Assembly (NCBI GenBank): GCA_022605955.1
Contig: JAKCOZ010000261.1
Coordinates: forward strand, 186,001-250,000
DNA length: 64,000 bases
Direction: 5' to 3'
Source of the DNA: Rallus limicola
Taxonomy: Eukaryota; Chordata; Aves; Gruiformes; Rallidae
The notes beneath the pieces were generated by a model, which searched no databases, had not been told where the DNA came from, and was given only the letters and a program-made list of their open reading frames with translations. Every line of letters starts with the position of its first letter. The stretch's first letter is position 1. The position numbers and the translations under genes are program-made. Shown in pieces: positions 1 to 64,000 of the stretch.

Positions 1-1000
1 GCATAGCTTGTCTGAAACCTCCTAACAGGACACACGAGCAGACCCTGTCACTTTGGCTCTCAGCCTTTTCCTTTGCCTGGAAAGAGGGAACATGCCTGGA
101 ACCTCCTACGGTGCTTTTCTCGGCCCTAGCAGACTGCAGTTCAAAGCATGCTAAACGTCCAGCAATAATTCCCAAAGTAAAGAAGCTAGGCCTGAAAGGC
201 ATAGCTTGTCTGAAACCTCCTAACAGGACACATGAGCAGACCCTATCACTTTGGCTCTCAGCCTTTTCCTTTGCCTGGAAAGAGGGAACATGCCTGGAAC
301 CTCCTACGGTGCTTTTCTCGGCCCTAGCAGACTGCAGTTCAAAACATGCTAAACGTCCAGCAATAACTCCCAAAGTAAAGAAGCTAGGCCTGAAAGGCAT
401 AGCTTGTCTGAAACCTCCTAACAGGACACATGAGCAGCCCCTGTCACTTTGGCTCTCAGCCTTTTCCTTTGCCTGGAAAGAGGGAACATGCCTGGAACCT
501 CCTACGGTGCTTTTCTCGGCCCTAGCAGACTGCAGTTCAAAACATGCTAAACGTCCAGCAATAACTCCCAAAGTAAAGAAGCTAGGCCTGAAAGGCATAG
601 CTTGTCTGAAACCTCCTAACAGGACACACGAGCAGCCCCTGTCACTTTGGCTCTCAGCCTTTTCCTTTGCCTGGAAAGAGGGAACATGCCTGGAACCTCC
701 TACGGTGCTTTTCTCAGCCCTAGCAGACTGCAGTTCAAAACATGCTAAACGTCCAGCAATAACTCCCAAAGTAAAGAAGCTAGGCCTGAAAGGCATAGCT
801 TGTCTGAAACCTCCAAACATGACACACGAGCAGACCCTGTCACTTTGGTTCTCAGCCTTTTCCTTTGCCTGGAAAGAGGGAACATGCCTGGAACCTCCTA
901 CGGTGCTTTTCTCGGCCCTATCAGACTGCAGTTCAAAACATGCTAAACGTCCAGCAATAACTCCCAAAGTAAAGAAGCTAGGCATGAAAGGCATAGCTTG
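1..1000. repeat. Block 0: last 5 monomers of a block starting upstream
   Basis: Five monomers plus about 10 bp. The first carries aataattccc at about 165 instead of aataactccc. The last has cctccaaacatgac (about 811) and ctatcagac (about 919). The same two-variant ending closes the blocks at 7189-8772 and 8820-11195, so these three block ends share a recent ancestor. Confidence 0.93.
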
Positions 1001-1069
1001 TCCTGTTAGGAGGTTTCAGACAAGCTAGGCCTGAAAGGCATAGCTTGTCTGAAACCTCCTAACAGGACA
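999..1069. repeat. Palindromic junction 1 (canonical, 47 bp insertion at 1001-1047)
   Basis: Reference example. The preceding monomer ends aggcatgaaaggcatagcttg-like sequence at 1000. Then come 21 bp that are the exact reverse complement of monomer sequence lying downstream, followed by a 26 bp direct copy of the sequence just upstream. The result is two perfect 23 bp arms (999-1021 and 1047-1069) around a 25 bp core that is itself a hairpin with one mismatch and a 3-base loop. It could form a cruciform. Monomer orientation is the same on both sides, so this is not an inversion breakpoint of the array. Confidence 0.97.
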
Positions 1070-4000
1070 CACGAGCAGACCCTGTCACTTTGGCTCTCAG
1101 CCTTTTCCTTTGCCTGGAAAGAGGGAACATGCCTGGAACCTCCTACGGTGCTTTTCTCGGCCCTAGCAGACTGCAATTCAAAACATGCTAAACGTCCAGC
1201 AATAACTCCCAAAGTAAAGAAGCTAGGCCTGAAAGGCATAGCTTGTCTGAAACCTCCTAACATGACACACGAGCAGCCCCTGTCACTTTGGTTCTCAGCC
1301 TTTTCCTTTGCCTGGAAAGAGGGAACATGCCTGGAACCTCCTACGGTGCTTTTCTCGGCCCTAGCAGACTGCAGTTCAAAACATGCTAAACGTCCAGCAA
1401 TAACTCCCAAAGTAAAGAAGCTAGGCCTGAAAGGCATAGCTTGTCTGAAACCTCCTAACATGACACACGAGCAGCCCCTGTCACTTTGGTTCTCAGCCTT
1501 TTCCTTTGCCTGGAAAGAGGGAACATGCCTGGAACCTCCTACGGTGCTTTTCTCGGCCCTAGCAGACTGCAGTTCAAAACATGCTAAACGTCCAGCAATA
1601 ACTCCCAAAGTAAAGAAGCTAGGCCTGAAAGGCATAGCTTGTCTGAAACCTCCTAACAGGACACACGAGCAGCCCCTGTCACTTTGGCTCTCAGCCTTTT
1701 CCTTTGCCTGGAAAGAGGGAACATGCCTGGAACCTCCTACGGTGCTTTTCTTGGCCCTAGCAGACTGCAGTTCAAAACATGCTAAACGTCCAGCAATAAC
1801 TCCCAAAGTAAAGAAGCTAGGCCTGAAAGGCATAGCTTGTCTGAAACCTCCTAACAGGACACACGAGCAGACCCTGTCACTTTGGCTCTCAGCCTTTTCC
1901 TTTGCCTGGAAAGAGGGAACATGCCTGGAACCTCCTACGGTGCTTTTCTCGGCCCTAGCAGACTGCAGTTCAAAACATGCTAAACGTCCAGCAATAACTC
2001 CCAAAGTAAAGAAGCTAGGCCTGAAAGGCATAGCTTGTCTGAAACCTCCTAACAGGACACACGAGCAGCCCCTGTCACTTTGGTTCTCAGCCTTTTCCTT
2101 TGCCTGGAAAGAGGGAACATGCCTGGAACCTCCTACGGTGCTTTTCTCGGCCCTAGCAGACTGCAGTTCAAAACATGCTAAACGTCCAGCAATAACTCCC
2201 AAAGTAAAGAAGCTAGGCCTGAAAGGCATAGCTTGTCTGAAACCTCCTAACAGGACACACGAGCAGCCCCTGTCACTTTGGCTCTCAGCCTTTTCCTTTG
2301 CCTGGAAAGAGGGAACATGCCTGGAACCTCCTACGGTGCTTTTCTCGGCCCTAGCAGACTGCAGTTCAAAACATGCTAAACGTCCAGCAATAACTCCCAA
2401 AGTAAAGAAGCTAGGCCTGAAAGGCATAGCTTGTCTGAAAGCTCCTAACAGGACACACGAGCAGCCCCTGTCACTTTGGCTCTCAGCCTTTTCCTTTGCC
2501 TGGAAAGAGGGAACATGCCTGGAACCTCCTACGGTGCTTTTCTCGGCCCTAGCAGACTGCAGTTCAAAACATGCTAAACGTCCAGCAATAACTCCCAAAG
2601 TAAAGAAGCTAGGCCTGAAAGGCATAGCTTGTCTGAAACCTCCTAACAGGACACACGAGCAGACCCTGTCACTTTGGCTCTCAGCCTTTTCCTTTGCCTG
2701 GAAAGAGGGAACATGCCTGGAACCTCCTACTGTGCTTTTCTCGGCCCTAGCAGACTGCAGTTCAAAACATGCTAAACGTCCAGCAATAACTCCCAAAGTA
2801 AAGAAGCTAGGCCTGAAAGGCATAGCTTGTCTGAAACCTCCTAACAGGACACACGAGCAGACCCTGTCACTTTGGCTCTCAGCCTTTTCCTTTGCCTGGA
2901 AAGAGGGAACATGCCTGGAACCTCCTACGGTGCTTTTCTCGGCCCTAGCAGACTGCAGTTCAAAACATGCTAAACGTCCAGCAATAACTCCCAAAGTAAA
3001 GAAGCTAGGCCTGAAAGGCATAGCTTGTCTGAAACCTCCTAACAGGACACACGAGCAGACCCTGTCACTTTGGCTCTCAGCCTTTTCCTTTGCCTGGAAA
3101 GAGGGAACATGCCTGGAACCTCCTACGGTGCTTTTCTCGGCCCTAGCAGACTGCAGTTCAAAACATGCTAAACGTCCAGCAATAACTCCCAAAGTAAAGA
3201 AGCTAGGCCTGAAAGGCATAGCTTGTCTGAAACCTCCTAACAGGACACACGAGCAGACCCTGTCACTTTGGCTCTCAGCCTTTTCCTTTGCCTGGAAAGA
3301 GGGAACATGCCTGGAACCTCCTACGGTGCTTTTCTCGGCCCTAGCAGACTGCAGTTCAAAACATGCTAAACGTCCAGCAATAACTCCCAAAGTAAAGAAG
3401 CTAGGCCTGAAAGGCATAGCTTGTCTGAAACCTCCTAACATGACACACGAGCAGCCCCTGTCACTTTGGTTCTCAGCCTTTTCCTTTGCCTGGAAAGAGG
3501 GAACATGCCTGGAACCTCCTACGGTGCTTTTCTCGGCCCTAGCAGACTGCAGTTCAAAACATGCTAAACGTCCAGCAATAACTCCCAAAGTAAAGAAGCT
3601 AGGCCTGAAAGGCATAGCTTGTCTGAAACCTCCTAACAGGACACACGAGCAGCCCCTGTCACTTTGGCTCTCAGCCTTTTCCTTTGCCTGGAAAGAGGGA
3701 ACATGCCTGGAACCTCCTACGGTGCTTTTCTCGGCCCTAGCAGACTGCAGTTCAAAACATGCTAAACGTCCAGCAATAACTCCCAAAGTAAAGAAGCTAG
3801 GCCTGAAAGGCATAGCTTGTCTGAAACCTCCTAACAGGACACACGAGCAGACCCTGTCACTTTGGCTCTCAGCCTTTTCCTTTGCCTGGAAAGAGGGAAC
3901 ATGCCTGGAACCTCCTACGGTGCTTTTCTCAGCCCTAGCAGACTGCAGTTCAAAACATGCTAAACGTCCAGCAATAACTCCCAAAGTAAAGAAGCTAGGC

Positions 4001-4215
4001 CTGAAAGGCATAGCTTGTCTGAAACCTCCTAACATGACACACGAGCAGCCCCTGTCACTTTGGTTCTCAGCCTTTTCCTTTGCCTGGAAAGAGGGAACAT
4101 GCCTGGAACCTCCTACGGTGCTTTTCTCGGCCCTAGCAGACTGCAGTTCAAAACATGCTAAACGTCCAGCAATAACTCCCAAAGTAAAGAAGCTAGGCAT
4201 GAAAGGCATAGCTTG
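1048..4215. repeat. Block 1: 16 monomers
   Basis: Exactly 3168 bp (16 x 198). The first monomer has gcaattc in place of the PstI site, the next two carry the catgacacacgagcagccc / ggttctcag haplotype, and the third gtgcttttct-phased copy after that has ttcttggccc near 1750. This opening order is repeated in the blocks at 8820 and 11243. A gaaagctcc variant lies near 2437 and ctactgtgc near 2728. Confidence 0.93.
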
Positions 4216-4250
4216 TCCTGTTAGGAGGTCTGAAACCTCCTAACAGGACA
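4214..4250. repeat. Palindromic junction 2, centre-deleted (13 bp insertion)
   Basis: Only tcctgttaggagg (4216-4228) is inserted; 34 bp of the usual 47 bp insertion, including the whole hairpin core copy, is missing. What remains is a perfect 15 bp inverted repeat (4214-4228 and 4236-4250) around a 7-base spacer. Centre loss is the typical decay path of long palindromes. It is the only junction of this length in the window. Confidence 0.95.
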
Positions 4251-5218
4251 CACGAGCAGACCCTGTCACTTTGGCTCTCAGCCTTTTCCTTTGCCTGGAA
4301 AGAGGGAACATGCCTGGAACCTCCTACGGTGCTTTTCTTGGCCCTAGCAGACTGCAGTTCAAAACATGCTAAACGTCCAGCAATAACTCCCAAAGTAAAG
4401 AAGCTAGGCCTGAAAGGCATAGCTTGTCTGAAACCTCCTAACAGGACACACGAGCAGCCCCTGTCACTTTGGCTCTCAGCCTTTTCCTTTGCCTGGAAAG
4501 AGGGAACATGCCTGGAACCTCCTACGGTGCTTTTCTCGGCCCTAGCAGACTGCAGTTCAAAACATGCTAAACGTCCAGCAATAACTCCCAAAGTAAAGAA
4601 GCTAGGCCTGAAAGGCATAGCTTGTCTGAAACCTCCTAACAGGACACACGAGCAGCCCCTGTCACTTTGGCTCTCAGCCTTTTCCTTTGCCTGGAAAGAG
4701 GGAACATGCCTGGAACCTCCTAAGGTGCTTTTCTCGGCCCTAGCAGACTGCAGTTCAAAACATGCTAAACGTCCAGCAATAACTCCCAAAGTAAAGAAGC
4801 TAGGCCTGAAAGGCATAGCTTGTCTGAAACCTCCTAACAGGACACACGAGCAGACCCTGTCACTTTGGCTCTCAGCCTTTTCCTTTGCCTGGAAAGAGGG
4901 AACATGCCTGGAACCTCCTACGGTGCTTTTCTCGGCCCTAGCAGACTGCAGTTCAAAACATGCTAAACGTCCAGCAATAACTCCCAAAGTAAAGAAGCTA
5001 GGCCTGAAAGGCATAGCTTGTCTGAAACCTCCTAACATGACACACGAGCAGCCCCTGTCACTTTGGTTCTCAGCCTTTTCCTTTGCCTGGAAAGAGGGAA
5101 CATGCCTGGAACCTCCTACGGTGCTTTTCTCGGCCCTAGCAGACTGCAGTTCAAAACATGCTAAACGTCCAGCAATAACTCCCAAAGTAAAGAAGCTAGG
5201 CATGAAAGGCATAGCTTG
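4229..5218. repeat. Block 2: 5 monomers
   Basis: 990 bp. The first monomer carries ttcttggccc (about 4336), a variant otherwise found in the fourth monomer of blocks 1, 7 and 8, which suggests this block was cut from the middle of such a block. A private ctaaggtgc variant sits near 4721. It ends with a catgac/ggttctcag monomer. Confidence 0.92.
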
Positions 5219-5287
5219 TCCTGTTAGGAGGTTTCAGACAAGCTAGGCCTGAAAGGCATAGCTTGTCTGAAACCTCCTAACAGGACA
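5217..5287. repeat. Palindromic junction 3 (canonical)
   Basis: 47 bp insertion at 5219-5265 with perfect arms. It opens the first of six cassettes in which two junctions are separated by a single monomer. Confidence 0.96.
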
Positions 5288-5463
5288 CACGAGCAGACCC
5301 TGTCACTTTGGCTCTCAGCCTTTTCCTTTGCCTGGAAAGAGGGAACATGCCTGGAACCTCCTACGGTGCTTTTCTCGGCCCTAGCAGACTGCAATTCAAA
5401 ACATGCTAAACGTCCAGCAAAAACTCCCAAAGTAAAGAAGCTAGGCATGAAAGGCAGAGCTTG
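5266..5463. repeat. Block 3: single monomer
   Basis: One monomer between two junctions. It has gcaattc, ccagcaaaaactcc and ggcagagcttg, three variants shared with the single monomers at 6944 and 14505, so these three are copies of one lineage. Confidence 0.93.
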
Positions 5464-5532
5464 TCCTGTTGGGAGGTTTCAGACAATCTAGGCCTGAAAG
5501 GCATAGCTTGTCTGAAAGCTCCTAACAGTACA
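5462..5532. repeat. Palindromic junction 4 (B type, imperfect)
   Basis: 47 bp insertion at 5464-5510. Differences from canonical: ttgggagg instead of ttaggagg, gacaatcta instead of gacaagcta, and a right arm with gaaagctcc and acagtaca. Several stem mismatches result, so hairpin strength should be lower. The caatcta and acagtaca marks define the B type, seen six times. Confidence 0.94.
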
Positions 5533-6896
5533 CACGAGCAGACCCTGTCACTTTGGCTCTCAGCCTTTTCCTTTGCCTGGAAAGAGGGAACATGCCTGGA
5601 ACCTCCTACGTTGCTTTTCTCGGCCCTAGCAGACTGCAATTCAAAACATGCTAAACGTCCAGCAATAACTCCCAAAGTAAAGAAGCTAGGCCTGAAAGGC
5701 ATAGCTTGTCTGAAACCTCCTAACAGGACACACGATCAAACCCTTTCACTTTGGCTCTCAGCTTTTTCCTTTGCTTGGAAAGAGGGAACATGCCTGGAAC
5801 CTCCTACGGTGCTTTTCTCGGCCCTAGCAGACTGCAGCTCAAAACATGCTAAACGTCCAGCAATAACTCCCAAAGTAAAGAAGCTAGGCCTGAAAGGCAT
5901 AGCTTGTCTGAAACCTCCTAACAGGACACCCGAGCAGACCCTGTCACTTTGGCTCTCAGCCTTTTCCTTTGCCTGGAAAGAGGGAACATGCCTGGAACCT
6001 CCTACGGTGCTTTTCTCGGCCCTAGCAGACTGCAGTTCAAAACATGCTAAACGTCCAGCAATAACTCCCAAAGTAAAGAAGCTAGGCCTGAAAGGCATAG
6101 CTTGTCTGAAACCTCCTAACAGGACACACGAGCAGCCCCTGTCACTTTGGCTCTCAGCCTTTTCCTTTGCCTGGAAAGAGGGAACATGCCTGGAACCTCC
6201 TACGGTGCTTTTCTCGGCCCTAGCAGACTGCAGTTCAAAACATGCTAAACGTCCAGCAATAACTCCCAAAGTAAAGAAGCTAGGCCTGAAAGGCATAGCT
6301 TGTCTGAAACCTCCTAACAGGACACACGAGCAGCCCCTGTCACTTTGGCTCTCAGCCTTTTCCTTTGCCTGGAAAGAGGGAACATGCCTGGAACCTCCTA
6401 CGGTGCTTTTCTCGGCCCTAGCAGACTGCAGTTCAAAACATGCTAAACGTCCAGCAATAACTCCCAAAGTAAAGAAGCTAGGCCTGAAAGGCATAGCTTG
6501 TCTGAAACCTCCTAACAGGACACACGAGCAGACCCTGTCACTTTGGCTCTCAGCCTTTTCCTTTGCCTGGAAAGAGGGAACATGCCTGGAACCTCCTACG
6601 GTGCTTTTCTCGGCCCTAGCAGACTGCAGTTCAAAACATGCTAAACGTCCAGCAATAACTCCCAAAGTAAAGAAGCTAGGCCTGAAAGGCATAGCTTGTC
6701 TGAAACCTCCTAACATGACACACGAGCAGCCCCTGTCACTTTGGTTCTCAGCCTTTTCCTTTGCCTGGAAAGAGGGAACATGCCTGGAACCTCCTACGGT
6801 GCTTTTCTCGGCCCTAGAAGACTGCAGTTCAAAACATTATAAACGTCCAGCAATAACTCCCAAAGTAAAGAAGCTAGGCATGAAAGGCATAGCTTG
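5511..6896. repeat. Block 4: 7 monomers
   Basis: 1386 bp. The first monomer has acagtacac and ctacgttgc. The second carries the diverged haplotype cgatcaaaccctttcac / agctttttcctttgcttgg near 5733. The same opening occurs at 7189 and 14750. The last monomer has ctagaagac and acattataaac, also found before the junction at 14458. Confidence 0.93.
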
Positions 6897-6965
6897 TCCT
6901 GTTAGAAGGTTTCAGACAAGCTAGGCCTGAAAGGCATAGCTTGTCTGAAAGCTCATAACAGGACA
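6895..6965. repeat. Palindromic junction 5 (imperfect arms)
   Basis: 47 bp insertion at 6897-6943. The left arm has ttagaagg and the right arm gaaagctcataacagg, so the stem has internal mismatches. First junction of the second single-monomer cassette. Confidence 0.95.
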
Positions 6966-7141
6966 CACGAGCAGACCCTGTCACTTTGGCTCTCAGCCTT
7001 TTCCTTTGCCTGGAAAGAGGGAACATGCCTGGAACCTCCTACGGTGCTTTTCTCGGCCCTAGCAGACTGCAATTCAAAACATGCTAAACGTCCAGCAAAA
7101 ACTCCCAAAGTAAAGAAGCTAGGCATGAAAGGCAGAGCTTG
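6944..7141. repeat. Block 5: single monomer
   Basis: One monomer with gaaagctcataac, gcaattc, gcaaaaactcc and ggcagagcttg. The whole stretch, with its two junctions, recurs 7561 bp downstream. Confidence 0.93.
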
Positions 7142-7210
7142 TCCTGTTAGGAGGTTTCAGACAATCTAGGCCTGAAAGGCATAGCTTGTCTGAAAGCTCC
7201 TAACAGTACA
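7140..7210. repeat. Palindromic junction 6 (B type)
   Basis: 47 bp insertion at 7142-7188 with caatcta on the left and gaaagctcc/acagtaca on the right. The left arm is otherwise canonical. Confidence 0.95.
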
Positions 7211-8772
7211 CACGAGCAGACCCTGTCACTTTGGCTCTCAGCCTTTTCCTTTGCCTGGAAAGAGGGAACATGCCTGGAACCTCCTACGTTGCTTTTCTCG
7301 GCCCTAGCAGACTGCAATTCAAAACATGCTAAACGTCCAGCAATAACTCCCAAAGTAAAGAAGCTAGGCCTGAAAGGCATAGCTTGTCTGAAACCTCCTA
7401 ACAGGACACACGATCAAACCCTTTCACTTTGGCTCTCAGCTTTTTCCTTTGCTTGGAAAGAGGGAACATGCCTGGAACCTCCTACGGTGCTTTTCTCGGC
7501 CCTAGCAGACTGCAGCTCAAAACATGCTAAACGTCCAGCAATAACTCCCAAAGTAAAGAAGCTAGGCCTGAAAGGCATAGCTTGTCTGAAACCTCCTAAC
7601 AGGACACCCGAGCAGACCCTGTCACTTTGGCTCTCAGCCTTTTCCTTTGCCTGGAAAGAGGGAACATGCCTGGAACCTCCTACGGTGCTTTTCTCGGCCC
7701 TAGCAGACTGCAGTTCAAAACATGCTAAACGTCCAGCAATAACTCCCAAAGTAAAGAAGCTAGGCCTGAAAGGCATAGCTTGTCTGAAACCTCCTAACAG
7801 GACACCCGAGCAGACCCTGTCACTTTGGCTCTCAGCCTTTTCCTTTGCCTGGAAAGAGGGAACATGCCTGGAACCTCCTACGGTGCTTTTCTCGGCCCTA
7901 GCAGACTGCAGTTCAAAACATGCTAAACGTCCAGCAATAACTCCCAAAGTAAAGAAGCTAGGCCTGAAAGGCATAGCTTGTCTGAAACCTCCTAACAGGA
8001 CACACGAGCAGCCCCTGTCACTTTGGCTCTCAGCCTTTTCCTTTGCCTGGAAAGAGGGAACATGCCTGGAACCTCCTACGGTGCTTTTCTCGGCCCTAGC
8101 AGACTGCAGTTCAAAACATGCTAAACGTCCAGCAATAACTCCCAAAGTAAAGAAGCTAGGCCTGAAAGGCATAGCTTGTCTGAAACCTCCTAACAGGACA
8201 CACGAGCAGCCCCTGTCACTTTGGCTCTCAGCCTTTTCCTTTGCCTGGAAAGAGGGAACATGCCTGGAACCTCCTACGGTGCTTTTCTCGGCCCTAGCAG
8301 ACTGCAGTTCAAAACATGCTAAACGTCCAGCAATAACTCCCAAAGTAAAGAAGCTAGGCCTGAAAGGCATAGCTTGTCTGAAACCTCCTAACAGGACACA
8401 CGAGCAGACCCTGTCACTTTGGCTCTCAGCCTTTTCCTTTGCCTGGAAAGAGGGAACATGCCTGGAACCTCCTACGGTGCTTTTCTCAGCCCTAGCAGAC
8501 TGCAGTTCAAAACATGCTAAACGTCCAGAAATAACTCCCAAAGTAAAGAAGCTAGGCCTGAAAGGCATAGCTTGTCTGAAACCTCCAAACATGACACACG
8601 AGCAGACCCTGTCACTTTGGTTCTCAGCCTTTTCCTTTGCCTGGAAAGAGGGAACATGCCTGGAACCTCCTACGGTGCTTTTCTCGGCCCTATCAGACTG
8701 CAGTTCAAAACATGCTAAACGTCCAGCAATAACTCCCAAAGTAAAGAAGCTAGGCATGAAAGGCATAGCTTG
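7189..8772. repeat. Block 6: 8 monomers
   Basis: 1584 bp. Its opening is nearly the same as block 4 (acagtacac, ctacgttgc, cgatcaaaccctttcac at about 7411) but with one extra acacccgag monomer, as expected from unequal exchange. It ends with cctccaaacatgac and ctatcagac. A private ccagaaataac lies near 8526. Confidence 0.93.
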
Positions 8773-8841
8773 TCCTGTTAGGAGGTTTCAGACAAGCTAG
8801 GCCTGAAAGGCATAGCTTGTCTGAAACCTCCTAACAGGACA
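8771..8841. repeat. Palindromic junction 7 (canonical)
   Basis: 47 bp insertion at 8773-8819, perfect 23 bp arms, aggcatg mark upstream. Confidence 0.97.
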
Positions 8842-11195
8842 CACGAGCAGACCCTGTCACTTTGGCTCTCAGCCTTTTCCTTTGCCTGGAAAGAGGGAAC
8901 ATGCCTGGAACCTCCTACGGTGCTTTTCTCGGCCCTAGCAGACTGCAATTCAAAACATGCTAAACGTCCAGCAATAACTCCCAAAGTAAAGAAGCTAGGC
9001 CTGAAAGGCATAGCTTGTCTGAAACCTCCTAACATGACACACGAGCAGCCCCTGTCACTTTGGTTCTCAGCCTTTTCCTTTGCCTGGAAAGAGGGAACAT
9101 GCCTGGAACCTCCTACGGTGCTTTTCTCGGCCCTAGCAGACTGCAGTTCAAAACATGCTAAACGTCCAGCAATAACTCCCAAAGTAAAGAAGCTAGGCCT
9201 GAAAGGCATAGCTTGTCTGAAACCTCCTAACATGACACACGAGCAGCCCCTGTCACTTTGGTTCTCAGCCTTTTCCTTTGCCTGGAAAGAGGGAACATGC
9301 CTGGAACCTCCTACGGTGCTTTTCTCGGCCCTAGCAGACTGCAGTTCAAAACATGCTAAACGTCCAGCAATAACTCCCAAAGTAAAGAAGCTAGGCCTGA
9401 AAGGCATAGCTTGTCTGAAACCTCCTAACAGGACACACGAGCAGACCCTGTCACTTTGGCTCTCAGCCTTTTCCTTTGCCTGGAAAGAGGGAACATGCCT
9501 GGAACCTCCTACGGTGCTTTTCTTGGCCCTAGCAGACTGCAGTTCAAAACATGCTAAACGTCCAGCAATAACTCCCAAAGTAAAGAAGCTAGGCCTGAAA
9601 GGCATAGCTTGTCTGAAACCTCCTAACAGGACACACGAGCAGACCCTGTCACTTTGGCTCTCAGCCTTTTCCTTTGCCTGGAAAGAGGGAACATGCCTGG
9701 AACCTCCTACGGTGCTTTTCTCGGCCCTAGCAGACTGCAGTTCAAAACATGCTAAACGTCCAGCAATAACTCCCAAAGTAAAGAAGCTAGGCCTGAAAGG
9801 CATAGCTTGTCTGAAACCTCCTAACATGACACACGAGCAGCCCCTGTCACTTTGGTTCTCAGCCTTTTCCTTTGCCTGGAAAGAGGGAACATGCCTGGAA
9901 CCTCCTACGGTGCTTTTCTCGGCCCTAGCAGACTGCAGTTCAAAACATGCTAAACGTCCAGCAATAACTCCCAAAGTAAAGAAGCTAGGCCTGAAAGGCA
10001 TAGCTTGTCTGAAACCTCCTAACAGGACACACGAGCAGACCCTGTCACTTTGGCTCTCAGCCTTTTCCTTTGCCTGGAAAGAGGGAACATGCCTGGAACC
10101 TCCTACGGTGCTTTTCTCGGCCCTAGCAGACTGCAGTTCAAAACATGCTAAACGTCCAGCAATAACTCCCAAAGTAAAGAAGCTAGGCCTGAAAGGCATA
10201 GCTTGTCTGAAACCTCCTAACAGGACACACGAGCAGCCCCTGTCACTTTGGCTCTCAGCCTTTTCCTTTGCCTGGAAAGAGGGAACATGCCTGGAACCTC
10301 CTACGGTGCTTTTCTCGGCCCTAGCAGACTGCAGTTCAAAACATGCTAAACGTCCAGCAATAACTCCCAAAGTAAAGAAGCTAGGCCTGAAAGGCATAGC
10401 TTGTCTGAAACCTCCTAACAGGACACACGAGCAGACCCTGTCACTTTGGCTCTCAGCCTTTTCCTTTGCCTGGAAAGAGGGAACATGCCTGGAACCTCCT
10501 ACGGTGCTTTTCTCGGCCCTAGCAGACTGCAGTTCAAAGCATGCTAAACGTCCAGCAATAACTCCCAAAGTAAAGAAGCTAGGCCTGAAAGGCATAGCTT
10601 GTCTGAAACCTCCTAACAGGACACACGAGCAGCCCCTGTCACTTTGGCTCTCAGCCTTTTCCTTTGCCTGGAAAGAGGGAACATGCCTGGAACCTCCTAC
10701 GGTGCTTTTCTCGGCCCTAGCAGACTGCAGTTCAAAACATGCTAAACGTCCAGCAATAACTCCCAAAGTAAAGAAGCTAGGCCTGAAAGGCATAGCTTGT
10801 CTGAAACCTCCTAACAGGACACACGAGCAGCCCCTGTCACTTTGGCTCTCAGCCTTTTCCTTTGCCTGGAAAGAGGGAACATGCCTGGAACCTCCTACGG
10901 TGCTTTTCTCAGCCCTAGCAGACTGCAGTTCAAAACATGCTAAACGTCCAGCAATAACTCCCAAAGTAAAGAAGCTAGGCCTGAAAGGCATAGCTTGTCT
11001 GAAACCTCCAAACATGACACACGAGCAGACCCTGTCACTTTGGTTCTCAGCCTTTTCCTTTGCCTGGAAAGAGGGAACATGCCTGGAACCTCCTACGGTG
11101 CTTTTCTCGGCCCTATCAGACTGCAGTTCAAAACATGCTAAACGTCCAGCAATAACTCCCAAAGTAAAGAAGCTAGGCATGAAAGGCATAGCTTG
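8820..11195. repeat. Block 7: 12 monomers, first of a tandem pair
   Basis: 2376 bp. It has the same monomer order as the next block: gcaattc first, two catgac/ggttctcag monomers, and ttcttggccc near 9521. It differs at single sites, for example caaagcatg near 10536, and ends with the cctccaaacatgac and ctatcagac pair. Confidence 0.93.
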
Positions 11196-11264
11196 TCCTG
11201 TTAGGAGGTTTCAGACAAGCTAGGCCTGAAAGGCATAGCTTGTCTGAAACCTCCTAACAGGACA
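11194..11264. repeat. Palindromic junction 8 (canonical)
   Basis: 47 bp insertion at 11196-11242 with perfect arms. It separates two 12-monomer blocks, so junction plus block forms a 2423 bp repeat. Confidence 0.97.
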
Positions 11265-13618
11265 CACGAGCAGACCCTGTCACTTTGGCTCTCAGCCTTT
11301 TCCTTTGCCTGGAAAGAGGGAACATGCCTGGAACCTCCTACGGTGCTTTTCTCGGCCCTAGCAGACTGCAATTCAAAACATGCTAAACGTCCAGCAATAA
11401 CTCCCAAAGTAAAGAAGCTAGGCCTGAAAGGCATAGCTTGTCTGAAACCTCCTAACATGACACACGAGCAGCCCCTGTCACTTTGGTTCTCAGCCTTTTC
11501 CTTTGCCTGGAAAGAGGGAACATGCCTGGAACCTCCTACGGTGCTTTTCTCGGCCCTAGCAGACTGCAGTTCAAAACATGCTAAACGTCTAGCAATAACT
11601 CCCAAAGTAAAGAAGCTAGGCCTGAAAGGCATAGCTTGTCTGAAACCTCCTAACATGACACACGAGCAGCCCCTGTCACTTTGGTTCTCAGCCTTTTCCT
11701 TTGCCTGGAAAGAGGGAACATGCCTGGAACCTCCTACGGTGCTTTTCTCGGCCCTAGCAGACTGCAGTTCAAAACATGCTAAACGTCCAGCAATAACTCC
11801 CAAAGTAAAGAAGCTAGGCCTGAAAGGCATAGCTTGTCTGAAACCTCCTAACAGGACACACGAGCAGCCCCTGTCACTTTGGCTCTCAGCCTTTTCCTTT
11901 GCCTGGAAAGAGGGAACATGCCTGGAACCTCCTACGGTGCTTTTCTTGGCCCTAGCAGACTGCAGTTCAAAACATGCTAAACGTCCAGCAATAACTCCCA
12001 AAGTAAAGAAGCTAGGCCTGAAAGGCATAGCTTGTCTGAAACCTCCTAACAGGACACACGAGCAGACCCTGTCACTTTGGCTCTCAGCCTTTTCCTTTGC
12101 CTGGAAAGAGGGAACATGCCTGGAACCTCCTACGGTGCTTTTCTCGGCCCTAGCAGACTGCAGTTCAAAACATGCTAAACGTCCAGCAATAACTCCCAAA
12201 GTAAAGAAGCTAGGCCTGAAAGGCATAGCTTGTCTGAAACCTCCTAACATGACACACGAGCAGCCCCTGTCACTTTGGTTCTCAGCCTTTTCCTTTGCCT
12301 GGAAAGAGGGAACATGCCTGGAACCTCCTACGGTGCTTTTCTCGGCCCTAGCAGACTGCAGTTCAAAACATGCTAAACGTCCAGCAATAACTCCCAAAGT
12401 AAAGAAGCTAGGCCTGAAAGGCATAGCTTGTCTGAAACCTCCTAACAGGACACACGAGCAGCCCCTGTCACTTTGGCTCTCAGCCTTTTCCTTTGCCTGG
12501 AAAGAGGGAACATGCCTGGAACCTCCTACGGTGCTTTTCTCGGCCCTAGCAGACTGCAGTTCAAAACATGCTAAACGTCCAGCAATAACTCCCAAAGTAA
12601 AGAAGCTAGGCCTGAAAGGCATAGCTTGTCTGAAAGCTCCTAACAGGACACACGAGCAGCCCCTGTCACTTTGGCTCTCAGCCTTTTCCTTTGCCTGGAA
12701 AGAGGGAACATGCCTGGAACCTCCTACGGTGCTTTTCTCGGCCCTAGCAGACTGCAGTTCAAAACATGCTAAACGTCCAGCAATAACTCCCAAAGTAAAG
12801 AAGCTAGGCCTGAAAGGCATAGCTTGTCTGAAACCTCCTAACAGGACACACGAGCAGACCCTGTCACTTTGGCTCTCAGCCTTTTCCTTTGCCTGGAAAG
12901 AGGGAACATGCCTGGAACCTCCTACGGTGCTTTTCTCGGCCCTAGCAGACTGCAGTTCAAAACATGCTAAACGTCCAGCAATAACTCCCAAAGTAAAGAA
13001 GCTAGGCCTGAAAGGCATAGCTTGTCTGAAACCTCCTAACAGGACACACGAGCAGACCCTGTCACTTTGGCTCTCAGCCTTTTCCTTTGCCTGGAAAGAG
13101 GGAACATGCCTGGAACCTCCTACGGTGCTTTTCTCGGCCCTAGCAGACTGCAGTTCAAAACATGCTAAACGTCCAGCAATAACTCCCAAAGTAAAGAAGC
13201 TAGGCCTGAAAGGCATAGCTTGTCTGAAACCTCCTAACAGGACACACGAGCAGCCCCTGTCACTTTGGCTCTCAGCCTTTTCCTTTGCCTGGAAAGAGGG
13301 AACATGCCTGGAACCTCCTACGGTGCTTTTCTCGGCCCTAGCAGACTGCAGTTCAAAACATGCTAAACGTCCAGCAATAACTCCCAAAGTAAAGAAGCTA
13401 GGCCTGAAAGGCATAGCTTGTCTGAAACCTCCTAACAGGACACACGAGCAGACCCTGTCACTTTGGCTCTCAGCCTTTTCCTTTGCCTGGAAAGAGGGAA
13501 CATGCCTGGAACCTCCTACGGTGCTTTTCTCGGCCCTAGCAGACTGCAGTTCAAAACATGCTAAACGTCCAGCAATAACTCCCAAAGTAAAGAAGCTAGG
13601 CATGAAAGGCATAGCTTG
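11243..13618. repeat. Block 8: 12 monomers, second of the tandem pair
   Basis: 2376 bp, matching block 7 monomer for monomer at the start (ttcttggccc near 11943). It carries cgtctagcaat near 11586 and gaaagctcc near 12632; the latter matches block 1 rather than block 7. Blocks 1, 7 and 8 are three members of one family. Confidence 0.93.
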
Positions 13619-13687
13619 TCCTGTTAGGAGGTTTCAGACAAGCTAGGCCTGAAAGGCATAGCTTGTCTGAAACCTCCTAATAGGACA
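13617..13687. repeat. Palindromic junction 9 (one arm mismatch)
   Basis: 47 bp insertion at 13619-13665. The right arm has cctaataggaca instead of cctaacaggaca, giving one stem mismatch. Confidence 0.96.
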
Positions 13688-14457
13688 CACGAGCAGACCC
13701 TGTCACTTTGGCTCTCAGCCTTTTCCTTTGCCTGGAAAGAGGGAACATGCCTGGAACCTCCTACGGTGCTTTTCTCGGCCCTAGCAGACTGCAGTTCAAA
13801 ACATGCTAAACGTCCAGCAATAACTCCCAAAGTAAAGAAGCTAGGCCTGAAAGGCATAGCTTGTCTGAAACCTCCTAACAGGACACACGAGCAGCCCCTG
13901 TCACTTTGGCTCTCAGCCTTTTCCTTTGCCTGGAAAGAGGGAACATGCCTGGAACCTCCTACGGTGCTTTTCTCGGCCCTAGCAGACTGCAGTTCAAAAC
14001 ATGCTAAACGTCCAGCAATAACTCCCAAAGTAAAGAAGCTAGGCCTGAAAGGCATAGCTTGTCTGAAACCTCCTAACAGGACACACGAGCAGACCCTGTC
14101 ACTTTGGCTCTCAGCCTTTTCCTTTGCCTGGAAAGAGGGAACATGCCTGGAACCTCCTACGGTGCTTTTCTCGGCCCTAGCAGACTGCAGTTCAAAACAT
14201 GCTAAACGTCCAGCAATAACTCCCAAAGTAAAGAAGCTAGGCCTGAAAGGCATAGCTTGTCTGAAACCTCCTAACATGACACACGAGCAGCCCCTGTCAC
14301 TTTGGTTCTCAGCCTTTTCCTTTGCCTGGAAAGAGGGAACATGCCTGGAACCTCCTACGGTGCTTTTCTCGGCCCTAGAAGACTGCAGTTCAAAACATTA
14401 TAAACGTCCAGCAATAACTCCCAAAGTAAAGAAGCTAGGCATGAAAGGCATAGCTTG
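13666..14457. repeat. Block 9: 4 monomers
   Basis: 792 bp. The last monomer carries ctagaagac and acattataaac (about 14379-14402), copying the end of block 4. Confidence 0.93.
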
Positions 14458-14526
14458 TCCTGTTAGGAGGTTTCAGACAAGCTAGGCCTGAAAGGCATAG
14501 CTTGTCTGAAAGCTCATAACAGGACA
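14456..14526. repeat. Palindromic junction 10
   Basis: 47 bp insertion at 14458-14504. The left arm is canonical; the right arm has gaaagctcataac. Counterpart of the junction at 6895, whose left arm has one additional change. Confidence 0.95.
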
Positions 14527-14702
14527 CACGAGCAGACCCTGTCACTTTGGCTCTCAGCCTTTTCCTTTGCCTGGAAAGAGGGAACATGCCTGGAACCTCC
14601 TACGGTGCTTTTCTCGGCCCTAGCAGACTGCAATTCAAAACATGCTAAACGTCCAGCAAAAACTCCCAAAGTAAAGAAGCTAGGCATGAAAGGCAGAGCT
14701 TG
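14505..14702. repeat. Block 10: single monomer
   Basis: One monomer with the gcaattc, gcaaaaactcc and ggcagagcttg set, copy of 6944-7141. Confidence 0.93.
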
Positions 14703-14771
14703 TCCTGTTAGGAGGTTTCAGACAATCTAGGCCTGAAAGGCATAGCTTGTCTGAAAGCTCCTAACAGTACA
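14701..14771. repeat. Palindromic junction 11 (B type)
   Basis: 47 bp insertion at 14703-14749 with caatcta and acagtaca marks. Confidence 0.95.
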
Positions 14772-16530
14772 CACGAGCAGACCCTGTCACTTTGGCTCTC
14801 AGCCTTTTCCTTTGCCTGGAAAGAGGGAACATGCCTGGAACCTCCTACGTTGCTTTTCTCGGCCCTAGCAGACTGCAATTCAAAACATGCTAAACGTCCA
14901 GCAATAACTCCCAAAGTAAAGAAGCTAGGCCTGAAAGGCACAGCTTGTCTGAAACCTCCTAACAGGACACACGATCAAACCCTTTCACTTTGGCTCTCAG
15001 CTTTTTCCTTTGCTTGGAAAGAGGGAACATGCCTGGAACCTCCTACGGTGCTTTTCTCGGCCCTAGCAGACTGCAGCTCAAAACATGCTAAACGTCCAGC
15101 AATAACTCCCAAAGTAAAGAAGCTAGGCCTGAAAGGCATAGCTTGTCTGAAACCTCCTAACAGGACACCCGAGCAGACCCTGTCACTTTGGCTCTCAGCC
15201 TTTTCCTTTGCCTGGAAAGAGGGAACATGCCTGGAACCTCCTACGGTGCTTTTCTCGGCCCTAGCAGACTGCAGTTCAAAACATGCTAAACGTCCAGCAA
15301 TAACTCCCAAAGTAAAGAAGCTAGGCATGAAAGGCATAGCTTGTCTGAAACCTCCTAACAGGACACACGAGCAGACCCTGTCACTTTGGCTCTCAGCCTT
15401 TTCCTTTGCCTGGAAAGAGGGAACATGCCTGGAACCTCCTACGGTGCTTTTCTCGGCCCTAGCAGACTGCAGTTCAAAACATGCTAAACGTCCAGCAATA
15501 ACTCCCAAAGTAAAGAAGCTAGGCATGAAAGGCATAGCTTGTCTGAAACCTCCTAACAGGACACACGAGCAGACCCTGTCACTTTGGCTCTCAGCCTTTT
15601 CCTTTGCCTGGAAAGAGGGAACATGCCTGGAACCTCCTACGGTGCTTTTCTCGGCCCTAGCAGACTGCAGTTCAAAACATGCTAAACGTCCAGCAATAAC
15701 TCCCAAAGTAAAGAAGCTAGGCCTGAAAGGCATAGCTTGTCTGAAACCTCCTAACAGGACACACGAGCAGCCCCTGTCACTTTGGCTCTCAGCCTTTTCC
15801 TTTGCCTGGAAAGAGGGAACATGCCTGGAACCTCCTACGGTGCTTTTCTCGGCCCTAGCAGACTGCAGTTCAAAACATGCTAAACGTCCAGCAATAACTC
15901 CCAAAGTAAAGAAGCTAGGCCTGAAAGGCATAGCTTGTCTGAAACCTCCTAACAGGACACACGAGCAGACCCTGTCACTTTGGCTCTCAGCTTTTTCCTT
16001 TGCTTGGAAAGAGGGAACATGCCTGGAACCTCCTACGGTGCTTTTCTCGGCCCTAGCAGACTGCAGCTCAAAACATGCTAAACGTCCAGCAATAACTCCC
16101 AAAGTAAAGAAGCTAGGCCTGAAAGGCATAGCTTGTCTGAAACCTCCTAACAGGACACCCGAGCAGACCCTGCCACTTTGGCTCTCAGCCTTTTCCTTTG
16201 CCTGGAAAGAGGGAACATGCCTGGAACCTCCTACGGTGCTTTTCTCGGCCCTAGCAGACTGCAGTTCAAAACATGCTAAACGTCCAGCAATAACTCCCAA
16301 AGTAAAGAAGCTAGGCCTGAAAGGCATAGCTTGTCTGAAACCTCCTAACAGGACACCCGAGCAGACCCTGTCACTTTGGCTCTCAGCCTTTTCCTTTGCC
16401 TGGAAAGAGGGAACATGCCTGGAACCTCCTACGGTGCTTTTCTCGGCCCTAGCAGACTGCAGTTAAAACATGCTAAACGTCCAGCAATAACTCCCAAAGT
16501 AAAGAAGCTAGGCATGAAAGGCATAGCTTG
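14750..16530. repeat. Block 11: 9 monomers, one 1 bp deletion
   Basis: 1781 bp. It opens like blocks 4 and 6. Two interior monomers (near 15327 and 15525) carry aggcatg without any junction. The monomer near 15963-16015 is a chimera: ordinary gagcagaccctgtcac joined to the diverged agctttttcctttgcttgg. A C is missing at about 16464 (gcagttaaaac). Confidence 0.92.
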
Positions 16531-16599
16531 TCCTGTTAGGAGGTTTCAGACAAGCTAGGCCTGAAAGGCATAGCTTGTCTGAAACCTCCTAACAGGACA
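16529..16599. repeat. Palindromic junction 12 (canonical)
   Basis: 47 bp insertion at 16531-16577. First of four junctions followed by a monomer with agacactgtc. Confidence 0.97.
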
Positions 16600-17765
16600 C
16601 ACGAGCAGACACTGTCACTTTGGCTCTCAGCCTTTTCCTTTGCCTGGAAAGAGGGAACATGCCTGGAACCTCCTACGGTGCTTTTCTCGGCCCTAGCAGA
16701 CTGCAATTCAAAACATGCTAAACGTCCAGCAATAACTCCCAAAGTAAAGAAGCTAGGCCTTGGAGGCATAGCTTGTCTGAAACCTCCTAACATGACACAC
16801 GAGCAGCCCCTGTCACTTTGGTTCTCAGCCTTTTCCTTTGCCTGGAAAGAGGGAACATGCCTGGAACCTCCTACGGTGCTTTTCTCGGCCCTAGCAGACT
16901 GCAGTTCAAAACATGCTAAACGTCCAGCAATAACTCCCAAAGTAAAGAAGCTAGGCCTGAAAGGCATAGCTTGTCTGAAACCTCCTAACAGGACACCCGA
17001 GCAGACCCTGTCACTTTGGCTCTCAGCCTTTTCCTTTGCCTGGAAAGAGGGAACATGCCTGGAACGTCCTACGGTGCTTTTCTCGGCCCTAACAGACTGC
17101 AGTTCAAAACATGCTAAACGTCCAGCAATAACTCCCAAAGTAAAGAAGCTAGGCCTGAAAGGCATAGCTTGTCTGAAACCTCCTAACAGGACACCCGAGC
17201 AGACCCTGTCACTTTGGCTCTCAGCCTTTTCCTTTGCCTGGAAAGAGGGAACATGCCTGGAACCTCCTACGGTGCTTTTCTCGGCCCTAGCAGACTGCAG
17301 TTCAAAACATGCTAAACGTCCAGCAATAACTCCCAAAGTAAAGAAGCTAGGCCTGAAAGGCATAGCTTGTCTGAAACCTCCTAACAGGACACACGAGCAG
17401 CCCCTGTCACTTTGGCTCTCAGCCTTTTCCTTTGCCTGGAAAGAGGGAACATGCCTGGAACCTCCTACGGTGCTTTTCTCGGCCCTAGCAGACTGCAGTT
17501 CAAAACATGCTAAACGTCCAGCAATAACTCCCAAAGTAAAGAAGCTAGGCCTGAAAGGCATAGCTTGTCTGAAACCTCCTAACAGGACACACGAGCAGCC
17601 CCTGTCACTTTGGCTCTCAGCCTTTTCCTTTGCCTGGAAAAAGGGAACATGCCTGGAACCTCCTACGGTGCTTTTCTCGGCCCTAGCAGACTGCAGTTCA
17701 AAACATGCTAAACGTCCAGCAATAACTCCCAAAGTAAAGAAGCTAGGCATGAAAGGCATAGCTTG
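16578..17765. repeat. Block 12: 6 monomers
   Basis: 1188 bp. It opens with agacactgtc, and the first monomer ends aggccttggagg (about 16757), which disrupts the hairpin. Private variants: ggaacgtcctac near 17064, cctaacagac near 17089 and gaaaaaggg near 17637. Confidence 0.93.
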
Positions 17766-17834
17766 TCCTGTTAGGAGGTTTCAGACAAGCTAGGCCTGAA
17801 AGGCATAGCTTGTCTGAAACCTCCTAACAGGACA
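17764..17834. repeat. Palindromic junction 13 (canonical)
   Basis: 47 bp insertion at 17766-17812, perfect arms. Confidence 0.97.
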
Positions 17835-18802
17835 CACGAGCAGACACTGTCACTTTGGCTCTCAGCCTTTTCCTTTGCCTGGAAAGAGGGAACATGCCTG
17901 GAACCTCCTACGGTGCTTTTCTCGGCCCTAGCAGACTGCAGTTCAAAACATGCTAAACGTCCAGCAATAACTCCCAAAGTAAAGAAGCTAGGCCTTGGAG
18001 GCATAGCTTGTCTGAAACCTCCTAACATGACACACGAGCAGCCCCTGTCACTTTGGTTCTCAGCCTTTTCCTTTGCCTGGAAAGAGGGAACATGCCTGGA
18101 ACCTCCTACGGTGCTTTTCTCGGCCCTAGCAGACTGCAGTTCAAAACATGCTAAACGTCCAGCAATAACTCCCAAAGTAAAGAAGCTAGGCCTGAAAGGC
18201 ATAGCTTGTCTGAAACCTCCTAACAGGACACACGAGCAGCCCCTGTCACTTTGGCTCTCAGCCTTTTCCTTTGCCTGGAAAGAGGGAACATGCCTGGAAC
18301 CTCCTACGGTGCTTTTCTCGGCCCTAGCAGACTGCAGTTCAAAACATGCTAAACGTCCAGCAATAACTCCCAAAGTAAAGAAGCTAGGCCTGAAAGGCAT
18401 AGCTTGTCTGAAACCTCCTAACAGGACACACGAGCAGACCATGTCACTTTGGCTCTCAGCCTTTTCCTTTGCCTGGAAAGAGGGAACATGCCTGGAACCT
18501 CCTACGGTGCTTTTCTCGGCCCTAGCAGACTGCAGTTCAAAACATGCTAAACGTCCAGCAATAACTCCCAAAGTAAAGAAGCTAGGCCTGAAAGGCATAG
18601 CTTGTCTGAAACCTCCTAACAGGACACCCGAGCAGACCCTGTCACTTTGGCTCTCAGCCTTTTCCTTTGCCTGGAAAGAGGGAACATGCCTGGAACCTCC
18701 TACGGTGCTTTTCTCGGCCCTAGCAGACTGCAGTTCAAAACATGCTAAACGTCCAGCAATAACTCCCAAAGTAAAGAAGCTAGGCATGAAAGGCATAGCT
18801 TG
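17813..18802. repeat. Block 13: 5 monomers
   Basis: 990 bp, sibling of block 12: agacactgtc then aggccttggagg (about 17991). It has gaccatgtc near 18437. Confidence 0.93.
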
Positions 18803-18871
18803 TCCTGTTAGGAGGTTTCAGACAAGCTATGCCTTTCAGGCCTAGCTTGTCTGAAACCTCCTAACAGGACA
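18801..18871. repeat. Palindromic junction 14, core inverted
   Basis: Same length and same arms as the canonical form, but the 25 bp core (18824-18848) is in the opposite orientation: agctatgcctttcagg instead of agctaggcctgaaagg. Because the arms are inverted repeats, a flip leaves everything else unchanged. Only this junction and the one at 43905 have it. Confidence 0.97.
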
Positions 18872-20634
18872 CACGAGCAGACACTGTCACTTTGGCTCTC
18901 AGCCTTTTCCTTTGCCTGGAAAGAGGGAACATGCCTGGAACCTCCTACGGTGCTTTTCTCGGCCCTAGCAGACTGCAATTCAAAACATGCTAAACGTCCA
19001 GCAATAACTCCCAAACTAAAGAAGAAGCTAGGCCTGAAAGGCATAGCTTGTCTGAAACCTCCTAACATGACACACGAGCAGCCCCTGTCACTTTGGTTCT
19101 CAGCCTTTTCCTTTGCCTGGAAAGAGGGAACATGCCTGGAACCTCCTACGGTGCTTTTCTCGGCCCTAGCAGACTGCAGTTCAAAACATGCTAAACGTCC
19201 AGCAATAACTCCCAAAGTAAAGAAGCTAGGCCTGAAAGGCATAGCTTGTCTGAAACCTCCTAACAGGACACACGAGCAGCCCCTGTCACTTTGGCTCTCA
19301 GCCTTTTCCTTTGCCTGGAAAGAGGGAACATGCCTGGAACCTCCTACGGTGCTTTTCTCGGCCCTAGCAGACTGCAGTTCAAAACATGCTAAACGTCCAG
19401 CAATAACTCCCAAAGTAAAGAAGCTAGGCCTGAAAGGCATAGCTTGTCTGAAACCTCCTAACAGGACACACGAGCAGACCCTGTCACTTTGGCTCTCAGC
19501 CTTTTCCTTTGCCTGGAAAGAGGGAACATGCCTGGAACCTCCTACGGTGCTTTTCTCGGCCCTAGCAGACTGCAGTTCAAAACATGCTAAACGTCCAGCA
19601 ATAACTCCCAAAGTAAAGAAGCTAGGCCTGAAAGGCATAGCTTGTCTGAAACCTCCTAACAGGACACACGAGCAGACCCTGTCACTTTGGCTCTCAGCCT
19701 TTTCCTTTGCCTGGAAAGAGGGAACATGCCTGGAACCTCCTACGGTGCTTTTCTCGGCCCTAGCAGACTGCAGTTCAAAACATGCTAAACGTCCATCAAT
19801 AACTCCCAAAGTATAGAAGCTAGGCCTGAAAGGCATAGCTTGTCTGAAACCTCCTAACAGGACACACGAGCAGACCCTGTCACTTTGGCTCTCAGCCTTT
19901 TCCTTTGCCTGGAAAGAGGGAACATGCCTGGAACCTCCTACGGTGCTTTTCTCGGCCCTAGCAGACTGCAGTTCAAAACATGCTAAACGTCCAGCAATAA
20001 CTCCCAAAGTAAAGAAGCTAGGCCTGAAAGGCATAGCTTGTCTGAAACCTCCTATCAGGACACCCGAGCAGACCCTGTCACTTTGGCTCTCAGCCTTTTC
20101 CTTTGCCTGGAAAGAGGGAACATGCCTGGAACCTCCTATGGTGCTTTTCTCGGCCCTAGCAGACTGCAGTTCAAAACATGCTAAACGTCCAGCAATAACT
20201 CCCAAAGTAAAGAAGCTAGGCCTGAAAGGCATAGCTTGTCTGAAACCTCCTAACAGGACACACGAGCAGACCCTGTCACTTTGGCTCTCAGCCTTTTCCT
20301 TTGCCTGGAAAGAGGGAACATGCCTGGAACCTCCTACGGTGCTTTTCTCGGCCCTAGCAGACTGCAGTTCAAAACATGCTAAACGTCCAGCAATAACTCC
20401 CAAAGTAAAGAAGCTAGGCCTGAAAGGCATAGCTTGTCTGAAACCTCCTAACAGGACACACGAGCAGCCCCTGTCACTTTGGCTCTCAGCCTTTTCCTTT
20501 GCCTGGAAAGAGGGAACATGCCTGGAACCTCCTACGGTGCTTTTCTCGGCCCTAGCAGACTGCAGTTCAAAACATGCTAAACGTCCAGCAATAACTCCCA
20601 AAGTAAAGAAGCTAGGCATGAAAGGCATAGCTTG
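18850..20634. repeat. Block 14: 9 monomers, one 3 bp insertion
   Basis: 1785 bp. The first monomer has agacactgtc, and near 19015-19027 ccaaactaaagaagaagc (a G-to-C change plus a 3 bp gaa duplication). A gtatagaagc variant at 19811 and cctatcagg near 20051 link its second half to block 15. Confidence 0.93.
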
Positions 20635-20703
20635 TCCTGTTAGGAGGTTTCAGACAAGCTAGGCCTGAAAGGCATAGCTTGTCTGAAACCTCCTAACAGG
20701 ACA
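20633..20703. repeat. Palindromic junction 15 (canonical)
   Basis: 47 bp insertion at 20635-20681, perfect arms. Confidence 0.97.
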
Positions 20704-23700
20704 CACGAGCAGACACTGTCACTTTGGCTCTCAGCCTTTTCCTTTGCCTGGAAAGAGGGAACATGCCTGGAACCTCCTACGGTGCTTTTCTCGGCCCTAG
20801 CAGACTGCAATTCAAAACATGCTAAACGTCCAGCAATAACTCCCAAAGTAAAGAAGCTAGGCCTTGGAGGCATAGCTTGTCTGAAACCTCCTAACATGAC
20901 ACACGAGCAGCCCCTGTCACTTTGGTTCTCAGCCTTTTCCTTTGCCTGGAAAGAGGGAACATGCCTGGAACCTCCTACGGTGCTTTTCTCGGCCCTAGCA
21001 GACTGCAGTTCAAAACATGCTAAACCTCCAGCAATAACTCCCAAAGTAAAGAAGCTAGGCCTGAAAGGCATAGCTTGTCTGAAACCTCCTAACAGGACAC
21101 ACGAGCAGCCCCTGTCACTTTGGCTCTCAGCCTTTTCCTTTGCCTGGAAAGAGGGAACATGCCTGGAACCTCCTACGGTGCTTTTCTCGGCCCTAGCAGA
21201 CTGCAGTTCAAAACATGCTAAACGTCCAGCAATAACTCCCAAAGTAAAGAAGCTAGGCCTGAAAGGCATAGCTTGTCTGAAACCTCCTAACAGGACACAC
21301 GAGCAGACCCTGTCACTTTGGCTCTCAGCCTTTTCCTTTGCCTGGAAAGAGGGAACATGCCTGGAACCTCCTACGGTGCTTTTCTCGGCCCTAGCAGACT
21401 GCAGTTCAAAACATGCTAAACGTCCAGCAATAACTCCCAAAGTAAAGAAGCTAGGCCTGAAAGGCATAGCTTGTCTGAAACCTCCTAACAGGACACACAA
21501 GCAGACCCTGTCACTTTGGCTCTCAGCCTTTTCCTTTGCCTGGAAAGAGGGAACATGCCTGGAACCTCCTACGGTGCTTTTCTCGGCCCTAGCAGACTGC
21601 AATTCAAAACATGCTAAACGTCCAGCAATAACTCCCAAAGTAAAGATGCTAGGCCTGAAAGGCATAGCTTGTCTGAAACCTCCTAACAGGACACACGAGC
21701 AAACCCTTTCACTTTGGCTCTCAGCTTTTTCCTTTGCTTGGAAAGAGGGAACATGCCTGGAACCTCCTACGGTGATTTTCTCGGCCCTAGCAGACTGCAG
21801 CTCAAAACATGCTAAACGTCCAGCAATAACTCCCAAAGTAAAGAAGCTAGGCCTGAAAGGCATAGCTTGTCTGAAACCTCCTAACAGGACACACGAGCAG
21901 ACCCTGTCACCTTGGCTCTCAGCCTTTTCCTTTGCCTGTAAAGAGGGAACATGCCTGGAACCTCCTATGGTGCTTTTCTCGGCCCTAGCAGACTGCAGTT
22001 CAAAACATGCTAAACGTCCAGCAATAGCTCCCAAAGTAAAGAAGCTAGGCCTGAAAGGCATAGCTTGTCTGAAACCTCCTAACAGGACACATGAGCAGCA
22101 CCTGTCACTTTGGCTCTCAGCCTTTTCCTTTGCCTGGAAAGAGGGAACATGCCTGGAACCTCCTACGGTGCTTTTCTCGGCCCTAGCAGACTGCAGTTCA
22201 AAACATGCTAAACGTCCAGCAATAACTCCCAAAGTAAAGAAGCTAGGCCTGAAAGGCATAGCTTGTCTGAAACCTCCTAACAGGACACACGAGCAGACCC
22301 TGTCACTTTGGCTCTCAGCCTTTTCCTTTGCCTGGAAAGAGGGAACATGCCTGGAACCTCCTACGGTGCTTTTCTCGGCCCTAGCAGACTGCAATTCAAA
22401 ACATGCTAAACGTCCAGCAATAACTCCCAAAGTAAAGATGCTAGGCCTGAAAGGCATAGCTTGTCTGAAACCTCCTAACAGGACACACGAGCAAACCCTT
22501 TCACTTTGGCTCTCAGCTTTTTCCTTTGCTTGGAAAGAGGGAACATGCCTGGAACCTCCTACGGTGCTTTTCTCGGCCCTAGCAGACTGCAGCTCAAAAC
22601 ATGCTAAACGTCCAGCAATAACTCCCAAAGTAAAGAAGCTAGGCCTGAAAGGCATAGCTTGTCTGAAACCTCCTAAAAGGACACCCGAGCAGACCCTGTC
22701 ACTTTGGCTCTCAGCCTTTTCCTTTGCCTGGAAAGAGGGAACATGCCTGGAACCTCCTATGGTGCTTTTCTCGGCCCTAGCAGACTGCAGTTCAAAACAT
22801 GCTAAACGTCCAGCAATAACTCCCAAAGTAAAGAAGCTAGGCCTGAAAGGCATAGCTTGTCTGAAACCTCCTAACAGGACACATGAGCAGCACCTGTCAC
22901 TTTGGCTCTCAGCCTTTTCCTTTGCCTGGAAAGAGGGAACATGCCTGGAACCTCCTACGGTGCTTTTCTCGGCCCTAGCAGACTGCAGTTCAAAACATGC
23001 TAAACGTCCAGCAATAACTCCCAAAGTAAAGAAGCTAGGCCTGAAAGGCATAGCTTGTCTGAAACCTCCTAAGAGGACACACGAGCAGACCCTGTCACTT
23101 TGGCTCTCAGCCTTTTCCTTTGCCTGGAAAGAGGGAACATGCCTGGAACCTCCTACGGTGCTTTTCTCGGCCCTAGCAGACTGCAGTTCAAAACATGCTA
23201 AACGTCCAGCAATAACTCCCAAAGTATAGAAGCTAGGCCTGAAAGGCATAGCTTGTCTGAAACCTCCTAACAGGACACACGAGCAGACCCTGTCACTTTG
23301 GCTCTCAGCCTTTTCCTTTGCCTGGAAAGAGGGAACATGCCTGGAACCTCCTACGGTGCTTTTCTCGGCCCTAGCAGACTGCAGTTCAAAACATGCTAAA
23401 CGTCCAGCAATAACTCCCAAAGTAAAGAAGCTAGGCCTGAAAGGCATAGCTTGTCTGAAACCTCCTATCAGGACACCCGAGCAGACCCTGTCACTTTGGC
23501 TCTCAGCCTTTTCCTTTGCCTGGAAAGAGGGAACATGCCTGGAACCTCCTATGGTGCTTTTCTCGGCCCTAGCAGACTGCAGTTCAAAACATGCTAAACG
23601 TCCAGCAATAACTCCCAAAGTAAAGAAGCTAGGCCTGAAAGGCATAGCTTGTCTGAAACCTCCTAACAGGACACACGAGCAGACCCTGTCACTTTGGCTC

Positions 23701-26422
23701 TCAGCCTTTTCCTTTGCCTGGAAAGAGGGAACATGCCTGGAACCTCCTACGGTGCTTTTCTCGGCCCTAGCAGACTGCAGTTCAAAACATGCTAAACGTC
23801 CAGCAATAACTCCCAAAGTATAGAAGCTAGGCCTGAAAGGCATAGCTTGTCTGAAACCTCCTAACAGGACACACGAGCAGACCCTGTCACTTTGGCTCTC
23901 AGCCTTTTCCTTTGCCTGGAAAGAGGGAACATGCCTGGAACCTCCTACGGTGCTTTTCTCGGCCCTAGCAGACTGCAGTTCAAAACATGCTAAACGTCCA
24001 GCAATAACTCCCAAAGTAAAGAAGCTAGGCCTGAAAGGCATAGCTTGTCTGAAACCTCCTATCAGGACACACGAGCAGACCCTGTCACTTTGGCTCTCAG
24101 CCTTTTCCTTTGCCTGGAAAGAGGGAACATGCCTGGAACCTCCTACGGTGCTTTTCTCGGCCCTAGCAGACTGCAGTTCAAAACATGCTAAACGTCCAGC
24201 AATAACTCCCAAAGTAAAGAAGCTAGGCCTGAAAGGCATAGCTTGTCTGAAACCTCCTAACAGGACACACGAGCAGACCCTGTCACTTTGGCTCTCAGCC
24301 TTTTCCTTTGCCTGGAAAGAGGGAACATGCCTGGAACCTCCTACGGTGCTTTTCTCGGCCCTAGCAGACTGCAGTTCAAAACATGCTAAACGTCCAGCAA
24401 TAACTCCCAAAGTAAAGAAGCTAGGCCTAAAGGCATAGCTTGTCTGAAACCTCCTAACAGGACACATGAGCAGACCCTGTCACTTTGGCTCTCAGCCTTT
24501 TCCTTTGCCTGGAAAGAGGGAACATGCCTGGAACCTCCTACGGTGCTTTTCTCGGCCCTAGCAGACTGCAGTTCAAAACATGCTAAACGTCCAGCAATAA
24601 CTCCCAAAGTAAAGAAGCTAGGCCTGAAAGGCATAGCTTGTCTGAAACCTCCTAACAGGACACACGAGCAGCCCCTGTCACTTTGGTTCTCAGCCTTTTC
24701 CTTTGCCTGGAAAGAGGGAACATGCCTGGAACCTCCTACGGTGCTTTTCTCGGCCCTCGCAGACTGCAGTTCAAAACATGCTAAATGTCCAGCAATAACT
24801 CCCAAAGTAAAGAAGCTAGGCCTGAAAGGCATAGCTTGTCTGAAACCTCCTAACAGGACACACGAGCAGACCCTGTCACTTTGGCTCTCAGCCTTTTCCT
24901 TTGCCTGGAAAGAGGGAACATGCCTGGAACCTCCTACGGTGCTTTTCTCGGCCCTAGCAGACTGCAGCTCAAAACATGCTAAACGTCCAGCAATAACTCC
25001 CAAAGTAAAGAAGCTATGCATGAAAGGCATAGCTTGTCTGAAACCTCCTTACAGGACACACAAGCAGACCCTGTCACTTTGGCTCTCAGCCTTTTCCTTT
25101 GCCTGGAAAGAGGGAACATGCCTGGAACCTCCTACGGTGCTTTTCTCGGCCCTAGCAGACTGCAATTTGAAACATGCTAAATGTCCAGCAATAACTCCCA
25201 AAGTAAAGATGCTAGGCCTGAAAGACATAGCTTGTCTGAAACCTCCTAACAGGACACACGAGCAAACCCTTTCACTTTGGCTCTCAGCTTTTTCCTTTGC
25301 TTGGAAAGAGGGAACATGCCTGGAACCTCCTACGGTGCTTTTCTCGGCCCTAGCAGACTGCAGCTCAAAACATGCTAAACGTCCAGCAATAACTCCCAAA
25401 GTAAAGAAGCTAGGCCTGAAAGGCATAGCTTGTCTGAAACCTCCTAAAAGGACACCCGAGCAGACCCTGTCACTTTGGCTCTCAGCCTTTTCCTTTGCCT
25501 GGAAAGAGGGAACATGCCTGGAACCTCCTACGGTGCTTTTCTCGGCCCTAGCAGACTGCAGTTCAAAACATGCTAAACGTCCAGCAATAACTCCCAAAGT
25601 AAAGAAGCTAGGCCTGAAAGGCATAGCTTGTCTGAAACCTCCTAACAGGACACACGAGCAGCCCCTGTCACTTTGGCTCTCAGCCTTTTCCTTTGCCTGG
25701 AAAGAGGGAACATGCCTGGAACCTCCTACGGTGCTTTTCTCGGCCCTAGCAGACTGCAGTTCAAAACATGCTAAACGTCCAGCAATAACTCCCAAAGTAA
25801 AGAACCTAGGCCTGAAAGGCATAGCTTGTCTGAAACCTCCTAACAGGACACACGAGCAGACCCTGTCACTTTGGCTCTCAGCCTCTTCCTTTGCCTGGAA
25901 AGAGGGAACATGCCTGGAACCTCCTACGGTGCTTTTCTCGGCCCTAGCAGACTGCAGTTCAAAACATGCTAAACGTCCAGCAATAACTCCCAAAGTAAAG
26001 AAGCTAGGCCTGAAAGGCATAGCTTGTCTGAAACCTCCTAACAGGACACACGAGCAGACCCTGTCACTTTGGCTCTCAGCCTTTTCCTTTGCCTGGAAAG
26101 AGGGAACATGCCTGGAACCTCCTACGGTGCTTTTCTCGGCCCTAGCAGACTGCAGTTCAAAACATGCTAAACGTCCAGCAATAACTCCCAAAGTAAAGAA
26201 GCTAGGCCTGAAAGGCATAGTTTGTCTGAAACCTCCTAACAGGACACACGAGCAGACCCTGTCACTTTGGCTCTCAGCCTTTTCCTTTGCCTGGAAAGAG
26301 GGAACATGCCTGGAACCTCCTACGGTGCTTTTCTCGGCCCTAGCAGACTGCAGTTCAAAACATGCTAAACGTCCAGCAATAACTCCCAAAGTAAAGAAGC
26401 TAGGCATGAAAGGCATAGCTTG
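20682..26422. repeat. Block 15: 29 monomers, one 1 bp deletion
   Basis: 5741 bp, the longest junction-free run. It opens like blocks 12-13 (agacactgtc, aggccttggagg). It holds nested higher-order repeats: a 4-monomer one (taaagatgc at 21641 and 22433, 792 bp apart) and a 3-monomer one (gtatag at 23224 and 23818, 594 bp apart). A G is missing at about 24428 (aggcctaaagg). The monomer ending near 25021 has agctatgcatg. An aagaacctagg variant near 25801 creates an AvrII site. Confidence 0.92.
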
Positions 26423-26491
26423 TCCTGTTAGGAGGTTTCAGACAAGCTAGGCCTGAAAGGCATAGCTTGTCTGAAACCTCCTAACAGGACA
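26421..26491. repeat. Palindromic junction 16 (canonical)
   Basis: 47 bp insertion at 26423-26469, perfect arms. Confidence 0.97.
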
Positions 26492-27261
26492 CACGAGCAG
26501 ACCCTGTCACTTTGGCTCTCAGCCTTTTCCTTTGCCTGGAAAGAGGGAACATGCCTGGAACCTCCTACGGTGCTTTTCTCGGCCCTAGCAGACTGCAGTT
26601 CAAAACATGCTAAACGTCCAGCAATAACTCCCAAAGTAAAGAAGCGAGGCCTGAAAGGCATAGCTTGTCTGAAACCTCCTAACAGGACACACGAGCAGCC
26701 CCTGTCACTTTGGCTCTCAGCCTTTTCCTTTGCCTGGAAAGAGGGAACATGCCTGGGACCTCCTACGGTGCTTTTCTCGGCCCTAGCAGACTGCAGTTCA
26801 AAACATGCTAAACGTCCAGCAATAACTCCCAAAGTAAAGAAGCTAGGCCTGAAAGGCATAGCTTGTCTGAAACCTCCTAACAGGACACACGAGCAGACCC
26901 TGTCACTTTGGCTCTCAGCCTTTTCCTTTGCCTGGAAAGAGGGAACATGCCTGGAACTTCCTACGGTGCTTTTCTCGGCCCTAGCAGACTGCAGTTCAAA
27001 ACATGCTAAACGTCCAGCAATAACTCCCAAAGTAAAGAAGCTAGGCCTGAAAGGCATAGCTTGTCTGAAACCTCCTAACATGACACACGAGCAGCCCCTG
27101 TCACTTTGGTTCTCAGCCTTTTCCTTTGCCTGGAAAGAGGGAACATGCCTGGAACCTCCTACGGTGCTTTTCTCGGCCCTATCAGACTGCAGTTCAAAAC
27201 ATGCTAAACGTCCAGCAATAACTCCCAAAGTAAAGAAGCTAGGCATGAAAGGCATAGCTTG
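26470..27261. repeat. Block 16: 4 monomers
   Basis: 792 bp, near copy of 33272-34063, 6802 bp downstream. Shared marks: gaagcgagg (26641) and ggaacttcctac (about 26953). Private marks: cctgggacc near 26755 and ctatcagac near 27180. Confidence 0.93.
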
Positions 27262-27330
27262 TCCTGTTAGGAGGTTTCAGACAAGCTAGGCCTGAAAGGC
27301 ATAGCTTGTCTGAAACCTCCTAACAGGACA
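27260..27330. repeat. Palindromic junction 17 (canonical)
   Basis: 47 bp insertion at 27262-27308, perfect arms. Confidence 0.97.
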
Positions 27331-28100
27331 CACGAGCAGACCCTGTCACTTTGGCTCTCAGCCTTTTCCTTTGCCTGGAAAGAGGGAACATGCCTGGAAC
27401 CTCCTACGGTGCTTTTCTCGGCCCTAGCAGACTGCAATTCAAAACATGCTAAACGTCCAGCAATAACTCCCAAAGTAAAGAAGCTAGGCCTGAAAGGCAT
27501 AGCTTGTCTGAAACCTCCTAACAGGACACACGAGCAGCCCCTGTCACTTTGGTTCTCAGCCTTTTCCTTTGCCTGGAAAGAGGGAACATGCCTGGAACCT
27601 CCTACGGTGCTTTTCTCGGCCCTAGCAGACTGCAGTTCAAAACATGCTAAACGTCCAGCAATAACTCCCAAAGTAAATAAGCTAGGCCTGAAAGGCATAG
27701 CTTGTCTGAAACCTCCTAACATGACACACGAGCAGCCCCTGTCACTTTGGTTCTCAGCCTTTTCCTTTGCCTGGAAAGAGGGAACATGCCTGGAACCTCC
27801 TACGGTGCTTTTCTCGGCCCTATCAGACTGCAGTTCAAAACATGCTAAACGTCCAGCAATAACACCCAAAGTAAAGAAGCTAGGCCTGAAAGGCATAGCT
27901 TGTCTGAAACCTCCTAACAGGACACACGAGCAGCCCCTGTCACTTTGGCTCTCAGCCTTTTCCTTTGCCTGGAAAGAGGGAACATGCCTGGAACCTCCTA
28001 CGGTGCTTTTCTCGGCCCTAGCAGACTGCAGTTCAAAACATGCTAAACGTCCAGCAATAACTCCCAAAGTAAAGAAGCTAGGCATGAAAGGCATAGCTTG
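27309..28100. repeat. Block 17: 4 monomers
   Basis: 792 bp. Variants: gtaaataagc near 27672, aacacccaaag near 27862 and ctatcagac near 27820. Confidence 0.93.
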
Positions 28101-28169
28101 TCCTGTTAGGAGGTTTCAGACAAGCTAGGCCTGAAAGGCATAGCTTGTCTGAAACCTCCTAACAGGACA
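28099..28169. repeat. Palindromic junction 18 (canonical)
   Basis: 47 bp insertion at 28101-28147, perfect arms. Confidence 0.97.
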
Positions 28170-28543
28170 CACGAGCAGACCCTGTCACTTTGGCTCTCAG
28201 CCTTTTCCTTTGCCTGGAAAGAGGGAACATGCCTGGAACCTCCTACGGTGCTTTTCTCGGCCCTAGCAGACTGCAGTTCAAAACATGCTAAACGTCCAGC
28301 AATAACTCCCAAAGTAAAGAAGCTAGGCCTGAAAGGCATAGCTTGTCTGAAACCTCCTAACAGGACACACGAGCAGCCCCTGTCACTTTGGCTCTCAGCC
28401 TTTTCCTTTGCCTGGAAAGAGGGAACATGCCTGGAACCTCCTACGGTGCTTTTCTCGGCCCTAGCAGACTGCAGTTCAAAACATGCTAAACGTCCAGCAA
28501 TAACTCCCAAAGTAAAGAAGCTAGGCCTGAAAGGCATAGCTTG
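28148..28543. repeat. Block 18: 2 monomers
   Basis: 396 bp. Its last monomer ends aggcctg, the ordinary form, and not the aggcatg that precedes every other junction. Confidence 0.93.
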
Positions 28544-28612
28544 TCCTGTTAGGAGGTTTCAGACAAGCTAGGCCTGAAAGGCATAGCTTGTCTGAAACCT
28601 CCTAACAGGACA
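28542..28612. repeat. Palindromic junction 19 (canonical insertion, ordinary upstream base)
   Basis: 47 bp insertion at 28544-28590 with perfect arms. It is the sole junction preceded by aggcctg. The upstream and inserted copies of the core are therefore identical, which fits a conversion of the upstream base or an exchange within the 26 bp direct repeat. Confidence 0.97.
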
Positions 28613-30754
28613 CACGAGCAGCCCCTGTCACTTTGGCTCTCAGCCTTTTCCTTTGCCTGGAAAGAGGGAACATGCCTGGAACCTCCTACGGTGCTTTTCT
28701 CGGCCCTAGCAGACTGCAATTCAAAACATGCTAAACGTCCAGCAATAACTCCCAAAGTAGAGAAGCTAGGCCTGAAAGGCATAGCTTGTCTGAAACCTCC
28801 TAACATGACACACGAGCAGCCCCTGTCACTTTGGTTCTCAGCCTTTTCCTTTGCCTGGAAAGAGGGAATATGCCTGGAACCTCCTACGGTGCTTTTCTCG
28901 GCCCTAGCAGACTGCAGTTCAAAACATGCTAAACGTCCAGCAATAACTCCCAAAGTAAAGAAGCTAGGCCTGAAAGGCATAGCTTGTCTGAAACCTCCTA
29001 ACATGACACACGAGCAGCCCCTGTCACTTTGGTTCTCAGCCTTTTCCTTTGCCTGGAAAGAGGGAACATGCCTGGAACCTCCTACGGTGCTTTTCTCGGC
29101 CCTAGCAGACTGCAGTTCAAAACATGCTAAACGTCCAGCAATAACTCCCAAAGTAAAGAAGCTAGGCCTGAAAGGCATAGCTTGTCTGAAACCTCCTAAC
29201 AGGACACACGAGCAGACCCTGTCATCTTTGGCTCTCAGCCTTTTCCTTTGCCTGGAAAGAGGGAACATGCCTGGAACCTCCTACGGTGCTTTTCTCGGCC
29301 CTAGCAGACTGCAGTTCAAAACATGCTAAACGTCCAGCAATAACTCCCAAAGTAAAGAAGCTAGGCCTGAAAGGCATAGCTTGTCTGATAGCTCCTAACA
29401 GGACACACGAGCAGCCCCTGTAACTTTGGCTCTCAGCCTTTTCCTTTGCCTGGAAAGAGGGAACATGCCTGGAACCTCCTACGGTGCTTTTCTCGGCCCT
29501 AGCAGACTGCAGTTCAAAACATGCTAAACGTCCAGCAATAACTCCCAAAGTAAAGAAGCTAGGCCTGAAAGGCATAGCTTGTCTGAAACCTCCTAACAGG
29601 ACACACGAGCAGACCCTGTCACTTTGGCTCTCAGCCTTTTCCTTTGCCTGGAAAGAGGGAACATGCCTGGAACCTCCTACGGTGCTTTTCTCGGCCCTAG
29701 CAGACTGCAGTTCAAAACATGCTAAACGTCCAGCAATAACTCCCAAAGTAAAGAAGCTAGGCCTGAAAGGCATAGCTTGTCTGAAACCTCCTAACAGGAC
29801 ACCCGAGCAGACCCTGTCACTTTGGCTCTCAGCCTTTTCCTTTGCCTGGAAAGAGGGAACATGCCTGGAATTCTCGGCCCTAGCAGACTGCAGTTCAAAA
29901 CATGCTAAACGTCCAGCAATAACTCCCAAAGTAAAGAACCTAGGCCTGAAAGGCATAGCTTGTCTGAAACCTCCTAACAGGACACACGAGCAGACCCTGT
30001 CACTTTGGCTCTCAGCCTTTTCCTTTGCCTGGAAAGAGGGAACATGCCTGGAACCTCCTACGGTGCTTTTCTCGGCCCTAGCAGACTGCAGTTCAAAACA
30101 TGCTAAACGTCCAGCAATAACTCCCAAAGTAAAGAAGCTAGGCCTGAAAGGCATAGCTTGTCTGAAACCTCCTAACAGGACACACGAGCAGACCCTGTCA
30201 CTTTGGCTCTCAGCCTTTTCCTTTGCCTGGAAAGAGGGAACATGCCTGGAACCTCCTACGGTGCTTTTCTCGGCCCTAGCAGACTGCAGTTCAAAACATG
30301 CTAAACGTCCAGCAATAACTCCCAAAGTAAAGAAGCTAGGCCTGAAAGGCATAGCTTGTCTGAAACCTCCTAACAGGACACACGAGCAGCCCCTGTCACT
30401 TTGGCTCTCAGCCTTTTCCTTTGCCTGGAAAGAGGGAACATGCCTGGAACCTCCTACGGTGCTTTTCTCGGCCCTAGCAGACTGCAGTTCAAAACATGCT
30501 AAAAGTCCAGCAATAACTCCCAAAGTAAAGAAGCTAGGCCTGAAAGGCATAGCTTGTCTGAAACCTCCTAACATGACACACGAGCAGCCCCTGTCACTTT
30601 GGTTCTCAGCCTTTTCCTTTGCCTGGAAAGAGGGAACATGCCTGGAACCTCCTACGGTGCTTTTCTCGGCCCTAGAAGACTGCAGTTCAAAACATGCTAA
30701 ACGTCCAGCAATAACTCCCAAAGTAAAGAAGCTAGGCATGAAAGGCATAGCTTG
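28591..30754. repeat. Block 19: 11 monomers with three indel or damage sites
   Basis: 2164 bp, 14 short of 11 x 198. A T is inserted near 29225 (gtcatctttgg). The next monomer has gtctgatagctcc and ctgtaacttt (29384-29425). A 15 bp deletion near 29870 joins ctggaa to ttctcgg and makes the only GAATTC I see in the window. aagaacctagg recurs near 29936 and ctagaagac near 30672. Confidence 0.93.
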
Positions 30755-30823
30755 TCCTGTTAGGAGGTTTCAGACAAGCTAGGCCTGAAAGGCATAGCTT
30801 GTCTGAAACCTCCTAACAGGACA
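30753..30823. repeat. Palindromic junction 20 (canonical)
   Basis: 47 bp insertion at 30755-30801, perfect arms. Confidence 0.97.
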
Positions 30824-32583
30824 CACGAGCAGACCCTGTCACTTTGGCTCTCAGCCTTTTCCTTTGCCTGGAAAGAGGGAACATGCCTGGAACCTCCTAC
30901 GGTGCTTTTCTCGGCCCTAGCAGACTGCAGCTCAAAACATGCTAAACGTCCAGCAATATCTCCCAAAGTAAAGAAGCTAGGCCTTGGAGGCATAGCTTGT
31001 CTGAAACCTCCTAACATGACACACGAGCAGCCCCTGTCACTTTGGTTCTCAGCCTTTTCCTTTGCCTGGAAAGAGGGAACATGCCTGGAACCTCCTACGG
31101 TGCTTTTCTCGGCCCTAGCAGACTGCAGTTCAAAACATGCTAAACGTCCAGCAATAACTCCCAAAGTAAAGAAGCTAGGCCTGAAAGGCATAGCTTGTCT
31201 GAAACCTCCTAACATGACACACGAGCAGACCCTGTCACTTTGGTTCTCAGCCTTTTCCTTTGCCTGGAAAGAGGGAACATGCCTGGAACCTCCTACGGTG
31301 CTTTTCTCGGCCCTAGCAGACTGCAGTTCAAAACATGCTAAACGTCCAGCAATAACTCCCAAAGTAAAGAAGCTAGGCCTGAAAGGCATAGCTTGTCTGA
31401 AACCTCCTAACAGGACACACGAGCAGCCCCTGTCACTTTGGTTCTCAGCCTTTTCCTTTGCCTGGAAAGAGGGAACATGCCTGGAACCTCCTACGGTGCT
31501 TTTCTCGGCCCTAGCAGACTGCAGTTCAAAACATGCTAAACGTCCAGCAATAACTCCCAAAGTAAAGAAGCTAGGCCTGAAAGGCATAGCTTGTCTGAAA
31601 CCTCCTAACAGGACACACGAGCAGACCCTGTCACTTTGGCTCTCAGCCTTTTCCTTTGCCTGGAAAGAGGGAACATGCCTGGAACCTCCTACGGTGCTTT
31701 TCTCGGCCCTAGCAGACTGCAGTTCAAAACATGCTAAACGTCCAGCAATAACTCCCAAAGTAAAGAAGCTAGGCCTGAAAGGCATAGCTTGTCTGAAACC
31801 TCCTAACAGGACACACAAGCAGACCCTGTCACTTTGGCTCTCAGCCTTTTCCTTTGCCTGGAAAGAGGGAACATGCCTGGAACCTCCTACGGTGCTTTTC
31901 TCGGCCCTAGCAGACTGCAATTCAAAACATGCTAAACGTCCAGCAATAACTCCCAAAGTAAAGATGCTAGGCCTGAAAGGCATAGCTTGTCTGAAACCTC
32001 CTAACAGGACACACGAGCAAACCCTTTCACTTTGGCTCTCAGCTTTTTCCTTTGCTTGGAAAGAAGGAACATGCCTGGAACCTCCTACGGTGCTTTTCTC
32101 GGCCCTAGCAGACTGCAGCTCAAAACATGCTAAACGTCCAGCAATAACTCCCAAAGTAAAGAAGCTAGGCCTGAAAGGCATAGCTTGTCTGAAACCTCCT
32201 AACAGGACACACGAGCAGACCCTGTCACCTTGGCTCTCAGCCTTTTCCTTTGCCTGGAAAGAGGGAACATGCCTGGAACCTCCTACGGTGCTTTTCTCGG
32301 CCCTAGCAGACTGCAGTTCAAAACATGCTAAACGTCCAGCAATAACTCCCAAAGTAAAGAAGCTAGGCCTGAAAGGCATAGCTTGTCTGAAACCTCCTAA
32401 CAGGACACATGAGCAGCACCTGTCACTTTGGCTCTCAGCCTTTTCCTTTGCCTGGAAAGAGGGAACATGCCTGGAACTTCCTACGGTGGTTTTCTCGGCC
32501 CTAGCAGACTGCAGTTCAAAACATGCTAAACGTCCAGCAATAACTCCCAAAGTAAAGAAGCTAGGCATGAAAGGCATAGCTTG
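30802..32583. repeat. Block 20: 9 monomers
   Basis: 1782 bp. The first monomer has gcagctcaaaac near 30930 without the diverged half that normally goes before it, then aatatctccc and aggccttggagg (about 30981). Near 32060 the diverged monomer has gaaagaagg. The last monomer has ggaacttcctacggtggtttt. Confidence 0.92.
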
Positions 32584-32652
32584 TCCTGTTAGGAGGTTTC
32601 AGACAAGCTAGGCCTGAAAGGCATAGCTTGTCTGAAACCTCCTAACAGGACA
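32582..32652. repeat. Palindromic junction 21 (canonical)
   Basis: 47 bp insertion at 32584-32630, perfect arms. Confidence 0.97.
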
Positions 32653-33224
32653 CACGAGCAGACCCTGTCACTTTGGCTCTCAGCCTTTTCCTTTGCATGG
32701 AAAGAGGGAACATGCCTGGAACCTCCTATGGTGCTTTTCTCGGCCCTAGCAGACTGCAGCTCAAAACATGCTAAACGTCCAGCAATAACTCCCAAAGTAA
32801 AGAAGCTAGGCCTGAAAGGCATAGCTTGTCTGAAACCTCCTAAAAGGACACCCGAGCAGACCCTGTCACTTTGGCTCTCAGCCTTTTCCTTTGCCTGGAA
32901 AGAGGGAACATGCCTGGAACCTCCTACGGTGCTTTTCTCGGCCCTAGCAGACTGCAGTTCAAAACATGCTAAACGTCCAGCAATAACTCCCAAAGTAAAG
33001 AAGATAGGCCTGAAAGGCATAGCTTGTCTGAAACCTCCTAACAGGACACACGAGCAGACCCTGTCACTTTGGCTCTCAGCCTTTTCCTTTGCCTGGAAAG
33101 AGGGAACATGCCTGGAACCTCCTACGGTGCTTTTCTCGGCCCTAGCAGACTGCAGTTCAAAACATGCTAAACGTCCAGCAATAACTCCCAAAGTAAAGAA
33201 GCTAGGCATGAAAGGCATAGCTTG
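32631..33224. repeat. Block 21: 3 monomers
   Basis: 594 bp. The first monomer has tttgcatgg (about 32692) and ctatggtgc; the block at 35544 starts with the same pair. agaagatagg lies near 33000. Confidence 0.93.
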
Positions 33225-33293
33225 TCCTGTTAGGAGGTTTCAGACAAGCTAGGCCTGAAAGGCATAGCTTGTCTGAAACCTCCTAACAGGACA
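33223..33293. repeat. Palindromic junction 22 (canonical)
   Basis: 47 bp insertion at 33225-33271, perfect arms. Confidence 0.97.
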
Positions 33294-34063
33294 CACGAGC
33301 AGACCCTGTCACTTTGGCTCTCAGCCTTTTCCTTTGCCTGGAAAGAGGGAACATGCCTGGAACCTCCTACGGTGCTTTTCTCGGCCCTAGCAGACTGCAG
33401 TTCAAAACATGCTAAACGTCCAGCAATAACTCCCAAAGTAAAGAAGCGAGGCCTGAAAGGCATAGCTTGTCTGAAACCTCCTAACAGGACACACGAGCAG
33501 CCCCTGTCACTTTGGCTCTCAGCCTTTTCCTTTGCCTGGAAAGAGGGAACATGCCTGGAACCTCCTACGGTGCTTTTCTCGGCCCTAGCAGACTGCAGTT
33601 CAAAACATGCTAAACGTCCAGCAATAACTCCCAAAGTAAAGAAGCTAGGCCTGAAAGGCATAGCTTGTCTGAAACCTCCTAACAGGACACACGAGCAGAC
33701 CCTGTCACTTTGGCTCTCAGCCTTTTCCTTTGCCTGGAAAGAGGGAACATGCCTGGAACTTCCTACGGTGCTTTTCTCGGCCCTAGCAGACTGCAGTTCA
33801 AAACATGCTAAACGTCCAGCAATAACTCCCAAAGTAAAGAAGCTAGGCCTGAAAGGCATAGCTTGTCTGAAACCTCCTAACATGACACACGAGCAGCCCC
33901 TGTCACTTTGGTTCTCAGCCTTTTCCTTTGCCTGGAAAGAGGGAACATGCCTGGAACCTCCTACGGTGCTTTTCTCGGCCCTAGCAGACTGCAGTTCAAA
34001 ACATGCTAAACGTCCAGCAATAACTCCCAAAGTAAAGAAGCTAGGCATGAAAGGCATAGCTTG
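33272..34063. repeat. Block 22: 4 monomers, copy of block 16
   Basis: 792 bp. gaagcgagg at 33443 and ggaacttcctac near 33755 match block 16 at an offset of 6802 bp. Confidence 0.93.
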
Positions 34064-34132
34064 TCCTGTTAGGAGGTTTCAGACAAGCTAGGCCTGAAAG
34101 GCATAGCTTGTCTGAAACCTCCTAACAGGACA
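34062..34132. repeat. Palindromic junction 23 (canonical)
   Basis: 47 bp insertion at 34064-34110, perfect arms. Confidence 0.97.
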
Positions 34133-35496
34133 CACGAGCAGACCCTGTCACTTTGGCTCTCAGCCTTTTCCTTTGCCTGGAAAGAGGGAACATGCCTGGA
34201 ACCTCCTACGGTGCTTTTCTCGGCCCTAGCAGACTGCAGTTCAAAACATGCTAAACGTCCAGCAATAACTCCCAAAGTAAAGAAGCTAGGCCTGAAAGGC
34301 ATAGCTTGTCTGAAACCTCCTAACAGGACACACGAGCAGCCCCTGTCACTTTGGCTCTCAGCCTTTTCCTTTGCCTGGAAAGAGGGAACATGCCTGGAAC
34401 CTCCTACGGTGCTTTTCTCGGCCCTAGCAGACTGCAGTTCAAAACATGCTAAACGTCCAGGAATAACACCCAAAGTAAAGAAGCTAGGCCTGAAAGGCAT
34501 AGCTTGTCTGAAACCTCCTAACAGGACACACGAGCAGCCCCTGTCACTTTGGCTCTCAGCCTTTTCCTTTGCCTGGAAAGAGGGAACATGCCTGGAACCT
34601 CCTACGGTGCTTTTCTCGGCCCTAGCAGACTGCAGTTCAAAACATGCTAAACGTCCAGCAATAACTCCCAAAGTAAAGAAGCTAGGCCTGAAAGGCATAG
34701 CTTGTCTGAAACCTCCTAACAGGACACACGAGCAGACCCTGTCACTTTGGCTCTCAGCCTTTTCCTTTGCCTGGAAAGAGGGAACATGCCTGGAACCTCC
34801 TACGGTGCTTTTCTCGGCCCTAGCAGACTGCAATTCAAAACATGCTAAACGTCCAGCAATAACTCCCAAAGTAAAGATGCTAGGCCTGAAAGGCATAGCT
34901 TGTCTGAAACCTCCTAACAGGACACACGAGCAAACCCTTTCACTTTGGCTCTCAGCTTTTTCCTTTGCTTGGAAAGAGGGAACATGCCTGGAACCTCCTA
35001 CGGTGCTTTCCTCGGCCCTAGCAGACTGCAGCTCAAAACATGCTAAACGTCCAGCAATAACTCCCAAAGTAAAGAAGCTAGGCATGAAAGGCATAGCTTG
35101 TCTGAAACCTCCTAACAGGACACACGAGCAGACCCTGTCACCTTGGCTCTCAGCCTTTTCCTTTGCCTGGAAAGAGGGAACATGCCTGGAACCTCCTACG
35201 GTGCTTTTCTCGGCCCTAGCAGACTGCAGTTCAAAACATGCTAAACGTCCAGCAATAACTCCCAAAGTAAAGAAGCTAGGCCTGAAAGGCATAGCTTGTC
35301 TGAAACCTCCTAACAGGACACATGAGCAGCACCTGTCACTTTGGCTCTCAGCCTTTTCCTTTGCCTGGAAAGAGGGAACATGCCTGGAACCTCCTACGGT
35401 GCTTTTCTCGGCCCTAGCAGACTGCAGTTCAAAACATGCTAAACGTCCAGCAATAACTCCCAAAGTAAAGAAGCTAGGCATGAAAGGCATAGCTTG
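34111..35496. repeat. Block 23: 7 monomers
   Basis: 1386 bp. Variants: ccaggaataacaccc near 34457, a diverged monomer near 34930 and gctttcctcgg near 35007. An interior aggcatg without a junction lies near 35089. The last four monomers follow the order seen at the end of block 20. Confidence 0.92.
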
Positions 35497-35565
35497 TCCT
35501 GTTAGGAGGTTTCAGAAAAGCTAGGCCTGAAAGGCATAGCTTGTCTGAAACCTCCTAACAGGACA
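35495..35565. repeat. Palindromic junction 24 (one mismatch)
   Basis: 47 bp insertion at 35497-35543. The left arm has ttcagaaaagc instead of ttcagacaagc. Confidence 0.96.
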
Positions 35566-38500
35566 CACGAGCAGACCCTGTCACTTTGGCTCTCAGCCTT
35601 TTCCTTTGCATGGAAAGAGGGAACATGCCTGGAACCCCCTATGGTGCTTTTCTCGGCCCTAGCAGACTGCAGTTCAAAACATGCTAAACGTCCAGCAATA
35701 ACTCCCAAAGTAAAGAAGCTAGGCCTGAAAGGCATAGCTTGTCTGAAACATCCTAACATGACACACGAGCAGCCCCTGTCACTTTGGTTCTCAGCCTTTT
35801 CCTTTGCCTGGAAAGAGGGAACATGCCTGGAACCTCCTACGGTGCTTTTCTCGGCCCTAGCAGACTGCAGTTCAAAACATGCTAAACGTCCAGCAATAAC
35901 TCCCAAAGTAAAGAAGCTAGGCCTGAAAGGCATAGCTTGTCTGAAACCTCCTAACAGGACATACGAGCAGACCCTGTCACTTTGGCTCTCAGCCTTTTCC
36001 TTTGCCTGGAAAGAGGGAACATGCCTGGAACCTCCTACTGTGCTTTTCTCGGCCCTAGCAGACTGCAATTCAAAACATGCTAAACGTCCAGCAATAACTC
36101 CCAAAGTAAAGATGCTAGGCCTGAAAGGCATAGCTTGTCTGAAACCTCCTAACAGGACACACGAGCAAACCCTTTCACTTTGGCTCTCAGCTTTTTCCTT
36201 TGCTTGGAAAGAGGGAACATGCCTGGAACCTCCTACGGTGCTTTTCTCGGCCCTAGCAGACTGCAGCTCAAAACATGCTAAACGTCCAGCAATAACTCCC
36301 AAAGTAAAGAAGCTAGGCCTGAAAGGCATAGCTTGTCTGAAACCTCCTAAAAGGACACCCGAGCAGACCCTGTCACTTTGGCTCTCAGCCTTTTCCTTTG
36401 CCTGGAAAGAGGGAACATGCCTGGAACCTCCTACGGTGCTTTTCTCGGCCCTAGCAGACTGCAGTTCAAAACATGCTAAACGTCCAGCAATAACTCCCAA
36501 AGTAAAGAAGCTAGGCCTGAAAGGCATAGCTTGTCTGAAACCTCCTAACAGGACACCCGAGCAGACCCTGTCACTTTGGCTCTCAGCCTTTTCCTTTGCC
36601 TGGAAAGAGGGAACATGCCTGGAACCTCCTACGGTGCTTTTCTCGGCCCTAGCAGACTGCAGTTCAAAACATGCTAAACGTCCAGCAATAACTCCCAAAG
36701 TAAAGAAGCTAGGCCTGAAAGGCATAGCTTGTCTGAAACCTCCTAACAGGACACATGAGCAGCACCTGTCACTTTGGCTCTCAGCCTTTTCCTTTGCCTG
36801 GAAAGAGGGAACATGCCTGGAACCTCCTACGGTGCTTTTCTCGGCCCTAGCAGACTGCAGTTCAAAACATGCTAAACGTCCAGCAATAACTCCCAAAGTA
36901 AAGAAGCTAGGCCTGAAAGGCATAGCTTGTCTGAAACCTCCTAACAGGACACACGAGCAGACCCTGTCACTTTGGCTCTCAGCCTTTTCCTTTGCCTGGA
37001 AAGAGGGAACATGCCTGGAACCTCCTACGGTGCTTTTCTCGGCCCTAGCAGACTGCAGTTCAAAACATGCTAAACGTCCAGCAATAACTCCCAAAGTAAA
37101 GAAGCTAGGCCTGAAAGGCATAGCTTGTCTGAAACCTCCTATCAGGACACCCGAGCAGACCCTGTCACTTTGGCTCTCAGCCTTTTCCTTTGCCTGGAAA
37201 GAGGGAACATGCCTGGAACCTCCTACGGTGCTTTTCTCGGCCCTAGCAGACTGCAGTTCAAAACATGCTAAACGTCCAGCAATAACTCCCAAAGTAAAGA
37301 AGCTAGGCCTGAAAGGCATAGCTTGTCTGAAACCTCCTATCAGGACACCCGAGCAGACCCTGTCACTTTGGCTCTCAGCCTTTTCCTTTGCCTGGAAAGA
37401 GGGAACATGCCTGGAACCTCCTATGGTGCTTTTCTCGGCCCTAGCAGACTGCAGTTCAAAACATGCTAAACGTCCAGCAATAACTCCCAAAGTAAAGAAG
37501 CTAGGCCTGAAAGGCATAGCTTGTCTGAAACCTCCTAACAGGACACACGAGCAGACCCTGTCACTTTGGCTCTCAGCCTTTTCCTTTGCCTGGAAAGAGG
37601 GAACATGCCTGGAACTTCCTACAGTGCTTTTCTCGGCCCTAGCAGACTGCAGTTCAAAACATGCTAAACGTCCAGCAATAACTCCCAAAGTAAAGAAGCT
37701 AGGCCTGAAAGGCATAGCTTGTCTGAAACCTCCTAACAGGACACATGAGCAGACCCTGTCACTTTGGCTCTCAGCCTTTTCCTTTGCCTGGAAAGAGGGA
37801 ACATGCCTGGAACCTCCTACGGTGCTTTTCTCGGCCCTAGCAGACTGCAGTTCAAAACATGCTAAACGTCCAGCAATAACTCCCAAAGTAAAGAAGCTAG
37901 GCCTGAAAGGCATAGCTTGTCTGAAACCTCCTAACAGGACACACGAGCAGCCCCTGTCACTTTGGCTCTCAGCCTTTTCCTTTGCCTGGAAAGAGGGAAC
38001 ATGCCTGGAACCTCCTACGGTGCTTTTCTCGGCCCTAGCAGACTGCAGTTCAAAACATGCTAAACGTCCAGCAATAACTCACAAAGTAAAGAAGCTAGGC
38101 CTGAAAGGCATAGCTTGTCTGAAACCTCCTAACAGGACACACGAGCAGCCCCTGTCACTTTGGCTCTCAGACTTTTCCTTTGCCTGGAAAGAGGGAACAT
38201 GCCTGGAACCTCCTACGGTGCTTTTCTCGGGCCTAGCAGACTGCAGTTCAAAACATGCTAAATGTCCAGCAATAACTCCCAAAGTAAAGAAGCTAGGCCT
38301 GAAAGGCATAGCTTGTCTGAAACCTCCTAACAGGACACACGAGCAGACCCTGTCACTTTGGCTCTCAGCCTTTTCCTTTGCCTGGAAAGAGGGAACATGC
38401 CTGGAACCTCCTACGGTGCTTTTCTCGGCCCTAGCAGACTGCAGTTCAAAACATGCTAAACGTCCAGCAATAACTCCCAAAGTAAAGAAGCTAGGCCTGA

Positions 38501-41087
38501 AAGGCATAGATGGTCTGAAACCTCCTAACAGGACACACGAGCAGACCCTGTCACTTTGGCTCTCAGCCTTTTCCTTTGCCTGGAAAGAGGGAACATGCCT
38601 GGAACCTCCTACGGTGCTTTTCTCGGGCCTAGCAGACTGCAATTCAAAACATGCTAAACGTCCAGCAATAACTCCCAAAGTAAAGATGCTAGGCCTGAAA
38701 GGCATAGCTTGTCTGAAACCTCCTAACAGGACACACGAGCAAACCCTTTCACTTTGGCTCTCAGCTTTTTCCTTTGCTTGGAAAGAGGGAACATGCCTGG
38801 AACCTCCTACGGTGCTTTTCTCGGCCCTAGCAGACTGCAGCTCAAAACATGCTAAACGTCCAGCAATAACACCCAAAGTAAAGAAGCTAGGCCTGAAAGG
38901 CATAGCTTGTCTGAAACCTCCTAACAGGACACACGAGCAGACCCTGTCACTTTGGCTCTCAGCCTTTTCCTTTGCCTGGAAAGAGGGAACATGCCTGGAA
39001 CCTCCTACGGTGCTTTTCTCGGCCCTAGCAGACTGCAGTTCAAAACATGCTAAACGTCCAGCAATAACTCCCAAAGTAAAGAAGCTAGGCCTGAAAGGCA
39101 TAGCTTGTCTGAAACCTCCTAACAGGACACATGAGCAGCACCTGTCACTTTGGCTCTCAGCCTTTTCCTTTGCCTGGAAAGAGGGAACATGCCTGGAACC
39201 TCCTACGGTGCTTTTCTCGGCCCTAGCAGACTGCAGTTCAAAACATGCTAAACGTCCAGCAATAACTCCCAAAGTAAAGAAGCTAGGCATGAAAGGCATA
39301 GCTTGTCTGAATCCTCCTAACATGACACACGAGCAGCCCCTGTCACTTTGGTTCTCAGCCTTTTCCTTTGCCTGGAAAGAGGGAACATGCCTGGAACCTC
39401 CTACGGTGCTTTTCTCGGCCCTAGCAGACTGCAGTTCAAAACATGCTAAACGTCCAGCAATAACTCCCAAAGTAAAGAAGCTAGGCCTGAAAGGCATAGC
39501 TTGTCTGAAACCTCCTAACAGGACACACGAGCAGACCCTGTCACTTTGGCTCTCAGCCTTTTCCTTTGCCTGGAAAGAGGGAACATGCCTGGAACCTCCT
39601 ACGGTGCTTTTCTCGGCCCTAGCAGACTGCAATTCAAAACATGCTAAACGTCCAGCAATAACTCCCAAAGTAAAGATGCTAGGCCTGAAAGGCATAGCTT
39701 GTCTGAAACCTCCTAACAGGACACACGAGCAAACCCTTTCACTTTGGCTCTCAGCTTTTTCCTTTGCTTGGAAAGAGGGAACATGCCTGGAACCTCCTAC
39801 GGTGCTTTTCTCGGCCCTAGCAGACTGCAGCTCAAAACATGCTAAACGTCCAGCAATAACTCCCAAAGTAAAGAAGCTAGGCCTGAAAGGCATATCTTGT
39901 CTGAAACCTCCTAACAGGACACACGAGCAGACCCTGTCACTTTGGCTCTCAGCCTTTTCCTTTGCCTGGAAAGAGGGAACATGCCTGGAACCTCCTACGG
40001 TGCTTTTCTCGGCCCTAGCAGACTGCAGTTCAAAACATGCTAAACGTCCAGCAATAACTCCCAAAGTAAAGAAGCTAGGCCTGAAAGGCATAGCTTGTCT
40101 GAAACCTCCTAACAGGACACATGAGCAGCACCTGTCACTTTGGCTCTCAGCCTTTTCCTTTGCCTGGAAAGAGGGAACATGCCTGGAACCTCCTACGGTG
40201 CTTTTCTCGGCCCTAGCAGACTGCAGTTCAAAACATGCTAAACGTCCAGCAATAACTCCCAAAGTAAAGAAGCTAGGCATGAAAGGCATAGCTTGTCTGA
40301 ATCCTCCTAACATGACACACGAGCAGCCCCTGTCACTTTGGTTCTCAGCCTTTTCCTTTGCCTGGAAAGAGGGAACATGCCTGGAACCTCCTACGGTGCT
40401 TTTCTCGGCCCTAGCAGACTGCAGTTCAAAACATGCTAAACGTCCAGCAATAACTCCCAAAGTAAAGAAGCTAGGCCTGAAAGGCATAGCTTGTCTGAAA
40501 CCTCCTAACAGGACACACGAGCAGACCCTGTCACTTTGGCTCTCAGCCTTTTCCTTTGCCTGGAAAGAGGGAACATGCCTGGAACCTCCTACGGTGCTTT
40601 TCTCGGCCCTAGCAGACTGCAATTCAAAACATGCTAAACGTCCAGCAATAACTCCCAAAGTAAAGATGCTAGGCCTGAAAGGCATAGCTTGTCTGAAACC
40701 TCCTAACAGGACACACGAGCAAACCCTTTCACTTTGGCTCTCAGCTTTTTCCTTTGCTTGGAAAGAGGGAACATGCCTGGAACCTCCTACGGTGCTTTTC
40801 TCGGCCCTAGCAGACTGCAGCTCAAAACATGCTAAACGTCCAGCAATAACTCCCAAAGTAAAGAAGCTAGGCCTGAAAGGCATATCTTGTCTGAAACCTC
40901 CTAACAGGACACACGAGCAGACCCTGTCACTTTGGCTCTCAGCCTTTTCCTTTGCCTGGAAAGAGGGAACATGCCTGGAACCTCCTACGGTGCTTTTCTC
41001 GGCCCTAGCAGACTGCAGTTCAAAACATGCTAAACGTCCAGCAATAACTCCCAAAGTAAAGAAGCTAGGCATGAAAGGCATAGCTTG
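35544..41087. repeat. Block 24: 28 monomers with a nested 5-monomer repeat
   Basis: 5544 bp exactly. It opens with tttgcatgg and ggaaccccctatgg. Toward the end a 5-monomer unit (990 bp) is tandemly repeated: gaatcctcc near 39309 and 40299, and catatcttg at 39891 and 40881. Both gaatcctcc monomers follow an interior aggcatg with no junction. Private marks include ggcatagatgg near 38507 and ctcgggcc near 38227 and 38624. Confidence 0.92.
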
Positions 41088-41156
41088 TCCTGTTAGGAGG
41101 TTTCAGACAAGCTAGGCCTGAAAGGCATAGCTTGTCTGAAACCTCCTAACAGGACA
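41086..41156. repeat. Palindromic junction 25 (canonical)
   Basis: 47 bp insertion at 41088-41134, perfect arms. Confidence 0.97.
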
Positions 41157-43906
41157 CACGAGCAGACCCTGTCACTTTGGCTCTCAGCCTTTTCCTTTGC
41201 CTGGAAAGAGGGAACATGCCTGGAACCTCTTACGGTGCTTTTCTCGGCCCTAGCAGACTGCAGTTCAAAACATGCTAAACGTCCAGCAATAACTCCCAAA
41301 GTAAAGAAGCTAGGCCTGAAAGGCATAGCTTGTCTGAAACCTCCTAACATGACACACGAGCAGCCCCTGTCACTTTGGTTCTCAGCCTTTTCCTTTGCCT
41401 GGAAAGAGGGAACATGCCTGGAACCTCCTACGGTGCTTTTCTCGGCCCTAGCAGACTGCAGTTCAAAACATGCTAAACGTCCAGCAATAACTCCCAAAGT
41501 AAAGAAGCTAGGCCTGAAAGGCATAGCTTGTCTGAAACCTCCTAACAGGACACACGAGCAGCCCCTGTCACTTTGGCTCTCAGCCTTTTCCTTTGCCTGG
41601 AAAGAGGGAACATGCCTGGAACCTCCTACGGTGCTTTTCTCGGCCCTAGCAGACTGCAGTTCAAAACATGCTAAACGTCCAGCAATAACTCCCAAAGTAA
41701 AGAAGCTAGGCCTGAAAGGCATAGCTTGTCTGAAACCTCCTAACAGGACACACGAGCAGCCCCTGTCACTTTGGTTCTCAGCCTTTTCCTTTGCCTGGAA
41801 AGAGGGAACATGCCTGGAACCTCCTACGGTGCTTTTCTCGGCCCTCGCAGACTGCAGTTCAAAACATGCTAAACGTCCAGCAATAACTCCCAAAGTAAAG
41901 AAGCTAGGCCTGAAAGGCATAGCTTGTCTGAAACCTCCTAACAGGACACACGAGCAGACCCTGTCACTTTGGCTCTCAGCCTTTTCCTTTGCCTGGAAAG
42001 AGGGAACATGCCTGGAACCTCCTACGGTGCTTTTCTCGGCCCTAGCAGACTGCAATTTGAAACATGCTAAACGTCCAGCAATAACTCCCAAAGTAAAGAT
42101 GCTAGGCCTGAAAGGCATAGCTTGTCTGAAACCTCCTAACAGGACACACGAGCAAACCCTTTCACTTTGGCTCTCAGCTTTTTCCTTTGCTTGGAAAGAG
42201 GGAACATGCCTGGAACCTCCTACGGTGCTTTTCTCGGCCCTAGCAGACTGCAGCTCAAAACATGCTAAACGTCCAGCAATAACTCCCAAAGTAAAGAAGC
42301 TAGGCCTGAAAGGCATAGCTTGTCTGAAAACTCCTAAAAGGACACCCGAGCAGACCCTGTCACTTTGGCTCTCAGCCTTTTCCTTTGCCTGGAAAGAGGG
42401 AACATGCCTGGAACCTCCTACGGTGCTTTTCTCGGCCCTAGCAGACTGCAGTTCAAAACATGCTAAACGTCCAGCAATAACTCCCAAAGTAAAGAAGCTA
42501 GGCCTGAAAGGCATAGCTTGTCTGAAACCTCCTAACAGGACACACGAGCAGACCCTGTCACTTTGGCTCTCAGCCTTTTCCTTTGCCTGGAAAGAGGGAA
42601 CATGCCTGGAACCTCCTACGGTGCTTTTCTCGGCCCTCGCAGACTGCAGTTCAAAACATGCTAAACGTCCAGCAATAACTCCCAAAGTAAAGAAGCTAGG
42701 CCTGAAAGGCATAGCTTGTCTGAAACCTCCTAACAGGACACACGAGCAGCCCCTGTCACTTTGACTCTCAGCCTTTTCCTTTGCCTGGAAAGAGGGAACA
42801 TGCCTGGAACCTCCTACGGTGCTTTTCTCGGCCCTAGCAGACTGCAGTTCAAAACATGCTAAACGTCCAGCAATAACTCCCAAAGTAAAGAAGCTAGGCC
42901 TGAAAGGCATAGCTTGTCTGAAACCTCCTAACAGGACACACGAGCAGACCCTGTCACTTTGGCTCTCAGCCTTTTCCTTTGCCTGGAAAGAGGGAACATG
43001 CCTGGAACCTCCTACGGTGCTTTTCTCGGCCCTAGCAGACTGCAGTTCAAAACATGCTAAACGTCCAGCAATAACTCCCAAAGTAAAGAAGCTAGGCCTG
43101 AAAGGCATAGCTTGTCTGAAACCTCCTAACAGGACACATGAGCAGACCCTGTCACTTTGGCTCTCAGCCTTTTCCTTTGCCTGGAAAGAGGGAACATGCC
43201 TGGAACCTCCTACGGTGCTTTTCTCGGCCCTAGCAGACTGCAGTTCAAAACATGCTAAACGTCCAGCAATAACTCCCAAAGTAAAGAAGCTAGGCCTGAA
43301 AGGCATAGCTTGTCTGAAACCTCCTAACAGGACACACGAGCAGACCCTGTCACTTTGGCTCTCAGCCTTTTCCTTTGCCTGGAAAGAGGGAACATGCCTG
43401 GAACCTCCTACGGTGCTTTTCTCGGCCCTAGCAGACTGCAATTCAAAACATGCTAAACGTCCAGCAATAACTCCCAAAGTAAAGATGCTAGGCCTGAAAG
43501 GCATAGCTTGTCTGAAACCTCCTAACAGGACACACGAGCAAACCCTTTCACTTTGGCTCTCAGCTTTTTCCTTTGCTTGGAAAGAGGGAACATGCCTGGA
43601 ACCTCCTACGGTGCTTTTCTCGGCCCTAGCAGACTGCAGCTCAAAACATGCTAAACGTCCAGCAATAACTCCCAAAGTAAAGAAGCTAGGCCTGAAAGGC
43701 ATATCTTGTCTGAAACCTCCTAACAGGACACACGAGCAGACCCTGTCACTTTGGCTCTCAGCCTTTTCCTTTGCCTGGAAAGAGGGAACATGCCTGGAAC
43801 CTCCTACGGTGCTTTTCTCGGCCCTAGCAGACTGCAGTTCAAAACATGCTAAACGTCCAGCAATAACTCCCAAAGTAAAGAAGCTAGGCATGAAAGGCAT
43901 AGCTTG
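41135..43906. repeat. Block 25: 14 monomers
   Basis: 2772 bp. The first monomer has cctcttacgg (41226) and a later one tttgactctc (about 42760). Both recur 2819 bp downstream in block 26. Its last four monomers instead copy the end of block 24 (catatcttg at 43700), so it is a mosaic. Confidence 0.92.
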
Positions 43907-43975
43907 TCCTGTTAGGAGGTTTCAGACAAGCTATGCCTTTCAGGCCTAGCTTGTCTGAAACCTCCTAACAGGACA
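43905..43975. repeat. Palindromic junction 26, core inverted
   Basis: Second junction with the core flipped (43928-43952 reads agctatgcctttcagg). Arms are perfect. Upstream and downstream monomers are unlike those around 18801, so a shared block history with that junction is not evident. Confidence 0.97.
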
Positions 43976-46527
43976 CACGAGCAGACCCTGTCACTTTGGC
44001 TCTCAGCCTTTTCCTTTGCCTGGAAAGAGGGAACATGCCTGGAACCTCTTACGGTGCTTTTCTCGGCCCTAGCAGACTGCAGTTCAAAACATGCTAAACG
44101 TCCAGCAATAACTCCCAAAGTAAAGAAGCTAGGCCTGAAAGGCATAGCTTGTCTGAAACCTCCTAACATGACACACGAGCAGCCCCTGTCACTTTGGTTC
44201 TCAGCCTTTTCCTTTGCCTGGAAAGAGGGAACATGCCTGGAACCTCCTACGGTGCTTTTCTCGGCCCTAGCAGACTGCAGTTCAAAACATGCTAAACGTC
44301 CAGCAATAACTCCCAAAGTAAAGAAGCTAGGCCTGAAAGGCATAGCTTGTCTGAAACCTCCTAACAGGACACACGAGCAGACCCTGTCACTTTGGCTCTC
44401 AGCCTTTTCCTTTGCCTGGAGAGAGGGAACATGCCTGGAACCTCCTACGGTGCTTTTCTCGGCCCTAGCAGACTGCAGTTCAAAACATGCTAAACGTCCA
44501 GCAATAACTCCCAAAGTAAAGAAGCTAGGCCTGAAAGGCATAGCTTGTCTGAAACCTCCTAACAGGACACACGAGCAGACCCTGTCACTTTGGCTCTCGT
44601 TCTTTTCCTTTGCCTGGAAAGAGGGAACATGCCTGGAACCTCCTACGGTGCTTTTCTCGGCCCTCGCAGACTGCAGTTCAAAACATGCTAAACGTCCAGC
44701 AATAACTCCCAAAGTAAAGAAGCTAGGCCTGAAAGGCATAGCTTGTCTGAAACCTCCTAACAGGACACACGAGCAGACCCTGTCACTTTGGCTCTCAGCC
44801 TTTTCCTTTGCCTGGAAAGAGGGAACATGCCTGGAACCTCCTACGGTGCTTTTCTCGGCCCTAGCAGACTGCAATTTGAAACATGCTAAACGTCCAGCAA
44901 TAACTCCCAAAGTAAAGATGCTAGGCCTGAAAGGCATAGCTTGTCTGAAACCTCCTAACAGGACACACGAGCAAACCCTTTCACTTTGGCTCTCAGCTTT
45001 TTCCTTTGCTTGGAAAGAGGGAACATGCCTGGAACCTCCTACGGTGCTTTTCTCGGCCCTAGCAGACTGCAGCTCAAAACATGCTAAACGTCCAGCAATA
45101 ACTCCCAAAGTAAAGAAGCTAGGCCTGAAAGGCATAGCTTGTCTGAAACCTCCTAAAAGGACACCCGAGCAGACCCTGTCACTTTGGCTCTCAGCCTTTT
45201 CCTTTGCCTGGAAAGAGGGAACATGCCTGGAACCTCCTACGGTGCTTTTCTCGGCCCTAGCAGACTGCAGTTCAAAACATGCTAAACGTCCAGCAATAAC
45301 TCCCAAAGTAAAGAAGCTAGGCCTGAAAGGCATAGCTTGTCTGAAACCTCCTAACAGGACACACGAGCAGACCCTGTCACTTTGGCTCTCAGCCTTTTCC
45401 TTTGCCTGGAAAGTGGGAACATGCCTGGAACCTCCTACGGTGCTTTTCTCGGCCCTAGCAGACTGCAGTTCAAAACATGCTAAACGTCCAGCAATAACTC
45501 CCAAAGTAAAGAAGCTAGGCCTGAAAGGCATAGCTTGTCTGAAACCTCCTAACAGGACACACGAGCAGCCCCTGTCACTTTGACTCTCAGCCTTTTCCTT
45601 TGCCTGGAAAGAGGGAACATGCCTGGAACCTCCTACGGTGCTTTTCTCGGCCCTAGCAGACTGCAGTTCAAAACATGCTAAACGTCCAGCAATAACTCCC
45701 AAAGTAAAGAAGCTAGGCCTGAAAGGCATAGCTTGTCTGAAACCTCCTAACAGGACACACGAGCAGACCCTGTCACTTTGGCTCTCAGCCTTTTCCTTTG
45801 CCTGGAAAGAGGGAACATGCCTGGAACCTCCTACGGTGCTTTTCTCGGCCCTAGCAGACTGCAGTTCAAAACATGCTAAACGTCCAGCAATAACTCCCAA
45901 AGTAAAGAAGCTAGGCCTGAAAGGCATAGCTTGTCTGAAACCTCCTAACAGGACACATGAGCAGACCCTGTCACTTTGGCTCTCAGCCTTTTCCTTTGCC
46001 TGGAAAGAGGGAACATGCCTGGAACCTCCTACGGTGCTTTTCTCGGCCCTAGCAGACTGCAGTTCAAAACATGCTAAACGTCCAGCAATAACTCCCAAAG
46101 TAAAGAAGCTAGGCCTGAAAGGCATAGCTTGTCTGAAACCTCCTAACAGGACACACGAGCAGACCCTGTCACTTTGGCTCTCAGCCTTTTCCTTTGCCTG
46201 GAAAGAGGGAACATGCCTGGAACCTCCTACGGTGCTTTTCTCGGCCCTAGCAGACTGCAGTTCAAAACATGCTAAACGTCCAGCAATAACTCCCAAAGTA
46301 AAGAAGCTAGGCCTGAAAGGCATAGCTTGTCTGAAACCTCCTAACAGGACACACGAGCAGCCCCTGTCACTTTGGCTCTCAGCCTTTTCCTTTGCCTGGA
46401 AAGAGGGAACATGCCTGGAACCTCCTACGGTGCTTTTCTCGGCCCTAGCAGACTGGAGTTCAAAACATGCTAAACGTCCAACAATAACTCCCAAAGTAAA
46501 GAAGCTAGGCATGAAAGGCATAGCTTG
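43954..46527. repeat. Block 26: 13 monomers
   Basis: 2574 bp. The first part is a copy of block 25 shifted by 2819 bp. Private marks: ggagagaggg near 44418, ctctcgttctttt near 44594, aaagtggg near 45410 and gactggag near 46453. It ends with gtccaacaataac, as do the blocks at 46575 and 52261. Confidence 0.92.
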
Positions 46528-46596
46528 TCCTGTTAGGAGGTTTCAGACAAGCTAGGCCTGAAAGGCATAGCTTGTCTGAAACCTCCTAACAGGACA
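46526..46596. repeat. Palindromic junction 27 (canonical)
   Basis: 47 bp insertion at 46528-46574, perfect arms. Confidence 0.97.
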
Positions 46597-47960
46597 CACG
46601 AGCAGACCCTGTCACTTTGGCTCTCAGCCTTTTCCTTTGCCTGGAAAGAGGGAACATGCCTGGAACCTCCTACGGTGCTTTTCTCGGCCCTAGCAGACTG
46701 CAGTTCAAAACATGCTAAACGTCCAGCAATAACTCCCAAAGTAAAGAAGCTAGGCCTGAAAGGCATAGCTTGTCTGAAACCTCCTAACAGGACACACGAG
46801 CAGACCCTGTCACTTTGGCTCTCAGCCTTTTCCTTTGCCTGGAAAGAGGGAACATGCCTTGAACCTCCTACGGTGCTTTTCTCGGCCCTAGCAGACTGCA
46901 GTTCAAAACATGCTAAACGTCCAGCAATAACTCCCAAAGTAAAGAAGCTAGGCCTGAAAGGCATAGCTTGTCTGAAACCTCCTAACAGGACACACGAGCA
47001 GACCCTGTCACTTTGGCTCTCAGCCTTTTCCTTTGCCTGGAAAGAGGGAACATGCCTGGAACCTCCTACGGTGCTTTTCTCGGCCCTAGCAGACTGCAGT
47101 TCAAAACATGCTAAACGTCCAGCAATAACTCCCAAAGTAAAGAAGCTAGGCCTGAAAGGCATAGCTTGTCTGAAACCTCCTAACAGGACACACGAGCAGC
47201 CCCTGTCACTTTGGCTCTCAGCCTTTTCCTTTGCCTGGAAAGAGGGAACATGCCTGGAACCTCCTACGGTGCTTTTCTCGGCCCTAGCAGACTGCAGTTC
47301 AAAACATGCTAAACGTCCAGCAATAACTCCCAAAGTAAAGAAGCTAGGCCTGAAAGGCATAGCTTGTCTGAAACCTCCTAACAGGACACATGAGCAGACC
47401 CTGTCACTTTGGCTCTCAGCCTTTTCCTTTGCCTGGAAAGAGGGAACATGCCTGGAACCTCCTACGGTGCTTTTCTCGGCCCTAGCAGACTGCAGTTCAA
47501 AACATGCTAAACGTCCAGCAATAACTCCCAAAGTAAAGAAGCTAGGCCTGAAAGGCATAGCTTGTCTGAAACCTCCTAACAGGACACACGAGCAGCCCCT
47601 GTCACTTTGGCTCTCAGCCTTTTCCTTTGCCTGGAAAGAGGGAACATGCCTGGAACCTCCTACGGTGCTTTTCTCGGCCCTAGCAGACTGCAGTTCAAAA
47701 CATGCTAAACGTCCAGCAATAACTCCCAAAGTAAAGAAGCTAGGCCTGAAAGGCATAGCTTGTCTGAAACCTCCTAACAGGACACACGAGCAGACCCTGT
47801 CACTTTGGCTCTCAGCCTTTTCCTTTGCCTGGAAAGAGGGAACATGCCTGGAACCTCCTACGGTGCTTTTCTCGGCCCTAGCAGACTGCAGTTCAAAACA
47901 TGCTAAACGTCCAACAATAACTCCCAAAGTAAAGAAGCTAGGCATGAAAGGCATAGCTTG
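46575..47960. repeat. Block 27: 7 monomers
   Basis: 1386 bp of ordinary monomers. Marks: atgccttgaacc near 46855 and gtccaacaataac near 47911 in the last copy. Confidence 0.93.
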
Positions 47961-48029
47961 TCCTGTTAGGAGGTTTCAGACAAGCTAGGCCTGAAAGGCA
48001 TAGCTTGTCTGAAACCTCCTAACAGGACA
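47959..48029. repeat. Palindromic junction 28 (canonical)
   Basis: 47 bp insertion at 47961-48007, perfect arms. Confidence 0.97.
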
Positions 48030-51000
48030 CACGAGCAGACCCTGTCACTTTGGCTCTCAGCCTTTTCCTTTGCCTGGAAAGAGGGAACATGCCTGGAACC
48101 TCCTACGGTGCTTTTCTCGGCTCTAACAGACTGCAGTTCAAAACATGCTAAACGTCCAGCAATAACTCCCAAAGTAAAGAAGCTAGGCCTGAAAGGCATA
48201 GCTTGTCTGAAACCTCCTAACAGGACACACGAGCAGCCCCTGTCACTTTGGCTCTCAGCCTTTTCCTTTGCCTGGAAAGAGGGAACATGCCTGGAACCTC
48301 CTACGGTGCTTTTCTCGGCCCTAGCAGACTGCAGTTCAAAACATGCTAAACGTCCAGCAATAACTCCCAAAGTAAAGAAGCTAGGCCTGAAAGGCATAGC
48401 TTGTCTGAAACCTCCTAACAGGACACCCGAGCAGACCCTGTCACTTTGGCTCTCAGCCTTTTCCTTTGCCTGGAAAGAGGGAACATGCCTGGAACCTCCT
48501 ACGGTGCTTTTCTCGGCCCTAGCAGACTGCAGTTCAAAACATGCTAAACGTCCAGCAATAACTCCCAAAGTAAAGAAGCTAGGCCTGAAAGGCATAGCTT
48601 GTCTGAAACCTCCTAACAGGACACATGAGCAGCACCTGTCACTTTGGCTCTCAGCCTTTTCCTTTGCCTGGAAAGAGGGAACATGCCTGGAACCTCCTAC
48701 GGTGCTTTTCTCGGCCCTAGCAGACTGCAGTTCAAAACATGCTAAACGTCCAGCAATAACTCCCAAAGTAAAGAAGCTAGGCCTGAAAGGCATAGCTTGT
48801 CTGAAACCTCCTAACAGGACACACGAGCAGCCCCTGTCACTTTGGCTCTCAGCCTTTTCCTTTGCCTGGAAAGAGGGAACATGCCTGGAACCTCCTACGG
48901 TGCTTTTCTCGGCCCTAGCAGACTGCAGTTCAAAACATGCTAAACGTCCAGCAATAACTCCCAAAGTAAAGAAGCTAGGCCTGAAAGGCATAGCTTGTCT
49001 GAAACCTCCTAACAGGACACACGAGCAGCCCCTGTCACTTTGGTTCTCAGCCTTTTCCTTTGCCTGGAAAGAGGGAACATGCCTGGAACCTCCTACGGTG
49101 CTTTTCTCGGCCCTCGCAGACTGCAGTTCAAAACATGCTAAACGTCCAGCAATAACTCCCAAAGTAAAGAAGCTAGGCCTGAAAGGCATAGCTTGTCTGA
49201 AACCTCCTAACAGGACACACGAGCAGACCCTGTCACTTTGGCTCTCAGCCTTTTCCTTTGCCTGGAAAGAGGGAACATGCCTGGAACCTCCTACGGTGCT
49301 TTTCTCGGCCCTAGCAGACTGCAATTTGAAACATGCTAAACGTCCAGCAATAACTCCCAAAGTAAAGATGCTAGGCCTGAAAGGCATAGCTTGTCTGAAA
49401 CCTCCTAACAGGACACACGAGCAAACCCTTTCACTTTGGCTCTCAGCTTTTTCCTTTGCTTGGAAAGAGGGAACATGCCTGGAACCTCCTACGGTGCTTT
49501 TCTCGGCCCTAGCAGACTGCAGCTCAAAACATGCTAAACGTCCAACAATAACTCCCAAAGTAAAGAAGCTAGGCCTGAAAGGCATAGCTTGTCTGAAACC
49601 TCCTAAAAGGACACCCGAGCAGACCCTGTCACTTTGGCTCTCAGCCTTTTCCTTTGCCTGGAAAGAGGGAACATGCCTGGAACCTCCTACGGTGCTTTTC
49701 TCGGCCCTAGCAGACTGCAGTTCAAAACATGCTAAACGTCCAGCAATAACTCCCAAAGTAAAGAAGCTAGGCCTGAAAGGCATAGCTTGTCTGAAACCTC
49801 CTAACAGGACACACGAGCAGACCCTGTCACTTTGGCTCTCAGCATTTTCCTTTGCCTGGAAAGAGGGAACATGCCTGGAACCTCCTACGGTGCTTTTCTC
49901 GGCCCTAGCAGACTGCAGTTCAAAACATGCTAAACGTCCAGCAATAACTCCCAAAGTAAAGAAGCTAGGCCTGAAAGGCATAGCTTGTCTGAAACCTCCT
50001 AACAGGACACCCGAGCAGACCCTGTCACTTTGGCTCTCAGCCTTTTCCTTTGCCTGGAAAGAGGGAACATGCCTGGAACCTCCTACGGTGCTTTTCTCGG
50101 CCCTAGCAGACTGCAGTTCAAAACATGCTAAACGTCCAGCAATAACTCCCAAAGTAAAGAAGCTAGGCCTGAAAGGCATAGCTTGTCTGAAACCTCCTAA
50201 CAGGACACATGAGCAGCACCTGTCACTTTGGCTCTCAGCCTTTTCCTTTGCCTGGAAAGAGGGAACATGCCTGGAACCTCCTACGGTGCTTTTCTCGGCC
50301 CTAGCAGACTGCAGTTCAAAACATGCTAAACGTCCAGCAATAACTCCCAAAGTAAAGAAGCTAGGCCTGAAAGGCATAGCTTGTCTGAAACCTCCTAACA
50401 GGACACACGAGCAGCCCCTGTCACTTTGGCTCTCAGCCTTTTCCTTTGCCTGGAAAGAGGGAACATGCCTGGAACCTCCTACGGTGCTTTTCTCGGCCCT
50501 AGCAGACTGCAGTTCAAAACATGCTAAACGTCCAGCAATAACTCCCAAAGTAAAGAAGCTAGGCCTGAAAGGCATAGCTTGTCTGAAACCTCCTAACAGG
50601 ACACACGAGCAGCCCCTGTCACTTTGGTTCTCAGCCTTTTCCTTTGCCTGGAAAGAGGGAACATGCCTGGAACCTCCTACGGTGCTTTTCTCGGCCCTCG
50701 CAGACTGCAGTTCAAAACATGCTAAACGTCCAGCAATAACTCCCAAAGTAAAGAAGCTAGGCCTGAAAGGCATAGCTTGTCTGAAACCTCCTAACAGGAC
50801 ACACGAGCAGACCCTGTCACTTTGGCTCTCAGCCTTTTCCTTTGCCTGGAAAGAGGGAACATGCCTGGAACCTCCTACGGTGCTTTTCTCGGCCCTAGCA
50901 GACTGCAATTTGAAACATGCTAAACGTCCAGCAATAAGTCCCAAAGTAAAGATGCTAGGCCTGAAAGGCATAGCTTGTCTGAAACCTCCTAACAGGACAC

Positions 51001-51968
51001 ACGAGCAAACCCTTTCACTTTGGCTCTCAGCTTTTTCCTTTGCTTGGAAAGAGGGAACATGCCTGGAACCTCCTACGGTGCTTTTCTCGGCCCTAGCAGA
51101 CTGCAGCTCAAAACATGCTAAACGTCCAGCAATAACTCCCAAAGTAAAGAAGCTAGGCCTGAAAGGCATAGCTTGTCTGAAACCTCCTAAAAGGACACCC
51201 GAGCAGACCCTGTCACTTTGGCTCTCAGCCTTTTCCTTTGCCTGGAAAGAGGGAACATGCCTGGAACCTCCTATGGTTCTTTTCTCGGCCCTAGCAGACT
51301 GCAGTTCAAAACATGCTAAACGTCCAGCAATAACTCCCAAAGTAAAGAAGCTAGGCCTGAAAGGCATAGCTTGTCTGAAACCTCCTAACAGGACACACGA
51401 GCAGCCCCTGTCACTTTGGCTCTCAGCCTTTTCCTTTGCCTGGAAAGAGGGAACATGCCTGGAACCTCCTACGGTGCTTTTCTCGGCCCTAGCAGACTGC
51501 AGTTCAAAACATGCTAAACGTCCAGCAATAACTCCCAAAGTAAAGAAGCTAGGCCTGAAAGGCGTAGCTTGTCTGAAACCTCCTAACAGGACACACGAGC
51601 AGACCCTGTCACTTTGGCTCTCAGCCTTTTCCTTTGCCTGGAAAGAGGGAACATGCCTGGAACCTCCTACGGTGCTTTTCTCGGCCCTAGCAGACTGCAG
51701 TTCAAAACATGCTAAACGTCCAGCAATAACTCCCAAAGTAAAGAAGCTAGGCCTGAAAGGCATAGCTTGTCTGAAACCTCCTAACATGACACACGAGCAG
51801 CCCCTGTCACTTTGGTTCTCAGCCTTTTCCTTTGCCTGGAAAGAGGGAACATGCCTGGAACCTCCTACGGTGCTTTTCTCGGCCCTAGAAGACTGCAGTT
51901 CAAAACATGCTAAACGTCCAGCAATAACTCCCAAAGTAAAGAAGCTAGGCATGAAAAGGCATAGCTTG
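48008..51968. repeat. Block 28: 20 monomers with a duplicated 8-monomer unit, +1 bp
   Basis: 3961 bp. An 8-monomer unit is present twice in tandem: gcaatttgaaac at 49321 and 50905, and gagcagcacc near 48627 and 50211, each 1584 bp apart. The last monomer has ctagaagac and gaaaagg, with an extra A near 51955. Confidence 0.92.
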
Positions 51969-52037
51969 TCCTGTTAGGAGGTTTCAGACAAGCTAGGCGT
52001 GAAAGGCATAGCTTGTCTGAAAGCTCCTAACAGGACA
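51967..52037. repeat. Palindromic junction 29
   Basis: 47 bp insertion at 51969-52015. The core has aggcgtg and the right arm gaaagctcc. It opens the fourth single-monomer cassette. Confidence 0.95.
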
Positions 52038-52213
52038 CACGAGCAGACCCTGTCACTTTGGCTCTCAGCCTTTTCCTTTGCCTGGAAAGAGGGAACATGC
52101 CTGGAACCTCCTACGGTGCTTTTCTCGGCCCTAGCAGACTGCAATTCAAAACATGCTAAACGTCCAGCAATAACTCCCAAAGTAAAGAAGCTAGGCATGA
52201 AAGGCATAGCTTG
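52016..52213. repeat. Block 29: single monomer
   Basis: One monomer with gcaattc but ordinary gcaataactcc and ggcatagcttg, which separates it from the three single monomers at 5266, 6944 and 14505. Confidence 0.93.
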
Positions 52214-52282
52214 TCCTGTTAGGAGGTTTCAGACAATCTAGGCCTGAAAGGCATAGCTTGTCTGAAAGCTCCTAACAGTACA
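52212..52282. repeat. Palindromic junction 30 (B type)
   Basis: 47 bp insertion at 52214-52260 with caatcta and acagtaca marks. Confidence 0.95.
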
Positions 52283-55200
52283 CACGAGCAGACCCTGTCA
52301 CTTTGGCTCTCAGCCTTTTCCTTTGCCTGGAAAGAGGGAACATGCCTGGAACCTCCTACGGTGCTTTTCTCGGCCCTAGCAGACTGCAATTCAAAACATG
52401 CTAAACGTCCAGCAATAACTCCCAAAGTAAAGAAGCTAGGCCTGAAAGGCATAGCTTGTCTGAAACCTCCTAACAGGACACACGAGCAAACCCTTTCACT
52501 TTGGCTCTCAGCTTTTTCCTTTGCTTGGAAAGAGGGAACATGCCTGGAACCTCCTACGGTGCTTTTCTCGGCCCTAGCAGACTGCAGCTCAAAACATGCT
52601 AAACGTCCAGCAATAACTCCCAAAGTAAAGAAGCTAGGCCTGAAAGGCATAGCTTGTCTGAAACCTCCTAACAGGACACCCGAGCAGACCCTGTCACTTT
52701 GGCTCTCAGCCTTTTCCTTTGCCTGGAAAGAGGGAACATGCCTGGAACCTCCTACGGTGCTTTTCTCGGCCCTAGCAGACTGCAGTTCAAAACATGCTAA
52801 ACGTCCAGCAATAACTCCCAAAGTAAAGAAGCTAGGCCTGAAAGGCATAGCTTGTCTGAAACCTCCTAACAGGACACCCGAGCAGACCCTGTCACTTTGG
52901 CTCTCAGCCTTTTCCTTTGCCTGGAAAGAGGGAACATGCCTGGAACCTCCTACGGTGCTTTTCTCGGCCCTAGCAGACTGCAGTTCAAAACATGCTAAAC
53001 GTCCAGCAATAACTCCCAAAGTAAAGAAGCTAGGCCTGAAAGGCATAGCTTGTCTGAAACCTCCTAACAGGACACACGAGCAGCCCCTGTCACTTTGGCT
53101 CTCAGCCTTTTCCTTTGCCTGGAAAGAGGGAACATGCCTGGAACCTCCTACGGTGCTTTTCTCGGCCCTAGCAGACTGCAGTTCAAAACATGCTAAACGT
53201 CCAGCAATAACTCCCAAAGTAAAGAAGCTAGGCCTGAAAGGCATAGCTTGTCTGAAACCTCCTAACAGGACACACGAGCAGCCCCTGTCACTTTGGCTCT
53301 CAGCCTTTTCCTTTGCCTGGAAAGAGGGAACATGCCTGGAACCTCCTACGGTGCTTTTCTCGGCCCTAGCAGACTGCAATTTGAAACATGCTAAACGTCC
53401 AGCAATAACTCCCAAAGTAAAGATGCTAGGCCTGAAAGGCATAGCTTGTCTGAAACCTCCTAACAGGACACACGAGCAAACCCTTTCACTTTGGCTCTCA
53501 GCTTTTTCCTTTGCTTGGAAAGAGGGAACATGCCTGGAACCTCCTACGGTGCTTTTCTCGGCCCTAGCAGACTGCAGCTCAAAACATGCTAAACGTCCAG
53601 CAATAACTCCCAAAGTAAAGAAGCTAGGCCTGAAAGGCATAGCTTGTCTGAAACCTCCTAAAAGGACACCCGAGCAGACCCTGTCACTTTGGCTCTCAGC
53701 CTTTTCCTTTGCCTGGAAAGAGGGAACATGCCTGGAACCTCCTACGGTGCTTTTCTCGGGCCTAGCAGACTGCAGTTCAAAACATGCTAAACGTCCAGCA
53801 ATAACTCCCAAAGTAAAGAAGCTAGGCCTGAAAGGCATAGCTTGTCTGAAACCTCCTAACAGGACACACGAGCAGCCCCTGTCACTTTGGTTCTCAGCCT
53901 TTTCCTTTGCCTGGAAAGAGGGAACATGCCTGGAACCTCCTACGGTGCTTTTCTCGGCCCTCGCAGACTGCAGTTCAAAACATGCTAAACGTCCAGCAAT
54001 AACTCCCAAAGTAAAGAAGCTAGGCCTGAAAGGCATAGCTTGTCTGAAACCTCCTAACAGGACACACGAGCAGACCCTGTCACTTTGGCTCTCAGCCTTT
54101 TCCTTTGCCTGGAAAGAGGGAACATGCCTGGAACCTCCTACGGTGCTTTTCTCGGCCCTAGCAGACTGCAATTTGAAACATGCTAAACGTCCAGCAATAA
54201 CTCCCAAAGTAAAGATGCTAGGCCTGAAAGGCATAGCTTGTCTGAAACCTCCTAACAGGACACACGAGCAAACCCTTTCACTTTGGCTCTCAGCTTTTTC
54301 CTTTGCTTGGAAAGAGGGAACATGCCTGGAACCTCCTACGGTGCTTTTCTCGGCCCTAGCAGACTGCAGCTCAAAACATGCTAAACGTCCAGCAATAACT
54401 CCCAAAGTAAAGAAGCTAGGCCTGAAAGGCATAGCTTGTCTGAAACCTCCTAAAAGGACACCCGAGCAGACCCTGTCACTTTGGCTCTCAGCCTTTTCCT
54501 TTGCCTGGAAAGAGGGAACATGCCTGGAACCTCCTACGGTGCTTTTCTCGGCCCTAGCAGACTGCAGTTCAAAACATGCTAAACGTCCAGCAATAACTCC
54601 CAAAGTAAAGAAGCTAGGCCTGAAAGGCATAGCTTGTCTGAAACCTCCTAACAGGACACACGAGCAGACCCTGTCACTTTGGCTCTCAGCCTTTTCCTTT
54701 GCCTGGAAAGAGGGAACATGCCTGGAACCTCCTACGGTGCTTTTCTCGGCCCTAGCAGACTGCAGTTCAAAACATGCTAAACGTCCAGCAATAACTCCCA
54801 AAGTAAAGAAGCTAGGCCTGAAAGGCATAGCTTGTCTGAAACCTCCTAACAGGACATACGAGCAGCCCCTGTCACTTTGACTCTCAGCCTTTTCCTTTGC
54901 CTGGAAAGAGGGAACATGCCTGGAACCTCCTACGGTGCTTTTCTCGGCCCTAGCAGACTGCAGTTCAAAACATGCTAAACGTCCAGCAATAACTCCCAAA
55001 GTAAAGAAGCTAGGCCTGAAAGGCATAGCTTGTCTGAAACCTCCTAACAGGACACATGAGCAGACCCTGTCACTTTGGCTCTCAGCCTTTTCCTTTGCCT
55101 GGAAAGAGGGAACATGCCTGGAACCTCCTACGGTGCTTTTCTCGGCCCTAGCAGACTGCAGTTCAAAACATGCTAAACGTCCAGCAATAACTCCCAAAGT

Positions 55201-55626
55201 AAAGAAGCTAGGCCTGAAAGGCATAGCTTGTCTGAAACCTCCTAACAGGACACACGAGCAGCCCCTGTCACTTTGGCTCTCAGCCTTTTCCTTTGCCTGG
55301 AAAGAGGGAACATGCCTGGAACCTCCTACGGTGCTTTTCTCGGCCCTAGCAGACTGCAGTTCAAAACATGCTAAACGTCCAGCAATAACTCCCAAAGTAA
55401 AGAAGCTAGGCCTGAAAGGCATAGCTTGTCTGAAACCTCCTAACAGGACACACGAGCAGACCCTGTCACTTTGGCTCTCAGCCTTTTCCTTTGCCTGGAA
55501 AGAGGGAACATGCCTGGAACCTCCTACGGTGCTTTTCTCGGCCCTAGCAGACTGCAGTTCAAAACATGCTAAACGTCCAACAATAACTCCCAAAGTAAAG
55601 AAGCTAGGCATGAAAGGCATAGCTTG
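52261..55626. repeat. Block 30: 17 monomers
   Basis: 3366 bp. It starts with acagtacac and then a diverged cgagcaaaccctttcac monomer. gcaatttgaaac occurs near 53377 and 54169 (4 monomers apart). ctcgggcc lies near 53755 and tttgactctc near 54876. It ends with gtccaacaataac. Confidence 0.92.
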
Positions 55627-55695
55627 TCCTGTTAGGAGGTTTCAGACAAGCTAGGCCTGAAAGGCATAGCTTGTCTGAAACCTCCTAACAGGACA
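55625..55695. repeat. Palindromic junction 31 (canonical)
   Basis: 47 bp insertion at 55627-55673, perfect arms. Confidence 0.97.
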
Positions 55696-58446
55696 CACGA
55701 GCAGACCCTGTCACTTTGGCTCTCAGCCTTTTCCTTTGCCTGGAAAGAGGGAACATGCCTGGAACCTCCTACGGTGCTTTTCTCGGCCCTAGCAGACTGC
55801 AGTTCAAAACATGCTAAACGTCCAGCAATAACTCCCAAAGTAAAGAAGCTAGGCCTGAAAGGCATAGCTTGTCTGAAACCTCCTAACAGGACACACGAGC
55901 AGACCCTGTCACTTTGGCTCTCAGCCTTTTCCTTTGCCTGGAAAGAGGGAACATGCCTGGAACCTCCTACGGTGCTTTTCTCGGCCCTAGCAGACTGCAG
56001 TTCAAAACATGCTAAACGTCCAGCAATAACTCCCAAAGTAAAGAAGCTAGGCCTGAAAGGCATAGCTTGTCTGAAACCTCCTAACAGGACACCCGAGCAG
56101 ACCCTGTCACTTTGGCTCTCAGCCTTTTCCTTTGCCTGGAAAGAGGGAACATGCCTGGAACCTCCTACGGTGCTTTTCTCGGCCCTAGCAGACTGCAGTT
56201 CAAAACATGCTAAACGTCCAGCAATAACTCCCAAAGTAAAGAAGCTAGGCCTGAAAGGCATAGCTTGTCTGAAACCTCCTAACAGGACACACGAGCAGCC
56301 CCTGTCACTTTGGCTCTCAGCCTTTTCCTTTGCCTGGAAAGAGGGAACATGCCTGGAACCTCCTACGGTGCTTTTCTCGGCCCTAGCAGACTGCAGTTCA
56401 AAACATGCTAAACGTCCAGCAATAACTCCCAAAGTAAAGAAGCTAGGCATGAAAGGCATAGCTTGTCTGAAACCTCCTAACAGGACACCCGAGCAGACCC
56501 TGTCACTTTGGCTCTCAGCCTTTTCCTTTGCCTGGAAAGAGGGAACATGCCTGGAACCTCCTACGGTGCTTTTCTCGGCCCTAGCAGACTGCAGTTCAAA
56601 ACATGCTAAACGTCCAGCAATAACTCCCAAAGTAAAGAAGCTAGGCCTGAAAGGCATAGCTTGTCTGAAACCTCCTAACAGGACACATGAGCAGCACCTG
56701 TCACTTTGGCTCTCAGCCTTTTCCTTTGCCTGGAAAGAGGGAACATGCCTGGAACCTCCTACGGTGCTTTTCTCGGCCCTAGCAGACTGCAGTTCAAAAC
56801 ATGCTAAACGTCCAGCAATAACTCCCAAAGTAAAGAAGCTAGGCCTGAAAGGCATAGCTTGTCTGAAACCTCCTAACAGGACACACGAGCAGCCCCTGTC
56901 ACTTTGGCTCTCAGCCTTTTCCTTTGCCTGGAAAGAGGGAACATGCCTGGAACCTCCTACGGTGCTTTTCTCGGCCCTAGCAGACTGCAGTTCAAAACAT
57001 GCTAAACGTCCAGCAATAACTCCCAAAGTAAAGAAGCTAGGCCTGAAAGGCATAGCTTGTCTGAAACCTCCTAACAGGACACAAGAGCAGCCCCTGTCAC
57101 TTTGGTTCTCAGCCTTTTCCTTTGCCTGGAAAGAGGGAACATGCCTGGAACCTCCTACGGTGCTTTTCTCGGCCCTCGCAGACTGCAGTTCAAAACATGC
57201 TAAACGTCCAGCAATAACTCCCAAAGTAAAGAAGCTAGGCCTGAAAGGCATAGCTTGTCTGAAACCTCCTAACAGGACACACGAGCAGACCCTGTCACTT
57301 TGGCTCTCAGCCTTTTCCTTTGCCTGGAAAGAGGGAACATGCCTGGAACCTCCTACGGTGCTTTTCTCGGCCCTAGCAGACTGCAATTTGAAACATGCTA
57401 AACGTCCAGCAATAACTCCCAAAGTAAAGATGCTAGGCCTGAAAGGCATAGCTTGTCTGAAACCTCCTAACAGGACACACGAGCAAACCCTTTCACTTTG
57501 GCTCTCAGCTTTTTCCTTTGCTTGGAGAGAGGGAACATGCCTGGAACCTCCTACGGTGCTTTTCTCGGCCCTAGCAGACTGCAGCTCAAAACATGCTAAA
57601 CGTCCAGCAATAACTCCCAAAGTAAAGAAGCTAGGCCTGAAAGGCATAGCTTGTCTGAAACCTCCTAACAGGACACACGAGCAGACCCTGTCACTTTGGC
57701 TCTCAGCCTTTTCCTTTGCCTGGAAAGAGGGAACATGCCTGGAACCTCCTACGGTGCTTTTCTCGGCCCTAGCAGACTGCAGTTCAAAACATGCTAAACG
57801 TCCAGCAATAACTCCCAAAGTAAAGAAGCTAGGCCTGAAAGGCATAGCTTGTCTGAAACCTCCTAACAGGACACACGAGCAGCCCCTGTCACTTTGGCTC
57901 TCAGCCTTTTCCTTTGCCTGGAAAGAGGGAACATGCCTGGAACCTCCTACGGTGCTTTTCTCGGCCCTAGCAGACTGCAGTTCAAAACATGCTAAACGTC
58001 CAGCAATAACTCCCAAAGTAAAGAAGCTAGGCCTGAAAGGCATAGCTTGTCTGAAACCTCCTAACAGGACACACGAGCAGACCCTGTCACTTTGGCTCTC
58101 AGCCTTTTCCTTTGCCTGGAAAGAGGGAACATGCCTGGAACCTCCTACGGTGCTTTTCTCGGCCCTAGCAGACTGCAGTTCAAAACATGCTAAACGTCCA
58201 GCAATAACTCCCAAAGTAAAGAAGCTAGGCCTGAAAGGCATAGCTTGTCTGAAACCTCCTAACATGACACACGAGCAGCCCCTGTCACTTTGGTTCTCAG
58301 CCTTTTCCTTTGCCTGGAAAGAGGGAACATGCCTGGAACCTCCTACGGTGCTTTTCTCGGCCCTAGAAGACTGCAGTTCAAAACATGCTAAACGTCCAGC
58401 AATAACTCCCAAAGTAAAGAAGCTAGGCATGAAAAGGCATAGCTTG
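55674..58446. repeat. Block 31: 14 monomers, +1 bp
   Basis: 2773 bp. An interior aggcatg without a junction is near 56448. acaagagcag near 57081 and ttggagagaggg near 57523 are private. The last monomer has ctagaagac and gaaaagg, as in block 28. Confidence 0.92.
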
Positions 58447-58515
58447 TCCTGTTAGGAGGTTTCAGACAAGCTAGGCGTTAAAGGCATAGCTTGTCTGAAA
58501 GCTCCTAACAGGACA
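58445..58515. repeat. Palindromic junction 32
   Basis: 47 bp insertion at 58447-58493. The core has aggcgttaaagg and the right arm gaaagctcc. It opens the fifth cassette. Confidence 0.95.
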
Positions 58516-58691
58516 CACGAGCAGACCCTGTCACTTTGGCTCTCAGCCTTTTCCTTTGCCTGGAAAGAGGGAACATGCCTGGAACCTCCTACGGTGCTTT
58601 TCTCGGCCCTAGCAGACTGCAATTCAAAACATGCTAAACGTCCAGCAATAACTCCCAAAGTAAAGAAGCTAGGCATGAAAGGCATAGCTTG
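58494..58691. repeat. Block 32: single monomer
   Basis: One monomer, nearly the same as 52016-52213. Confidence 0.93.
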
Positions 58692-58760
58692 TCCTGTTAG
58701 GAGGTTTCAGACAATCTAGGCCTGAAAGGCATAGCTTGTCTGAAAGCTCCTAACAGTACA
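58690..58760. repeat. Palindromic junction 33 (B type)
   Basis: 47 bp insertion at 58692-58738 with caatcta and acagtaca. Confidence 0.95.
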
Positions 58761-59729
58761 CACGAGCAGACCCTGTCACTTTGGCTCTCAGCCTTTTCCT
58801 TTGCCTGGAAAGAGGGAACATGCCTGGAACCTCCTACGGTGCTTTTCTCGGCCCTCGCAGACTGCAGTTCAAAACATGCTAAACGTCCAGCAATAACTCC
58901 CAAAGTAAAGAAGCTAGGCCTGAAAGGCATAGCTTGTCTGAAACCTCCTAACAGGACACACGAGCAGACCCTGTCACTTTGGCTCTCAGCCTTTTCCTTT
59001 GCCTGGAAAGAGGGAACATGCCTGGAACCTCCTACGGTGCTTTTCTCGGCCCGAGCAGACTGCAATTTGAAACATGCTAAACGTCCAGCAATAACTCCCA
59101 AAGTAAAGATGCTAGGCCTGAAAGGCATAGCTTGTCTGAAACCTCCTAACAGGACACACGAGCAGCCCCTGTCACTTTGGCTCTCAGCCTTTTCCTTTGC
59201 CTGGAAAGAGGGAACATGCCTGGAACCTCCTACGGTGCTTTTCTCGGCCCTAGCAGACTGCAGTTCAAAACATGCTAAACGTCCAGCAATAACTCCCAAA
59301 GTAAAGAAGCTAGGCCTGAAAGGCATAGCTTGTCTGAAACCTTCTAACAGGACACACGAGCAGCCCCTGTCACTTTGGCTCTCAGCCTTTTCCTTTGCCT
59401 GGAAAGAGGGAACATGCCTGGAACCTCCTACGGTGCTTTTCTCGGCCCTAGCAGACTGCAGTTCAAAACATGCTAAACGTCCAGCAATAACTCCCAAAGT
59501 AAAGAAGCTAGGCCTGAAAGGCATAGCTTGTCTGAAACCTCCTAACATGACACACGAGCAGCCCCTGTCACTTTGGTTCTCAGCCTTTTCCTTTGCCTGG
59601 AAAGAGGGAACATGCCTGGAACCTCCTACGGTGCTTTTCTCGGCCCTAGAAGACTGCAGTTCAAAACATGCTAAACGTCCAGCAATAACTCCCAAAGTAA
59701 AGAAGCTAGGCATGAAAAGGCATAGCTTG
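58739..59729. repeat. Block 33: 5 monomers, +1 bp
   Basis: 991 bp. Near 59051 it has cggcccgagcag, and gaaaccttc near 59336. The gcaatttgaaac monomer here is not followed by the usual diverged monomer, so part of that haplotype was lost. It ends with ctagaagac and gaaaagg. Confidence 0.92.
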
Positions 59730-59798
59730 TCCTGTTAGGAGGTTTCAGACAAGCTAGGCGTGAAAGGCATAGCTTGTCTGAAAGCTCCTAACAGGACA
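59728..59798. repeat. Palindromic junction 34
   Basis: 47 bp insertion at 59730-59776 with aggcgtg in the core and gaaagctcc in the right arm, as at 51967. It opens the sixth cassette. Confidence 0.95.
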
Positions 59799-59974
59799 CA
59801 CGAGCAGACCCTGTCACTTTGGCTCTCAGCCTTTTCCTTTGCCTGGAAAGAGGGAACATGCCTGGAACCTCCTACGGTGCTTTTCTCGGCCCTAGCAGAC
59901 TGCAATTCAAAACATGCTAAACGTCCAGCAATAACTCCCAAAGTAAAGAAGCTAGGCATGAAAGGCATAGTTTG
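59777..59974. repeat. Block 34: single monomer
   Basis: One monomer like 52016 and 58494, but ending atagtttg. Confidence 0.93.
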
Positions 59975-60043
59975 TCCTGTTAGGAGGTTTCAGACAATCT
60001 AGGCCTGAAAGGCATAGCTTGTCTGAAAGCTCCTAACAGTACA
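59973..60043. repeat. Palindromic junction 35 (B type)
   Basis: 47 bp insertion at 59975-60021, caatcta and acagtaca. The next monomer has cgagaagacc near 60046. Confidence 0.95.
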
Positions 60044-63000
60044 CACGAGAAGACCCTGTCACTTTGGCTCTCAGCCTTTTCCTTTGCCTGGAAAGAGGGA
60101 ACATGCCTGGAACCTCCTACGGTGCTTTTCTCGGCCCTAGCAGACTGCAATTCAAAACATGCTAAACGTCCAGCAATAACTCCCAAAGTAAAGAAGCTAG
60201 GCCTGAAAGGCATAGCTTGTCTGAAACCTCCTAACAGGACACACGAGCAAACCCTTTCACTTTGGCTCTCAGCTTTTTCCTTTGCTTGGAAAGAGGGAAC
60301 ATGCCTGGAACCTCCTACGGTGCTTTTCTCGGCCCTAGCAGACTGCAGCTCAAAACATGCTAAACGTCCAGCAATAACTCCCAAAGTAAAGAAGCTAGGC
60401 CTGAAAGGCATAGCTTGTCTGAAACCTCCTAACAGGACACACGAGCAGACCCTGTCACTTTGGCTCTCAGCCTTTTCCTTTGCCTGGAAAGAGGGAACAT
60501 GCCTGGAAGCTCCTACGGTGCTTTTCTCGGCCCTAGCAGACTGCAGTTCAAAACATGCTAAACGTCCAGCAATAACTCCCAAAGTAAAGAAGCTAGGCCT
60601 GAAAGGCATAGCGTGTCTGAAACCTCCTAACAGGACACCCGAGCAGACCCTGTCACTTTGGCTCTCAGCCTTTTCCTTTGCCTGGAAAGAGGGAACATGC
60701 CTGGAACCTCCTACGGTGCTTTTCTCGGCCCTAGCAGACTGCAGTTCAAAACATGCTAAACGTCCAGCAATAACTCCCAAAGTAAAGAAGCTAGGCCTGA
60801 AAGGCCTAGCTTGTCTGAAACCTCCTAACAGGACACACGAGCAGCCCCTGTCACTTTGGCTCTCAGCCTTTTCCTTTGCCTGGAAAGAGGGAACATGCCT
60901 GGAACCTCCTACGGTGCTTTTCTCGGCCCTAGCAGACTGCAGTTCAAAACATGCTAAACGTCCAGCAATAACTCCCAAAGTAAAGAAGCTAGGCCTGAAA
61001 GGCATAGCTTGTCTGAAACCTCCTAACAGGACACACGAGCAGCCCCTGTCACTTTGGCTCTCAGCCTTTTCCTTTGCCTGGAAAGAGGGAACATGCCTGG
61101 AACCTCCTACGGTGCTTTTCTCGGCCCTAGAAGACTGCAGTTCAAAACATGCTAAACGTCCAGCAATAACTCCCAAAGTAAAGAAGCGAGGCCTGAAAGG
61201 CATAGCTTGTCTGAAACCTCCTAACAGGACACACGAGCAGCCCCTGTCACTTTGGCTCTCAGCCTTTTCCTTTGCCTGGAAAGAGGGAACATGCCTGGAA
61301 CCTCCTACGGTGCTTTTCTTGGCCCTAGCAGACTGCAGTTCAAAACATGCTAAACGTCCAGCAATAACTCCCAAAGTAAAGAAGCTAGGCCTGAAAGGCA
61401 TAGCTTGTCTGAAACCTCCTAACAGGACACACGAGCAGACCCTGTCACTTTGGCTCTCAGCCTTTTCCTTTGCCTGGAAAGAGGGAACATGCCTGGAACC
61501 TCCTACGGTGCTTTTCTCGGCCCTAGCAGACTGCAATTCAAAACATGCTAAACGTCCAGCAATAACTCCCAAAGTAAAGAAGCTAGGCCTGAAAGGCATA
61601 GCTTGTCTGAAACCTCCTAACAGGACACACGAGCAAACCCTTTCACTTTGGCTCTCAGCTTTTTCCTTTGCTTGGAAAGAGGGAACATGCCTGGAACCTC
61701 CTACGGTGCTTTTCTCGGCCCTAGCAGACTGCAGCTCAAAACATGCTAAACGTCCAGCAATAACTCCCAAAGTAAAGAAGCTAGGCCTGAAAGGCATAGC
61801 TTGTCTGAAACCTCCTAACAGGACACCCGAGCAGACCCTGTCACTTTGGCTCTCAGCCTTTTCCTTTGCCTGGAAAGAGGGAACATGCCTGGAACCTCCT
61901 ACGGTGCTTTTCTCGGCCCTAGCAGACTGCAGTTCAAAACATGCTAAACGTCCAGCAATAACTCCCAAAGTAAAGAAGCTAGGCCTGAAAGGCATAGCTT
62001 GTCTGAAACCTCCTAACAGGACACCCGAGCAGACCCTGTCACTTTGGCTCTCAGCCTTTTCCTTTGCCTGGAAAGAGGGAACATGCCTGGAACCTCCTAC
62101 GGTGCTTTTCTCGGCCCTAGCAGACTGCAGTTCAAAACATGCTAAACGTCCAGCAATAACTCCCAAAGTAAAGAAGCTAGGCCTGAAAGGCATAGCTTGT
62201 CTGAAACCTCCTAACAGGACACACAAGCAGACCCTGTCACTTTGGCTCTCAGCCTTTTCCTTTGCCTGGAAAGAGGGAACATGCCTGGAACCTCCTACGG
62301 TGCTTTTCTCGGCCCTAGCAGACTGCAATTCAAAACATGCTAAACGTCCAGCAATAACTCCCAAAGTAAAGATGCTAGGCCTGAAAGGCATAGCTTGTCT
62401 GAAACCTCCTAACAGGACACACGAGCAAACCCTTTCACTTTGGCTCTCAGCTTTTTCCTTTGCTTGGAAAGAGGGAACATGCCTGGAACCTCCTACGGTG
62501 CTTTTCTCGGCCCTAGCAGACTGCAGCTCAAAACATGCTAAACGTCCAGCAATAACTCCCAAAGTAAAGAAGCTAGGCCTGAAAGGCATAGCTTGTCTGA
62601 AACCTCCTAACAGGACACACGAGCAGACCCTGTCACCTTGGCTCTCAGCCTTTTCCTTTGCCTGGAAAGAGGGAACATGCCTGGAACCTCCTACGGTGCT
62701 TTTCTCGGCCCTAGCAGACTGCAGTTCAAAACATGCTAAACGTCCAGCAATAACTCCCAAAGTAAAGAAGCTAGGCCTGAAAGGCATAGCTTGTCTGAAA
62801 CCTCCTAACAGGACACATGAGCAGCACCTGTCACTTTGGCTCTCAGCCTTTTCCTTTGCCTGGAAAGAGGGAACATGCCTGGAACCTCCTACGGTGCTTT
62901 TCTCGGCCCTAGCAGACTGCAGTTCAAAACATGCTAAACGTCCAGCAATAACTCCCAAAGTAAAGAAGCTAGGCCTGAAAGGCATAGCTTGTCTGAAACC

Positions 63001-64000
63001 TCCTAACAGGACACACGAGCAGACCCTGTCACTTTGGCTCTCAGCCTTTTCCTTTGCCTGGAAAGAGGGAACATGCCTGGAACCTCCTACGGTGCTTTTC
63101 TCGGCCCTAGCAGACTGTAGTTCAAAACATGCTAAACGTCCAGCAATAACTCCCAAAGTAAAGAAGCTAGGCCTGAAAGGCATAGCTTGTCTGAAACCTC
63201 CTAACAGGACACCCGAGCAGACCCTGTCACTTTGGCTCTCAGCCTTTTCCTTTGCCTGGAAAGAGGGAACATGCCTGGAACCTCCTACGGTGCTTTTCTC
63301 GGCCCTAGCAGACTGCAGTTCAAAACATGCTAAACGTCCAGCAATAACTCCCAAAGTAAAGAAGCTAGGCCTGAAAGGCATAGCTTGTCTGAAACCTCCT
63401 AACAGGACACACGAGCAGACCCTGTCACTTTGGCTCTCAGACTTTTCCTTTGCCTGGAAAGAGGGAACATGCCTGGAACCTCCTACGGTGCTTTTCTCGG
63501 CCCTAGCAGACTGCAGTTCAAAACATGCTAAACGTCCAGCAATAACTCCCAAAGTAAAGAAGCTAGGCCTGAAAGGCATAGCTTGTCTGAAACCTCCTAA
63601 CAGGGCACATGAGCAGCACCTGTCACTTTGGCTCTCAGCCTTTTCCTTTGCCTGGAAAGAGGGAACATGCCTGGAACCTCCTACGGTGCTTTTCTCGGCC
63701 CTAGCAGACTGCAGTTCAAAACATGCTAAACGTCCAGCAATAACTCCCAAAGTAAAGAAGCTAGGCCTGAAAGGCATAGCTTGTCTGAAACCTCCTAACA
63801 GGACACACGAGCAGACCCTGTCACTTTGGCTCTCAGCCTTTTCCTTTGCCTGGAAAGAGGGAACATGCCTGGAACCTCCTACGGTGCTTTTCTCGGCCCT
63901 AGCAGACTGCAGTTCAAAACATGCTAAACGTCCAGCAATAACTCCCAAAGTATAGAAGCTAGGCCTGAAAGGCATAGCTTGTCTGAAACCTCCTAACAGG
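60022..64000. repeat. Block 35: about 20 monomers, continues past the window
   Basis: 3979 bp with no further junction. Three diverged monomers (near 60247, 61632 and 62422), gaagcgagg near 61185, ttcttggccc near 61317 and gtatag near 63950. Its middle follows the order found in blocks 15 and 20. Confidence 0.92.

What the first reader, a model, noticed from the sequence alone, without database searches (positions are those of the whole stretch)
999..60043. 35 palindromic junctions, all inserted at the same base of the monomer
Each junction adds 47 bp (13 bp once) after atagcttg and builds a 71 bp palindrome with 23 bp arms. Monomer orientation does not change across them. Spacing is always a whole number of monomers but otherwise irregular (1 to 29). 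This is a second repeated element embedded in the satellite, not explained by simple tandem duplication, and could act as a cruciform-forming or protein-binding site. Dyad-symmetric, non-B DNA has been proposed to matter at centromeres lacking CENP-B boxes; a role here is inference.
Basis: partly seen in the sequence, partly recalled or inferred. Interest (0 to 1): 0.85.

Follow-up and report, generated by a model that had tools for sequence, protein, structure and literature searches.

The report
Template-switch palindrome amplified in satellite DNA
A copying slip once folded a piece of a 198-base satellite repeat back on itself, the resulting hairpin-shaped insertion was then multiplied with the satellite, and a few copies show the scars expected if the hairpin folds or misleads DNA copying.

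Summary
In detail: 35 junctions among 314 head-to-tail 198-bp monomers, always at the same monomer base, 34 with the full 47-bp insert and one with 13 bp. The arms are 29 bp, not 23 (29 + 13-bp spacer + 29 = 71), perfect in 21 of 35. The interpretation needs changing. The insert is not a second element: every base comes from the monomer, and one two-jump template switch (4-bp and 6-bp microhomologies) builds it exactly. It most likely arose once and was multiplied with its neighbours: an upstream SNP marks 34 of 35 junction monomers against 7 of 279 plain ones, and block duplications defined without the junctions carry them at matching places more often than chance (10 pairs, about 1.4 expected; 7 pairs discordant). 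The palindrome then behaves like a mutational hairpin: two copies have an inverted spacer, one of them the tandem-duplicate partner of an unflipped copy, and the 13-bp junction is a deletion of the hairpin tip. Nothing supports a maintained function: 8 arm substitutions are uncompensated and diversity is not clearly reduced. A centromere role is untested; species and genome-wide counts could not be obtained. Verdict: a real new instance of a known mutational mechanism, unusually well documented by in-array copies.

The parts
1..64000 (+). 198-bp satellite array, 314 monomers analysed (partial ones at both ends left out), head to tail; 198-bp segments average 98.8% identity to consensus
999..1069 (.). 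junction palindrome 1, perfect 29-bp arms, ordinary spacer
4214..4250 (.). junction palindrome 2: 13-bp insert, remnant with perfect 16-bp arms after a 34-bp deletion of the hairpin tip
5217..5287 (.). junction palindrome 3, perfect arms (first of a doublet)
5462..5532 (.). junction palindrome 4, 4 arm mismatches
6895..6965 (.). junction palindrome 5, 3 arm mismatches
7140..7210 (.). junction palindrome 6, 3 arm mismatches
8771..8841 (.). junction palindrome 7, perfect arms
11194..11264 (.). junction palindrome 8, perfect arms; in a 15-monomer block duplicated 12 monomers apart with no. 7
13617..13687 (.). junction palindrome 9, 1 arm mismatch
14456..14526 (.). junction palindrome 10, 2 arm mismatches
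14701..14771 (.). junction palindrome 11, 3 arm mismatches
16529..16599 (.). junction palindrome 12, perfect arms, C174A lineage
17764..17834 (.). junction palindrome 13, perfect arms, C174A lineage
18801..18871 (.). junction palindrome 14, perfect arms, SPACER INVERTED, C174A lineage
20633..20703 (.). junction palindrome 15, perfect arms, C174A lineage
26421..26491 (.). junction palindrome 16, perfect arms
27260..27330 (.). junction palindrome 17, perfect arms
28099..28169 (.). junction palindrome 18, perfect arms
28542..28612 (.). junction palindrome 19, perfect arms; the only one without the upstream C124A SNP
30753..30823 (.). junction palindrome 20, perfect arms
32582..32652 (.). junction palindrome 21, perfect arms
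33223..33293 (.). junction palindrome 22, perfect arms
34062..34132 (.). junction palindrome 23, perfect arms
35495..35565 (.). junction palindrome 24, 1 arm mismatch
41086..41156 (.). junction palindrome 25, perfect arms, ordinary spacer; duplicate partner of no. 26
43905..43975 (.). junction palindrome 26, perfect arms, SPACER INVERTED; tandem-duplicate partner (14 monomers on) of no. 25
46526..46596 (.). junction palindrome 27, perfect arms
47959..48029 (.). junction palindrome 28, perfect arms
51967..52037 (.). junction palindrome 29, 1 arm mismatch
52212..52282 (.). junction palindrome 30, 3 arm mismatches
55625..55695 (.). junction palindrome 31, perfect arms
58445..58515 (.). junction palindrome 32, 1 arm mismatch
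58690..58760 (.). junction palindrome 33, 3 arm mismatches
59728..59798 (.). junction palindrome 34, 1 arm mismatch
59973..60043 (.). junction palindrome 35, 3 arm mismatches

Best explanation
The junction is the product of one template-switch mutation. While copying one monomer near ATAGCTTG, the polymerase jumped, at a 4-bp microhomology (TGTC), onto the complementary strand about 20 bp ahead, copied backwards over the start of the next monomer, and returned 20-26 bp behind its starting point at a 6-bp microhomology (AAGCTA, half of the monomer's own AAGCTA...TAGCTT quasi-palindrome). This leaves a 47-bp insert and a 71-bp palindrome (shown: the sequence is rebuilt exactly; inferred: the polymerase mechanism). 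One such insert, linked to an upstream C-to-A SNP, then multiplied with its neighbours through the unequal exchange, conversion and block duplication that homogenise satellites (shown as shared haplotypes and duplicated blocks; the exchange process itself is inferred). The palindrome has since been mutationally active: most likely twice its spacer inverted between intact arms, and once the hairpin tip was deleted (shown as sequence states; hairpin, cruciform or a second template switch as cause is inferred). No selected function is needed to explain it.
For:: a 4-point switch on the consensus reproduces the ordinary insert exactly; the 35 equivalent solutions are 5 x 7 placements, that is 4 bp and 6 bp of microhomology; the flipped form is also reproduced. 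C124A in 34 of 35 junction monomers against 7 of 279 plain (Fisher 1.8e-37), and C174A in 4 of 35 against 0 of 279, a junction-only sub-lineage. One search, blocks found without junction state or column 124: the nine blocks above the maximum of 20 shuffles (12) hold 130 monomer pairs, 10 both with junction, 7 one only, 113 neither; about 1.4 'both' expected (my arithmetic; blocks overlap, so pairs are not all independent). Spacer inverted at 18801 and 43905; 43905 and 41086 have identical monomers at -1, 0 and +1 within a 15-monomer block differing at 10 positions in all; the 13-bp junction is the full palindrome minus 34 bp of the tip, 2-bp microhomology; 3 of 4 rearrangements of 10 bp or more lie in palindromes that are 3.9% of the window (p 2.3e-4). 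Control: with the inserts taken out, reversing any 6-60 bp in the monomers with 3 or more differences gains at most 2 matches (9 monomers, one shared site), so no other comparable inversion is seen; flips 2 of 34 with long arms against 0 of 279 plain monomers (p 0.011).
Against: The upstream copy has C124A in 34 of 35 junctions but the copy inside the insert in none; a switch returning to the very same template strand would copy it, so either the SNP came afterwards or the return was to another monomer or sister chromatid. One junction (28542) lacks C124A and has a plain-like downstream SNP (A172C), so a second origin or a conversion is possible. Seven plain monomers carry C124A without the insert (losses, recombinants or precursors). 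Seven discordant pairs in the duplicated blocks show gains, losses or register errors. Clustering of related junctions along the array is weak (Mantel rho 0.11, 58 of 2000 permutations as high). The two flips could be one flip plus a short conversion tract. The rearrangement statistics rest on four events and were tested after being seen.
Confidence: 0.85

Rival explanations
1. The monomer's quasi-palindrome is a hot spot at which the same template switch happens again and again, so the 35 junctions are many independent events of identical outcome.
For: All junctions share one site set by the microhomologies; one junction (28542) lacks the linked SNP; template switching at inverted repeats is reported to recur (PMC8604942, passages).
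Against: 34 of 35 share C124A, found in 7 of 279 plain monomers; a junction-only sub-lineage (C174A 4 of 35, 0 of 279) and junctions at matching places in block duplications (10 of 130 pairs, 7 discordant). Independent events should hit monomers in proportion to their haplotypes.
Confidence: 0.07
2. The palindrome is kept because it does something at the centromere or in heterochromatin, such as a cruciform that recruits a protein (for instance HJURP or cohesin) where CENP-B boxes are missing.
For: Strong predicted fold (-39.2 kcal/mol); 35 of 314 monomers carry it; no CENP-B box beyond chance (best site 3 mismatches of 9; 196 of 200 shuffled monomers do as well); dyad symmetries are proposed to matter in some centromeres (PMC9070824, passages).
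Against: 13 of 35 have arm mismatches and all 8 distinct arm substitutions are uncompensated. Distinct variants per column are 0.128 in the insert (6 in 47) against 0.083 outside the palindrome in the same monomers (14, C124A left out, over 169 columns) and 0.173 for 35 random plain monomers (mean of 500 draws), so diversity is not clearly reduced. Spacing is irregular, variance 50 against 64 for random placement. Nothing shows that this array is a centromere.
Confidence: 0.06
3. The junctions are an assembly or library artefact, such as fold-back reads.
For: Palindromes are a known source of sequencing artefacts (recalled).
Against: The inserts carry inherited substitutions, sub-lineages and linked SNPs, and the array orientation does not reverse; an artefact would not track haplotypes over 60 kb.
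Confidence: 0.02

Closest known systems
Four-point template-switch mutations (Loytynoja and Goldman, recalled; Monttinen and Loytynoja 2022, PMC8794818, abstract and outline seen)
   Same: A short reverse-complement copy made in one event creates a perfect hairpin stem; the insert is solved exactly by four switch points.
   Different: Here the product sits in a satellite and is present 35 times in this window, so the later life of one event can be followed.
Spacer inversion between short inverted repeats by template switching in yeast (PMC8604942, passages seen)
   Same: Arms stay perfect while the spacer is reversed; [quoted passage not shown] recurrence is reported.
   Different: Arms of 29 bp and a 13-bp spacer in a satellite, against spacers changed by 2-5 substitutions in yeast coding genes; arm homogenisation, reported there, is not seen in the junctions here (0 of 8 arm substitutions).
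Minute inversions at hairpin loops of chloroplast DNA (described in PMC3123225, passages seen)
   Same: Loop inverted between palindromic arms, recurrently at one site.
   Different: Satellite array, not plastid; the same paper found avian nuclear microinversion hot spots not tied to stem-loops.
Satellites with dyad symmetry, such as Tribolium madens macro-dyads (PMC13081366, passages seen)
   Same: Inverted repeats within satellite arrays that could form hairpins or cruciforms.
   Different: There whole subarrays (kb) or ~300-bp halves are inverted; here 29-bp arms with array orientation unchanged.
Indel-marked monomer variants spread through higher-order repeat duplication, as in alpha satellite (recalled)
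   Same: Multi-monomer blocks share variants and duplicate together.
   Different: No single regular higher-order unit; block offsets differ (12, 14, 32, 37, 38, 50 and others).

Membership tests
Template-switch mutation product | Insert fully explained as a reverse-complement copy of adjacent sequence with two switch pairs | tested here: met
   exact on the consensus
Template-switch mutation product | Microhomology at the switch points | tested here: met
   4 bp and 6 bp of placement ambiguity
Template-switch mutation product | Homologous sites without the insert are at hand for comparison | tested here: met
   279 plain monomers in the same array; polarity is inferred from the majority state, no outgroup was available
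Template-switch mutation product | Re-copied template shows the template's own variants | tested here: inconclusive
   upstream C124A in 34 of 35, internal copy in none
Hairpin-loop (spacer) inversion | Spacer reversed, arms unchanged, relative to a close homologue | tested here: met
   43905 against 41086; 18801 against 16529, 17764, 20633
Hairpin-loop (spacer) inversion | Inversion independent in different lineages | tested here: inconclusive
   two backgrounds (C174A and not); a conversion tract limited to the palindrome cannot be excluded
Functional centromeric dyad or cruciform site | Compensatory change or reduced diversity in the arms | tested here: not met
Functional centromeric dyad or cruciform site | Occupancy by CENP-A or structure-binding protein; extrusion in vivo | not testable with these tools
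   sequence only
CENP-B box satellite | NTTCGNNNNANNCGGGN (motif recalled) | tested here: not met
   best 3 mismatches of 9 in the consensus, matched by 196 of 200 shuffles
Transposed or foreign element | Sequence not derived from the host monomer | tested here: not met

The most novel reading that the evidence does not exclude
The palindrome drives its own spread: when it folds or stalls replication it breaks or switches templates more often than plain monomers, so unequal exchange starts there and junction-bearing blocks are copied preferentially, making a mutation-born hairpin a selfish recombination hot spot of the satellite. The observed flips and tip deletion would be by-products of the same activity.
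Probability: 0.12. Interest if true: 0.75.

Novelty: new member of a known kind. Interest (0 to 1): 0.4.

Why it matters
Template-switch hairpins are usually inferred one at a time by comparing genomes. Here one event is held in 35 related copies next to 279 unmutated monomers in a single array, so the later behaviour of a new 29-bp-arm hairpin (arm decay, spacer flips, tip deletion) can be read directly. It is a natural assay for hairpin or cruciform activity inside a satellite and a clean marker for how satellite blocks spread. If the palindrome turned out to bias exchange, it would offer a sequence cause for satellite turnover.

Tried and rejected
Rejected: a second element embedded in the satellite (all bases come from the monomer); a reversal of array orientation; a CENP-B-box substitute read from sequence; a fixed higher-order repeat with one junction per unit (spacing 1 to 29, block offsets differ); arm homogenisation by conversion (0 of 8 distinct arm substitutions matched in the partner arm).

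Led nowhere: naming the species. Three exact fragments of 27-29 bases gave 0 matches, two in viral contigs and one in genome contigs; diverged relatives would be missed by such exact scans. A two-monomer query gave only chance-level short matches in phages and plasmids (best E-values 0.4 and 1). Six monomer fragments gave 0 papers. Searches for a 198-bp satellite (4 papers, all listed; 303 papers, 15 listed; listings only) offered no title that I could match; the manatee satellite paper (PMC8421680, abstract) has about 684-bp monomers. Searches on template switching, palindromes or inverted duplications with satellites (45 papers, 15 listed; 85, 15 listed; 32, 12 listed; 37, 10 listed) showed no title on a template-switch-born satellite variant; that covers only the listed part and is not proof of absence. 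One search (minute inversions) gave the avian paper.

Dropped or corrected: the first fuzzy decomposition found only 283 anchors and 25 junctions because of its matching mode; it was replaced. One search counted C124A by exact string (6 of 277 plain); the aligned count used here is 7 of 279. Block search penalised unlike junction state and so leaned towards concordance; one search repeats it without junction state or column 124, and its counts are the ones used. The 183-bp monomer was aligned with gaps and kept among the 279 plain.
Full report
What is there. The window is one head-to-tail array. A sliding comparison placed 314 anchors, mostly 198 bp apart, and the 198-bp segments average 98.8% identity to their consensus; 67 bases before the first anchor and the last 160 bases are partial monomers and were left out. 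Thirty-five monomers are longer: 30 of 245 bp, 3 of 246, 1 of 244 and 1 of 211. The extra sequence follows the same monomer base each time, after ATAGCTTG in 31, AGAGCTTG in 3 and ATAGTTTG in 1. The 244 and 246 lengths are due to one-base indels outside the insert, so 34 inserts are 47 bp and one is 13 bp. No reverse-orientation anchor was found. Spacings are 1 to 29 monomers with variance 50 against 64 for random placement. Arms are perfect in 21 of 35, have 1-4 mismatches in 13, and the 13-bp junction has perfect 16-bp arms. Outside junctions the window holds one site with an inverted repeat of at least 10 bp and a spacer of at most 40.

How it arose. The insert contains no foreign base. A four-point template switch applied to the consensus gives the ordinary insert exactly, with 35 equivalent placements, 5 for the first jump and 7 for the return, that is microhomologies of 4 bp (TGTC) and 6 bp (AAGCTA). 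The return site is one half of a quasi-palindrome already in the monomer (AAGCTA GGCCTGAAAGGCA TAGCTT; the exact 25-mer occurs 258 times in the window, copies inside inserts included). That a polymerase did this is inference from established template-switch models. One detail does not fit the simplest version: the upstream copy carries C124A in 34 of 35 junctions and the copy inside the insert in none, so the SNP came later or the return went to another monomer or sister chromatid.

How it spread. With consensus columns numbered from 0 at TTCCTTTGCC, a C-to-A change at column 124, just upstream of the insertion point (before column 141), is in 34 of 35 junction monomers and 7 of 279 plain ones (Fisher 1.8e-37). 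C174A, downstream of the insertion point, is in 4 of 35 and 0 of 279. Junctions fall into haplotype groups (G61T, C62A, C174A, G94A), and six pairs of junctions in adjacent monomers recur as blocks. A three-base change (G126T A127G A128G) occurs in four plain monomers, each directly after a junction, another mark of shared descent. Looking for duplicated blocks without using junction state or column 124, nine blocks exceed the maximum of 20 order-shuffled controls (12); among their 130 monomer pairs 10 have a junction in both, 7 in one and 113 in neither, with about 1.4 'both' expected by independence (my arithmetic; the blocks overlap, so pairs are not all independent). Five of the nine blocks have only concordant junctions. 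The 7 discordant pairs, the 7 plain monomers with C124A and the one junction without it (28542) show loss, recombination, register ambiguity or, less likely, another origin. Clustering of related junctions along the array is weak (rho 0.11, 58 of 2000 permutations as high).

What it has done since. Two junctions, 18801 and 43905, have the spacer reversed between perfect arms. The second lies in a 15-monomer block duplicated 14 monomers apart (10 differences in all) whose partner junction, 41086, is unflipped while the monomers at -1, 0 and +1 are identical in both apart from the insert. The first belongs to the C174A group whose three other members are unflipped. Two independent flips are the simplest reading; one flip plus a short conversion tract is not excluded. 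The 13-bp junction is the palindrome without 34 bp of its tip. Of four rearrangements of 10 bp or more that I counted, three are these and one is a 15-bp deletion in a plain monomer; palindromes are 3.9% of the sequence (p 2.3e-4). As a control, reversing any 6-60 bp stretch in the monomers with three or more differences (inserts taken out) gained at most 2 matches, in 9 monomers at one shared site, so no other comparable inversion was missed there. Plain monomers carry the same spacer between 6-bp arms and show 0 flips in 279 against 2 in 34 (p 0.011). The numbers are small and were tested after being seen.

Function. Single-strand DNA folding predicts -39.2 kcal/mol for the palindrome, -37.9 for the flipped form, -17.7 for the remnant and -11.0 for the best 71-mer of the consensus monomer. 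Yet the arms decay: 8 distinct arm substitutions (4 in the inserted arm, 4 in the monomer arm), none matched by the partner. Distinct variants per column are 0.128 in the insert (6 in 47), 0.083 outside the palindrome of the same monomers (14, C124A left out, over 169 columns) and 0.173 for 35 random plain monomers over 198 columns (mean of 500 draws). There is no CENP-B box beyond chance. So a selected role is neither needed nor supported, although not excluded. CpG observed/expected is 0.33, fitting a methylated genome such as a vertebrate or plant (inference); the species remains unknown and nothing here shows that the array is centromeric.

Comparison with print. Template switching that makes reverse-complement repeats and perfect hairpins in one event is described in PMC8794818 (abstract and outline). 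Spacer inversion between perfect arms, its recurrence, and its restriction to arms above 9 bp in yeast are in PMC8604942 (passages). Loop inversions at chloroplast palindromes are described in PMC3123225 (passages), which also reports avian microinversion hot spots without stem-loops. Dyad symmetry as a possible centromere feature is discussed in PMC9070824 (passages), which finds it enriched only at the Y among D. melanogaster centromeres. Large satellite dyads are in PMC13081366 (passages). The mechanism is therefore known; this instance, with its copies kept side by side, is new to me, and the listed titles (capped lists) showed none describing the same.

Noticed in passing
60788-60812: One plain monomer has its AAGCTA...TAGCTT quasi-palindrome corrected to a perfect 11-bp-arm, 3-bp-spacer palindrome (A to C), the only such site found; it looks like arm homogenisation but a chance substitution gives the same.
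   Followed up: partly
15203, 15401, 24896, 34960, 39165, 40155, 56325 (monomer starts): Seven plain monomers carry the junction-linked C124A SNP without the insert; they may be precise losses between the direct repeats that flank the left arm, recombinants or precursors.
   Followed up: partly
5217-5532, 6895-7210, 14456-14771, 51967-52282, 58445-58760, 59728-60043: Six junction doublets in adjacent monomers: the second copy of each shares CAATCTAGG, C148G and G159T (6 of 6) and has 3-4 arm mismatches; the first copy shares C62A and C148G in 5 of 6.
   Followed up: partly
16635, 17870, 20739, 30859 (monomer starts): Four plain monomers, each directly after a junction, share a three-base change (TGAAA to TTGGA) in the quasi-palindrome loop; it may be another multi-base mutation of the same kind, not analysed.
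   Followed up: no
1-64000: The consensus monomer is CpG-poor (observed/expected 0.33); distinct variants in plain monomers are transitions in 7 of 12 at CpG columns against 41 of 98 elsewhere, as in a methylated genome.
   Followed up: partly
about 29837-30020: One plain monomer has a 15-bp deletion between GGAA and TTCTCGG, the only length change of 10 bp or more outside the junctions.
   Followed up: no
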